Under the pieces are notes generated by a model. That model searched no databases. It was not told the DNA's origin and saw only the letters and a list, made by a program, of their open reading frames with translations. From Sarcocystis neurona (Eukaryota > Apicomplexa > Conoidasida > Eucoccidiorida > Sarcocystidae): DNA of 64,000 bases. Shown here piece after piece: positions 1-64,000 of this stretch (the stretch's first letter is position 1; every line of letters begins with the position of its first letter). The translations under genes were made by a program, and so were the position numbers. The stretch lies in the NCBI GenBank assembly GCA_000727475.1, contig KL647304.1, positions 598,272 to 662,271 of the forward strand, written 5' to 3'.

Positions 1-2389
1 CTCACAGCAGGTATCACCTACAGGCGATCCATGCGGCAGTTTGGCGTGTTTGTAGAGAAGTACGATTTTCTGAATGCGGGCATCGGCCCATCGCTTCGCT
101 ACAATAGTAGGGAAGAAATAGGCACCGTTCTGCCAACGCACGTGATGTACGGCGAACGGAAAGTGCTCAACGTTGCAGGTATGAAGCTGGAGTTGCTTCA
201 CGCCCCTGGTGAGAGCAAGGATCAGCTGGTGGTTTGGCTCCCTGAGAAAAAACTCCTCATAGGTGCTGACAATGTATACAAATCGATGCCAAATATATAC
301 GCTATCCGAGGCACAGAGACACGGGACTGCAACTACTGGATTGCCTCATTAGACATGATGCGCTCCTTGCAGCCCGAGTTTCTCGTGCTGGGCCACACGC
401 GTCCTTTGACGGGTCGTGAATACATAGCCTCGACGCTGCTTGCCTACAGGGATGCGATTCAGTTTATACACGACCAGACTCTGCGCTATATGAACAAAGG
501 ATACTACGCCAACGACATCGCGCACATGGTGAAGCTGCCTCCACACCTCTCGTCCCATCCGTTTTTACAACCTTTCTACGGAACGGTGCCCTGGGCAGTG
601 AAAGCCATTTTCACGCACTACATGGGGTGGTTCAGCGGGAATCCCGAGGATCTCGCTGTCATGAGCACTCAAGAGAAAGCAGAGACTTTCCTCAGTCTTG
701 CGGGGAACGTGCAGAACCTTCTTGCACACGCTCTGAAAAACTTACGGGAGGGACACGTGCAGAGAGCCTTAGAGTTCGCTAGCGCTGCTCACCACGTCGC
801 ACCCGCCTCTGCAGAGGCAAAAACTTTGAAAATACTTGCGCTCAGAGCAACAGCGGCGAAACAGCAGGCCGCCACTGGTGAGACCGCTTTGCCTTCGCTC
901 ACTCCATTCACAGCTCTACCGTACGAGTTTCAATGGGATTAGTCATCCACGCTGTTTTGTGCCAACACGCATACTCATTTAGATATACCGACAGATGGGC
1001 ACGAATGCACTTGGCAGGCTTCGACCTATTTCTTGAGTTTACATGTGCGTGCGTACGTAGCGGGCCATAATTAAACGCAGGTGGAAACCGTATCTCGGTT
1101 TTCACAATGTTTTTCTGGTTTTGTGCATATTAGTGCACATTCACGTATACGAGCACGTGAGCACAGAGTCAGGTTCGTGTGCGCACACTAGTGTGCATCT
1201 GCACATGTACGAATGTACGTTAACATGAGTGCTTCAGCAATTTCTTTTTATGTGAGGCTCCTGATGTCGACGTTACGGCGGTCCGCTTTACTGCTGAAGC
1301 AGCTGCGTCGGCGACCTACCTCCTTCGAAGCACACCGAGGAACTACGAGTTTCCACACGCGTCTATCTGAGTATGTATGTATGTAGTACGTGGGTTCCTA
1401 GGATCATCTTGCTCTCTTAGAGATATCTAGCCCTTTCTTTATTACCTTTGACGAAACAGATGTGAAAAACTGTCAAGATATGCCGTTTTTCGTGTGAGCT
1501 TTTTCCATTGACGGCCACAACCACTCTTCGTGCTTTACGGATTTCTGTGTTATGTGCACCTAATTTGCAGCGTTTAAAAAGGAGAATATATTGACTCTCT
1601 TCTACTTGTCTGCTATTAGTGCTGTGACTGTCTCTCCGTGCTGCGTGTCTGTGTGTTTCCCGCTCTGTTATTTACTTGTTGCTGTATGTTATCCACGTAC
1701 CTGTGTTTGTCGAAGGATATATAACTACTTTGTTGCTCACGCACACAGTTCTCCACGTTTCTGAACACTCCAGGCTTCATTCTTTACGGGATGATGAATT
1801 CTTGCGTGTTCCGCAACAATCGACTCCGCGTGCAGTATCTAGTCTGCAGTGCTGCCACGTGCCACCCATATTTCCACGTGAAGCTCAATGATCATCATTA
1901 GTGTGTCTGCTGCAACACTGAAACCGAGAATTCATGATTAGTTTCTGTTGCCTTTCCAAATGTATTCTCTCAGGTCGAAACTGGTTCCTCACAGCTGCGT
2001 TAGAGTTAGAGGGTCATGCAGAGCTGCGCTTGAGTGACTCGCAGAAACGGCAAACGCTCTCAAAACTTTCTATGCAACAAGTGTTTGAATTGCTTCCCGC
2101 ACGCCTTGTTCCCGAGCGGGCAGTTGACCTCGAATGTGTGCTCGAATTTCACTTCACCGATGTAGAGGAACACGCATGCGTACATTACCGCAGAGGCATC
2201 GCTTACCAGAAGTGGCCCTGCGAAAAAACCGCTGACGTAGTTGTGAAAACTAGTAGCGACGTATGGCTCGGCATTCTCAACAAAGACAGAAGTCCTGCCC
2301 TTGCAGTTGTTACTGGAGACCTCCATATTACCGGCTCTCTCGTGACACTTGTCCGAGCTCTTCTAAGCGTGGAGCTTGAAGCCGACTGA
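1..2389 (+). CDS. alkyl sulfatase, 3' part (metallo-beta-lactamase fold, SdsA1/BDS1-like); exons 1-877 and 1974-2389
   Basis: Family role: hydrolysis of primary alkyl sulfates such as dodecyl sulfate by a binuclear-zinc metallo-beta-lactamase domain, followed by a dimerisation domain and an SCP2-like C-terminal domain. Seen here: the end of the MBL domain (LIGADNVYKSMPN, RGTETRDCNYW and LVLGHTRPLTG, which carry the later metal-site positions), a helical middle, and a C-terminal SCP2-like part ending LEAD. The HxHxDH metal motif and the N-terminus lie upstream of the window, so the gene is partial. The frame is open from base 1. The ATG at 31 is internal: a Tyr-Arg-Arg-Ser motif typical of the family precedes it. 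The first exon ends at 877 with donor GTGAGA and the second starts at 1974 after TTCTCTCAG. Both are phase 1 and join as QAAT-G-RNWFLTAALEL, which is the family sequence. Reading through the donor gives a false stop at 942. The intron is 1,096 bp. The next gene is convergent. Confidence 0.85.
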
Positions 2390-4390
2390 AGAACGAGGAA
2401 ATCTATACCGACTGGAAGCAATTCAACGCTAAGTGGAAAGCGATTCCCGAGAACTTGATGGCGTAGGGCAGAATTCTGTCAATCACGCCTCCAAACAAGC
2501 GCACCAACAGCGGGACGGTGCAGGTATCTTGGAATATCATCAACGGGAACACCGTTCCACATGCACACTGAACCCCGGGCGTGGTGAGACAGTGCCCTGT
2601 AGGAAATGGATTTAACCGCTGAGGTTACGATGAGACGACGTAAATAAATTTGTGGACACTGAGGTAGACCTCTGAGTGAGGGCTAGTCTGCCAGTGCTAC
2701 AAAAGAAACAAAGTCTTGCTCTTTGCACTCGCGCAACTGTTCAAGGAACATATCCAGGACCTTCCACCTCTGTCGGCACTCGCATCTGAAAATACGGATA
2801 CGTGAGAGACATGTAGAATGTCTAAAAAATGGCCGCTAGCTGTGTACGTAGACAAACACACCTACACACACACGCGCACGTATACACGCACGTGGGACAA
2901 AATGTCAAGACAACTCATGTGCATATCCTCACAGCAGTTTCAGTCCTTTTGCAGTTTTAGAGCTTGTACTTGCTTACAGACTGATATACGTAGCAATTCT
3001 CAGAAGTCAGTAGCCGTGTGTCCGTGGTTGCCCCAGATCACATACGAGTTCGCGCGTAAGTGTTTGTCTCTCTTCACGCATATGCGTTGTCCGTCTGCAT
3101 CTATGCACGCATGGACCCAGCTACGGCTGTTCATCACCTTTGTCCGTACGTTCATGTTTCGTTGAAATACATCTGTAATACTCGTCTGCTTACGTACAGT
3201 GCACATGTGTATACATACATATATATATATATATACATATATACACACACACATATATGCATACATACATATATACATACATACATACATACATACACAC
3301 ATACGTATATGTGTTTTTCAGAACACATATTCTGAGCCCGATTCAGGACGGCGCAAACTCCTCCTAGTGTGCACCTGCGGACGATTTTGGAGCGATTCTT
3401 TGCGAACCTCTTCTTGTACACGAGGCACTCTGAAACTATACTGATTCTGCAAAGAGACGGTATGGTGCTTCTCGCCTGCGTGACATGGGAAGAATCGCTG
3501 CTGCTGAAGAGCCGATGAAGCCGTGCCGCGCGTCGTACTCCTTGACGTGCTCTGCAAGGCACCCACCTCTTTCGTTGTTGCTGACGATGCGCTGATGTAC
3601 CAGCGCGTCGACTCAAAATGCTTTGCTCGACAAAGCACCAACCTCTTTCATCAGGACGGCTGACTTGACAAGGTGTATCGATCGACCGGACTGCGCCAAC
3701 CTACCAGTGTTTTGCCTTTGATAAATACTGTGCCTGACTTTACAGCACGTCTGCGTCATGCTGTTGAAAAAATGCAGTTCAGTTGTGTGCTACCTTGGTG
3801 TTTTCATGTGTAGCGGTAGGCGCCGGCGTTACAGGGACTCAACGCGGATGGGACTGCGAAATCTGAAGTGGGTGTGCTTGCCCGTTATTACCTATCCACG
3901 TACACGTGTTGCGGAGAGCTACCTGTAGAGCGAACTTATGTACTTGTAACTCCTTTAAAACATGTGTCTCCGTGTGCACACAAAAACGTATGTATATATA
4001 CATATATATTTATGGACGTACACGTGTGATATTTATTCTACCCGCGTCCGTATATTAATCTCCGTCGCGTTGCGACTCCATTGATACAGCGATGTTTGAG
4101 TGCGGCAGAAGCACCAACACGTATGCGTAGTTCCATGTTTTCATACATAAATGCAAACGTGGATCAGCTTTATTCACGATAAACTCGTACGTACGGTGCT
4201 GAACAGTTTTTAGCGGGGAAAAGCACGCTCGGGCCCTCCAGGGTGTTGTGGCCGACGGCGCCCCTCTCTGATTCGTCAGCGTAGGCCTGCCCATACAAAG
4301 GGATCCACATACATATTTATTCATACACACGGGTTAGTATGCGTGTGCTTCTCAGATATAAGCGGGTTTGCCACGTTCTATGGAACTGAT
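2390..4390. other. intergenic region between two convergent 3' ends
   Basis: About 2 kb between the stop codons of the alkyl sulfatase gene and the TEX9-like gene. It should hold both 3' untranslated regions. The only clear structure is a TA/CA/TATG microsatellite cluster. Short open frames on both strands show no family motif or splice partner. Confidence 0.6.
3200..3313. repeat. compound microsatellite (TA)n-(CA)n-(TATG/TACA)n
   Basis: Alternating TA, then CA, then repeated CATA tetranucleotides run with few breaks. It translates into spurious Tyr/Ile/His/Thr frames on both strands, so the overlapping open frames here should not be taken as genes. Confidence 0.85.
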
Positions 4391-6505
4391 TCAATCAATG
4401 CGCAATATCTTAAGAAATTCCTCTTCAGAGAAGCTGAGCAGTCGAGCGGCCTCCATGTGCGCCTTTTGCTTTTTAAGGACGTCGATGAGTTTCATTTGTT
4501 TCTTGAAACCCTGAATAAGTTCATTTCGCTGACTCAGCAACCGTTTGTTTTCCGCCCCTAGCTTTTCGCATTCTTTGTGCAGGGAGGACGCAGTGTCATT
4601 TGTTTTGTTTTTAGAGGCTTTCAGTAGTTCTCTCAGAGCAGCAGCTTCTTCAGTGAGACGCTGCATGTGAGCTTCCTTTTTTTTTAGTTCTGACACGCTT
4701 TTTTGCGATGATGAGCTCAACCTGCGAAGACGAGTAGAAACGCAGGAAACCACTGCGTCTTTGCGAAATAGAAATACGTCTCTTAGACATACCTTGCCGA
4801 CTCCCCATAGAGCGCAGTCAAGGTAACGGAGATAAGAGTGGCCGCGGAGATGCCTTAAGAAAGGCCATCACTAATGCCAGTCTACACACTGACCATATAT
4901 CAATGATGCCAATTAGCACAAAGGCCATCACTAATGCCAGTCTACACACTGACCATATATCAGTGATGCCAATTAGCACAGTGAAAGCAGACACGAATAT
5001 TTTAATGCATAGAAGTGTTGCAGACACGTATGCGAATAGAGGAGGCAGTGCAACGAGACGTTTGTTGTTCTGTCTACCGACGTCAGCGTTTGTTGCCACG
5101 AAGCGGCCACGCATAATACTTCACGTGTGTGTACGGCATACCCGAATAGTTTTTCCGAACGCAGCCTCATGCGTACGTTTCCACGAAGAGGCCGTAAAAG
5201 TGAAAGTATCACTCCTTTGTCAACAACGTGTAGAACTTGCGCTAGTACCAGAAGGTGAGATTAAGTAGAGGAAAAGCAATGACATTGCCTTTTTCCTTGT
5301 GTTGTGTGAGCACTTTCCGTTCGGCGTAGCGACGTCAGACTGTTTGTTCACGTCTTCTTAGACAGAACCGCCCCAATTACATTGTAGGTGATGGAAAGGT
5401 GAGAGGAGCAACCCTGACCTTGCTGCGGAGCCGGCTGCTCATTCTAAACTACCGCAGCGCCACCAGTCTGCTAGGGATCACAAGAGCGCGTAAAGGCGAC
5501 GCCCTCCCCCAGATATCTTCGACAGCGTGTACTACGGACCTCGTAAAATTCAGCGCAATCATTCGCCGCTTTCACCTACCTGTTGATTTCAGCCTTCAGC
5601 TCAGTGACTGCTTTCTCCAAAATTTCCACCTTGCCGCACGATTCTGCGTGCGAACTTTTGGCACGCTCTGCCTGGAGAACTAACTGGTCAACCTTCTTCT
5701 TCAGTTTCTCATTCTCGCCCTCGAGGGTTACTTTTTGGCTCTTGCACTCGAAGAGTTCTTTCGCAAGGCTCTGTGTTTCTTTGAAGCGAGCGGATAACTC
5801 TTGCTGCAACACGAGCACCCTGTGGCGCTGCGCTTCTAACGCGGCAACAAGTGCATCTCTTTCTCTGCAGCTGCCATTTGTCGTGCATGAATTCGCTTCC
5901 GCTGCTTCCCTGCTCGGAAGGAACACTGCGCTGTACTCCTCGCGGACACCGCTGCCAACGTCCTCACATGCCACATACGGGTCTTTTAATACGGCCTCAC
6001 GCAGGTGCACGTGTTCTTTAATATGTTTGCCCCTTTCTCCTGCTGTGGCATCCACGTCTGATGCTGTTAATGGTGCTGCCGCTTGCGGGCACCCACCAGG
6101 TGATTCACCGTCGCCAGAATAAAGAGGAAAGCGTTCCACGCCTGCTGTTCTGGCGCGGCGAACGCCAGTTTCACGTGTGTCGCTATTGCTTCCACCCTGC
6201 GTATGGCGGTTGTCATCGGAGGTTTTGCAGCATCCTTCCCTCTGATTGAGAGCGGACGAAGCAGAATGTGCACGTGCAGATGAGGAAGAAGATGTCGTGT
6301 CTGCCCTTTTAGGTGACACAGCGGGAACGTCAGGACCCCGCGCCCTCTGTTCCACTGCATGCAGTGCTTGTTGTCGTTTCTTCTCTAACTCTATATCCAG
6401 TTGCACCAGCTGCTGCTCGCGAAGACGGAAGTGATGTACTGTTTCTGGCAAAAGACAAGATGTCAGCGAATCAGGGTCGCTCTTTACGGTATTAAAGAGA
6501 TCCAT
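4391..6505 (-). CDS. coiled-coil protein with TEX9-like C-terminus; exons 5580-6505 and 4391-4721
   Basis: Two exons encode about 418 residues. Exon 1 opens with a Glu/Lys/Gln-rich helix (near residues 25-50), passes through a Ser/Thr-rich, low-order middle, and ends in about 85 residues of coiled coil rich in Glu, Lys and Leu. Exon 2 continues the coil and ends with QMKLIDVLKKQKAHMEAARL followed by LSFSEEEFLKIL. This closely resembles my memory of the C-terminus of TEX9, a protein linked to cilia and centriolar satellites. The donor at 5579 (CAG|GTAGGT) and the acceptor at 4722 (TCTTCGCAG|G) are both phase 2 and join as AEIN-R-LSSSSQ. The ATG at 6505 is the first in the open frame; the frame extends slightly upstream, so a small 5' exon is possible. 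A flagellar role would fit the flagellate microgametes of coccidia, but that is inference. The family call rests on one short motif. Confidence 0.65.
4861..4980. repeat. 60-bp tandem duplication in the intron of the TEX9-like gene
   Basis: Bases 4861-4920 and 4921-4980 are the same 60-bp unit with one difference (A at 4903, G at 4963). The repeat lies wholly inside the intron (4722-5579), so it does not alter the protein. The near-identity suggests a recent event. Confidence 0.95.
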
Positions 6506-9500
6506 CCTCAGCAAAAGGTACTGCCAGACGCTGCAGGATACCGCGGTACGAAAAGGGTGCAGAGACTGGAAATGCGGGTCACGTGTCTAGGTGTGTAAAG
6601 CTCGGCGTGTTTGTACGTAGACCCGCCTGAGTAGGTTTGACTGCGGCATTGCAAAACAGCTATAGTTTCTTTGAATGCGTGCCCTGTTAGATGGGTTCGA
6701 AGAATGCGATGTACCTTACTTTCTACCCTGCATCTGCCATGAGGTTCTAAACATCATGTAACAATTTACACACATACTTCGCATAGACCTGATATACATG
6801 ATGTAATTTAGATCGCGTGGCCATTACTATCTTCAGGGCTCCGCAGCTTTAATTCTCCGACGCGAGGCATCCCATCTGTGCCATTTTCCGTATCATGCTG
6901 ACAGGTGTTATCCGGATAGCTCTTCGCGCATCTAAAATGTAAGAATGCGTACACCAAGAATGGAGTTCGAGCAGAAAGATATGCCTACGTCGAATCGGGT
7001 CCCACCTGTTTTTTATCGAGTTAAACGTCTCCTTGTCTCGTGCCTGCGCGCACATACGTATTTTCTGCGCGTGCGGCCTTTATGTAAGTTTACTTGAACA
7101 TACGTTACTACACGTTCATGACAGAACTCGCCAGCGCTTATATACGCATTCATAGGTAACGACGTCTCAGTTGACTACAGATCGACACACCTTTCTAGCT
7201 GCATGGAGACAGTATGGGGCGGCAACTGCTGTGGGGGAATCGCTGCTGCATACTTGCATGTGTGAATTTAAATGAAAATGCCGCGCTCCCCCACCGAGTC
7301 GTGTACCAACTCATATTTTCTCTTTTGAGAGTACCTCCTGCTCTGTGTACATGATATTTCATTCCCGCCCACCCAGACACAGAAATGCAACTGTACTCAC
7401 ATAACAAGACTCACAGGAAGTAAATACGGCTGCATGCTCGTACACACACACTTAGTTACGCGGGCGACAGGGCTAGCAGCCCCATCTGTTTCTACTTCAC
7501 CCTAATAGCGAAGCCAGTGCCCTTATGTGTACGTCTCAACCCCCTCATTCTACCATGGACGATAGAGCACGTGGGCAGTAGACTGTAGAATGCAGGATAA
7601 TACCGCACACGTATTTGCTTTCACATACGATGCTGCAGTTTCTCGCCCCACAACCAGCACATTCCTGCAAGCGTCTACCGTCACCAGTGCTTCCTTCCTT
7701 TCTCTTAGTAGGGATCCTAAACATTCGCGGGAGGAACACCCGCAAATACTCTCCAGTCTCGTAGACTCCCGCAGATGGTGATCTACTGATCTACGCCACT
7801 GGACGGAGTCTCTTACTCCTTTTCTTCTCCCCCACACCGGGGTGGGATCCGTATGAGTATTTCCTTGAAGCAGCGGCTAATATGAAGTGAAAACCAGGTA
7901 CAGGATGCAGCAGTACATACTGCGTTAGAGTCGGAGAAGCCGCGCACGCGTGCAGGCATTGGGCCACACGACTGACAACACGTGACAGAGGGCTTCCTCT
8001 CTTCTAAATAGAAAACACACATGACTCGAACCACGCTCTGCGATGCGCACATGCGCCTTGTGACCGTCCATGCGTAGAAGGACGAAGGCTAGACGTGATT
8101 CTCTTTGTGTGGACGCACATACCTACGTACGTAAGTCTCTTCGTGCAGACACTTCGGCGCATCCAGTAGAATGGGCGTACACAGGAAGAAAGAAACCCCT
8201 GCTCTTCCGTAGCCTGCTACCTACACGAGAGTAGTACATGGAGAAGGGCTTCCAGTCGGGATGGGAACGCCTCGAACCCAAGAGATTCACTGTTTTCGAG
8301 CTGGGTTGCCACACTTACAGACGACAGTGAAGACCACGACCAACATCGGGAATGTTGGACATCCGCGCAACGTGAAGAATCTACTCACGGCTACTGTTCT
8401 CCGTTTACCGCGAAATGCTAGGGATACCGTACTCACGCTTTTTCTTGCATTTTTTGCGCAGCACGATCACACACACACGCGGAGAAAATGCGTGTGCGTA
8501 GAATGCTTGTGCTGTTTTGTACTTCTTATTTACAGAGTTCATATAGGGCGTCGGCCACTAGAAAGGTAGGAAGCCTTGCTTGTACACGGGGCGACAGAGG
8601 GGGCACCTGCTGCCCTGTTTGGCCGCCCATCGGCTGAGGAGCTGCGATCTTGACGTCACTCGACTTCAGTCAAAATGGAATGCGCGTTGCTGCAGAGATA
8701 GTTAAGTCAGATATTATACTATGAGGCTTGTCCTGTTTTGTCGGTCGTCAACTCCTGCTCTTGTCGAGCGTACCCTGCACAGGCACATACCGGCACAAAG
8801 TAGCCGCATTGCCGTCTTCCATTTGCGTCCAGCGTCGGGAGCCACGTACCCAGAAGTACCTCAATGAGAAGATGCACACGTGAGCCCTTGTAATCATGTT
8901 TCCATCATCCTACGTGCAAAAATGTGGTTTAGCCCTCCGTACATTTGTCTCCTTTCATGTAGAGTTATGTATCCACGTGGAAACAACGAACACGTCGGCG
9001 TTGGAGAAGGCGGTAGCAGACACGTCGTTCTATTTACCAAGAAGAGGCGCAGGCTGTGTCACAGTTTCAGTGTTTGCCTCCTCTTGATGCCTTCACTGAG
9101 CTGAAGAAACAAAGACATACGCACATAGGCTCTGCCCCAGTGTCAGTATTTGCCTCTGCTTGATGTTGCACTGAAAGGAGAAATACAAAACAGGCACGTT
9201 AAGAAGTGCATACGTCTGTGCAGAATAACATCTGCGTACGGTTCACAATACGATTGAATGCGGGAACAAGCGCCGACGGCACTAACACATATATGCGGTC
9301 ACGTCCCACTGTGAACGTAGCCAGACGAATGCCGTCACACATGAAACACACCTCTGTACTCATACACATCCGAAGTTACGCAGTTGTCCCTGTATGCGTG
9401 ATTTACAAGTATACGTGCGTACGCATTCGGGGAGTCCATTCTGCATCGAGACTGACTCCTCGTGCTCGACGTGATGAAACAGGCTCTTTGCAACTCTTCC

Positions 9501-12500
9501 TCTGCATCGAAAGGCATCATCGATGCGTTTGTAAAAGGCCAGATTTACAGTGCGTGCACACAGGAGAGACGGTTTGAACACCGCGTATTTAGTTTGATGA
9601 AGAAAAAGTAATTCCACATAGGCAGCCCGTTGTTGTGGCCTTTTCGAGTTAAGCCGCAGGTTGCTGTACTCGTTGCCTGGAACGCATTCAAATTTCTTGT
9701 TACTGCAGTGTTCATTGTTCAACGCAGCCGCTAAAACTCCTTCTGGCAACGCTTTTTTTCTTCTCTGTACACATAGTTTTAGCATACCAGTGTGCCTCCC
9801 CCACGCCACTGGCGCAGCAATATGCGGGCCTGTCCTAGGGGAGACCTGCAGGAGTAGGGCTGCAGCATATGCCTCTGTGCAGATACGCTATCTTCGGAAC
9901 CTATCTGCGTGCAACGTATGGCGTCTGTATACACTGTTCGCCATACGGCGTGCAACTTTCAGCTTCTACAGCCGTGTAGCAGTGTCCTAATAGTTTTGCA
10001 CGTTGATTCCAGCACTGAACACTTACATATTAGGTGCCTGCTCACTCACAAAGCTGGCAATGTTTACATTTGGAGAGTGAAGAATAGAGCGGCGCACTGG
10101 TGGACTGTCTTGTTCCCGTCTGGTCGCAACTGTGTTCCGAGTTATCGCGTAATCACGAAGTAGGTCTACTGTATGCAAATGCATTTCTATAGCTGTGTAT
10201 ATATTCAAATGTGGCGGCATAAGGATACGAATATACAAGCATATTAAACAGTCCGCACTTCTGCATTCTTGCGCGCGTACACATGGCTCAACTGGGCTCT
10301 CTGACTCTGGACGCACCACGCACTTTTCTGCCTGGGCCAGAGTAGCTCGCCGATTACGTATGGCAGACGAGTGCAGCGTAGGGGTACGTTCTTCACGCAC
10401 TTTTAGTTGAACATTTTGGCGTCTCATATACATTCGTCTTCCTGTGCAAACTGGTGCCCGTCCGTGTACCGTTCCAAGCGAAGGTTCACCACCTACGTGT
10501 CTATGCATTTATATATACATATATGTAGTTCCAGGTTACATTTTGCACTTTCCTCATATACATATATATGCATGGGTTTGTGACGTGTAGACGTATGCTC
10601 TCAAAAGTGAAACGCGTCTCTCCAGAGCGTGTCGGCCAGTGCAGCAGACCACGACCGTATACGGCAGGGCGTGAGCGCTTTACATCTGTCTCGCTTCTAC
10701 ACACCTGGACGATAAAGGGCATGCACCGCGATACACCAAAGCGCGTGTATCATACGGTGTACAAACATATGTAGACATTCCTGCACATAACCTCGTGCAC
10801 TTCTGCTGGAAGCCGCCTCTCTGCAATGGAGTATTACTCGTGCAGTATATTTTGATCGCGTCTCACTCCGGGCAGAACGCTTCATATACTTCCACCATCT
10901 ACACGCTTAGTGATAATATCGGGGCAATACACGAAAATCTATATCCCAGTTTACGTATATACACATCTACATCTCTCTCTCTCTATATATATACATATAT
11001 ATCTATGACACAACCGTGTAGTCACACCTGCCTGACGTATCTTTCTGCGAAGCGGCCGCAGTCTTGCCGCGCACTCGATCCGTTGTGAATGCGACACAGA
11101 CACATTTTCGCGGTTTAAGACAGGTTTGGCAAGGCACTTCACTTATGCTGTGTCAGAAGCGAGCAGCACATTTACGACAACGTACATCGTCAGTTTACAA
11201 CCGTTCGTTTGTGCTCCTTGAAACAGTGGCAGGGGGGACCTTTACCTTGAAGAGTTACGTACTTTTGTGTTTGCACTGTCACCTTTACCATCTTCAGCGC
11301 GTCCACGCAGAAACGGTGTGGCAGGCGATTCTTTGCTGCTACAAAAATGCCTGCAGTGCCCTTTGTACTTTACACGCATTCACCGGTTCTCTGGGAACCG
11401 TCTCTTTTGTACATCGGCGGGATGCGAAGTTTCTGCGGCGAGTTTGGACGCGCAGGTACACTCAAGCACATCACCCAAGCTACACAAGAACAACGTGTCT
11501 TTGCCAGAGTGATTCGTAGTTCCCGGGACGTGTCCAGGTGGATGACGTGGCCTTATCCTGCCGCCTCTTCTCGCGCTTACCTTCAAGTTTCACATCCTGG
11601 CGAGTGTGGGATCAGCGTGCACCGTGCAGGCGACTCCCCGCATGTACGTGTCAACGCATGTGTCTAGGCGGCCCCGCTGGGCTTCCTCCTGCATCGTTAG
11701 TGTGCGCACGTGGAAACGTGCGCCTCGAGTGCGTTTTGTTCCACAAATATCAGTAGTCACGAAACAAACAGCTTTACGCGTTTGCCCACGCATAAATACC
11801 GGTGTGTGTGCCCGTACGTACGCGTACACACTATACACGTGTGTGTGCATATGATTAGCCAGCACACGTGGACAGCTAATTTGTGGCGTTGAGGGACATC
11901 TGAATTCCTGCCCTGTTAGTAACGGTGACTGACGCGGTCGCTTCCCATTCTCGAACACACGCATGCGATGTGCGTAGTTGTGGTCTACATGGCAACGTCA
12001 CGCATTCTGCACAGACGTACTCAAAGCTTCGCGTCCTCGACGCGGTTTGCTTCAGTTCATTACTTCTTCGCAGTTTGTAAACCGGTATCTTCCGTCTGTA
12101 CAGGGTATGTATGACGCGTGTGTGTAAGCGTATACACGTTCGTCAATGCACATACATGTTTCCTCCTGCGACGGGTGCGGTGGAAGAGCCTCTGGCTGTC
12201 TTCACGCGTGTCTTCCGTATTTCCTCTGCAAGGTGTAAGTATGGCGCGCGTGTCTAGACCTATACACCTTCGTTACTATAAATACGTGTCTCCCGTCCAG
12301 ACGTGCGCCGTAAAGACATTCTCTGTGATTCTCAAGGATCTATGCTGCATCTTGGTTCATATTGCGTGCCCTTCTGAGAAATCGAAAGGCAGATATATAT
12401 ATATATATATATGTATGTATGCCGATTTAGAGACGACACACATTCTACACCGTTACACGAGAATTCGCGCGTATCTAAAAGATAGGAACAGAGAGACATA

Positions 12501-13992
12501 TCCAAATTTATAAGAAGGCGGTCACTAACGCGATACGCAGCAAAGACGAAGGCACGTAACGGACACATATGCCGTGCCTCTCTCTCTCTCTGTCACTCTT
12601 CTTGGTTCGCACTTCGGGAGTGTTTGTTTGGCAGGGACGCAAGCACCCGCGATGTTTCACGAGTCAGGCTTCCGGCTTTTCACGCGTGCTGCAAGAAGAG
12701 GGCGTTATTGTTACACCCCCGGTTTTCTCGTGGTGCTGCCAGTGCCTGTTTTTGACAAGAAGAAAGCGCGACGCCTGCACTACTTTGTTCACGACCTAAG
12801 GCATGGGCACGGAGGCAGCCTTCACGCGCACTCGCAAAAATCTAGGTACTTTCGCCCATGTACCACTCTCTCCCCACATGTCCGTCCATATTGATGTGTG
12901 TGCACACATCCTTTCACCCACACATGCATACGAAGAAAATACAAGTGTTACACTGCTGCCCCTCCCCCCACCGTTCCGTACGCCCCCTTCCGTAGAGCTA
13001 CTCGATACGGAAGAGACCTCTGGCTTTTTGCACCCACAAGATGTCCACCGCACAAAGAAGCGCAGCGCTTCTAACACCGGCGCGTCAGCTACGCACCACG
13101 CCACACGTACACATACATACACACACGTATGCATTCCTATGTGCATACCCGCGTGGAGGCACGCGCGTGGGGGTAGTAGAGAAATGTCTCTACGTATCTC
13201 ATCGGTCCACCACCACACCGTCTACACCCACCAACAGCAAGCGACCCTCTCCTTTCGATTGCTGCAAGTAACGAAGGTGGCCCACGCGTTTATCTACGTC
13301 CTCCCACATTCGCAAGCAGCCAACTTTCCTCGGCCGCCTGCGTTGCGTCTCGTCTGTCACGCGCAGCTGCACACGCGTCCTGCGTCTTGTCTCTACGTTC
13401 TGAGACGAAGAGGAGAAATGTCGCACCACGTGTGATATCCCGGAGGACAGACGCATCTTCGCACATACACCCGCTGCCCACAAGTAGCGCACGTAGATGA
13501 AAATACTCCTCTTTCGTGTCTACACTAGCCGTCGCTGCGTCACACACACATACACGTACCCACACAGACATAAGCTCCTGCAAATGCATCGGTCTTCCTC
13601 TCCACGACTGCCGCTTTCTGCTGCTGTTTCCCCCTCCGTCCTGCGGCCGCTGCCACTGCTGCTGCTGCTGCTTCTGCCCTCTCCTCTGCTCTCCGCCCGC
13701 TCCTCTCCCTTTCACGGTCCATATACCTTCTCTTCCTCCACCACCTCCTTCCCCAGCTGTTCGCGCTCATGCTCCGCTGGTTGCTGCTGTTCGCTCTGCC
13801 GAAGCAGTTGCTGTCCTTGTTTAAGCTGCCGCTCTCCTGCGTGTGTGTGTGCGCCTCTTCCGGTTCCTGCCACTCTGCAGCAGCTGTTGCTCTGCCACTG
13901 AGTTTTCTTCCTTCTCTCGTCCCGGCAGCGTCTCTCTTCGAGCCTCCTCTTGCTGGTGCGCCTGCTCAGCTCCTGTGCAGCAGCCGCTGCTG
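6506..13992. other. 7.5-kb region without a supported gene
   Basis: It lies between the 5' end of the TEX9-like gene and the 3' end of the giant UBR gene, both on the minus strand, so it should contain the promoter of the first and the 3' UTR of the second. I examined the longer open frames (9360-9809 and 10023-10508 minus; 11064-11667, 12803-13435 and 13497-13901 plus) and found no domain motif, homologous stretch or matched splice pair. CTG-rich DNA at 13600-13980 directly follows the UBR stop codon. TA repeats occur near 10510-10570, 10980-11005 and 12394-12420. Confidence 0.5.
12394..12422. repeat. (TA)n microsatellite
   Basis: A near-perfect TA run of about ten units followed by TATG. 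It is one of many similar tracts in the non-coding DNA of the window. Confidence 0.85.
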
Positions 13993-14165
13993 CTACAGCA
14001 TCATGTCTCGGGAATGTCTTTGTCGCTGCGAAGAAACAAGTCTCGCCCATTGCAGTCTGCGAAGCAAGCGCAGCTGATGGCGCGTCCACTCTTCTGTAAA
14101 TCGAGTTATTCTGCTGCGCGACAAATACAACGGCTTCCCGCGTCGTAGGGACGGGTCTTCTTCCC
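13993..14165 (-). CDS. UBR ligase exon 16 (C-terminus and stop)
   Basis: Acceptor TTGCTTCTTTGCAG (phase 1) gives DAY-G-EEDPSLRRGKPLYLS, the most recognisable C-terminal block of the family (GETDPGLKRGNPLHLS in UBR1). It continues FTEEWTRHQLRLLRRL and stops with TAG at 13993. Reading back through the acceptor gives a false longer frame to 14634. Confidence 0.92.
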
Positions 14166-16517
14166 CTGCAAAGAAGCAACTCACACAATCGCCTCGTCCC
14201 AGCTCTCGTCGGCGTCGTTGACGTATATGGATGTATGTACATTTGTATGTATATATCTGTATAGATAACGTGCGCACAGACGCATACTCTGTCCTGCCGA
14301 CAGTCTGTCTAAACTTCTCGGTTGCGCTCGTTTCTCTCTGTGTATCTTGTATCTCCACATATACATACGTGTACGCATAGATACACAAATACACGCATAT
14401 ACACATACACACATTCAAAAAGTGCTGTGCGAGTTCATAGGTAGAATTCCTACACACACACATAAGGCAGTGTCTACACATACAAGCTGATTCTCTGTAC
14501 AAGTATACATATATATATATATGTGTGTGTACACATCCGTACATTAGTCCGCTTACCTGGCAGTCAAACAAAAGTCTACGTATATGCCGAGAGGACTTCC
14601 TATATGCATGTGTACATAAGCAGTGTATACACATCTATACATGTACGTGCGCTGCTCCGTATCTTCCCTTCATACATATGTATACAACAAAACGCATCCA
14701 TGTTTGTGGACGTCGCATATATATATATATATCCTGCTTTGTATTCTACAAGTATATATTCTCCTCTACGCACAGAAGAACTGCGCATCCGGATGTATGC
14801 GTAGAGTTGCTTACTCTACGTCTGTTCTCACCGCATGTACACGTTCCCATGGGCTGCACCAGGCCCTGCAGTTCCACTGCTGACACTGGCAAATGACCAC
14901 GCCCACGGCGCGCTCCTGCTAACGCTGCTAGGTTGCATGTTACCGTAGGTGCTGCGCGCGCATCTGCTGCTGCTGCTGCCTGCGTACGCGCTGCTGCTGC
15001 CTGCGTACGCGCTGCTCCTGCCTGCGTATGCACTTCTGCTGCGTGAACTGTGCTCCTGCCGCATGTAGCTGTGCTGCTGCTGCCTGCGTGTGTGCTGCTG
15101 CTGCGTGTGGGTTGCTGCTGCTCCTGCTGCTGCAGGCACGGGCTGCGTACCGTAAGCGTCGAGATGAAGACAGCCCCAGCGCGCTTCTCGATCGAGAACC
15201 GAATCGACGGCGACGACGGAGACGGTGGCCAGCGGCAGGTGTAGGTACACCCCCATGCCCATTCCACAGGAAATTGCATGCTGTGTACAGACACCGCGCA
15301 ACACAGCAGTGGCAGGGGCAGCAGCAAACCTCCAGCAGCGGCACCGTGCTCGCTAGCTCTTTCCGCTGCCAAGAAAACGCGGGAGAAGACCAAACGTTCC
15401 TCCGTCACCTCCAGGGGGCAGCAACTACCCCTCTCTCGCTTCTGCCCCCTATTCACAAATATATATTATGACCCCGCCCTCTACACTGCTATACACACGT
15501 GCACGTACGCCTTATGCGTATACACCTCTATATGTATGTATGCAAATGCACATACACATATATGGACGCACACGGGTCTCGTTTACTGCCTTTCTTCCGT
15601 ATAGACACGTATTCCTGCATATATATATATATATATGAGTCTGGCTCTGCTTTCCTTCGTCCCTGTCTGCATATGTATGCATGTGCATTTGCTTTCCTTC
15701 CGTCCTCTCTCTCTATATATGTGTCTGCGTACGCCCCAGTACGCCCACGCATGCGCATTTACTCTCCCTGGGTCTCTCGATAATACGTATATATGTTGGC
15801 AGAAGTTCTCGTGTGGTCAGACGAACTTTTTTACGTAAATGTGTCCGTCTTCTCCTGTGTCTCGTCCGTCCCCAGCACAGCCCTCCCTTTCTGTCTGCAT
15901 GACGGCATTTTTATTGGCCGTCGAGGAGTTGCATCTGCTCCTGTGCTGCTGGCGCGTCTTCTCTGCTGCCCGTTCGACGAAGCAGCGCATCGCTGCTGTT
16001 GTGGCCAACCTGACCGTACACGCATACGTGTGTGCGCTGCTCGCTGTCTCCGTCTCTTCCGCATGGATATACACGTACGTACGGACAACATGCATAAAAA
16101 TGTAGACGCAAAGACTTTCCCACGTATACAGTCGCAGCCGCATATATGTGCCTGCCTCGCAGAGATGTACGTCCATCCTCATATATAGGATACCGTACAT
16201 TCATGTGGAGACAGCCACATCTATACATGCATTGATACTATCACAGGGGCCCCTGTATACATATGTATCCATACACGCACGTATCTATCTATCCACTGTG
16301 TTTATTGTGCTGGACATATGTACACATTCTTCTAGCCCCAAGTACGTAAACGTAGAGCTCCACGCCTGTGCACATATATATACGTACGTGTGGACATACG
16401 CAGATATACAAATATTGATGCATACACGTGTATATGATATATACATCTATTTTTAACTCTGTATTCGTCAATATAGAAGAGCTCCACGCATACATATATA
16501 TATGAAGGCATACACAG

Positions 16518-16548
<31 letters not shown>

Positions 16549-17915
16549 TGTATACATACATATTTGTAACTCTTGATAGCGCTTGTGTGTACAAATATAT
16601 CCATATATATACATATATATATATCTGTATAGACAACATGTATCCACCTGTGTGTGTGTGTGAAGTTCACGATGTATATATATATATATATATGTGGAGA
16701 TAGATGGCAGCAGCGCGGTTGGGACTAACCCGTCGAATATTGAGCATCAACGGAGGGAGACCGCGCGGAGGATTTGTTTTAATGTCGCAGCAGTCGGTAG
16801 CGCAGATGAAGGAGCCGCAGCAGACGCAGACGGCGCAAGTTGCTGCCGAGTGGTATCCCACTAGCGGGGTATATACGCTGCAGCAATAGCAGCAGCAATA
16901 CAACGGCGGCAGCAAGACAAAGCACAGCAGCTGAAGCACCAGTAAGAACAGCAGCAGCAGAAGCAGGATGACGAACAGAGCAGCAAAAGCAGCAAAAGGA
17001 ACAACAGCACGAGCAACAGACGCCCAGCAGCAGCCACAGCAGCAGCACCGAGAAAGCAGCAGAATGCAGACAGCAGCGACAGCAGAAGAGACGCAGCGGC
17101 AGCAGACGCAGCACTCCTCCCCCAGCACACGCGCTTGCAGCCAGTGCCAAAGTAGCGTCTTTTCCTCTGCAGAGGAATCCACGTAATTCACACAGATACG
17201 CCTACCTGGCCACATATCCCACGCACCGTGAACGCTCTCTCTCCCCATACATACAGAAACACGTACTTAATGTATGTACTTGCCACGGCGCCCTACATAT
17301 ATATATATATATATATGCGTACACGTTTGTGCATGTATATATGTTATGTATACCCACACGAATTGTCTCTCTGCTGCAGTCCCGTCCGGAAGACTGACGT
17401 GCAACGAATGTATTTTCGTAAGAAGCAGACACGGGCGGAGTGTACAAACAAGCAGACGCTTCACCACGTACGCATCTGGCCCACTTCACCGAACCCACGC
17501 CCGTAGCCCCTCTCTCCGTAGTATAGAGGCAGCCGTCTCCCCGTCTCCGTAGTATAGAGACGGCCGTCTCCCCGTCTCCATACTGCGCAGGTAGCCGTCT
17601 CCCCGTCTCCACACTACGGACAAACGCTCCTGCGTGCGGGGGAACGTGGAAGAGACTCACGCACGGAGGGCCGGTTGGCCGCGCAGAAAACCGTCCCAGC
17701 TGTCCACAGCAACGCTGTTATATTGACGTACTGCTGCGTACTGCGTTAAGACGATGGCACATCGCTGGGGATGTGCCACTGCAGATATGTATGTCCAGAG
17801 ATATCTCCATATAAGCACTCGCCTCGGCATGTGTGCATACAGACACAAATTCCCACAGATATATGTATACGCATACGTACATATATATATACATATATAC
17901 ATACATACATACATA

Positions 17916-17946
<31 letters not shown>

Positions 17947-20900
17947 GTATACAAGTGGAGAACCTCTGGGGTTGCTGCCGTTGTTGCGCACCCGTATGGC
18001 TGCTTCTGCTGCTGTTGTGAGGAGGCTCTGGCGCCGCAGTGCAGGAATTTACCTGAGCTGCAGGAAGTGGTTGTAGAACTGCTGGTAGAGCTGCGGCAGG
18101 AAGGCCGCGTGGGGCAGAAATTGAGTCACACAAATCGCAGCACTGGCCCGCTGCTGTCTCCAGTCGGCACTATCTTCCTGGGAAGTTGCTGCTGCTTCTT
18201 CGTCTTCGCCTTCTGCCCTGTGGGGGGGATCCTCCGCTGCTGCCGCAGCAGCCTGCTGATCTTGCGTCCAGAAGAGCAGCGAACATCTCATATGTGTACT
18301 GTGGAAGAAACGCGCCGCGTCTGCTGGCAGCAGACGACGTGCGAGCGGCTGCGCATGCAGGAGACGCGACAGCAGTGCTCTCTCCGGTGGAGTGCTCGGG
18401 CCGCAGGAATGGCTGCCCCGCGCGGAACTGTAGTAGCTGCTAGTGCTGTAGCTGCTCCTGCAGCAATACGGCGGAGAGAGCGGCGGAATGTACGGCGGCA
18501 GCGGAGCATCTGCGTCTTGGCGACGAGAAAAGAAAACCCAAGAGGAAGTGGACGACGCGTCTCCTGCCTGTCCTTCTCCTGCTGCTGCTGTCCCGCTGGC
18601 TCCTGTCGCCGCCCCACCACCACCACCTCTGCTGCTGCTGCTGCTCGTTCTCTTCCTCCGTCTGCCGTCGCCGCTGCGGCTCTCCCGCTGTTGCTGCAGC
18701 ACCTGCTCTGCCTGCCGCTGGATCTGCTGCTGCTGCTGCACCTGCTGCTCAAACTGCTGCAACACGACTTCGTACGTGCCTCGCGTGGAGATGATGACGG
18801 GCATCAGCTGCGTGAGGGGAACCGAATATGGCGGCAGCGCCGCCAGGCCGTAGAGGAACTGGACACCGCAGCACGCCGCACACACGCAGTAGGAGCCAAC
18901 GCGGTGAACGCAGCAGCAAGAAGAGCAAAACGTGGAAAACAAGCGACGTATGAAGGCGCATGCGCAAGAGCAGCAGCGGGAAACGCAGGGAGAACAGCAG
19001 CAGCAGAGAGACGTGAAACGCTGGCAGCAGCATTGACAACCGCAGCGCACGCCGCAGCAGCAGCAGCACAGAAGCGTCTAACAGCAGCGGAGAAGAAAAA
19101 GCTTACAGCAGCAACAGAAGCAGCAGCAGCGGCAGCAGAAAGCAGCACGGCAACAGCAGCAGGAGAAAACTCACGGCGCAGCAGCACAGCGCCGATAAAC
19201 TCGCGAACACACACGTGGAAACTTCAACAGCCGCAGCTGTGTAAGGAGACGTCACAGCAGCCGCACCAGCACGCAAAGAGAAATGCGACGGCACCCGTCT
19301 GTGCTTCTGCAAAACGTAGCAGCGGCAACCAGCGCCACGCACGCGCAGCAGCAGCAGAAATAGCGGCAGCCGCAGCAAAAGCAGCTGCAGCAAAAGCAGC
19401 TACAGCTACTAAAACTGCAATGAAGCAGCAGCGTAGCAGAGGGCGAGGGCGCGGCAGCAGCAGCGACGGCAGCAACACAACCACTCCCCCCCCGCTGTAC
19501 AGGCAGCAGCAACACCACAGGCATCCGTGGTCCTCCTCCTCGCCGAGCTTCCGCCAACAGCGACCGCAGTCACTCTCCGCTGCAGCAACAGCCGCAGTCA
19601 CGTGGAAGATGCTGCAGCTGCTCGCAGGACAGCAGCGAAGGCGGAGGCGGCAACAACAGCAGCAGCAGGTGCAACGGCAGCAGCAGCTTGGGAGCAGCAG
19701 CTTGGCAGCACGAACGGCAGAAACCGGCGACGTGTTTGAAAGTTACCTGCGATTCTTTCAAAAGAATTGCAAGAGCCTCTCCTTCTCCCATCCGTCGCCA
19801 CCTTCTCGGCGTGATGCGCAGGGCCGCCGCTACCTGCGTAGCACATAAGACCGGAAGCAGCAGAAACAGCCCCGACTCAACAGCAGAAGAATTTCTCGAC
19901 ATACATCTCTCTCTATTACTTTCCGCCCTTATACGCAGCACGTTGTTCGCATGCGGAGCCACCGGCAAACATACATATCTTCTTCGCACAAGGACGCATG
20001 CAAGTCTGGGATAGCTGTCCCGCAGACACGTCCCCTCTACACCTGCTTCTGCGTCCCTCCCTGTATATATGTATCCGTATACATATATATATATTTATAT
20101 ACATAGGCCTGCCCACTCTCATACAGATGTATTGGTATACATATATATATATACACATATCATCTATATATGTATATATATATATATATATTAGCATGCC
20201 CACTCTCATACACATGTATTCGTGTGTATGTATGTATAACAGCCTGATCACCGCCATATACATGTACTCGCATATATGTATGTATTAGCCTGCCCACCGT
20301 CATAAACGTGTGTATTTCTCTCTTTACTATCTCACTGTCCGCCGTCATACGCATTGGGGAATTCGTCTCTACGTTTATATTTGCATGCAGCCGCCTCGCT
20401 GTACGAACGAGCCCTGACTTTTTTTCTTCTATCTTCCTCAAAGGCCAGAGGTGGGGCTGCGCGCGCCGTACCTGCTCTTCCCACTTGTCGGCGCGGAGCT
20501 GAAGACGTGTACTTTCCTCTGCTACGGTCTGCTGTGTTGCTGCTGCTGCTGTTGGTCCACTGCTGCTGCTGGTCTTCTGCCGCAGCAGCTGCCCGCCACG
20601 CGGCTGTTGCTGGTCTTCTTCACATTCCGTCTGTCCGCTGCTGCTACTGCTGCTGCCATCTGTTGCTGCTTCCATTTCTGCTTCCACTCCAGCAGGAGCA
20701 GCAGCACCGTCTGGCTGCTGCAGCAGCAGCCGCACGTCTTCTCCCTCTTCCGCTCCCCGTTCTTCTTCGTCTTCCTCTTCTTGTTCTTCGAAAAGGAAGG
20801 CCTCGATAGACGACGGTAGGGGCAGCTTCTCGAGCAGCATCGCGCATTCTTCCGCAGGGTCGTAGAGCCGGATGGAGGGGAGGAGAAGGCTGCCCTTCTT

Positions 20901-23900
20901 CACGGTGCTTTGCTGCTGCAGCAGTGACTCTTCCTTCGTCATCCGTCCCCTCCTTCCTGCTGCTGCAGCTGCGGTAGGGAAGCCGGGGAACCAGCTGCTG
21001 CGGCTGCTGTCCCGCGCAGAGGCACCGGAGGACCCTGCTGCGGCGGCGGCTCCTGCTGCTGCCGTTCCTCCCCTCTTCCCTGCATCAATAGCAGCAGCAG
21101 ACCCTCCTTCTCCCACCCCACCACCTCCCATTGCTGCTGCAGCTGCTGCTGCTGCCCGCGGCCCCCGACAAGAGGCCCCAGCAGCAACAAAGGACGGCGT
21201 GCGCACCGTAGGCGCCTCCGCCGGATCTGCCGCCCCAAGCAGCTGGTACGTCTCGCAGATGTCTTCGAAGGGCAGCTCGCTGCAGCAGAAGAAAAAACAG
21301 CACCGCCCCACTCCACATAAACGCACCCGCATATATGGAGCATTTCAGTAAGGGGGTCGTGGAGCATTTCAGTAAGGGGGTCGTGGAGCATTTCAGTAAG
21401 GGGGTCGTGGAGCATATCTTTCTACTTGTCCACAGAAAATAGGAGAGATACATGCTCCGCATGCGGTGTTTGCATGCAGCACCACCACTTGCGCAGAAAA
21501 CGCCTGACCTTCTCCTCGCCTACCCACCGGTGGCTGCCGGGGGGGTGGCTGCTCGGCCCCCCCCCTTCTTGGGTCCGCCCTGCATGAGACTTCTGCCTTC
21601 CGGTGGAAGCTGCCATACGCGGCTTCTTCTACTGCTGGGGAATGTACAGCAAAGTGCCGTCTCAGGAGGACCTCCTCCTCTCCCCTACTTCTGGGGAGGG
21701 GACTTCCACAGCGAATGTCGTCTCTATATACGTTGAGTTTGTTCTTCTTCACCGTCACTCAAGAAGACATCTTCCTTTCTTCGATTTCTTCTCCTTTGTC
21801 AATCTGTACGCGTAATAAGACTCGTCTGATAAAGACGGGAAGTTCGCTCGTCCTCAACAGCTGCCGTCCTCCCGTCTCATAGAAACTCGGCTTCTCCTGC
21901 TTCCCTACGACTTCTTTCTCTACGGATGACGAAGAGCAGACGCGTCGACAGCAGGAGAGCTCCTCACCCGAGGAGTCTCCCAACATTTTATATTCGAAAA
22001 GTGTTGTTCGCATGCCTTCATCTCATACATGTCGAACGCATGCGCGCGCGCGCCCGAGCCACCTCAGCAGCTGTCCTCCTCTCACACACATGCATGAAGA
22101 CGCATACATCCATACATCCATCCATCCATACATATATATATATATATATATACGCAGGCACATGCCTCTATAGCGTATACCGACCACCTTTACACACCTA
22201 TATATATATGTATGTACACGTGGGGGAGATGAGAGAAAAGGGCACATACGGAGACGCAGACACTTCTACGACGCCCGTGAACGCATATATAAAAGCAGGT
22301 CTACATATATATACACATAAGCATGTATAGGTGTAAATCTACATATATACACATAGGCGTTGTAGACAGACATACGACGCCCCTGAACGTGTAGATGATA
22401 GTAGAAATCTATCTATCCATCTATATATCCCCTACATATATAGAGAGAGGCGTTTCTGCAGAGAGATACACGACACCGCTGCACCGCAAGGCATCGATAG
22501 GTGTAGATATATATACAGCTACACACAGAGTGGCGCACAACGACGTTCATGCCTATAAAGAAGGGCCCTTGCAGCAGTTAACGCATGCGGCCAGATGCTC
22601 CACACACGAATATCGGCTGCTGGGACGTATACGCAGAAGTTCCTGCCAGATACTGGGAGAAACAGACACACCATCACAGTCCACCTGCCAGTCAAACAGC
22701 GCAGCAATCTACTCGCCGAGCTACACATCTATGCATATGTGTATATATACATACTTGATTTACCTATATATATACATGGAGACGTTGTCAATATCCTTCT
22801 CTGTATATACATTTATCTACCTCGCAACCTCTTTCTCTTTATCGATATGTATGACAAGACACACACATACACACACATATATATATATGCATACTACACA
22901 TGCATATACACATATATATATACATATGTATGTGCGTGTATGTCTACGTATATGGTTTTATAGAGCAAATATATGGCAGCAGAGAGGGGGTCCTCTGTTT
23001 TCGTTGTTCGTGTGGACTGCACTGCTGTTGTTTGCTGGTGCTGCTAACCTCTGCGAAGCCCTGCCTGCCAGTGCTGTTGTCGCTGCTACTTGACTACCAG
23101 CTGCTGCTGCTTCTGCTTCTGCTGGGGGCAGGCAGTGAGGAGCGACTTACGTGGCAGGGCAGAGGAGGTGTTGCAGCAGGTGGAGCTTTCGCAGCCAAGG
23201 GACGAGTCCCATCTCCACCAGCTGCACTATTACGCGTCTTCGATCTTCTTCACTGCTCCAGCCCGTTGGGCTGCTGCTGCTGTTGCTGTCGCAGCTGCTG
23301 CTGTTGCTGTTGCAGCCGCTGCTGTTCGACGCGGACTGCTGCGCACGGGTGGCCCGCTGCTGCTGTTGCTGCTGCTGCGTCCCTCCTGCAGCAGCGCCGC
23401 CTGCAACCAACTCGCTGGGACGCGTGCCCCCGCCGCCCCACACGTCTGCTGCTTCTGGCTCACCGGCTCCTGCTGCTATTTCTGTTGCTGCGACGGGCTC
23501 GAGGAAAGAGAACGGCGGGGTAACTGCGTCGATAGACGACGGCGGCAGGCCTGCCAGCAACGTCTCATTCCACCCGTCGGTGCTGCCCACGCCGCTGATG
23601 CTGCTGCAGTTGCTTTTCGACGGCGCCTGCTGCTGCTGCTGGAGTCGCTGCTCCTGCGTCGCACCTACGTGCTGCAGGTAGCCGCGCAGCAGCGCCGTCC
23701 GCTGCTGCTGTCTGCTCATGGCGCTCTCCTTCTCAGCACCAGCGCCGCGGCCCTCCTCCTCTGCCTCCTCCTCCTTCTGCAGCAGCTGCTGCTGCGATCT
23801 TCTGCGACTCCTGCTGCTGCTCCTGCCTCCGCTGCTGGTGCTGCTGCTGCTTTCTCTAATGCATCGCACGGCTGCCCCAAGTTGCGCCGCACACGGCGGG

Positions 23901-26900
23901 TACGGCAGCCGTCTCCCGAGCAGCTGCAGGTCCTCAAGCCACACGCCTGTTCCTGCGGAACCACTTCCTGACGTATGGCCATGCAGCAGCAACATCCACA
24001 GACACACATACATACATACATATACAAGCAAACCTTATATACGCATGTATATACATATGTAACGTATGTATGCACCTCCCCATGCGTGTATATGTATTCG
24101 TACATATACACCTACAGAGAGACGGGGAGACGGCGCGGCAGCCACCAGACACCAACAGCAAGAAACGACGTCTCTTTTGTGTCTGCGCCGCAAAGAGAGG
24201 AACACCTGTGCAACAGCAGCACACAGGGACGTCACCCGTGCTGCTGCCGCACGCTCTTCGACAACTTCCCCGACACGCATGCGTCTATAAAGAGAGAAGA
24301 CGACAAACATTTGGAGACGATACACACGTGAAGTCCCCCACCGCCACGTTGCAAACTGCTGCCGCACTTCTGACGTACTTCTCGCTCTGTCTCTCCCTTC
24401 CCACACACACGTGCTCCACACATCTGCATGCATGCGTACGCACACATAGATACACACATATACACACATACATATATACGTTTTTTATGTAGTTTTTCTT
24501 CTTCTCTATAACAACGGAATTCACGTGTACATTCGCCTGTCTATCTCTCCGTATACGCTCCGAAGAAGACTCAGGTACACCCTCTTAAACAGGAATACAT
24601 GGACTTGTATCTCCTCTCCCTACTGAAACACGGAGACCCCCCGTCTGTCGTGTTGGAACTTCGACTCCAACATACGGCCATGCAGCGGGAGGTTTTGGAC
24701 GTCCACACACACGGGCGCGTCTCACTTCTTCCTCCTGCCACACTCTCCGCGCGGAACTCTTCTTCGTGTGCATGCATATCTTCCGTCCCTCCGTATGCGT
24801 ATAGACCCAAGTCTCTACAGTTGCATGTGTAGCTGCGCATACGGCGACATATGGTACACACGTGCGGTCCAAGGGGGGGACTCTACACACTTCCGCCTTC
24901 TTCTGCGCCTTATGCACTTCGAAATATTTCCTCCGCAGTCTTCTCCGGCCCACGCGACCCCCCCTCTGTGCCCCCTGCCCTGCACGCGTGTCTCCGAGGA
25001 AAGACGCACGTCTTGCAGACACTCCCGTCTCGTCTCCGTGTCTCGCCTTCCCTCTCCTGCTGTCGCCCTCGCTATCTTCTGCACGCCGTCTCTCTCTGAA
25101 CAGCAGAGGTGCATCTGCGTGTATATATATGGATGGATGGATGTTTAGACTTGCGCGCCGCACTGCCCACGTATATGCACACGGGAACACAAAAAGAAGG
25201 ACGAGACGAAGAAGAAGAAAAAGAGGAGAATGACGACGAGTCGTACTTCCGTCTTGTTCACGGGCGAGACGCGCTTCCTCGAGAACCGCAGCCTCACTTT
25301 CCCACTCAACCGTCTCCGCCTCCGCTTCGCGTCGCCAGCAGTTGATCTGCTCCTCTTTTACACGCTGCCGTCTCCCCTCCCATTCGTCTTCCGCTGCGCC
25401 GCTGTCGCGGCCGGTCCTCCTGCTGCTCCTTCGTCTGCTGGTGCTGCTTTTCCTCCTTCCCCGTCTGCTGCTGCTGCTGCGACTTCTGCTGTCCGGCCTC
25501 GTCCCTCCCTCTCCCACCACGGGGCTGCTGTTGCTGCTGCTGCTGTTCCTCTCTTCCTTCTCTACCGTCTCCCTGCCGCTGCTGCGGCTGCTGTCTGCCG
25601 ACCGCTGCGCTCCAGCAGCAGCCCCGGGAAGAACAGGATCCGCCGCTGCGGGCGCTGCTGCAGCCGCCCCAGACGCGCCTGCAGCGGCCGGAGAAGCGCC
25701 GCTCAGAGGGCGGGAAGCAGTGGACGCCCCAGACGCAGCAGCCAGACCGCCGTCTGCTGCTGCTGTTTCTCCTGCCGTACCTCTTGGCTCACCGCGGCTC
25801 CTAACCGGAAATGTCCCTGCTGCATCTGCTGCCTGTCCTGCCTCATCCGTCCGCATGCTGCTCATCTCACCCTGCGCTGCCTCTCCCCCCTCCTGTCGTC
25901 CCTGCGGCTCCGGCTGCGGCTTCTGCTGCAGCCCGGGTGTCCGTTTTGCTGCCTCTGCTGCAGCTGCCCCTGAAGGCGGGTCGTTGCTGCCTCCTCCTGC
26001 AGCAGTACGACCCTCCGGAGAATGACGCGCCGCAGCAGCAGCTGCACCCCCACGCAGCGCACCAGAAGCGAGTTCCTCTCCTTCTCTTCGCTTAGTACGT
26101 CTGCTGCTTTCCTCGGGATCCTCCCACACCCTCCGTCGGTCTCCTTTGCCCCTGCTGCTGCTGCTCTTTGTTTGTTGCTCTTCTGCTGCAGGCAGCTGCT
26201 TCTGCACTTTTCTCCGCTCCTCGTCTTCCTTGCGCTGCTGCTCCGTCGTCTTCTCCTTCCGCGGCTTGTCTTGGGCGGCTTTGGCTGCTGCCATTCCTCC
26301 TCCTGCTGCTGCTGCTGCTGTGGGGTGCGTCGCTCCGAGCTTCCCACCACTTGCTTGCTGCTGCAGCAACTCCGCTGCTGCTGCTACATCGATCCCCATC
26401 TCGCTCACCCGGCGCAGGCGTTGGTGGTCGCTCAGCTGCTGCAGCGCCTCCCAGACAACTCGGCTGCAGCCCGGCCTCTTTTTTCTCCGCTTCGCCGTCT
26501 CACCCATCTGCTGCTCTTGCTGCAGACTGCTCCACTGCTGCTGTTGCCACGCCACCTGCTGCTGCACCACTCCACCGCCGCTGTTCGCTGCGCCGCTCCC
26601 CCGCGCTAACGCTACCGCTCCCCCTTCTCCTTCTTCCCTTCTTGCTGCTGCTGCATCTGGTGCAGCAGCCGGATGGAAGAACGGATCTCGGTCCCACCAC
26701 TGCCACAGGACTGCCAGTACTTCGGACAGAAAGAAAAGCTGCGTATACATTTCTGCTGCAGCAAGACAGCTAATCTCCTCCAGTTTCTTCTGCTGCTTGT
26801 TCGACTCAAAGTCCTGCTTCTGTCTCCGTCTCTGCATGTTTCTTTCTTCTCTCCCCGCCGCCTCCTGCTGCTGACACTCCTCAGCACCAACCCCACACGT

Positions 26901-29900
26901 CCGTCTTGCGTCTGCCCCATCAACGCTGCTGCTGCTCGCTCCTGTTTCTCTCCCTTTTTCAGCCATCTCGCCTTCCTTCTTCTCCCCAGACTGCCTCGCA
27001 GCAGCGGCACCGACCGGCGCATCCAGCCCCACTTCCTGATGCTGCTGCTGCATCTGCTGACTTCTTCCCTGTCCCTCTTCGCTCTCTGCGGCGGCTGAGC
27101 TGCTGCAGCTGCTGCCTGTCTGTCCTCCTGCAGCTGCAGCAGCTTTTCCGTCTTCTCCTTCGGCGGAATGAACGGGTGACACAGAATCAGCAACTGCAGC
27201 ACTTCCTGATGCTACTGCGTCTCCCTCGGCTGCTGCTGTTGCTGCCTCCGCCGCTCCTGCTGCTGGCTCCGCGCCTGCTGCTGCTGCTGCAGGAACGTCT
27301 TCTTCCAACTCGCACAGGAGTCGCAGCAGCTTCGCCACTGGCGGGCGCGTTCCGCGGCGGTCGTCTCCTGCTGCTGCTGCTGCCGTCGTACCCTCGTGCT
27401 GCGGGTGCGGTGCGTCTGCAGGAGCAGCAAAAGGCAGCTCCAGCGACGCTGCTGCTGCAGCAGCGTCAGCAGACGCCGACATCTGCTGCTGCTGCTGCCC
27501 CTCCAACTCGGCTGCCGCTGCCCTCTCGTCTTCCTCCGCTGTCATTATCACCTCTTCTGGCTCCCCAGCATGAGCTGCAGCCGTCGCCGCGTCGTCAGCA
27601 TTCAGAACAGCAACAGCAGGAAGAGCAGCAGAACCATCAGCAGCTTCCCCGGAGACGTCAGCAGCAGCATCAGCAGGAGCCGCAGACGATGGAAGAAAGA
27701 GAACAGAAGGATCTGCTCCACGCAGATACTTGTCGAGAGCGTCTATGGACCCTGTCTCTGCTGCCTGCAGTGCCGCTCTTAAAATGTTGCCACTCCGGTA
27801 GTCCTTTGCAGCTGCCTTCGCTTGTAGAGCTGACGCATGCAGAGCAAGCAGCACGCGCACCAACATGTGGAAACGCGTGGAGGGGTGCAGCAAGGCCAGC
27901 GACGCGATCAGGTCCACCTGTGGGCAGCAGCTGGACGGCAACACTTTCTCTCGGTGCTGCTGCTTCTTCTCCCCTCTTTTCTGCTGCTGCTGCTGCTTCT
28001 TCGTCTCGCTTTTCTCGTCAGCCTGGTGCCGCTGCTGATGCTCCTGCTGCTTCTTCATTAGCTCTTCTGTTCGTCCCCCTTCTCCGCCTGCACCACCAGC
28101 AGCAGCAGACGCAGCCACGCCGGCAGACTCTGCGCCTCCCGCTGTTTCTCTTCTTTCTCTTCCTCCTGTCGCGCGTTCCGCTGCTTCGACGTCCTCCGCC
28201 GCTGCACCTTCTCTTGCTGCTGATGTTGCGGAGCGCTCTTCCTCTTCTTCGCCTGGTCTGTCTTCTTCGGCCCCTTGCGACGCGGGAGAGTCGAGCCGTC
28301 GCCGTCTTCGGTTCCCGTCTCCCGTCGTCTGATTCAAACGCTGGAACAGCAGCGCCTCCTCAACGTCCGGCAGCAGCCCTCCCAACGGCGGTCTGGCAGA
28401 GCCGCGGGGCGACGGGACATCGAAGAAGGAGGGCGTCTCCGGCGTTGCGAAGAGACTGGCGAGGTCGCCGTCGCCGTCACCGTCCCCCAGGTCTTCACGC
28501 GGCTGCAGGTGTACAGGGTCGTGAAGAGCAACAGGAGCCCCGGCAGCAGCAGAAGCCGGAGGACTCGTCCGGCGGTGGGTGTCGAGGAGGAAGGAGAAGG
28601 GGCGCGGCGACAGCAGGCGTCCCGCTCCGCCGGCAGCAGCAGTTGCGGCTGCTGCGGCGTTGGCTCCTGCAGCGATCTGAGCTGCAGCAACTGCTGCTGG
28701 GTCGGGCTGCTGCTGCCCCAGGTCTTCGCTCAGACGGTCGTGGCCCGGCAGCTGCTGCTGTCGCGCTGTTGCTCTCCTTGCCGACGGGAAGGGCTGCAGC
28801 AGCAGCCTGTCTTTCCCTTCTTTTCCCCTCTTGGAGCCGTCTGGAGCCTGCCGCGCGAAGAGGGCAGCAGCAGCCGCGTCGAGCGACTCTTTGATAAATG
28901 GCGAAGGCAGCACCGGGCAGTTGAAAAGACACAGCAGCTCCACATCAAAAACGTAGAAGTCAAACTCGGTGAGCCCCACTTCGCCTGGCAACCCCACAAG
29001 TCTCATCTCGTCCGCCAGGTGTAAGTACACCGTGTAACAAGCATGGAGCGCCTCCGGTCGCCACGCTGCACCTTTGCTGCTGCTGCTGCTGCTCCCGCTC
29101 AGTCCTCCTCCGCCTGCTGCTGCGTCACCACCGGTACCGTTCCCGCCCTCTCCAACACCCGCGCCGCCTGCTGCGGATGCTGCTGCTGCAGCAGCAGCCA
29201 CTGCCTCGCTTTCCTGCTGCCGCAGCACCATCTCCGCATGCTCTAAGCCGTCGCTGACAAGTTTCGACAGGACGGCGAGCGGATGGACAACGAACTGTCG
29301 CCGACCAGGACGTTCCTCTCTGCCACCAGCAGCAATCCACCCGGCCTGTTCTCCGCCTGCAGAAAGAGCAGCAGCAGCAGCCCCTGCGCGTCTTCCCATG
29401 AGCCACCAGTAGTACGGCGTCGTCGTGGGCGAAGCAGCAGCAGCCGCGTCCGCAGCAGCGTAAACCCCTGCAGCAATGCCGGACGACCGACTGCGGTTTC
29501 CATCTGCCGCTGTATCTCTGCGGTTCCTGTTCCCCGCTGCTTCCTGTCCTCTTTCTCCTCGTCTCCGCCGGCTGTCTACGCCGCTCCTATCTGTCCTGTC
29601 GTCCTCCTGCGGCGGTGCATCGCCGACTGCTGCCGTTGCAGCAGTGCTTGCATCTCCTGCGGCTGCAACGCGCGGCCGTCTGCGATGTTCTCCGTTTCCG
29701 GCTCTTCCCCCACTTCCGGCGCCCTGCTGCTGCTGCCGGCTTCTTCGCTTCAGACCGCTGCTGCCAACGCCTCTTGCTGCTGCTTTTGCTGCTGCAGAGG
29801 ACCGCAGAAACGCCAGACTGCTGCTGCTGCCTCCTCCACCTCCTCCTGCGCCCGCTGCCGCGCCAGCGCTCAGCAGGTGCTGCATGCGAAACGTTTCAAA

Positions 29901-32900
29901 AGTCAGCACGTCGTCCCCTCCATCTGTCTCCATGTTGCTGCTGCTGTCTCCCGGCGTCGTTTCTTCTTCTTCTTCTTCGGCCTGGCTGCTCTGCTCTTCG
30001 TCCCTCTCGCTCTGCTCAGAAATCGTGTCTCGCTCTTCTTCTGCAGAGCTGCTGCTGTCTGTGCTTCCGCTCGTCCCGCTGCTGCTGCTGCTGGGCTCGC
30101 TCACTCGGCCGTCGCGCGTCTTCAACGAGAGAGACTGTTGCTGCTCCTGGTGCTGCCCGTCTGACCGGCTTGGCGCTCCTGCAACAGGCACATCCCACTG
30201 CGGAGCGGCGAGTCGCGCAGAAGAAGCAACCAGCTCTTGCTGCTGTTGCATCATCCACGCCATGCTCCTGCTGCGGCGGCGTCCCCTCACTTGGCGCCGC
30301 TCAGCAGCAGCCGCCGCCGCTGCCGCGTTGAAGAAAAACAAAGCAGCCCCCAGCAGCAGGTTGCTGCTCCGGTTCGTCAAGTTGACAATCGTATCGACCT
30401 GCTCGCCGTTGCTGCTGCTGTCGTCTTCCCCAAATCCTCCTCCAACACCGCGTCTTGTCCTCCCTGCTGCTGCTGCTGCTCCGCTGCGTCTGCCGCTCGC
30501 GGTGAATGAACCGCCTGCGCCACGAATAACCACGCCGTTGCTGTTGCTCAGCGCAGACCCTAGGCGCGTGCGGCCCGCAGCAGAAGTCGTAGCGGAAAGG
30601 CGTCTTATCATTGCGGGGAGGTAGAGCGGAGACACGCGCAGAGCAGCCTTGCACAGCTGCTGCAGCTCCTCGCCTGCTGCAGTCTGCAGCAGCGGCGCCT
30701 CCAGCGGCAGCAGCTGCGCGGGCGGGAGGGGGGGTGGCCACAAACCGCCGAAGAGCGGCGACAGAGATGAGACAGAAGCACGCGCCCCTGCAGAAGCCCC
30801 CAAACCATCTCCCGTCCCTTCTTCACCGCCGTCTCCCCCCGCCGAAGGAGGCGCCCAGCCTGCTGCGGCAGCTGCAGCGAGTCCTGCTGCTGCTGCTGCC
30901 GCGCTACCGCTGCTGCTGTCTTCGCGCAAGAGGGACGCCCCCACCTGCTGCAGCAGCCGCGTGAGGCGCGCGTAGCGCTGCCGCAGCAGGTAACACCGCT
31001 GGACGAAGCAGCTCAGCGTCCGCTTCCATGACACCTTGCCGCTTCCTCCTCCTGCTCTGTTGCATGCGGCCCGCTCAGAAGTACCTGCAGCAGCAGCGGC
31101 CGCGCCCGATACTGTCTCGGCTGCTGCTGCTGCTGCCGTCGCGGCGCAGAACGGAACTGACGAGGGAATGGACAGCAGCGAACCCAGGGAGGCGTTGATG
31201 CTGCTGCTGCTGGCGTCACTTTCACTCGTGCTGCTGCTGCTGCTCTCTGCGTCGATCCTGGCAGCAACAGCAACCCCGACTGCTGCGCCTTCTTCGTCTT
31301 CTCCCTCCGCCTCGTCCCACTCCTCTTCTGAGGAGGAGGAAAGAAACGACTGCAGGACAACGGCGCTACTGCTGCTGCTCCTTCGAACTCTTTGAAGTAT
31401 TCCTCGCCGCACAGCAACAGCAGCAGCATGTCTGCTGCCCTCTGCCGCAGACGCAGTTGCCTCCCAAGAGGCAGCAGCCGCAGCCGCAGCAGACTTCCCC
31501 TCACCGTTCTCTCCTCCTGCCGCTGCTGCAACGTACCCAAGAACCGGGATGGTGCCTGCTAAATTCCGCGCCGCTGGCGTCTCGAACCCCTTCACGTGTT
31601 GCTGCTGTTCCCGCTGCTGCTGTTGACGTTGAGGCTGCTGGGCTGCGCGTCCCGCTGTAGCGGTCTGCTGACTTCTCTTTCGCTGCTCTGTGGGGAGCAG
31701 TTGCTGCTCACTTCTCACCTCTTCTCCTTCTTTTCCCTCCTGCTGCTGCCGCTTCTGCTCCTGCAGCAGGCGGCGGCGCAGTGCCCTCCGGTTTACGCGC
31801 CGGAAGTCGGCGAGACGCAGCAGCAATGTGCGGAGTTGCAGACGTGCGATGCAAGATGCAGGCGCGTCGACAAGCAGCAAGTTGCAAGGCTGGTGGCAAT
31901 ACGGGCACGGCAGCAGCAGCTCGCCGACGAACTGGTGCTGCTGCTGCGCACGCTGGTACTGCCTGTAGCAGCCGACATGCATGCGGTGGCCGCAGCTGCG
32001 TATACTCAGACCCTGAAAAGCAGCCACAGGCGCAAGTAAGCTCGGGACGTAGTCATAAAAGTAGGACCCTGCTGCTGCATCTTCTCCGGCAAAAAGGACG
32101 CCACCAACGCCGGCTGCTGCAGCTGTTCCTGCTCCCCCTGCTCCACCACCAGCACCACCCCACAAAAACCGCGTCTCTGCGCTGCTGCTACTGCTGCTCA
32201 GCGAAGTGCCCGACAAATACAGTATTCCCCTCCCTCCTCCTCCTGCTCCTGAAGCTGTTCCTGCTCCTCCTCCGCCTCTTGCTGCCCTTGCGTCGGTCCC
32301 GCTGCTGCCGAGGTCGTGCGGCGCCACCCGCGCAGCAGCAGCAGCCGCGTGCGACGCGCTCGCCACGCCGCCGCCGCTGCTGCTGCTGGAAGAAGAAGAA
32401 GAGGAAGAAGAGGAATAGGAAGACGACGGTGACGTCCACCCGGGCGGCAGCAGAAACGGAGGCGCCGTCGGCCGCGGCGCTGTATCGACACCGGAAAGCT
32501 GCACGTGGCACAGCAGCCCCAGCGGGTTCGCGGCAGCAGATTGAAACGGAGAGCAGCAGCGAGCTGCTGCTCCGAGAATCGCTTCGTACGCTGCTGCTGC
32601 TACCGCGCGGTCGCGGACCCCTCCCGCTGCGACCAGCACTACCTGCTGCCACCGGCCGTGTGGGCGGCGGGGCGTCAATGTCTTGTCCTCAGCAGCAGCA
32701 GCAGGACGAAGAACTGCTGCTCCAGAAGGAGAAGCTGCGGCTCCTGTGGACGAAGACGGCACAGAGCAAGAGAAGCAGGAAGACGAAGACGAAGAGGGAT
32801 GGGGAGAGACTGCGGCGCCGGCAGCGAGAGGAGGAGAAGACGGCAGAGGAGACGACGCAGAATTCGCAGCAGGAGTCGCGCTCGGGTACAGAGCGGCGGA

Positions 32901-35900
32901 TAGAGACGAGACAGATACGACCGTCTCCTCCTCCAGGCGACACGAGACGCACCGGGGGACGTCGCACCGGTCCATCTGCTTCGCTTCTTCAAAAGCAGCC
33001 AAATTCCCCACGAGAAAATTGTCCTGCTTCTTTCGGTATGAAGCTAGAACCTGCTCTTGTCGGCGGCGCACAGCCTGCATACATGCAGCACCGCATGCGC
33101 ACTCCAACCGCGAGCTGAATACGAGACACGGAGACAGCACGGCCTTGCGAGCCGCCGCTTCGAAGAGATCCACCGAGGCAGAGAGGGAGACGGCCAAACG
33201 ACAAACACTTCATTGTGAAAGGAGAAACGCGGGCATGCGGCACGTCTCTCGCCTGAGACCCCGCAGAACGCGCTGCTAGCCAAAAAAAGGGGCCCCGTCG
33301 GAGTGTACGTACACCCCACAAGCTTTCTGTGCATGCACGACTTCCTCCCACACGCACATCGAACATCCAGACGGAAACCTAACACACGAGAAAAACTTCT
33401 ACACCTATATAATCCCTCCCTACCGAGTGTACCACATATATACACGCATACACATATATATATATATATTACGTGTCGCACAACTCGCGGCCAACTCCAT
33501 TGTATAGCCATACATATATATACATATGAACACTCCCTATATCTCCCAGCCCCCTGCTCTGCTCAACAGGCAAGCACGGCAGGCCGCAGCTCTCTCTGTC
33601 TCTGTGTCTCTCTGTGGCCCTACTGACGTGTAGACGCATACACACGCATGCATGCATACGCCCCTACAGAAAGCGTCATTTTCACTTTGTCGCCGGGAAC
33701 CCAACACACAGTTCGTGGAAGGCAATTCAGCGAAAGAAAGACCTCACCTCTTTCCACTCTTCATCCCTGCCGCCCCCTCCTCCTTCATCTGCTGCAGTAG
33801 CCGATCGATCTCCTGGTGGCGCCGTTGCTGCTGCTGCTGCTGGTGCTGCTCCTTCCTCTTCTTTGTGCTGGCTGCTGGCTGCTGCAGACTCTCCCCCGCG
33901 TCTCCGCCCTGGGCCCTCAGGCTCCGTCTGCAGCGCCTGCTGCTGCACCGGCGACTTCTCTCGACTGCTGCTGCCCACGCTCCGCGCAGCAGCCGCCGTT
34001 GTATCTGCTGGTGCTGCTGTGGAGCGTTTCCGTTGCTGCTGCTGCTCCTCCTTCTCCTTCGTCTGCGTCGTCACCGTCGCGCACGCAGTCGCAACAGCAG
34101 CAGAAGCAGCAGCCGCCAGACCTTGTTGGGCCTCTCTTCTCTCCAGTCCCTTCCCACCTCCACCTGCTGCCGCTGTTGCTGCTGCCTCTGCTGCAGCTGC
34201 CTTCGCCTCTGTGGGTGTCGCTATTGCTTTTGCTGCAGTGTCTGCTGCGCCTGCTGCGACCAGCTCTGCCGCAGCCGTCCTCGCCCCCGCTGTTGCCTCC
34301 GCAGGTGCCTTCGCTGCTGCTGCTGCTGCCGCCTTCGCGGCTGCTGCTGCTGCGGGCCACTCTCGCCAGACGCGCAGCTGCTTCCCCACACGGGCATCCC
34401 GTGCTGCTGCTGCTTTAAAGAGCCAGTCCAGCTGCTGCCAATGTGACTCGAACGCCCGGCAGCATCGCATCGCGTACAAAACCTGCAGCAGCAACATACG
34501 ATCCTTTCGTGCTGCACCGCTTCACGCAGATTTCCTTCCACATATATATATATATACACACCACAATCGTAGACATATACATCTATATATACACAGGACT
34601 GCCTCCCTCTCTTTCTTTTTTTCTGTATATACATACATACACATGAGTTCAGCTGCTTCTCTTTCTAATACATTTTTACATAAATGTGCCACACATACAA
34701 ATCGGTAGCCTCTTGAAAACGAATAGCGCTATTACATAAGCGTACATACTCTTATCCATATACATACAAACACACATACTTGTGCGGACCGTGCACACAT
34801 CCACACGTGTGTCCAGAAGTATATATATCTATATATGTGTACGTATGTACATGTATACATATACATATATATATCCATAGATGTACGTAAGTGCGTGTGT
34901 GTATGCATATGTGCAGTTGTAAGTATTTCTATAGGTGTACATATATGTGTGTATACTATTCATACACATATATTTATAGGCGTGTGCATGTAGACACGTG
35001 TCTACATTTGAGCAGATATTATATTTCGTTAAAATATGAGGGGGCCCACCAGCAGGGGGCACGGAACTTCTACGCGTTCGTAGACACGCACACGCCCACC
35101 CACACGAAGACAAACGCAACATGCGACAACTCGCTACACTTGCAGGAACTCACGTTATATACATCTTCATATGAAGAGATTTCTATATACATATATACGA
35201 ATTACATGCACATATACGTGTATATATATAGAGAGAGATATCTATATATATATACATACATATACATATATGTTGCTACATATNNNNNNNNNNNNNNNNN
35301 NNNNNNNNNNNNNNNNNNNNNNNNNNNNNNNNNNNNNNNNNNNNNNNNNNNNNNNNNNNNNNNNNNNNNNNNNNNNNNNNNNNNNNNNNNNNNNNNNNNN
35401 NNNNNNNNNNNNNNNNNNNNNNNNNNNNNNNNNNNNNNNNNNNNNNNNNNNNNNNNNNNNNNNNNNNNNNNNNNNNNNNNNNNNNNNNNNNNNNNNNNNN
35501 NNNNNNNNNNNNNNNNNNNNNNNNNNNNNNNNNNNNNNNNNNNNNNNNNNNNNNNNNNNNNNNNNNNNNNNNNNNNNNNNNNNNNNNNNNNNNNNNNNNN
35601 NNNNNNNNNNNNNNNNNNNNNNNNNNNNNNNNNNNNNNNNNNNNNNNNNNNNNNNNNNNNNNNNNNNNNNNNNNNNNNNNNNNNNNNNNNNNNNNNNNNN
35701 NNNNNNNNNNNNNNNNNNNNNNNNNNNNNNNNNNNNNNNNNNNNNNNNNNNNNNNNNNNNNNNNNNNNNNNNNNNNNNNNNNNNNNNNNNNNNNNNNNNN
35801 NNNNNNNNNNNNNNNNNNNNNNNNNNNNNNNNNNNNNNNNNNNNNNNNNNNNNNNNNNNNNNNNNNNNNNNNNNNNNNNNNNNNNNNNNNNNNNNNNNNN

Positions 35901-38900
35901 NNNNNNNNNNNNNNNNNNNNNNNNNNNNNNNNNNNNNNNNNNNNNNNNNNNNNNNNNNNNNNNNNNNNNNNNNNNNNNNNNNNNNNNNNNNNNNNNNNNN
36001 NNNNNNNNNNNNNNNNNNNNNNNNNNNNNNNNNNNNNNNNNNNNNNNNNNNNNNNNNNNNNNNNNNNNNNNNNNNNNNNNNNNNNNNNNNNNNNNNNNNN
36101 NNNNNNNNNNNNNNNNNNNNNNNNNNNNNNNNNNNNNTTGCTACATATGTACATATATAGAGAGAGAGATAGATATATATACACATATACATATATGTTG
36201 CCACAGATATATCTACACAAAGATAGATAGTATATATGAACATATGAACATGCAGACATACATATGGGCGCATACACATAAATGCAGATACATATATATA
36301 TATATATATATACGTATACGGTATAGTGTGTATATATAATACAGTATATACGTACATACATCCATACACATATATACATACACATGTGCAGATACATCCA
36401 TATGCATCCACATACGCAGATATATATATATACACATACATATCTGCAGATACAAATATGTACATATATATTATATATATCTGTGGAGATGAGTAGCGTG
36501 CGCATGCGCTTGAGCAGGTTCTGCGTCTGTAGTACGGGCCGCACACTTCGAAGTTGGGCAGAAGGTTCCCCGGTATTTCTGCAGAAAGATGCACCGGGCT
36601 GCATCGCATCAGCAGCGCGTCAGTCGAAGAAGAGGAGAACAGCAGCAGCGGGCCGAGCGGCAGCAGGCCGAGCAGCAGCTGCACGGTAGCGGGCGAGAGC
36701 TTGCACACAAAACAGAAAAAGCAGCAGCAGATCTTCTGCAGCAGCAGATTTTTAGCAGCAGCGGATCTTCCGCAGCAGATCTTCTGCAGCAGCAGATTTT
36801 CAGCAGCAGCGGATCTTCCGCAGCAGCAGAAGGCAGCGCGTAGAAAGAGAGAAGTGTTACCTGCAACATAGAGAAGCGCAAGAGGAAGGGAAAGCGGGCA
36901 GGAGCGTAGGGACGCTGCTGAATACACTGCAGTAGCCGCCGCCATGCGAAGCATTCATGCCCCTCCTCGCTTGCCGTCCTGGGGCTCTCGGTGCTGCTGC
37001 TGCTGGTGCTGCCCGCTTTCCTTCTCAGTCGTCTCCACATGCGGCGGCTGCTGGTGTCGCTGCTTCTGCTGCTGCTTCTGTCGCTCCTGCTGCTGCTTCT
37101 GCAGCTGCTCCGGCTACCGCTGCTGCTGCTGACCGTGCTCCCGCTGCCGGTCGTGCCGCTGCTGCTCTCTGCCGACAGCAGCTGCTCATCGTCCGAGCAG
37201 CCTCCGGACTCTCCTCTGCTGCTGCGGCTGCTGCTCAGCCGCTGCTCTCTTCTTCTTCTTTCCTCTCCGGGGGAGGACGCGCGGCCTCCCGCGCTTAGCC
37301 AGTCGCTGCTGCTGTCTCGTCGACGTCTCCGGCGACGGCGGTCCGAAGAAGAAGAAAGCGAGGAAGAGAACGAAGAGAGGGAGGACGAGGACGAAGAGGA
37401 GAACACCGCCCCGCTAGTGGCCCTCCCGCTGCTGCTCGCTCTCCTGATCCGCAGGTCCGTCCCCGTCCGCGGTTGCTGCGGATGAGAACTTCTCAGATAC
37501 AACGTCCCGTTGGCCGCCAGCCTCTCTTCCATGTCCTCGGGGAAGTGAGAGCGGGTGGCTACCGAATGCAAAGTATTTTCTGCTCTCTGCAACAGCTGTT
37601 GCAGCACCGCCTCGATTTGGTAGGGCATCTCTAGACGTGCTGCTGCTGCTGCTAGAGCTCCGTCTCCTTCGAAAGCATGCACTCTTGCGGCTGCTGTTTG
37701 CACTTCTGCAAATGGCAACACGCCGTCGTTGCTGCTCGTTGGCAGAAGCTGCTGCTGCTGCTGTTCATCCGCAGCCCGCGCGCTGCCTGACCGTGCCTCC
37801 ACTGCTGCAGCTGCTGCGGGGTCACTCTTTTCGGCTGCTGCTTCCTGCTGCTGCTTCTGCTCGTTCTCCTTCTTCCTCTCCTCCGCCGGCTCCTCTGCAT
37901 CTGCTCCTGTCCACTGCACGCCGCCACTGCTGCCTTTTCCACCTGTTGCTGCTCCTGCTGCTGCTCCTCTGTCAGTCTCCTGCCCGCTGCCTCCTCCACG
38001 GCCTCCCACCACTGCAGTCTGCAGCAGCATGCGAGTCCACTGCCCCACCAAACTGCTGCTGCTGCTCCCTGCTGCTGCCCCGGCTTCTGCTGCAACCTCT
38101 TCGCATCCTCCTCGGGTCTCGTCGTCTGCTGCCGTTCTTGCTGCATCTGCTGCAATCTCCTCCTCCTCCTCCCGCTGCTGCCCGCCACGGGGACTGGGTC
38201 GCCTCAGCGGCGGCGCAGCAGCATCAGCAACGACCGATATTTCCTCATCTGTCACTCCAGAAGCAAACGCCTCTCCTGCGACAGCAGCACCAGGCATCAC
38301 AGAGCCACTACCTGCAGCAGAACCTGCACCTGCACCAGCAGTACCCGGAGCAAGAGCAGCAGGAGCGGAGAGAGACGGCTGCTGTATGCTGCCGAAGGGG
38401 TGGTACGTAGAAAGTTCCCCCTCGGAACTGGCTCGGTTGCCGCCACCCCACACATTCCGCGTCCCGTCCAACTGTCGTCGGCCTTGCTCACTCCTGTCTC
38501 GTGCAGAGACGCGCAACCGGTTGCTGTGCTGCCCGAGACGACCAGCAGCTGCTGGCTGCGCCAAGTCTTCCTGTTTCTCCTCGCCCAACTGCCGCTGCTT
38601 TTCCTTCTCCTTCTCGTCCTCTTGCTGCGCTGCTGGACCTTCTGCGCCTGCGGTGCCTTCTTCTTCCCCCTGTCGAGAGGCAGCGGTAGCAGCTGCTGTC
38701 GACGGCATTCGCAATGGGCGGGGACGCATGGCCCCGGCGCCGGTGGCAGCAGCAGCAGCAGAAGAGGAAGGAGCATCAGCAACTGCCCCACCCGTCTGCA
38801 AGAAACTGCTGCTCGAGAAGAACGGTTGCAGCGGACGGAAAAGGTCAGCGAAGGACTGCAGCACCCGGAGAGGCGGCCGAGAACCAGACGCTGCTGGCCC

Positions 38901-41900
38901 TGCCTCTGCTGCTGCTGCTGCGCTGCTGCTGCTGTCGAGGTTCTCCCCTGCAGCAGCCGGGCCGTCTAACGCGCTGCGGCTGCTTCTTCTGCTCGCGCAG
39001 TGGCTGCTGCTGCTTCTGCTGCGACGCGTCGCCCCTCCCTCCACCGACGCTGTGCTGCTGCTGCTACTTCTTCTTCCTCTCGCAGCTGCTGCGGCTGCCA
39101 CCGCGGCCGCGCGGCCCGTCCCTGCGACGGTCGGCCTCCACACAGCTGCTGCTTCTCTGCTGTTGCTGCTCCGCCCTTCTTCTTCCTCTGCAAGACCCAA
39201 AGCAGTCGCTGCGGCCTGCTCTTCTGCCGCCGCGCGTGCTGCTGCTGCCGTTTCTTCGACCCACGGGGTCAGCAGCGGGTCCTCCCTTCCTCCCCACCCA
39301 CGGGGCGCGCCTCTACTTCTTCCTCCTGCTGCTGCTGCTCTTCGGCTGATCTCTTCTCCTTCTCCTTCTCGTCCGCGTCCTACGGCTGCAACAGCCACAG
39401 GTCTGGCGCTGCCGCTTCTTCTGTGGGTTCCTGCCCACCTAACCTCTGTACTGTGCTGCCCAGGACCGCCGTCCCCTCGCGCCTGCTGCCGCCCGCGCAT
39501 GCCGCTGCTGCTGCTGCGCGCTGCTGCTGCTGCTCCTGAGGCTGCTGAAGTCTCCGCAGCAGCCGCTGCCCCAGAAGACAGGCACTGCAGCAACTGCACC
39601 GCCGCCACCTCAGCAGCAGCTCCTGCGTCTGCCTGGTCTTCTGCTGCTCCCCCCCAAGGGCTTCTGCCAGTGCGTTCGCGCCGCTGCTGTCGCGGGTGCT
39701 GCGGCTGCTGCTCTGCGCTGCTGGCAGGCGCGCAGCAAGCAGCAGCGGGTCGTCAACTACACGGCTCCACTCCGACTGCCTCCTCTGGTCGTACACTGCG
39801 CCACACACAAGAAGCAACCCCACCCGAGCCGCGAAAGCACTTCTTCTTTTCTTGTTTCCCCCTTTACCTACAAACATCCCACATATATATATATATATGT
39901 TTCTGCTGCTCCACTTCTATATATATATATATATTTCTGCTGTTCAACCTCTATTCCACGCGTCTGTGTCGTCACCCACTGCTACACGAACGCATACCTG
40001 CCCGTCCACATATATATATATATATGCACACACACACAAAGAGAACCGCATACATACGTACGTGCATGCATCCATATAGTCATTAAGTCGTCGTGAGGCT
40101 CACACGGATATACAGACATATATATACACACGTATTTAGTTACTGTACTGTTATGAACCTCACAAGTATCCACAACCTTCACGTATATACATATATATAT
40201 ATATATATTACAAATTCACATATATGTATATATATAGAGAAAGGAAAACCACATATATATACATATGTGTATAGGATCACCATGGCCCTCATACAAGTGT
40301 ATCCGTAATGTACACACACGTATATATACGTACACACATATATATACACTGAGCGGCATACACATATATATGTGTATACTCATGATATTATCACGAGCCT
40401 CCCAAGTACACATACGGTGAACATACATATATATATATACACAGACAGAGAGAGGGAGAATCACCTGCCTCTGTATCGAATCCGGTAGAGGGCGGCACCC
40501 CTACATATATATGTACGCGCCTGTATTGCGATACATCAAGGGCCTCACAAATGTCCTCGAGGCACAAATATGAAGCGAGCAGAAGAGCCCGGGGGAGAAG
40601 GGCACACCTCCTTCTGTGATGAAAGGGAGACACACAGAGCGGCAGCTCTACGTAGACATATATATACGTGCATGTGTATAGGTTGGTTGGTAGGTTACTG
40701 AGCCTCGCAGGGGAGTCCGTAGACTGCAGATATACACATGCATGCATGCATAACACACGAGTGGGTCATTTTTGTTTTTCTGCTCTGCATGCAGCAGGAC
40801 TCACAAACTTGTCCACTCTGTGAGAGAATGAGCTCCGGCTGGCCCCGGGCCTCGGCCGCATGCAGGAAGGCGGTTCCGCCGACCAGTTCGAGAAGCGCCC
40901 GCAGACTGCTGCTGTCGAGAGGCCACGCAGTTGCGCGTTCCCGTCGCCGTCTCCGCCACGCGGCCAGTCGCTGCTCCGGCGTGCGCAGCCCCGTCTCCCT
41001 CCTCAACTTCCTCCTCTCTCTGCGGCGTCTCCTCGCTGCCCTCCTCTCTTCCGCGGCCGCGTCTTCCGCGCTCCGAGTGCTGCTCGTCGTCGCCTGCTGC
41101 TGCTGCTGGAGCGCCACCGTCATCGTCGCTTCGTCCTCGCGAAGTTCACCCTTCTTCGCTTCCTCCTCCCTTCCGGCTGCTGCTGCTCCTGCTACGTCCT
41201 CGGACATGGAGACATCAGCAGCTTCCTCGGAAGTTCTCCGCACTCCTGGACTTCCCAGCAGCAGCGCTGCCGCATCTGCGAGCGGGTCCCGTCCGGCCCT
41301 TCTCCTCTCCGCCCTCGTGCTGCTGCTTCTTTCCGTGTTCTCTTCTCCTTCCGCGCTTCCCTCCCTCCGCTGCTGCTGTTCCTGCTGCTCCACGTGGTGC
41401 AACAGCAGCGCCAGAGAACCAGCCCTATCGCTTCCTCCCTCTCCCCACGGCGTCGATCCGCGTCGCCACCGGCCTCTCGCTTCCCCGCTGCTGCTGCTCC
41501 TCTCCCCGTCTCCTCCTGCTGCTGCTTCCGCGGCCCCCGGACCAAGACCAGCAGCACGAGGTGACAGATGAGCGAGACTGCGCGACCGCACCAACGACGG
41601 ACCCGGCAGCACGTTGTCAACGTTCGAAGAACTTCTCCTCGGCACGCGGTCTCTGTCCGGAGGCGTCGCCGCTGCTGCTGCTGCTCCTCCTCCTCCTGCC
41701 GAGCGAGGTGTGGGCCTGGCGCCTGCAGCATGGATATGTCTGTCTGCCGAAGTCTGCTCGTCTCCGCAGGACGCGTCCCTCCCAGCAGCAGCGGCAGTGA
41801 GACGGCTGCCCTGCAGAGCCGAAGAGAAGCAGCCTATTTGAGAAGAAAACGCAGCTGCAGCATCAACATCTCGTGGTGATGCGCCTTCCGCTGCTGCTGC

Positions 41901-44900
41901 TCCAGGCGACCCAGGTGGAGAAGCATCACGGCGTCTATTGCGCTTTCGCTCTCTTCCGCCCAGCAGTTCTTCTTCTTCCTCCATATCTTGCTCTACTACT
42001 TCCTTCTTCTCTTCCGTCTCTTCGGCAGCAGCAGCAGCAGCATGCGGGAGCTGTCCCTGCTGCTGTCGCTGCTCTTCTCCGGGGACTGCTGCGGCTCTTG
42101 CTGCCGCGTAACGACTTCGTCGGCCGCGCTGCTGCACCTGCGCTGCTCTCGTCGGCGGCGTAACAGCAACAACTCCCTCTGAACCAGCACCAGCAGCAGA
42201 ACCTGCCGGCCATTCCGCAGCAATATCTTCCCTCCCCTCGTTCTTCTGCATCCCAAGCTCTTCGTCCTCTTCTTCAGTTTCTTCTTCCACGTCTGCTGCA
42301 CCAGGAACACGGCCCGCTTGCTGCTCCTGCTGCGGCTCGCCATCTGTCAGCAGTCGGTCGCTCCTTCGCTTCGCCCTTTGTCCTTCTTCCTCCCGTACGG
42401 CCACCGCGAGGCCAGCAGCAAAACTGTCTCTCTCTTCCACTGCTGCATCCACCACCCCACACAGACCTTCCTGCTGCTGCTGCTGCACGAAACTTCTTCT
42501 TCTTCTCCTGCTTGAGCCCTTCCGCCCCCCCGCCTCCCCCTCCTCGTCCTTCTCCTTGTCGTCGCGTGCCGTCTCCGTCTCCCGCTGCCGCTCCTGCTGC
42601 CGCCGCCGCCGCCGCAATCGCCGACGCCACTTCTGCTGCCGCTTTTCCTCCCGGCGGAGTTGTCGACGTAGCAGCCTCTCCGGCTCTCGCTGCTCTCTGC
42701 GTACCCGGCACTGGTAGCAGCTGCGCCGCATAAATTTTACTTCGTCCGCTCCGGAGAAGTCTACAAAGACATGTCTCAGCTGAAACGTGCGCAGCAGCGA
42801 CTCTGTAAGACTACTTCCCATCCAGCGCGATAAACTCAGGACGTCTACTTCTTCCTGCAGTTCTATCACCGCGTTCATTTCCTCGCTACCTATTCCTGCT
42901 GCTTCTTCTTCATCGATTTGGTGATCCTCCGTGATCTGACCTGCACTCCGCTGTTGCTGTTGCTGGCATTCCTGCAGCTGTTGTTGCTGCTGCCGCCGCA
43001 CTTCTCGTATCGCCGTGTCCTCCACTTGGGTCTCGTCGCCCTCCTCTGCATTCGAAAACGAGGTGCTCTTCCTGTCTCCCCCCTCACCTGCAGCGTCTCT
43101 TTCTCCATTCGTCCCTGCCGCTGCTGCTCCTCCTCCTCTTCCTCCTCCTTTCGTCAATGGCAGCAGCTCGTGCTGCTGCCCTCCATCGGCTTTCGCTTTC
43201 CCGCTGCATGCGGATGCTCCTCTGCATGCCTCCGTTGCTCCACGGGAAGGCGTCGCCACCAGAGCAGCAGCGACGGCAGCAGAGGGCGAGGTGCTGCTGC
43301 TGCTGCTTCGCAGTGGCGGAGCTGCAGGGCGCCGAGGTCCTCGCGTTCGTCGACGGGCGAGTACATCCAGCAGCAAATCTTCTTCAGCGAGTTGCTTGCG
43401 AAGTTGCTGCTGCATGTGCGGCGTCTCCTGCTCTTCCCACTGCAGCTGGAGTGTCAGAAGACGCAGCAGCAACGTGAGCAGCAGATGCAACAGCCGCGGG
43501 TCCTTCGCTGCTGCCGTCCCCGCCAGCAGCACCTGTAGCAGCAGCAGCCATGCGACGCTGCGCACTACCGGACTCATAGCGAAGGCGAAAAACGCAGAGC
43601 GGTACATAGGAGGGGGAGACGGATACGGACAGCAGCAAGTCCGCTCCGGCGGCCCGCTTCTTCTTCCTTCTGGTTCTCCCTCTGCAGCAGCAGCAGCAGC
43701 GACAGGAACGACTCCTCGACTGGCTGCAAGCTGCTGCTGCGGCTGTCTCGTTGGAGATCGCGGAGAAGAAGCTCCAGAAGAAGCGGACGAAGGGTTAACA
43801 GGGGAAAGACAGAGCCACTGGGAAAGCAGCTCGGGCCTTTGCTTCAGCTGGTCAAGGAAGGATTCTTCCACGTGTTGGCAGTCTGCCCACGAGAAATATG
43901 GGAAGTACGGGTCGTATAGTCTCCACTCCGACGGCTTGATAACGAACTGCCCAGGACTCATCCCTTCAGCCGCTTTGTAGGTGGAGATCTGCAGCAGCCG
44001 CAGTACCACGAAAAAAACAGCAGCAATGCATGCGGAAGAGACAGCAGGTGCAGCATCGGCAGCAAGCCGCAGCCACAGACAGCGGGGAAACGCGGCGTCC
44101 TCACAGCAGCAGCAGCAAGGCTTTGCACGCGCACGAGACAAAGGCACAGCAGTCCAACAGCAAAAAGCGTCCTCGAAACGCAGGCCCCCACGATGTTTCT
44201 TCGCAGAGGCCACGAGGCATGCAGCCGAAGCAGACAGCAGCAGAGGGCAGCAACAGCAGCAACACAATGCAACGCCAGAAGCAGGCAGCACCAGTTCCAC
44301 CAAACAACGGCAGCACCCGGCAACGCCAACACAGATGCAGCAGCAGCCGCAGCACACGCTAGCAGCAGCAACGAAAGAGCAGCAGCAGCAGCTAACAGCA
44401 GCAGCCTCGCGGCTGCAGCGGCAGTAGCACCGGACACCAGCAGCAGCATGGCGGCTGCAGGGGCAGGCGCTGGTTGAGAGACGTGAAGATCGGCCCGAGG
44501 GCCAAAAGAGAACGCTGTGACGTTGCGGAGGGCAGCAGCAGCAGTGGCGGCAGGGTGTGTATGTCTCCTGCTCGGCCGCATGCACTCCTTCCCACACGCA
44601 GAAGAAGATAACGACGTGGCGCCTCAAAACGACGAAGGGGAAGGGGGGGGGGGGTCAATCAGCCGCTGGGCCGAGACGCGCCAGTCACCTCTTCTTCCCC
44701 CCGCCCCCGTCCCCTTTGTGTGGAGCCTGCGGCAGGAGCGCATGCATGGAGTGTCAGGCCGTCCCCACCGCCCTGCTGCTGGCAGTATGGGGTGCGGCGC
44801 GGGCAGTCGACAGCAGCGGCTCTCGCCAGAACCCTGCACCCCGCAGCCAAGAGAGGAAAAAGGCTCTCAGCAGGTGTCGACTGCCAGGGGCGCGTAATAA

Positions 44901-47900
44901 CGTACCTGCTTCAGCACCCGGTCCACAAGATCGGTGAAGAGCGGCTGCTGCTTGTATGGGCGGCACACCACGTCCTGTAGACTCGAGTGAGTCTGTGGGC
45001 CTCGCATCAGGTGATGCCGCAGCAAGTACCCCATGACAGCTTCCTCGCTGCAGAAGAGACTATTGAAGGGCGACAGCAGATGCAGCAGCAGGACGCAGAA
45101 CGCATGAGTCTGCGTCGGCAAGTGCTCGTTTTCTTCTTCTTCTTCTCCTTCGCCTCCTCCTCCGCCACCGCCCCACCCCCCGCTGCTGCTCTTCCGAAGA
45201 AGCGACGTGGCTGTCGCTGCTGCAGCGGCTGTCTCCCTCGCAGTCCGACGCCCCGGGCTCCTCCTCGCCCCAGTCCTCCTCGTCGCCGCGTCCTCGCCTC
45301 CGCTGCTGCTGCTGCTGCTGCCGACGCGGCCCCCGGGACAAGAAGCATGCGCACCGCAGCAGGCACGCCTTCAAGCAGCTGCTCCAGCGCGCGTCCTGTG
45401 TTTCGTTCTCCTTCGTCTCCGGCTGCTGCTGCTCCTCCTCCTCTCCCGGCCCGCCCGTCGCCTCCTCCTCCTCTTCTTCCCGCCAAACGACCTCTCCGCA
45501 GCCGGTCTCCTCCTCCTCCTCCGCGGGACGGGAGCGACTCGAAGCGCCGGGGCAGCAGCACCACCGTCGCAGTAGTCCCCGTTCCTCTTTCGTGTGCTGG
45601 TCGCGAGAAAGCAGCAGAAAATAGACCAGCAGCAGCACCTGGGGCTCCGCTCCCCACCGCCCATGCCTCTCCCTCCCCGGCATTTGCTGCTGCAGCTCCG
45701 TCGTCCCGTTCTGCTCCTCGAATCCTCGCCAGCCGCATTGTCGGGATCTCAACGGACACCATCGCGCCTCTACGCTCTACTACTTCTTCTTCCTGATGCT
45801 CGGGCGCTTCCTCCTCGTCTGCTTCTTCTCCCTGCTGCTGCTGCTCGGCCGCCTCCTCCTGCTGCCGCTGCTGCCGCGGGGCAGGCGGAGGCAGCGACGA
45901 CGCCGTCTCGCCCAGCGCAAGGTTGTACGGCAGCTCCGACCGGGCCAGCAGCTGCAGCAGGAAAATGACTGGGGGCAGCGAGCACATCGCCAGGCGTGCC
46001 GCCTGCAGATCCAGGTCTATCAACACAGACTGATAGAATGTTCGTCTGTAGCACTGCGCCTCGCTGAATACCGAGATCCTGTCCACAGAGCAGCGGCACC
46101 CCACACAGCAGCAGTTGAAACAGCGGCACCAGCAGCTCGCATCCCTGCAGCATGCATGCATGCACACATGTATATATGTGCATGCATGCAGACATATGTG
46201 GACACGTATACACAAGCACACATGCATGCGGATGTACAGCTACACGCATCTACACAAACACGGACGCACGCAAGAACACAGATAGACACATATATATTTA
46301 TGTACGCCATAGCATGCAAGGACACACATATATATACAGGGATGCACACATCCAGGTGCGCATGCGCGCACACATATATACGTTAATGAGTGTACAGCTG
46401 GGGATATAAATATGTATATATGCATGCATGCAGATACATATGTACGTGTAAATGCGCACGTATGCATCCTGGTTCCTACCTGTACATGGTAGACATGCAG
46501 GCCGCGACATCTGCAACTGTGCAAACCTCGGTTTATGTTTGCTGCTGCTGCTGTCTCTCCCCTCCGTCTGTCGTGTGTGGCAGCTGCTTCGCGCTGTTGC
46601 GGCCGTTGCTCTTCATTTTGCTGTGCTGCTGCTCTTGTGCTCCTGCGTTCCTGCTGCTCTGTGTCGTTGCCGTGCTTGTGCGGCTGCTATTATACGTTTT
46701 CCTGCCGGCGGTCTTGCTGCTACTATTGATGCTGTAGCTCCTGCTCTGGTTGCTGACACTGCTGCCGGTGCTAATAATGCTGCTGCTGCTATTGCTGCCA
46801 GCGTTGCTGCTCCTATTGCTGTCAACATTGCCACTGGTCCTGCTGCTAATATTGGTACTGCTACTGCTGCTATTACCGCTGCCATCGCCGCTAATATTAC
46901 TGTTGCTGATAACATTATTGCTGCTGGTGATATTGCTGCTGCTATTGTTGATGCTGCTGCTGCTATTGCTGTTGCTGCTGCTACTGCTGCTGCTTACCCA
47001 TTGCGCGTCCACATCATACAGGTGGTAACTTGGTGGTAGAATACGAGAGTTCGCAGGTGGTGCTCCAGCATTTCCATCCGTTCATAAATAGAAATTCCCA
47101 GGGCGTCCAAGAGCTGCGCATACGACGAGACTGAAGGGGGAGAAGGAGCAGCAGCTGCTGCAGCGCCAGGAAGCGTAGCAGCAGCAGCAAGAGTGCCGGC
47201 AAGCGGAGCAGTAGCGGAGGGTGTTACAGCAGCTGCAGCAGATGAAAGGGGAGGAGCGTGAGAAGGCTGCTGCATGCGCAAGGGAAGAGCAGCAAGCACC
47301 TGCGCCAGCAGCCGGTTGAGAGGAACGTGGAAAGATGTGGGGTGGCGACTCACAAAGCAGTCTTGCTCACGGCCCTTCGGGTACCCTGCAACAGCAGCAG
47401 CAAAGGTGGAACAGCAGCAGAGATGCAACAACAGCAGCAGAGGTGGAACAGCAGCAGCAGCAGCAAGCATGCAACTGCAGCAAAGGTGGAACAGCAGCAG
47501 AGATGCAACAGCAGCAGCAGAGGTGGAACAGCAGCAGCAGCAGCAAGGATGCAACTGCAGCAAAGGTGGAACATCAGCAGCAGCAGCACACGTGGAGTAA
47601 CAGCAAGACCAGCAGGCGCCGCAGAACAGGCACGGGCGCAGCAACACCCGCAGCAAAGGCGCGGGCACAGCAACAGTAAGGTGCGCCCCCAGCAGCAACA
47701 GCACGTCCATAAAAGCATGGAGCAGCAGCAGCAGCAGAAGACCGGGCAGCGCCGACGAACGCAGCAGCGGGTTAGAAGTGACCATTCTTCACGCGTGAAC
47801 GCACTACAGCAGGAATGGCAGAGATGCGGGCACCAAGAGCAGCGGCATGCCCCGCAGCAGCAGCAGCAGTTCACCGAGCGGCAGCAGCAGCAGCTGCAGC

Positions 47901-50900
47901 ACAAAGAATGACGCAGCACAAGCAGCACCGGAGTGGCGTGGCGCAACAGCAGCAGCAATGGAGCCACAGGGCGCGGCAGCAGGCTTGCTGCAGCGACGCG
48001 AGCGGAAAAGAGAATTTTTCAGTGATTAGAGCAGCACACCAGGGGAGAGCAGGGGTTGTGGACCCTAAGAAGAAACAGCAGCAGGACGCATGCACAAATC
48101 TTACAGTGTCGAACACTGCCGTAGACAGCCTTTCCCAGAGCAAGCGGTAGAAGCGGCTCAACGGCGTCTGTTGCTGCTGGAGAGAGAGTGTCTTCCGCAG
48201 CAGTGCCAGAACCAGGAGGAAGGGAAGCAGCAGAAGCGCCGCCCGCCCCACACGCAGATGCGAGACCTGACGACCGTTCGCTCGCTGCTGCTGCTGCTCC
48301 CGGTGCTGTGTCCGCGCCCCTGGGCCCTGTCCCTGCAACAGCAGCAGCGTCAGAGTCTTCGGCCGCCGGCAGCTGCTGCTGTTGCTCTTCACGCGGAGTA
48401 GGCGAGGGCCGTCCGTCCTCCCGTTTCGTAGTTTGCATGTGTTTCCTGCGCTTCGTTTCTCTCCAGGCTTCTGCCTCGTGCTGTTCCATCTTTGCCGTGT
48501 CTCTCCGCAGCTGTTGCTGCTGCTCCTGCTGCGTTTCTTCTTCGTCGTCTGCTTTCTTGTCCCCCTCCTGTTCCCCCTCCTCGGCAGCAGCATGTCCGGG
48601 ACGTGAAGCGTCACCGAACATTTGCTGCTGCTGTTGCTTCTTTTGGAACTCGCCTTCGCCACGTAGCTGCTGCTCCCCTAGCCGTTTGTTTGCGTCTCCT
48701 TCTTCTTCCTGTTGCGACCCGTCGTCCTCCGCGTGCTGCTGCAGCCACCGGCCCCGCCCTGGCGCCGCCCTTCCTCTTCGCTTCTGTTGCCCTACCCCTT
48801 GCTCCTGCGGTTCGCTCTCTCGTCGGTCTGGCTCCAGACTCAGCGGCCGGCGGGGCGAAGTCGCGCTGCTGCTGCTCCTCCTCTTCCCCGGGCGTCTCCG
48901 CTTCCTGTCTTCCTCCTCCTGCTGCAGCTGCTGGCGCCGCCGCTCCTCGAGCCGCTCCATCCGGGCCAGAAGGCGCTGGACCCCGCCGCCTCTCGCAAAG
49001 ACCCAGTCGACGCGGTCCTCCTCCCTCTCGCGGCGCCGCGTCGCCAGCAGCCACGCATGCATGCGCTGCCGCACCTTGTGGAGCACCAGCAGCAGCACGT
49101 CCCACGGCAGCGCCGCCAGCACCTCGTGCAGCGCCAGCGCGTTCTGCCCCATCTCAATCGACAAACACAGCGCATGCGTCCAGCTCTCCTCGTCCTCGTA
49201 CTGCACGTGTTCCCGCACTCGGCGTCGGTGGCGGTTCATGTTTTGTGTCATGCAGAAAAGCGGAAGAAAGCCGATGTCCCAAAAGGCCGCCACCGTGCGC
49301 GGTGACACGGAGAGGTCTGCGAGACAGGAAAACAGAGGCAGCGCAGCAGTCGGCAGGGGACGAAGGGATCTTGCAAACATCGGGTGTACATACACCGCGA
49401 GGTGCGCCGGGAACACGTCGGGTACGGAAATGTCGGGTGTGTACGTACACCTCGACAGCTTGACACAACCGCAGACACGAGTGCATCGGAATCGGCTGGA
49501 GAGACTCTCCTCGCAAGGAGGATATATGTCGGGTGTACGTACACCTCGAGACACGTGTGCACGACTGCGCACATCTCCAGAAGTCGGAACGACACACGCC
49601 ACGAAGCGCTGGTCCACTCATTTAGATGTCGAGTGTACATACACCCCGACACATGGAAACAACAGCTGCACACATACAGAGACACACGAATCGGCTGTCT
49701 ATACACCTCGAAGCGTGGAATTCGACGTACCTGTACAGAGGATTCTGCTCTATGTAACCTTGACGCTTGAACAGGTATCTTTGTTCAAAGAGATACACAA
49801 AAAGCTATATGTATACATACGCATGCACATCCCCACACGTCGTGCATGGTCCTCCCCACGCCTAGCTTCTTCCTCCGTGTTTGCAAGGGATCTCTACTAG
49901 GCGGCAAAAAACGTGGCGGAACACATCTGACTGTCGGCAACCTGACGCGGTGTGTGTCTTGGGGTGTACGTACACCCCGCCTGTCACGCCCACGTGCTTT
50001 TCTGCAGCGCGGCCCGCGTAGGAGAGGGACGGGCGAGGAGGGCTTACATTGCACGAGCAAGTCTTTCTCCGCAATCAGGTAGCGGACGTCATTTAGCGAG
50101 TTCGTGTAGCCTTTCCTGCGCAGCAGCGGATCTCTGCAGTTCAGATATGGCGGTGCCGGATAGCCTCGCCAGTTGGCATGTCTCCTCCACCAGCGGGAGG
50201 AGCGTCTTCGGCCCGTTCTTCCCAGAGGGCTGCTATCGCTCGTATAGTCGTCTGGGCTGTTGTCGAGAACGCCTCCTGTGGCTTCGCTATCGCTGCTGTG
50301 GATGCTGCTCGTGCCGCTGCTTCCCGCCCCCCCGTGCTGCTGCTGCTGTCGCTGCTGCTGGGCCTGTAGGCGCTGGCGGGACCGCGTCTGCCCGCTCTTT
50401 CGGCTGCTGCAGCCGCCACCGCCGCCGCCGCTGCCCGTCGGACTCTCCCGCTTGCGGCTGCAGCAGCCGCTGCCGCCAGTGCGGCCACTCCTCCTGCTGC
50501 TGCTGCCGCTTCTGCGTCTCTGCGTCTTCTCCTTCCTGCCGCTGCTGTTTCAGTCGTGAACGTGGGGGGCTCAGGAATCATCCCCCCCACCGCGTTGTAG
50601 TACGAGTAGTACCGAGACAGCAGTCGCGTCGCGTCTCTTCGCCCCCCTCCTCCCTGTCTCTGATATCGTCCAGCTCCCGCCGTCGCCCCCAATAAATCTT
50701 CGGCTCCTCCTCCTCGGCCCCACAGGCGATCCCCTCCGGATTCGCCCCAGGGCGGGAAGCGCCGTCCTCGGCTGCTGCTGCTGCTGCGTCGCCGGCGTCT
50801 CCCGTCCTCGCTCACCAGGCGCTGCCGAGGAATGGTCTGCGCCAAGATGATGCAACACGAGGAAAACAGACGCGGCAGCAGCACACCTGCAAACAGCAGC

Positions 50901-53900
50901 CGTGCCAGCAAGCTCTTGATACTCAAGACCTGGACCGTCACCCGCTCCAGGGCGCTGTCGCTCTTCAGCACCAAGCTGAAAACAACAAATACGCACATGC
51001 ACACACAGAGAAAAAACCGCATGCAGCGAACACAAACACACACACAGACACAGGTGGAGGCGCGCGCACGAGTCCCGATGGAAAAGGGCATGCAGAAACT
51101 TCGTCAAGGGACAACAAAACCCATCGACGTTTGTGTCGCGATACACACACACGCGTTCATACGTGCGTGCCTCCTCGCCACGCACAGCACCCGAGCAGGA
51201 GACAGAATCAACATACGTCTGCGCATGTATGTACTATATATACATAGTATACATATATATATCCATATATACTGATACATATAGAATACGCACATATACA
51301 TATATATATGTATATTCTGATGCAGACAGGGGGAGAGAAAGTAGGCGGAGGAGTGCAAAGACGTGCACCTACGCGTTCACGCAGGGAGACTCGCATGATC
51401 GTGTAGAGACGCAGGGCAACGTAAGGCGGGCCGCGCGTTCTGAAGAAGGAAGACGCAGATAACGATGTGATAATTGCAGAGAGCTACAGAGAGTCAAAGA
51501 AACACACACACGGCTTCACAAAGCTGAACAGACGAAGAGACACACAGACACAAATGCAGCAGCAGCATGCAGTCGCCGTGGGCTTCCCGTTTCGAGGCGC
51601 TGCTGTCTTCCCTCGAAACGTCCCCTCCGTACTGAAAGAGACACGCAAGAGCGCAGCGAGTCTTCCACAGGCACTCGAGCCGTCGTCTCGTCTCCGTGTG
51701 CAGCCCACCTACGGAGACATCTGCTGCGCGCGTGTGTCTCGCCGGGGAGACGCCACGCCGTGGAGCCTCGTCCCATACCACCAGTCGCACACACATGCCG
51801 ACCCATACACGTACGCACCCTTGCAGAGAACGTACTACGTCCGCGCAGTACGTACACACATGGAGGACATACATATATGTATATACATATATGTATACAC
51901 GCAGAACATATGGGTGGGTACACACCGTTGAGGAGGAGGTCTCCCGACCGCGTAGAGACACACACACAGATCTTTTGCAGACGCGTGCGAATGCCCGGCG
52001 TTGTGTACGTATATGTGGAGGATCACCACGTCTTCTGTGTACAGACCACCTACGCAGAGGTTCATCCGTATGCAGTAGACAACAGTGTGCTACTTGGCGT
52101 AGGAGTTCTGTGTGCCTACAAGACGTGTGTGCTCACGTTTCTCAGTGTGTACGTCCATGTAGAGGTCGTCTACCTTTTTTTCTCAGGAGATGGAAGGGTC
52201 TTGCCGTGGCTCATTTCTCTACACATATAATACGTAAGAGAGGATACCGACTTGCCTCATTTGTGATCTATGGACGTACATCTGTGGAGGGACACAGACA
52301 AGGATCGCAGCCATATCCAGGACTTGCTGCGCATGCGTGTGTGTGTCTCAGAGAAGGAGAGAGACACGACAAACTGAAGGGAGAAACGACCGGTCACGAC
52401 TTGCAGGCCCGCCTCAGGCGTGGTAATATGACCAGCTGGGATACCACGAAAATCGCGAGTATATTCACCCACCTGTATACGCCGAATCTCTACACATACA
52501 TATACACATGTGGATGGTCACACACACATATATATATACATACATACATACGTAGCGACCTGTATATGTATGCGCCTATGTATTCATATATATATATATA
52601 TATGTGTAGATATCCATATACACATGCACGTACAATATGGAGAGATACGCGGATACGCGTCGACACAGAGAGACAATATCAGAGAAACACCCGTATACGG
52701 ATGTGAGCAGCAGATAAATAAGTAGCCCGGGGTGTCGACAACTGCAGCAGCACTCCTCCCGTCCGTATACCTCGCCCTCTCCGTCTCTCTTCCTTAGAGG
52801 AGACACAGCGAGGGGGCTGCTGTGATCGGCAGCCACACGTGTATGTGCGTACGCCTCCCTGAAGACCGACGCATCACCGCCGCTCTTCTATCCTGTCTGC
52901 GTGTGTGTGTGTGCGACGACCTACTCTTCGTATTGCTCGATAAAAATGAAGGCAAACTGCTCTTTAAATCCTTCTTCGAACATGAGGGAAAGCCAGAGAG
53001 TCGTGAGCGCGCCATGCAGACGCGTGCCTTCGAGAGGTGATACTTCGGCTTCGTCGGTTCCGTCCGCGGCTGCTGGCGCGCCTGGTGGCAGACTGCCGCG
53101 CAGCACTGCCGCTGCTGCAATGCGCCCTTGGCTGGTGCTTCTGCTGTCTCGTCTCCGGCCGCGTCGGCGTCCCCGGCGGGGCTGTTGGTCCTCCTCCATC
53201 GCAGCGACAGGATCAAACTCGTCTCGCAGATGCGTCCCGCCGTCGCTGCTGTAGCTGTCTGAGTCCAAGAACGCGCTGTCGACGCTGTTGTTGCTGCTGA
53301 GCTGCTCTTCTTCTTCCTCGGCCGCTTCTTCCAGGTCCAGCAGGAGCCCCACAAATCCTTCAGACCCGCCGGGCTGCTGTCGTCCGGTGCCCTCGCCGCG
53401 TCTCCGCTGGCGTCTCTGCTGTCTCGCCAGTCGTGCGTCGCTCGCCAGCTTCAGCAGCACTGACGCCAAACTCACACTGCCTCTCCTGCTGCTGCCAGGA
53501 GATGCCCGCTGCTGCGGCTCGGACGTTCCCGGCCCACCTCCCATCCCCTGCTCCTCCTGCTGCTGCTCGCCAGGTAGCTGCTTCTCAAGCGACGCTTTCC
53601 TGCTCAGTCCACGTTCCTGCTCTTCTCTCTCTGTCTGTTCCTCATCCTCCCGCTTCTTTTTCTTCTGGACGCTCGCGCCGAATCGCTGCTGCTGTTCCTG
53701 CTGCACCGCCGGCCCTCTCCTTCTCCTCCCATACTCTCCAAATTCTTCTGCCAGCCGTTCCAGCTCCTCTTCTTCTCTTCCTTCACCTCGTCGTCCTCCT
53801 CCTCCTCGCTGCTGCCGCTGCTCCTGCTGCTGGTGCTGCAGCACCGCTTCACCGAGCGCAACAGCAGCAGCAGCCCCAGGCCCCCACCTTGGGGTCGCAA

Positions 53901-56900
53901 TGGCTGCTGCAGCTCTCCTCCGTTCAAGAGCACCTGCAGAGTTGTCCAGCCGGAAGTCGAGCGTTCGATAGATTTCTCTTCTTCCTCCCCCTGCTCCAAA
54001 CCCGCCTTCACTGTCGTCTTCTGCGCTCGCTGCTTCTCTTCCTCTGCGGCGCTGCTGCCCAGACGTGCTGCGCAGCGACACGTGCTGCTGCTGCCGCCCG
54101 TAGCGACGACGTCTTGGCATGCCGAAGAAGAAAGTCGCCTCGTCGCGTAAAACCTGCCGCTGTCTTTCTTCTTCTTCCTCAAGAGCGAACAGCAGCCGCA
54201 GTCTCCAGTTTTGCTCTCGCCAGCGCTGCAGCAGCCACTGGTCATGCGACGGCCTCCCCCGTTGTCCGTACGGCAATCTTTGCTGCCGTTGTTGTCTTTG
54301 CTGCCGTTGCTGTCTCTGCTGCTGGCGCTGTCGCTGCTGTTGCTGCTGTCTTTGCTGTTCCCGCCATCGAACCCCACAGGCTGGCTTGCTCAGCGCGTAC
54401 TCAAGAGCGTCGTCAAAAGCAGCTTCCTTTGCTGCGTCGTTCCTGCTGCGGCCCCGGCCGCGGCCTCTCTCTTTGCTGTTGCCGCTGCTAAGACCGAGAG
54501 GCAACTTCTGCTGCAGTCTTTCCTCGATCTGCTGCAGCTCACATACGATCGCACGTCGAAATTCTTCGCGCTGCTGTTCCTCCAGCTGCTGCAGCGACGT
54601 TTCGCTCTCCTGCCGCGGCGCCTCTGTCTTTCCTCGCTCCTCTCGTTGCTGCTGATCGACACGCTGCTGCACGAGAAGCTCCTCGGCGCCGTAGTCCGGT
54701 GCTGCGAGTGCTGCTGCTGCCAGCTCCTCAGTCTCTTGCGGGGAACGTCCCTCCACTTCTGCTGCTCGGGCTGCTGCCGCCGCTGCTGCTGCAGCGTCCA
54801 CCAGCACCACCGCGTCAGCTGGGAGCTCTCTACGACGCAATGTATGCAGCAGATGAACCAGCCGCAGCAGAGGCTGGTGGTCAAGCCGCAGCAAGTCGTA
54901 CCGCCCCCAGTAGCTCTCTGGTGCAGGGAGCCACCCTCCCGCCCGTCTCAACGTTGCGAAGATTTCTTCCTTGTGTCGCTGCTGCAGTTCGTCTGCTGTT
55001 TCTTCATCCATTCTTTCTTCCTTCTCATCCTCCTCCTCCTCCTCTTCCTCGTCCTCCTCCTGTTCGGTCTGCTTCTGAACTTCGTCGCTGTCCCCCTCCT
55101 CTTCGTCTTGAGCTTCTGCTCCAAACGCTGTCTCGCCGCTGGCGCCTGCAGCTGCAGCGCCCCGTCCGGACGCAGCAGCGCGGCGGGACGGAAAAAACGA
55201 GGACGACGTGCGCGCGCCCCACCCCGCAGAAGAAGCAGCAGCAGTCAACCCAGCGCGTGCGACAGACCCGGAGGTTGGCGAGGCAGCACTCGGTCGTCCT
55301 CGAGGTGGAGGGCCTCGGCTCTTGCGCTGCGCATCTGCTGCAGGTGTCGTCCGAGGCGGCGTCTCCGGCAGTGTGGGGTCGAGCGGATCTGGTGCTGGGG
55401 TGGGCTCTCCGCCGAGCAGCGGTTCGAGAATGACCCTGCCGACGCATCGTCGAAAGCCCTCGTGAAGTTCAGAAAGGTCGACGAGCTGCTCGGTGAGGAG
55501 ACGGGCCTTCTTCCATTGTCTGGCAAGCGCGTGGGTCACGAGGCGGCGCGCGAGACAGCGCAGCAAGACCAGCAACACGAACTTGGTGTGCGGCGGCAAG
55601 GCATCTCCCGAGTCTGCAGCCGCCGCAGCAGCAGGTCCCGGGTGATGTCTGCAGAAGCCGCTCGCTGCCCACGCGCTCGGGTCCCCGCAGTCGCAGCAGC
55701 CCCCACACTGCGACCTATAGATAAAGTAGCTGTGTCCATAATGATTACCTTCTTGAAAGCAGAAGACGCAGATGCAGCTGCTCTGCGACCCTCCGCATGT
55801 CAAGCATCGGTAGGCGACGTGCTCCCCGTCCCACACCTGTCCGCAGCGGCTGCGAGCCAGCGGAAGCGCAGGAATGTTCGCGACGAACGCCGCTGCTGCT
55901 GCAGAGAGACGACTCGCCAGCACCGACGCGTTGGCCGCGGGAAACCCATCCGCTCCCGTCCCTCCCGGAGAGGCTGCTTCTGCTGCTGCTGCTGCTCTTC
56001 CCACCACCTCTGCTGGGCCTGCTGCAGTCCCCAGCAGCCCTGCAGTTGAAGAGGTCCTTCCTGGACGACGAAGGGCAGCGGACGAGACAGCAGGACCTGC
56101 TGCTGCTTTCCCCAGTACCTCAGTTGCAGTGCGACGCGTGTGTGAACCGCCAGAGCCTGCTGCTTCTGCTGCGGCAAGCCCTGCTGCTGCTGTCCATTCG
56201 CCCTCTGCGACGCCTGCTGCACCGCCTACTGGGACGCTTCCTGCTGCTTCTGTGTCCGCATCTCCTGCTGCTGCGTCCCGTTGGGCCCCAGAAGAAGAAG
56301 AAGCAACAGACGACAAAAACGCAGCGCCCGCCAGTGTCGCGCCCGCATCGCTTCCTTCCCCCGTTGCTGCTTCTGGGGCGGCGGCTGCTAGTTCTGCTGC
56401 TGCTGTTTGTCGTCCTGCTGCCGTTTCTTCCGGTGTTGTTTGTATTCCTGCTGCTGCTTCTCGTGGTGGAGAGGAGAGCGTGGGGCAGGGCGATACAGAC
56501 TCACGGGTCGGAGTCGTAGTTGGTGTGTCTCGCCCACCGGCGGAGACACCGGATTGCTGCTGCTGCGGAACAGCCCGTCCTCCAACACTCTCGGGCGCCG
56601 TCTCCACGGCAGACGGGCGAGGAGCAGGGGCGCTGCTGCTGCTTCTCTGCGTCGACGCAGATCCAAGTAAGTCCTTCTCCAGGTCGGCTACGGGAGCGAG
56701 ACAGAGGACGAGACGGCGCATGGCCTCGGCGTTGCCTAGGGCGTCGAAGGCAGCAGCGAAGAGCTGCAGCAGCAGGTCTGGGTCCGCCAGCTGATCCACA
56801 AGGACCCCACACGTCAGCAGCAGCGTTTCGACTGACGAGACGCGCAGCGCCTCCGCCAGCAACCGAGACACATGCGAGACATTGTAGGAATACTGCGCTG

Positions 56901-59409
56901 CGGCTTGTGCAAGTGTAGGCAAGGAGACGCGACGAACATGCGGAATCAGCGTACATATGTTGCCAGGCAGCCCGTCTCCACCCGCCCTCGCTGCTGTTCC
57001 CCGTCCTGCTGCTCGAGCTGCGCCTGAGGACGGCGTCTCATGCCAGCTTCCACCGCCGCCAACTGCGCTTGCAGTGGGACTTCTCCACGAGGCAGCACCG
57101 GGCCACCCCCCCTCGACCTGCTGCTGCCCCTCCCGCGGGGAGTAGTCATGCTGCTGCTGCTCTTGTTCGAGAACGGCAGAGTCGTCCACGCGAGCAGCGC
57201 AGAGTCGCAGGACGTGCAGCACGCGCGCCTTCCCCAGCAGCACAAAGTCAAGATCTTTAGCGGCGTGCGTCGAGCTAGCACCCGCGTTGCCTCCCGCGGA
57301 ACCCCCGCCTTCAGCACCAGGCAGCAACTCCTCTCTGCATGCGCCAAGAGCAGCAGCAGCGCTGAAGATGGGAGCAGCAGTGGGAGAGCTGCTGTCTCTG
57401 CGATAGCCCCCAAGCGACAACATCGACCAGTCTCGCTGCGGCTGCTCCTGCTGCTGCTCCTGCTGCAGGGGCAGTAGAGGGAGAGTGGCAGTGGCAGCAG
57501 CAGCAGCCAGTGGGGTGGCACTGCTTCGAACAGCAGCAGGAGCGCCTACAGCAGCAGCACTGGCCGACAGCGGAAGATTCGCAGGAAGCGCCGGAAACAC
57601 AGAAGACAGCAGCAAATTTTCGCTGCTTCTGCTGCTGGTGCTCGTGTTGCCGAGAGGCAAGTGTGGAGCTGAGAAAGTAACACGCCAGCGGATGGACGCT
57701 GGTGGAGAAACAGCAGCAGGAGGACCAAAAAGACCCGAGACCGAAGAGGAAACTCGCGGGTGCTGCTGCTGCTCCTGCCGCATGCGGTGGTGGCTACCTG
57801 GTGCAGCCAGCGCAGGAGTGCCGGCAGACGACAACGACCGAGACGCAGCAGCAGCAGCAGCGAGAGCATTCGTGCAAGGAGGAAGAGATGGAGGAGGGGC
57901 AGCAGCGGGAGAGACAGCAAGAGCAAAGGCAGCACTGGGAAAAGCGTCTTGTCCAAGTGCGCCGCGTGAGAGAGGGCTGTGTTGCACTGCTGCCTGCTGT
58001 GGGGCCGGAGCAGCAGCGGACGGGGAGGCGCTCGCCGGAGACACATGGGTGCCGGAACTGCTGGTGCTGTAGAGTGGCACAGCAAAGGAAGCTGCTGCAG
58101 ACGGGCTTGCGGGGATGCCGTGGTCAGCAGGAGTTGCCAGAGAAGCAGCAAAGACTGCAGCGGCCGTTGCAGGAGACAGAAGTGGGATCGCAGCAGCCGT
58201 CTCCGGGGAGAGCAGCGGCACCCCTGTGTCAGCTGCAGTAGACACTCGAGCAGCGGAAGCCAGTAGAGCCGCTCCTGCTCCCCCTGCTGCTCCTCCGGTT
58301 GCTTCTTCGGCTGCTCCTCCGGCTGCTCTCTCTGCTGGAATTCCCTCCACCTGTGCAGCTCCCTCTGCAGCAGCCGAAACAGGCGGACGCAGGAACACGT
58401 CGCTGCCGAAGCCCTCGGTGTGCTGCTGCTGCTGCTGCACCGCGGCGGGAGACGGCGCCGTGCTCAACAGACGGAAGCGCATGCGTCTCGTCTCCAAGGT
58501 GCGGAAGGTTGTTGCCGCTTCCTCTTCGCACGAGGTCACTGCGTCAACAGCAGCAGAACCGAATCCATGAGCAGCTTCTGGAGTAGCAAAGATCTCGCTT
58601 CCTGCAGCAAGTAGAGGCCCGGCCCCACACCCTCCCGCGCTGTCTGCTGCGGCTGCAGCAAAGGCAGAAGTAGCAGCGGCAGCAGCGTGAGCTGGACCCG
58701 CAGCACCCGCGCCAGAAGACGAAACAGACACAGAAGCAGGCGAGTCGAAAAACGAAGCGCCGCCCTCCGCCGCTGCCACATCGAATCCTTCTCCTGCTTC
58801 CGCGCAGCAGAACTCGTCGGGACGTCCTGCTGCTACTCCGGGCTCAGAAAGTCCATCTGTCTCTGCTGGTGCTCGCCGAGGTGCCGCTGCGCGTTCCTCC
58901 GCTTCTTCCCATTCAGCCCCCGCGTCGTCCACAGTCTCCATACTACGTGCTGCGCTTCTGAGAGCCTCTTCTTCCACCTCGGCGCAGTGCTGCTGCTCCT
59001 GCTGTCGCTGCTGCAGTGACCCTCGCGCCCCCTGCTGAAGCTGCTGCTGCAGCGGTGGCTGCTGCTGCTGTTGCTCCGGAAGGAGAGGAGGACGTTGTTG
59101 CTGGTGCTGCTGCTGGGGAAATGCCTGCTGCACGTCGGCTTCCTCGCAACTGTTCACGGGTTGCTGTTGCTGCAGCGCCTGCTGCTCTGGCGTTTGCGGT
59201 TGCGGCATCTGCTGCACAACCTCTCTTTCTTCGTACGTCTGCGGCTCCGGACGATTCTGCCGCTCTTGGTGTGCCTCCTGTTGCGGCTGCTGCGCTTCAA
59301 CGGACGCCTGCTGCTGCCGTGGCTGCGCCATTTGCATGGGTGTGTCTGTCTCCTGGACGGAGTTTTCCTGTGCACCGGGGCAATTAAAAGGGGGAAATCT
59401 TTGTGCCAT
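13993..59409 (-). CDS. giant UBR-type (N-recognin) E3 ubiquitin ligase, 16 exons, about 9,000 residues
   Basis: UBR1/UBR2/PRT6 ligases bind destabilising N-termini through a UBR box and pass ubiquitin from an E2 through a RING-H2 finger. All landmarks occur here in family order: UBR box (55642-55845), FKEQF/EQY helical segment (exon 1 end), DVRYLI (exon 2), MTQNMN...EHV (exon 3), HVPLNRLLA and MWTRNG (exon 4), AQCYRRTFYQ (exon 5), KPSEW (exon 7), RRRQEQVLASYRKKQ then CVSC, CGHRMHVGC and CPYC (exon 10), GLVPWL (exon 11), CVCCGSFIC (exon 14), HAISCGMG (exon 15) and DPSLRRGKPLYLS (exon 16). Exons: 52925-59409, 50048-50975, 48105-49316, 46998-47385, about 45181-46078, 44906-45047, 40805-43988, 36861-39795, 33748-34482, 25298-33074, 23151-23967, 20472-21279, 18053-18807, 16730-16877, 15151-15280, 13993-14165. 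All junctions but 5/6 have GT-AG ends in matching phase. Exons 2 and 8 each seem to lack one base. The ClpS-like type-2 domain is not recognisable. The organism's own transcript could differ in detail. Confidence 0.85.
14166..15150 (-). other. UBR ligase intron 15
   Basis: A 985-bp phase-1 intron. Next to the donor it holds CAG-type repeats and a 21-bp tandem repeat; the rest is TA/TATG microsatellite. Confidence 0.8.
14980..15042. repeat. 21-bp tandem repeat, three copies
   Basis: Units starting CTGCGTACGCGCTGC at 14980, 15001 and 15022, each ending in a CTG run. The unit is a multiple of three, so it creates a repeated Ala-Tyr-Ala-Gly-Ser frame on the minus strand, but it lies inside an intron. 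Confidence 0.85.
15151..15280 (-). CDS. UBR ligase exon 15
   Basis: A 130-bp exon after acceptor GTCTGTACACAG, phase 0. HAISCGMGMGVYLHLP matches UBR1 HALHCGAGVCIFLKI, and ARWGCLHLDAYG matches the GC...PYLD-x-YG block. The donor G|GTACGC is at 15150, phase 1. Confidence 0.9.
16516..16551. repeat. (TA)n microsatellite
   Basis: A TA run of about 14 units in intron 14, flanked by further TATG and TACA tracts. Similar runs occur at 17290, 17920, 20165, 22132, 33455 and 36295. Confidence 0.85.
16730..16877 (-). CDS. UBR ligase exon 14: first half of the C-terminal Cys/His cap
   Basis: A 148-bp exon. Acceptor CTGCAG (phase 2) gives QL-S-VYTPLVGYHSAATCAV, then CVCCGSFICATDCC, the counterpart of UBR1 CLFCGAILCSQNICC. 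It ends LNIRR with donor CGG|GTTAGT at 16729, phase 0. Confidence 0.88.
16878..18052 (-). other. UBR ligase intron 13
   Basis: A 1,175-bp phase-2 intron. Its 3' end is CTG-rich on the coding strand for about 250 bases up to CTGCAG. It also holds a 31-bp tandem repeat and TA microsatellites near 17290-17316 and 17880-17946. Confidence 0.8.
17514..17617. repeat. 31-bp tandem repeat, 3.3 copies
   Basis: Units begin CTCC at 17514, 17545, 17576 and 17607 and end with the shared block CCGTCTCCCCGT. The middle of the unit varies between copies. It lies inside intron 13. Confidence 0.85.
18053..18807 (-). CDS. UBR ligase exon 13
   Basis: Acceptor GGTTCCCCTCACGCAG (phase 0) opens LMPVIISTRGTYEVVLQQFE. 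A Gln/Arg/Ala/Ser-rich body follows, and the exon ends FLPHAAFLPQLYQQFYNHFL, the counterpart of the LP-[DE]-Y-x-x-L segment before the C-terminal Cys/His cap. The donor is CAG|GTAAAT at 18052, phase 2. An alternative acceptor about 75 bases upstream is also phase 0. Confidence 0.8.
20472..21279 (-). CDS. UBR ligase exon 12
   Basis: Acceptor TTCTTCTGCTGCAG (phase 2) gives LCPA-T-ELPFEDICETYQLL. An Ala/Gly-rich region follows, then RLYDPAEECAMLLEKLPLPS, which resembles UBR1 HLCSYLSLPNNLICLF, then an acidic run. It ends DKWEEQ with donor CAG|GTACGG at 20471, phase 0; 808 bases fit. Confidence 0.8.
21337..21415. repeat. 24-bp minisatellite, 3.3 copies
   Basis: Unit GGAGCATTTCAGTAAGGG plus GGTCGT, with identical copies at 21337, 21361 and 21385 and a partial copy at 21409. 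It lies in intron 11, 58-136 bases upstream of the exon 12 acceptor in transcript order. Confidence 0.95.
23151..23967 (-). CDS. UBR ligase exon 11
   Basis: Acceptor ACGTCAG at 23968 or TTCCGCAG at 23953, both phase 1 and compatible with exon 10. It begins GTGVWLEDLQLLGRRLPYPP, passes through Gln/Ser repeat and ends RRRVIVQLVEMGLVPWLRKL, the counterpart of UBR1 LWRSVRAGIMPFLKCSALFF. The donor is AC|GTAAGT at 23150, phase 2. Confidence 0.8.
25298..33074 (-). CDS. UBR ligase exon 10: RING-H2 finger and following helical region
   Basis: A single 7,777-bp exon (2,592 codons plus one base). It opens in phase 0 with AVRRRQEQVLASYRKKQDNF, the counterpart of the charged UBR1 helix before the RING, then CVSC. 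After a long insertion come CGHRMHVGC and CPYC, completing RING-H2. Later ordered islands are FVVHPLAVLSKLVSDGLEHA, FDFYVFDVELLCLFNCPVLP, VDLIASLALLHPSTRFHMLV and LSEVLAVLWQWWDRDPFF, in the order of the UBR1 region after the RING. The rest is Ala, Gln, Ser and Glu repeat, with runs of Ser over ten long. The open frame continues past the exon into TA-rich DNA to 24585; the better end is donor AAA|GTGAGG at 25297, phase 1. Confidence 0.85.
31896..32951 (-). other. RING-H2 finger with large internal insertion
   Basis: Ligands in order: Cys-x2-Cys (32940-32951), Cys-x-His-x2-His-x2-Cys (from 31994), Cys-x2-Cys (31896-31907). All eight are present in the C3H2C3 pattern. The gap between the second and third ligands is 316 codons, mostly Ser, Ala and Gly repeat, where human UBR1 has about 70. 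Confidence 0.85.
33748..34482 (-). CDS. UBR ligase exon 9
   Basis: 245 codons, phase 0 at both ends. It starts VLYAMRCCRAFESHWQQLDW, then a long Ala-rich stretch and a Gln/Ser/Pro-rich stretch, and ends GGRDEEWKE before donor GAG|GTGAGG at 33747. It belongs to the linker before the RING. The assignment rests on matched phases with exons 8 and 10 and on the order of landmarks. Confidence 0.75.
35284..36137. other. assembly gap (854 N)
   Basis: Undetermined bases only. Both flanks carry the same repeat (TATATAGAGAGAGAT...ATATATGTTGC), so the true content is probably a longer tandem array and its real length is unknown. Confidence 0.98.
36728..36823. repeat. 48-bp tandem repeat, two copies
   Basis: The unit begins CAGATCTTCTGCAGCAGCAG and contains CGGATCTTCCG. 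Copies start at 36728 and 36776 and differ by one base (T/C in the TTTTT stretch). It lies just inside intron 8, close to the exon 8 donor. Confidence 0.9.
36861..39795 (-). CDS. UBR ligase exon 8 (one apparent frame break)
   Basis: The acceptor TTCTTGTGTGTGGCGCAG (phase 1) joins exon 7 as SQSGQV-L-YDQRRQSEWSRV. That frame runs to about 39650; the rest, about 930 residues, is in a second frame rich in Ala, Ser, Arg and Glu, with ordered islands at SFADLFRPLQPFF, ARLEMPYQIEAVLQQLLQRA and ECFAWRRLLQCIQQRPYAPA. The phases need 2,936 bases and 2,935 are present. A run of seven C at 39649-39655 lies where the frames cross. The exon ends RFSMLQ with donor CAG|GTAACA at 36860, phase 0. Confidence 0.75.
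40805..43988 (-). CDS. UBR ligase exon 7
   Basis: It begins after CTGCTGCAG in phase 0, joining as VLKQ-ISTYKAAEGMSPGQF, then VIKPSEWRLYDPYFPYFSW, the counterpart of UBR1 YELKPECAKEFNLYFYHFSR. PPMYRSAFFAFAMSPVVRSV starts the next helical block. There follow about 850 residues of Arg/Glu/Ala/Gln-rich sequence, with VDVLSLSRWMGSSLTESLLR and HVFVDFSG as ordered islands. LLELVGGTAFLHAAEA near the end resembles the UBR1 block before the linker. The donor T|GTGAGT is at 40804, phase 1; 3,184 bases fit. Confidence 0.85.
44906..45047 (-). CDS. UBR ligase exon 6
   Basis: It follows a strong acceptor, TTCAATAGTCTCTTCTGCAG, in phase 2. It encodes EEAVMGYLLRHHLMRGPQTH and a second helix ending LVDRVLKQ, the counterpart of UBR1 IKREIIHQLSIKPMAHSELV and VIEAVAHF. 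The donor is CAG|GTACGT at 44905, phase 0. The 142 bases fit both phases. Confidence 0.85.
45181..46078 (-). CDS. UBR ligase exon 5 (3' border unresolved)
   Basis: The acceptor CTGTGGACAG|G (phase 2) joins exon 4 as WTRN-G-ISVFSEAQCYRRTFYQ, matching UBR1 GFSLVNQIYYYHNVKCRREMF. It continues VFLLQ-type helices (PPVIFLLQLLARSELPYNL) and then Gln/Glu/Gly-rich sequence. The frame stays open to 45007, past the strong exon 6 acceptor, and I see no good phase-2 donor in it. The left coordinate given is arbitrary within about 45100-45350. A second frame (acidic, DEEDWGEEEPGASDCEGDS) overlaps the end and may be the true one after an unseen shift. Confidence 0.6.
46079..46997 (-). other. UBR ligase intron 4, with degenerate triplet array
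   Basis: A phase-2 intron of 919 bp. From about 46690 to 46990, next to the donor, the plus strand is an imperfect array of GCT, ATT, GTT and ACT triplets (T at nearly every third base). TATG/CATG microsatellites occupy 46150-46440. Confidence 0.75.
46998..47385 (-). CDS. UBR ligase exon 4
   Basis: Acceptor TGCTGCTGTTGCAG (phase 1) gives GSVRH-W-YPKGREQDC. It contains FHVPLNRLLAQVLAALP, the counterpart of UBR1 IHLPLSRLLAGLHVLL, and ends MLEHHLRTLVFYHQVTTCMM then WTRNG, the counterpart of HPLRCLVLCAQVHAGMWRRNG. A short Ala/Pro-rich stretch separates the two. The donor is AATGG|GTAAGC at 46997, phase 2. Length and phases agree. Confidence 0.9.
47386..48104 (-). other. UBR ligase intron 3
   Basis: A 719-bp phase-1 intron. 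Its 3' part is CTG-rich on the coding strand up to the acceptor and includes an 80-bp tandem repeat. Open frames on both strands here come from the triplet repeats. Confidence 0.8.
47401..47583. repeat. 80-bp tandem repeat rich in CAG, about 2.3 copies
   Basis: Units begin with CAAAGGTGGAACA at 47401, 47481 and 47561. The first two copies differ at very few bases. The unit length is not a multiple of three, which suits an intron. The array ends about 15 bases from the exon 4 acceptor in transcript order. Confidence 0.9.
48105..49316 (-). CDS. UBR ligase exon 3
   Basis: The acceptor CTGTCTCGCAG (phase 1) joins exon 2 as LLVQ-Y-LSVSPRTVAAFWDIG. It then reads FLPLFCMTQNMNRHRRRVRE and HVQYEDEESWTHALCL, matching UBR1 around FLKILTCMQGM and the following helix. 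The rest is a charged Arg/Glu/Gln region of about 300 residues. The exon ends at GSVRH with donor T|GTAAGA at 48104, phase 1. Confidence 0.85.
49317..50047 (-). other. UBR ligase intron 2, with palindrome repeats
   Basis: A 731-bp phase-1 intron. It carries at least five copies of a GGTGTACGTACACC-type palindrome, described as a separate repeat feature. Confidence 0.8.
49383..49978. repeat. dispersed palindrome family, core GTGTACGTACAC
   Basis: Copies at 49383-49396, 49434-49454, 49532-49545, 49633-49644 and a perfect 18-bp one, GGGGTGTACGTACACCCC, at 49961-49978. The middle copies are 95-100 bp apart and share flanking bases (TCGGG before, CTCGA after), so this is a decayed tandem array. 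Related copies sit at 33303-33314 and near 59858. Confidence 0.8.
50048..50975 (-). CDS. UBR ligase exon 2 (one apparent frame break)
   Basis: It starts in the frame LVLKSDSALERVTVQVLSIK, the family's SVQ helix region, and ends in another frame with NSLNDVRYLIAEKDLLVQ, the counterpart of UBR1 DLKYILISKP. Acceptor and donor phases (2 in, 1 out) need 929 coding bases; 928 are present. Runs of seven C on the plus strand at 50327-50333 and 50582-50588 are likely places for a missing base. A small unrecognised intron is the alternative. The donor CAAT|GTAAGC is at 50047. Confidence 0.7.
50976..52924 (-). other. UBR ligase intron 1
   Basis: Donor GTAGGT at 52924, acceptor TTTGTTGTTTTCAG ending at 50976; both are phase 2 and join as QYE-D-LVLKSDS. 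The 1.95-kb intron holds TA/TATG microsatellites (51235-51315, 52520-52620) and no repeat-coded exon that I can support. Confidence 0.8.
52925..59409 (-). CDS. UBR ligase exon 1: long repeat-rich N-terminus, UBR box, start of helical scaffold
   Basis: It encodes 2,161 residues plus two bases. Residues 1 to about 1188 are Gln-, Ala- and Ser-rich with a few ordered islands, the clearest near 810-910 (TLAQAAAQYSYNVSHVSRLL onward). The UBR box is at 1189-1256. After it come KFVLLVLLRCLARRLVTHAL and a scaffold interrupted by acidic and Gln tracts. The exon ends in a conserved helix (LTTLWLSLMFEEGFKEQFAF, then IEQYE). The donor is GA|GTAGGT at 52924, phase 2. The ATG at 59409 is the first in frame after a stop at 59602-59604. 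The 64 codons between are open, and an acceptor-like CTGCAG|AGG at 59565 is in phase 0, so a further 5' exon is possible. Confidence 0.85.
55642..55845 (-). other. UBR box (zf-UBR) zinc domain
   Basis: Sixty-eight residues from CGQVWDGEHVAYRC through CFQEGNHYGHSYF and CCDCGDPSAW to FCRHH. The zinc-binding Cys/His spacing of the N-recognin fold is kept and is closest, from memory, to plant PRT6. In the segment usually written C-x2-C-x2-D-P-T-C the Asp is missing and the loop is one residue longer (CLTCGGSQSSC). The second acidic patch, CDCGD, is present. Confidence 0.93.
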
Positions 59410-62400
59410 AGCTGCTAACGCCCTCCCCGCGTGTCCTCCCGCTGCTGCGCAGCCGCTTGTTCTTTCTTCTTCAGGTTGCTCCAGACGAAGTAACTCAATT
59501 TGAGCGTCTTTTGAGTAGACGGTGTCGGTGCCGCTTCGTAGAGAGACCGAGTCCCGGCGCCGCCTCTGCAGTAGCTGCCTGGCACGGCAGTGTTCTGCGT
59601 TCTATGTGGCGCCGCGCCGTTCAGAACGGGAGAGAAGGCGGACTTCGGTTATCACGAAGGCTGCCGCTACTCGTATTACTTTTGCGTCCTCCTGCAGGGG
59701 ATCGCGGCCTCTGCTGTGTCGCAGCGGCAGTAGCAGCACACAGGCGGTGCGCAAGTGGTGGAATGTGAACGGTGCGGCGGGGAAAAGGGAGGACAACGAA
59801 AGGATGAAGGTCACGGGAAAAAGCGGGGGAGTGCCCGAAAAACCTGCGGATGGCAGTTGGGTGTACGTACGCCGCAGAACAGGCGATGGTGGACGATAGC
59901 AACAGCACCGCACAACCTGCACAGCACACGGATATAAGAGGGGATGCGGCAAATTTATCTTGGCAGTAGGAACCCAGTGCTGCGGCTCTTCGAATTCTAA
60001 CGTCGAACCGCTACTGCTTATTCCACACGGAAACGCGAAAGGAGCAGCTGCCACGGCTGTTGTGCGCAGGGGGGCCTGTTGCTGCTGCCTCTGTGCCGCG
60101 CGGCCGCAGCCGGTGTCTGCTTTCTTTGTGGCTACTCGCTTTCTCTACAGCGGCACATCTGCCGCCTATTTCCCTGAGCCACTGCGCTAACTCACGAATG
60201 ACGAGGGACTGTTCTCCCTCTCGAGCAGCGCAGCAGCAGCAGTATAACAGGCGTGCTGCTGCTGCCGCAGCTTCTGTCCATCTGCAAGTAGTATTCCTCA
60301 GCGATGTTCCGTCGCTGCTCCTTTAATACTGCTGCGGCGACTGCGCCGGCTGCTCCCGCGAGTGCTCCTCCTCCTGCGGCTGTGTTGTTGTCGTTTCGCC
60401 GTTTACCTGGTAGAACACTGCAACCAGTAGCCGCAGCAGCGGAAACGGTAACGGCGCCCTGGTGTGCTGTCCGCCTTCCTGCTGTCGCTGCTGCTGGTCG
60501 CCAAGCAGCACGGGAGGAATTCCACTGCTACGGCTTCCCAAGGACTCTCTTGCTGCTGCTGTGCATGCGCGAGCTCACGTACACGAAGACGGTCGTCGTC
60601 TGACAGGACGCACGCCGCCATCACCGCTGGTGCCGCAGCAACACAGCAGCAGCCGCCGCTGTAACGTATGCACACTGCGGCCGTAGCAACAGCGCAGCAG
60701 TCAGCAGCACCACACCACGGCGACAGTAGAAGCAGCAGCGCAGCGGCGCGACTTTGCAGCACGTGTGAGGTAGGACGACTCTGTAGTGACAGTTGCTGCT
60801 CTGTAGGAAGCAGCAGCAGCAGGTCGGGCACAGGCCAGCGCGACAGCTCGGCGGGAGGCCACAGGAGCAGCAGCCGCGCTATACGGCAGCGCCGCAGCAG
60901 GCGTCTTGGTAGAAGCGCCAGGGGCAACAGTGAGAAGGAGAAGAAGTAAAAAGCACCCACCACTCCCCCAGCAGTTGCAGGTGCAAGATTTATGCGCAGG
61001 GGCAGCAGCAGAACAATCACGTAAGGAGGGGTGCAAAATAGGAGTACTAGTTGACTACCTGGAGCGGTGGTGGAGCACGGCGGCAGCAGGGAGCTGCAGA
61101 ACATACCAGGGACATCAGCAAAAAGAGCTGCAGTAACAGCCGCTTCAGGCTTAACGGCAGATCGAGTTTCTCTACAGTAAAGCCGGCAACACGCGCGGCT
61201 CAGCTTCTTCATACAGCTACAGGGGCCGTCGCCCTGCAGAAGGGCACTGGCGCCGCGGCGCGTTCGTGCAGGCAGGATGTAGTGGCCGGCACCGTTTCTC
61301 CTGCGGTAATGAAGCAGCGTACAAAACTACGCGAAGCAGCGTGAGTGCCACTTCAGACACAGTCAGAGACACAAGGAGTACCAGCAGAAAGCTGTGAAAA
61401 CTGCCTGTGAAGACGTGACTAGCGGTAAGGATCGGCCTCAGCTATGGCAGCAGCATCGCCGCCTGCAGCTGCGTCTTCGTCGGAAACAAGAGATACGCAA
61501 TGGCACTTGGTAGGGCTTCAGGCAACAATTTCGACCACGCGTTTGTGACATGACTGAAACAGAGGGGCAACAGGCAAGCACGACCACAGCAAGGAGCCGT
61601 GGTTGGCACTGCTGGTCGTCGCTGCTGCTGTCAGCAGAAGAGGTGGTGTCCCGGACACAGCCATGAGAAAAGATTGTGTACATACACTATTTGGGGCGTT
61701 GTATAAGGAGGTGTGCCTCCTTTGTGCTGCTGTCACTTTTATAACTGCTGCTCTGCTTTGCCTCTGGAGTGGCAGGTGCTGCTTGAGGTGAACTGTCACC
61801 CCACGAGTGGTGGCGCGCCACAAGAACGCAGTCTCCCTACCAACGAGAGGGAAGCCTCCGACGCAGAAGCAAGGAGTTGCAGTTGAGCCACACAGGGAGG
61901 AACATTGGTGTAAGGGTTGCAGAAATTCAGGGGAGAACGAACAATAAAAGGCAGGCAGAGTGGCAGGCGTAAGAATGCAGATAGTGTCGTCGCAGGTGAA
62001 GCAGAGGGGAACTGCAGGAGGGATCCTGGGGAGCAGCACGGGCATACAGGGTAGCAGGGAGATCTGGAGCTGGCGAGCTGGCGGCAATATTTGGCACCAG
62101 CGGTATGAACACGCGGGTGCAGAAGCAGCAACGAGGGCAAGTAGCCACAAGAAGGAGGAGGAGAGACAGCGACAGACGATGCGGGCCTAAGTGGCATACG
62201 CGACCGGAACCAGCAGCAACACAAACGTAGACACAGGTGGTTGTTGACGCCCCCTGCCGCAAGAACACCACCGGGTTGCAGTCGCGTCTTTGAAGACGCC
62301 ATGTCCCCTGGACGGAGAATCTCTAAACTTCCCTCGGTTCAAACAGGAGAGGCAGCAACAGCCTCTACAGCATTGCCAACTAAAGGAGTGGCGCGCGAGG

Positions 62401-64000
62401 AAAAAGCAGCAGCACAGGAGCAGCAGAAGCGTCATACGTAGCAGTAGCACCACCTGAAGCACCTGCTACCACATGAGAGGAAGCAAAAACACCTGCAAAA
62501 ACTGGTGAAGCCACATCTTTAGCGATCGATGGCTAAGTCCTAGCAACACGGGATGAGGCGGCAGCAGCGACTGTTTGAAGACATCAAATAGTAGCAACAG
62601 CATCAGCCACGAAGGGACTGAGTTGGCTGCTGTTTACGCTAGCTCACATTACAGAGCATCAACACCACGACAACTGGTGGATTTGGTGTCTAGCAGAGGA
62701 GGCAGTGGCCAATTTTGTGACGGTTGCTCTCAGTTTAGTAGCCGTTACCCGGCTACTAGCCTTGAGAAACGACGTCAAGACATCTATCGTTCTTCGATTT
62801 TCTCCCACCGGAAGATGGTCCTGGCAGGATGCTACACACGTGCAGCAGAACCGTCACCAACTATACATAACCATAGCATATTCCCCTCCTACTTTACGTC
62901 GATGCCTGCTGTAATAGAAACAAGGGCGTCTGCTTCATGTGAGACGGGCAGAAGGGGAGACTAAAACGTCTGCTGCTGTTCATGATGCCCACACCTATAA
63001 ATATGTATGCGGAGGGCGAAAGGACAGCGTCTTACATCTTTCCAAAAGCCGCCTCCGTGTGCGGATCTATACGCCCCTTTCGAAGGATCGTAGTACACGT
63101 GATGATGGCCGTTGCTAACTTAGTGCGTTCGAGTAGGTATTCATGTGTGTACCGACAGAATGAATGAGCAGCATTTAACGTCCCTCAGAAGCGTAGTGTG
63201 GCGTATATGTATACACACGAATGTTTTTATATGTATACCTCTCCGGCTGTACATCAGAAGATACGTACGCACCGTCTTCTGCAAAACATCTAAATGTTTT
63301 TCTTCCATGAACAGGCGACGTATAGCTGATATGCAGAGAAATTCACCTACGTCGTTGTTTTGTAGAATGTAAAACTGCTGAAGCGAATCCGCATCAACGC
63401 GTGTAGAAATTTACCGTGCTCCTAAGGGAACTTGACAGGATTCACGTGTACGGACGCATTAAGGGACTTACCGTGCGCGTCCTTCATTTTCTTCTGATAC
63501 TTACCGGTGCCACGAAATGACGTATGCAGAGAAGGCGGTACGATACCACTTCAGGCGCTGCATGCTGGAGTAGCTGCCCATGCTGCACATACGTGCCGAG
63601 ACGCCCAGCGTGGTGTGCGTATAATAGACTCCTGACCTAATCAATAAGTTGATCCACGAAGAAACTCCGAAGTATATTTGGGTAGACATTCGCTAACGAA
63701 ACTGGTGCAGCGCTAAGAGGACAGCCGTCCGTAGTGTTTGATTTCGGAGGCCACCTGGAGAGGCGTACGCATACCTGCGTTTGACTGGTATGCATCTCAG
63801 TTAGACTACTGTGTCCATATGTCACCCATACGTATCCACGAAAATAGGGGTGTGGCATTGACATATAGAGAAACGTACGTACAGTCTTCGGTTATCGACG
63901 CAAGCACACGTGCACGGGGATGTCCTGACATTCTAAGAACAAGCAGAGTGTGGATACAAACATGTATGCGAGCTTCGGGGGCGGTTACCCTGCCTAATTG
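59410..64000. other. 4.6-kb region upstream of the UBR gene, no supported gene
   Basis: The part next to 59409 should hold the UBR promoter and 5' UTR and possibly a small 5' exon. From about 60050 to 62700 there are scattered short CAG/CTG tracts but no long repeat-coded frame like those in the UBR exons. Frames such as 60403-61212 and 61518-62150 (minus) or 62575-62964 (plus) show no motif or matched splice pair. From 62900 to 64000 the sequence is free of CAG repeats, and an exon of another gene could be present, but I cannot show one. Confidence 0.45.

Follow-up and report, generated by a model that had tools for sequence, protein, structure and literature searches.

Among the described UBR-type ubiquitin ligases, PRT6, UBR1 and UBR2 share a UBR box, a winged helix, a RING with an insert and a UBLC-type C-terminus (PMC11668491). 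The type-1 selectivity of UBR1 is set by D118, T120 and D153, while T120, F148 and D150 hold the amino group of the N-degron (PMC8346999), and the UBR box of UBR2 binds N-terminal Arg peptides at ~2 μM (PMC10687169). A contact between U2BR and UBC2 is known in UBR1 and expected in PRT6 (PMC11668491). Animal UBR3 combines a UBR box, a CxxC lying far from the CxHxxHxxC of its RING, and a C-terminal domain (PMC4873228); its RING halves are ~87 residues apart and it is described in four reports as not binding known N-end-rule substrates (PMC4568919, PMC4873228, PMC11668491, PMC12513836). A survey of 2008 charts zf-UBR among E3 domains (PMC2408969). Here we analyse a stretch of 64,000 nucleotides from Sarcocystis neurona (the window; contig C17, 598272-662271, in a genome searched over 123 Mb and 74 contigs), whose minus strand encodes the features of the UBR1/PRT6/UBR3 group, namely a UBR box, a winged helix after the box, a RING-H2 with a long insert and a PRT6_C/UBLC domain. 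The open-access matches listed include no study of the function of this gene in coccidia.

Extent and structure of the gene

A first-pass annotation of the window had proposed a single 45-kb gene at 13993..59409, and these coordinates proved correct, with an in-frame ATG at 59409 and a stop at 13993 on the minus strand. Tblastn searches with the orthologues from Besnoitia (5,342 aa) and Neospora (5,461 aa), close relatives that are not fully independent of each other, gave 30 and 25 matches to the window, all of them (30/30 and 25/25) on the minus strand and collinear, covering it from 56,943 to 14,002 in unbroken order; the comparison with other coccidia that the annotation had called for returned orthologues that are collinear in their conserved blocks. 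Since one orthologous protein spans all the minus-strand open frames, their reading as separate repeat-rich hypothetical genes was rejected. The UBR box and PRT6_C occur in one chain in all six near-full-length alveolate proteins (Besnoitia, Neospora, two from Amoebophrya and two from Cryptosporidium), and in four of the six the winged helix is in that same chain too. Collinear orthologue matches, the spliced alignment and joined domain matches all bear out the single giant gene, which is confirmed as far as sequence can show: that 59409-13993 (minus strand) is one gene of about 17 exons is highly probable, and its predicted product is a RING-type UBR ubiquitin ligase of ~9,100 residues.

A spliced protein-to-DNA alignment was written for the locus and run with the Besnoitia and Neospora proteins as separate guides. 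The preferred model, a hand-made consensus of both runs, has 17 exons, 16 introns and 27,385 nt of coding sequence for 9,126 residues, in which an X marks each of two frame changes, and agrees well with the ~27.5 kb and ~9,000 residues estimated beforehand. Thirteen introns are identical between the runs, which disagree at 50.8-50.2 kb, at the end of exon 10 and start of exon 11, and at the end of exon 12, giving alternative exon edges near 25.0/25.25, 23.95 and 20.3/20.5 kb. Exon 1 (52925..59409; all exons are on the minus strand) measures 6,485 nt when counted from the first ATG, but in-frame ATGs after 59409 run to 57,423 and the start could be that late; 662 residues would be lost if translation began at the last in-frame ATG that precedes the first conserved block. 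Exon 2 (50816..50975) has a firm acceptor and exon 3 (50048..50363) a firm donor. Between them one run placed a 68-nt intron and the other a third frame step; the intron of the model (donor 50815, acceptor 50363) was chosen by hand among several for the best splice signals, although a codon-scored comparison put other short introns above it. Exon 4 (48105..49316) was obtained in both guide alignments, and the spliced alignment likewise gave exons 5 (46998..47385), 6 (44906..46078), 7 (40805..43988) and 8 (36861..39795). Exon 9 (33748..34482) joins exon 10 (25247..33074) inside the helix before the RING; exon 10 is open for ~2,609 codons, and one run ends it at 25010. Exon 11 (23151..23967) starts at 23946 in one run, and exon 12 (20472..21279) ends at 20328 in one run. 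They are followed in the spliced alignment by exons 13 (19747..19833), 14 (18053..18858), 15 (16730..16877), 16 (15151..15280) and 17 with the stop codon (13993..14165), exons 11-17 keeping a single frame down to the stop codon at 13993.

Both runs require a frame step in exon 6 (~45.2 kb) and in exon 8 (39.7 and 39.5 kb), and no convincing intron was found for the net frame changes at ~45.2 kb and within 39.8-38.9 kb. At ~50.6, 45.2 and 39.5 kb, scoring of frame steps, GC-AG introns and short introns led to no firmly preferred path; the low-complexity stretches there look coding in several frames. An assembly length error or a short intron is a plausible source of frame changes in such DNA; at 45.2 kb and 39.8-38.9 kb these two and a real shift were not distinguishable. 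The three blocks between the frame changes contain no in-frame stop before the end, as against 291 stops in the two other frames (37 and 54, 25 and 18, and 80 and 77 per block). The GT-AG ends of all introns in the model (16/16) arise by construction, the aligner having been told to use GT-AG; they are therefore no evidence, and splicing was tested separately. With flat splice scores and one dinucleotide pair admitted at a time, GT-AG ranked first of 33 pairs with a score of 8420, followed by GT-CT (8319), the lowest pair reaching 8087, and the controls with antisense DNA and reversed protein scored 2556 and 3286.

A run of 854 N (35284-36137) lies inside the intron 36860-34483 (2,378 nt); AT-rich tandem repeats adjoin it, and the coding sequence of the model is untouched. 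A duplicated exon across this gap, considered when Besnoitia residues ~2,840-2,887 matched twice, was rejected, the two matches being the two sides of one intron (SMLQ / VLYAM). Elsewhere in the window, the long open frames 60403-62186 (minus) and 17815-19848 (plus, opposite exons 13 and 14) had no Pfam match at E 0.01, and neither a tRNA scan of the window nor Rfam at the gathering threshold returned a hit.

Domains, orthologues and length of the predicted product

The UBR box (zf-UBR; 55642..55845, minus strand, as for all domains) was recognised by Pfam (E 2.1e-16) and by the PDB entries 7wuk (E 5.4e-19) and 6lhn, a PRT6 (E 1.1e-18), and it shows the Cys/His pattern of such boxes. A UBR1-like winged helix (43836..45019) is cut by the intron 44905-43989, and its E-value improves from 2.2e-6 for a single exon to 6.6e-14 after exon joining. 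The RING-H2 (31896..32951) has the pattern C-x2-C, C-x-H-x2-H-x2-C, C-x2-C, with a CVSC at ~32,951-32,940 and the CxHxxHxxC and CxxC at ~31,994-31,896, so that its halves are some 315 residues apart; all eight Cys/His are present and are retained in Besnoitia and Neospora. It is weak in Pfam (E 0.081), hhalign gives 97.8% to six UBR RING segments (6/10 proteins, selected for having the motif), and a PDB search with the region matched no RING. The C-terminal, UBLC-type PRT6_C domain (14086..18102) extends over exons 14-17, where the last third of the profile matches, and its E-value falls from 1.4e-5 for a single exon to 7.1e-18 for the joined exons. Joining exons 9 and 10 restores the helix that precedes the RING (DEEWKE / AVRRRQEQVL; Besnoitia GEEWKEAVRRRQEQVL), and by analogy it would occupy the position of the E2-binding U2BR. 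The UBR1/PRT6 landmarks that the first-pass annotation had listed in order are thus recovered on the minus strand as zf-UBR, winged helix, RING-H2 pattern and PRT6_C, and the HMM check it suggested was positive for zf-UBR and for joined PRT6_C, with the RING weak in Pfam in a single-ORF scan. The ClpS-like N-domain that UBR1 and UBR2 have was not found in nine scanned open frames or among the precomputed domains of full-length orthologues; remote forms may escape, and the scan is able to find such a domain, as it did in protein P0012. NCBIfam returned no family for any of three proteins (0 for 3/3).

Orthologues were sought with separate regions of the product. Of 709 candidates compared with the UBR-box region, four matched at an E-value of 1e-5 or below: Besnoitia BESB_065900 (5,342 aa), its Neospora counterpart (5,461 aa) and, from Amoebophrya, two proteins of 3,988 and 4,045 aa. 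All four carry zf-UBR, winged helix and PRT6_C in one chain. In a shorter length range 9 of 2,076 candidates matched at 1e-10, among them a Cystoisospora protein of 1,643 aa with the UBR box only, on a 22.9-kb contig. The same nine include two Cryptosporidium proteins (2,939 and 2,874 aa), which have zf-UBR and PRT6_C without a winged-helix match. The RING region matched 2 of 323 at 1e-4, a Toxoplasma gondii ARI record labelled 'partial' (P0014, 2,175 aa) and a second Cystoisospora model (P0015, 3,354 aa), which are without a UBR box and were left out of the pocket comparison. The two Cystoisospora suis models (P0005 and P0015, annotated as N-recognin, on contigs of 22.9 and 51.7 kb) match the first and last parts of the gene, and the orthologue of this species is probably more than 5,000 residues long and split, with its middle missing from the models. 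The split annotation that had been forecast is therefore seen in relatives, in the two Cystoisospora models on two contigs and in the partial T. gondii ARI record. Conserved blocks are 37-77% identical to Besnoitia, and the UBR box is 93-94% identical to those of Besnoitia and Neospora. These two orthologues share with the predicted product the collinear blocks, zf-UBR, winged helix, RING motif, PRT6_C and Ser118; they differ in being ~3,700 residues shorter and in having fewer homopolymer runs. The Neospora protein already bears the name 'Large protein with a UBR1-like ring finger related treble clef'. In T. gondii, TGGT1_295658, a 'zinc finger in N-recognin protein' / UBR box E3 ligase, has a phosphosite at S3335, which shows that it is produced and is no shorter than 3,335 residues (PMC11321763); it is possibly the T. 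gondii counterpart of the window gene, or else the other paralogue, the T. gondii record compared here being the partial P0014.

Only 1,723 of the 9,126 residues fall in blastp blocks common with Besnoitia. The 7,403 residues outside them, about four fifths of the product, consist to 66.7% of Ala, Ser, Gln, Glu, Gly and Arg, as against 41.7% within the blocks. Runs of at least four identical residues number 177 (861 residues, 9.4% of the product); such residues make up 2.5% of the orthologue in Besnoitia, 1.6% in Neospora, 3.3% in Amoebophrya A120 and 0.1-0.3% in Cryptosporidium, and the two Cystoisospora models, with 7.7% and 6.7%, approach the value found here. Twelve 10-kb stretches from elsewhere in the genome, some of them containing N, served for comparison; six had an open frame of at least 300 aa, and run residues there amounted to 0-6.0%, as against 5.9-10.7% in six 8-kb pieces of the window (16-64 kb). 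Most of the sequence sampled is thus poorer in runs than this gene, yet the gene is not alone in this, as seen in a second UBR locus and in one sampled stretch (L013). Lengths form a series from Cryptosporidium (2.9k residues) through Amoebophrya (4.0k) and Besnoitia and Neospora (5.3-5.5k) to ~9.1k here; the length is exceptional, being the longest of the family seen in these searches, but it is the end of that series. The statement that the product would be five times longer than known members holds against UBR1 (1,749-1,950 residues against ~9,126) and fails against the coccidian orthologues, which are at most 1.7 times shorter. Animal UBR3, at 2,219 aa in Drosophila against ~9,100 predicted here, differs likewise.

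The UBR-box pocket and a second UBR locus

Pocket positions were numbered as in UBR1, with offsets from PDB alignments to the UBR1 chains 3ny1 and 9wbw. The box of the window gene has Ser118, Ser120, Cys148, Asp150 and Asp153, so that of the canonical type-1 set Asp118/Thr120/Asp153 only the last is kept, and the PRT6 box in the PDB has Cys at 148 too. The Asp118 of Arabidopsis PRT6 and of yeast and mammalian UBR1 and UBR2 is replaced throughout the clade: position 118 is Ser (8) or Thr (1) in 9/9 boxes, those of the window gene, Besnoitia, Neospora, Cystoisospora, two Cryptosporidium, two Amoebophrya and one eukprot protein. Among eight other boxes it is Asp in seven, including that of a second UBR locus on contig C24, and Asn in Closterium (P0009). 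Given this change across the clade, recognition of N-terminal Arg in the manner of UBR1 and PRT6 is improbable for this box, which would probably respond to a different signal instead; some type-1 binding may remain, given that Asp150 and Asp153, through which the amino group and side chain of Arg are bound, are retained. A search of the whole genome for the arginyl-transferase domains ATE_N and ATE_C, whose presence bears on the existence of an Arg/N-degron pathway, gave no match, which is not proof of absence, since exon-split domains can escape, as the PRT6_C of the window gene itself did in a search of this type. The function of N-recognin that the first-pass annotation had assigned is not supported: with Asp118 changed to Ser and neither a ClpS-like domain nor an arginyl-transferase domain found in these searches, the label appears doubtful.

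The human UBR3 box in our UBR-box tree is a presumed sequence, with C-G-x-S at the Asp118 position, the same as the window box. In the tree, which carries a long-branch joining warning, this presumed UBR3 box groups with the clade of the window gene (84/76; with Closterium 96/95). The nine boxes of the clade lie on one side of a branch with support of 88/92, below the level that the tool stars. Pairwise identity gives no separation, the presumed UBR3 box being 51% identical to the window box, 51% to P0011 and 47% to PRT6. The window box is in turn 51-53% identical to two PRT6-type PDB boxes, and its best PDB matches are 7wuk and PRT6, with no UBR3 chain among the 21 listed. The UBR3 link, with a presumed sequence and moderate tree support, is thus a lead; together with the pocket change it makes 'UBR3-like' preferable to 'classical N-recognin', short of proof.

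The only other UBR box of the genome lies on contig C24 at ~1,733.2-1,730.0 kb, in two exons that join with canonical spacing, and it keeps both Asp118 and Thr120. On the same strand a CxHxxHxxC motif occurs near 1,707 kb and PRT6_C at 1,692 kb, so that C24:1733167-1691883 (L002 and L019-L025) appears as a long, repeat-rich locus with UBR box and PRT6_C, likely a second giant UBR gene that extends over 41 kb or more; a search there at E 1 gave no winged-helix match. Its box is most alike PRT6 (52-55% identity) and stands outside the group of the presumed UBR3 box and the window clade in the tree; a topology that places it among the alveolates was not rejected (p-AU 0.202), and its place beside PRT6 is therefore not proven. 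Both loci are long and repeat-rich and have a UBR box and PRT6_C, but C24 alone keeps Asp118/Thr120, and it would be the better candidate for a classical Arg/N-recognin.

Competing explanations and meaning for the family

The best explanation overall, with a probability of roughly 0.8, is one giant gene whose product would be a RING ligase of UBR3-like kind, its pocket shifted, while a paralogue resembling PRT6 exists beside it. The chances that its mechanism would be UBR3-like are about even. The conserved islands would fold into one UBR1-like body in which the repeat-rich inserts are disordered loops, the RING and the preceding helix would use an E2 of the Rad6/UBC2 kind, and substrates held at the UBR box would be ubiquitinated. 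With Ser at the Asp118 equivalent the box would act like that of animal UBR3 and leave N-terminal Arg unread, and the classical Arg/N-recognin role would fall to the C24 locus rather than to the window gene. Only tentatively do we extend this to an ancient alveolate UBR3-class ligase that no longer reads Arg and has in this parasite swollen to ~9,100 residues, beside a PRT6-like giant that kept the Arg pocket, so that two giant UBR ligases would divide the signals between them.

One giant gene might also encode a classical PRT6-type Arg/N-recognin in which the change at Asp118 is tolerated and Asp150 and Asp153 suffice. Both of these are kept, 7wuk and PRT6 chains are the best PDB matches of the box, PRT6_C is present, and the N-domain of PRT6 is disrupted too (PMC11668491); against this reading, which is possible though rather doubtful, Ser or Thr occupies position 118 in every box of the clade whereas C24 keeps Asp118 and Thr120, and no ATE_N/ATE_C was found in the genome, with exon-split domains missable. 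That two or more genes make a UBR-box protein and a RING/PRT6_C protein separately is very unlikely: the Cystoisospora and T. gondii records are separate or partial, internal frame changes exist and the one-gene model rests on sequence, but the Cystoisospora split falls on two contigs, one just 22.9 kb long, UBR box and PRT6_C share one protein in 6/6 near-full-length alveolate records, and an intron divides the winged helix, whose match is restored by exon joining. Scarcely credible is a decaying or pseudogene copy, which the two frame changes (three in one run) might suggest: the DNA at these places is of low complexity and could plausibly contain short introns or have been assembled at the wrong length, the three blocks are free of in-frame stops, and identity to the orthologues is 37-77% in the blocks (Besnoitia) and 93-94% in the UBR box (Besnoitia and Neospora).

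The giant UBR3-like gene that we prefer suggests that a member of this family tolerates several thousand repeat-rich insert residues while retaining its conserved islands, among them a RING with halves ~315 residues apart. The pocket change common to the alveolate orthologues makes it testable what a UBR3-like box binds, and whether coccidia keep two UBR ligases for two signals. The records from Cystoisospora and T. gondii illustrate how easily genes of this sort end up as split or partial models.
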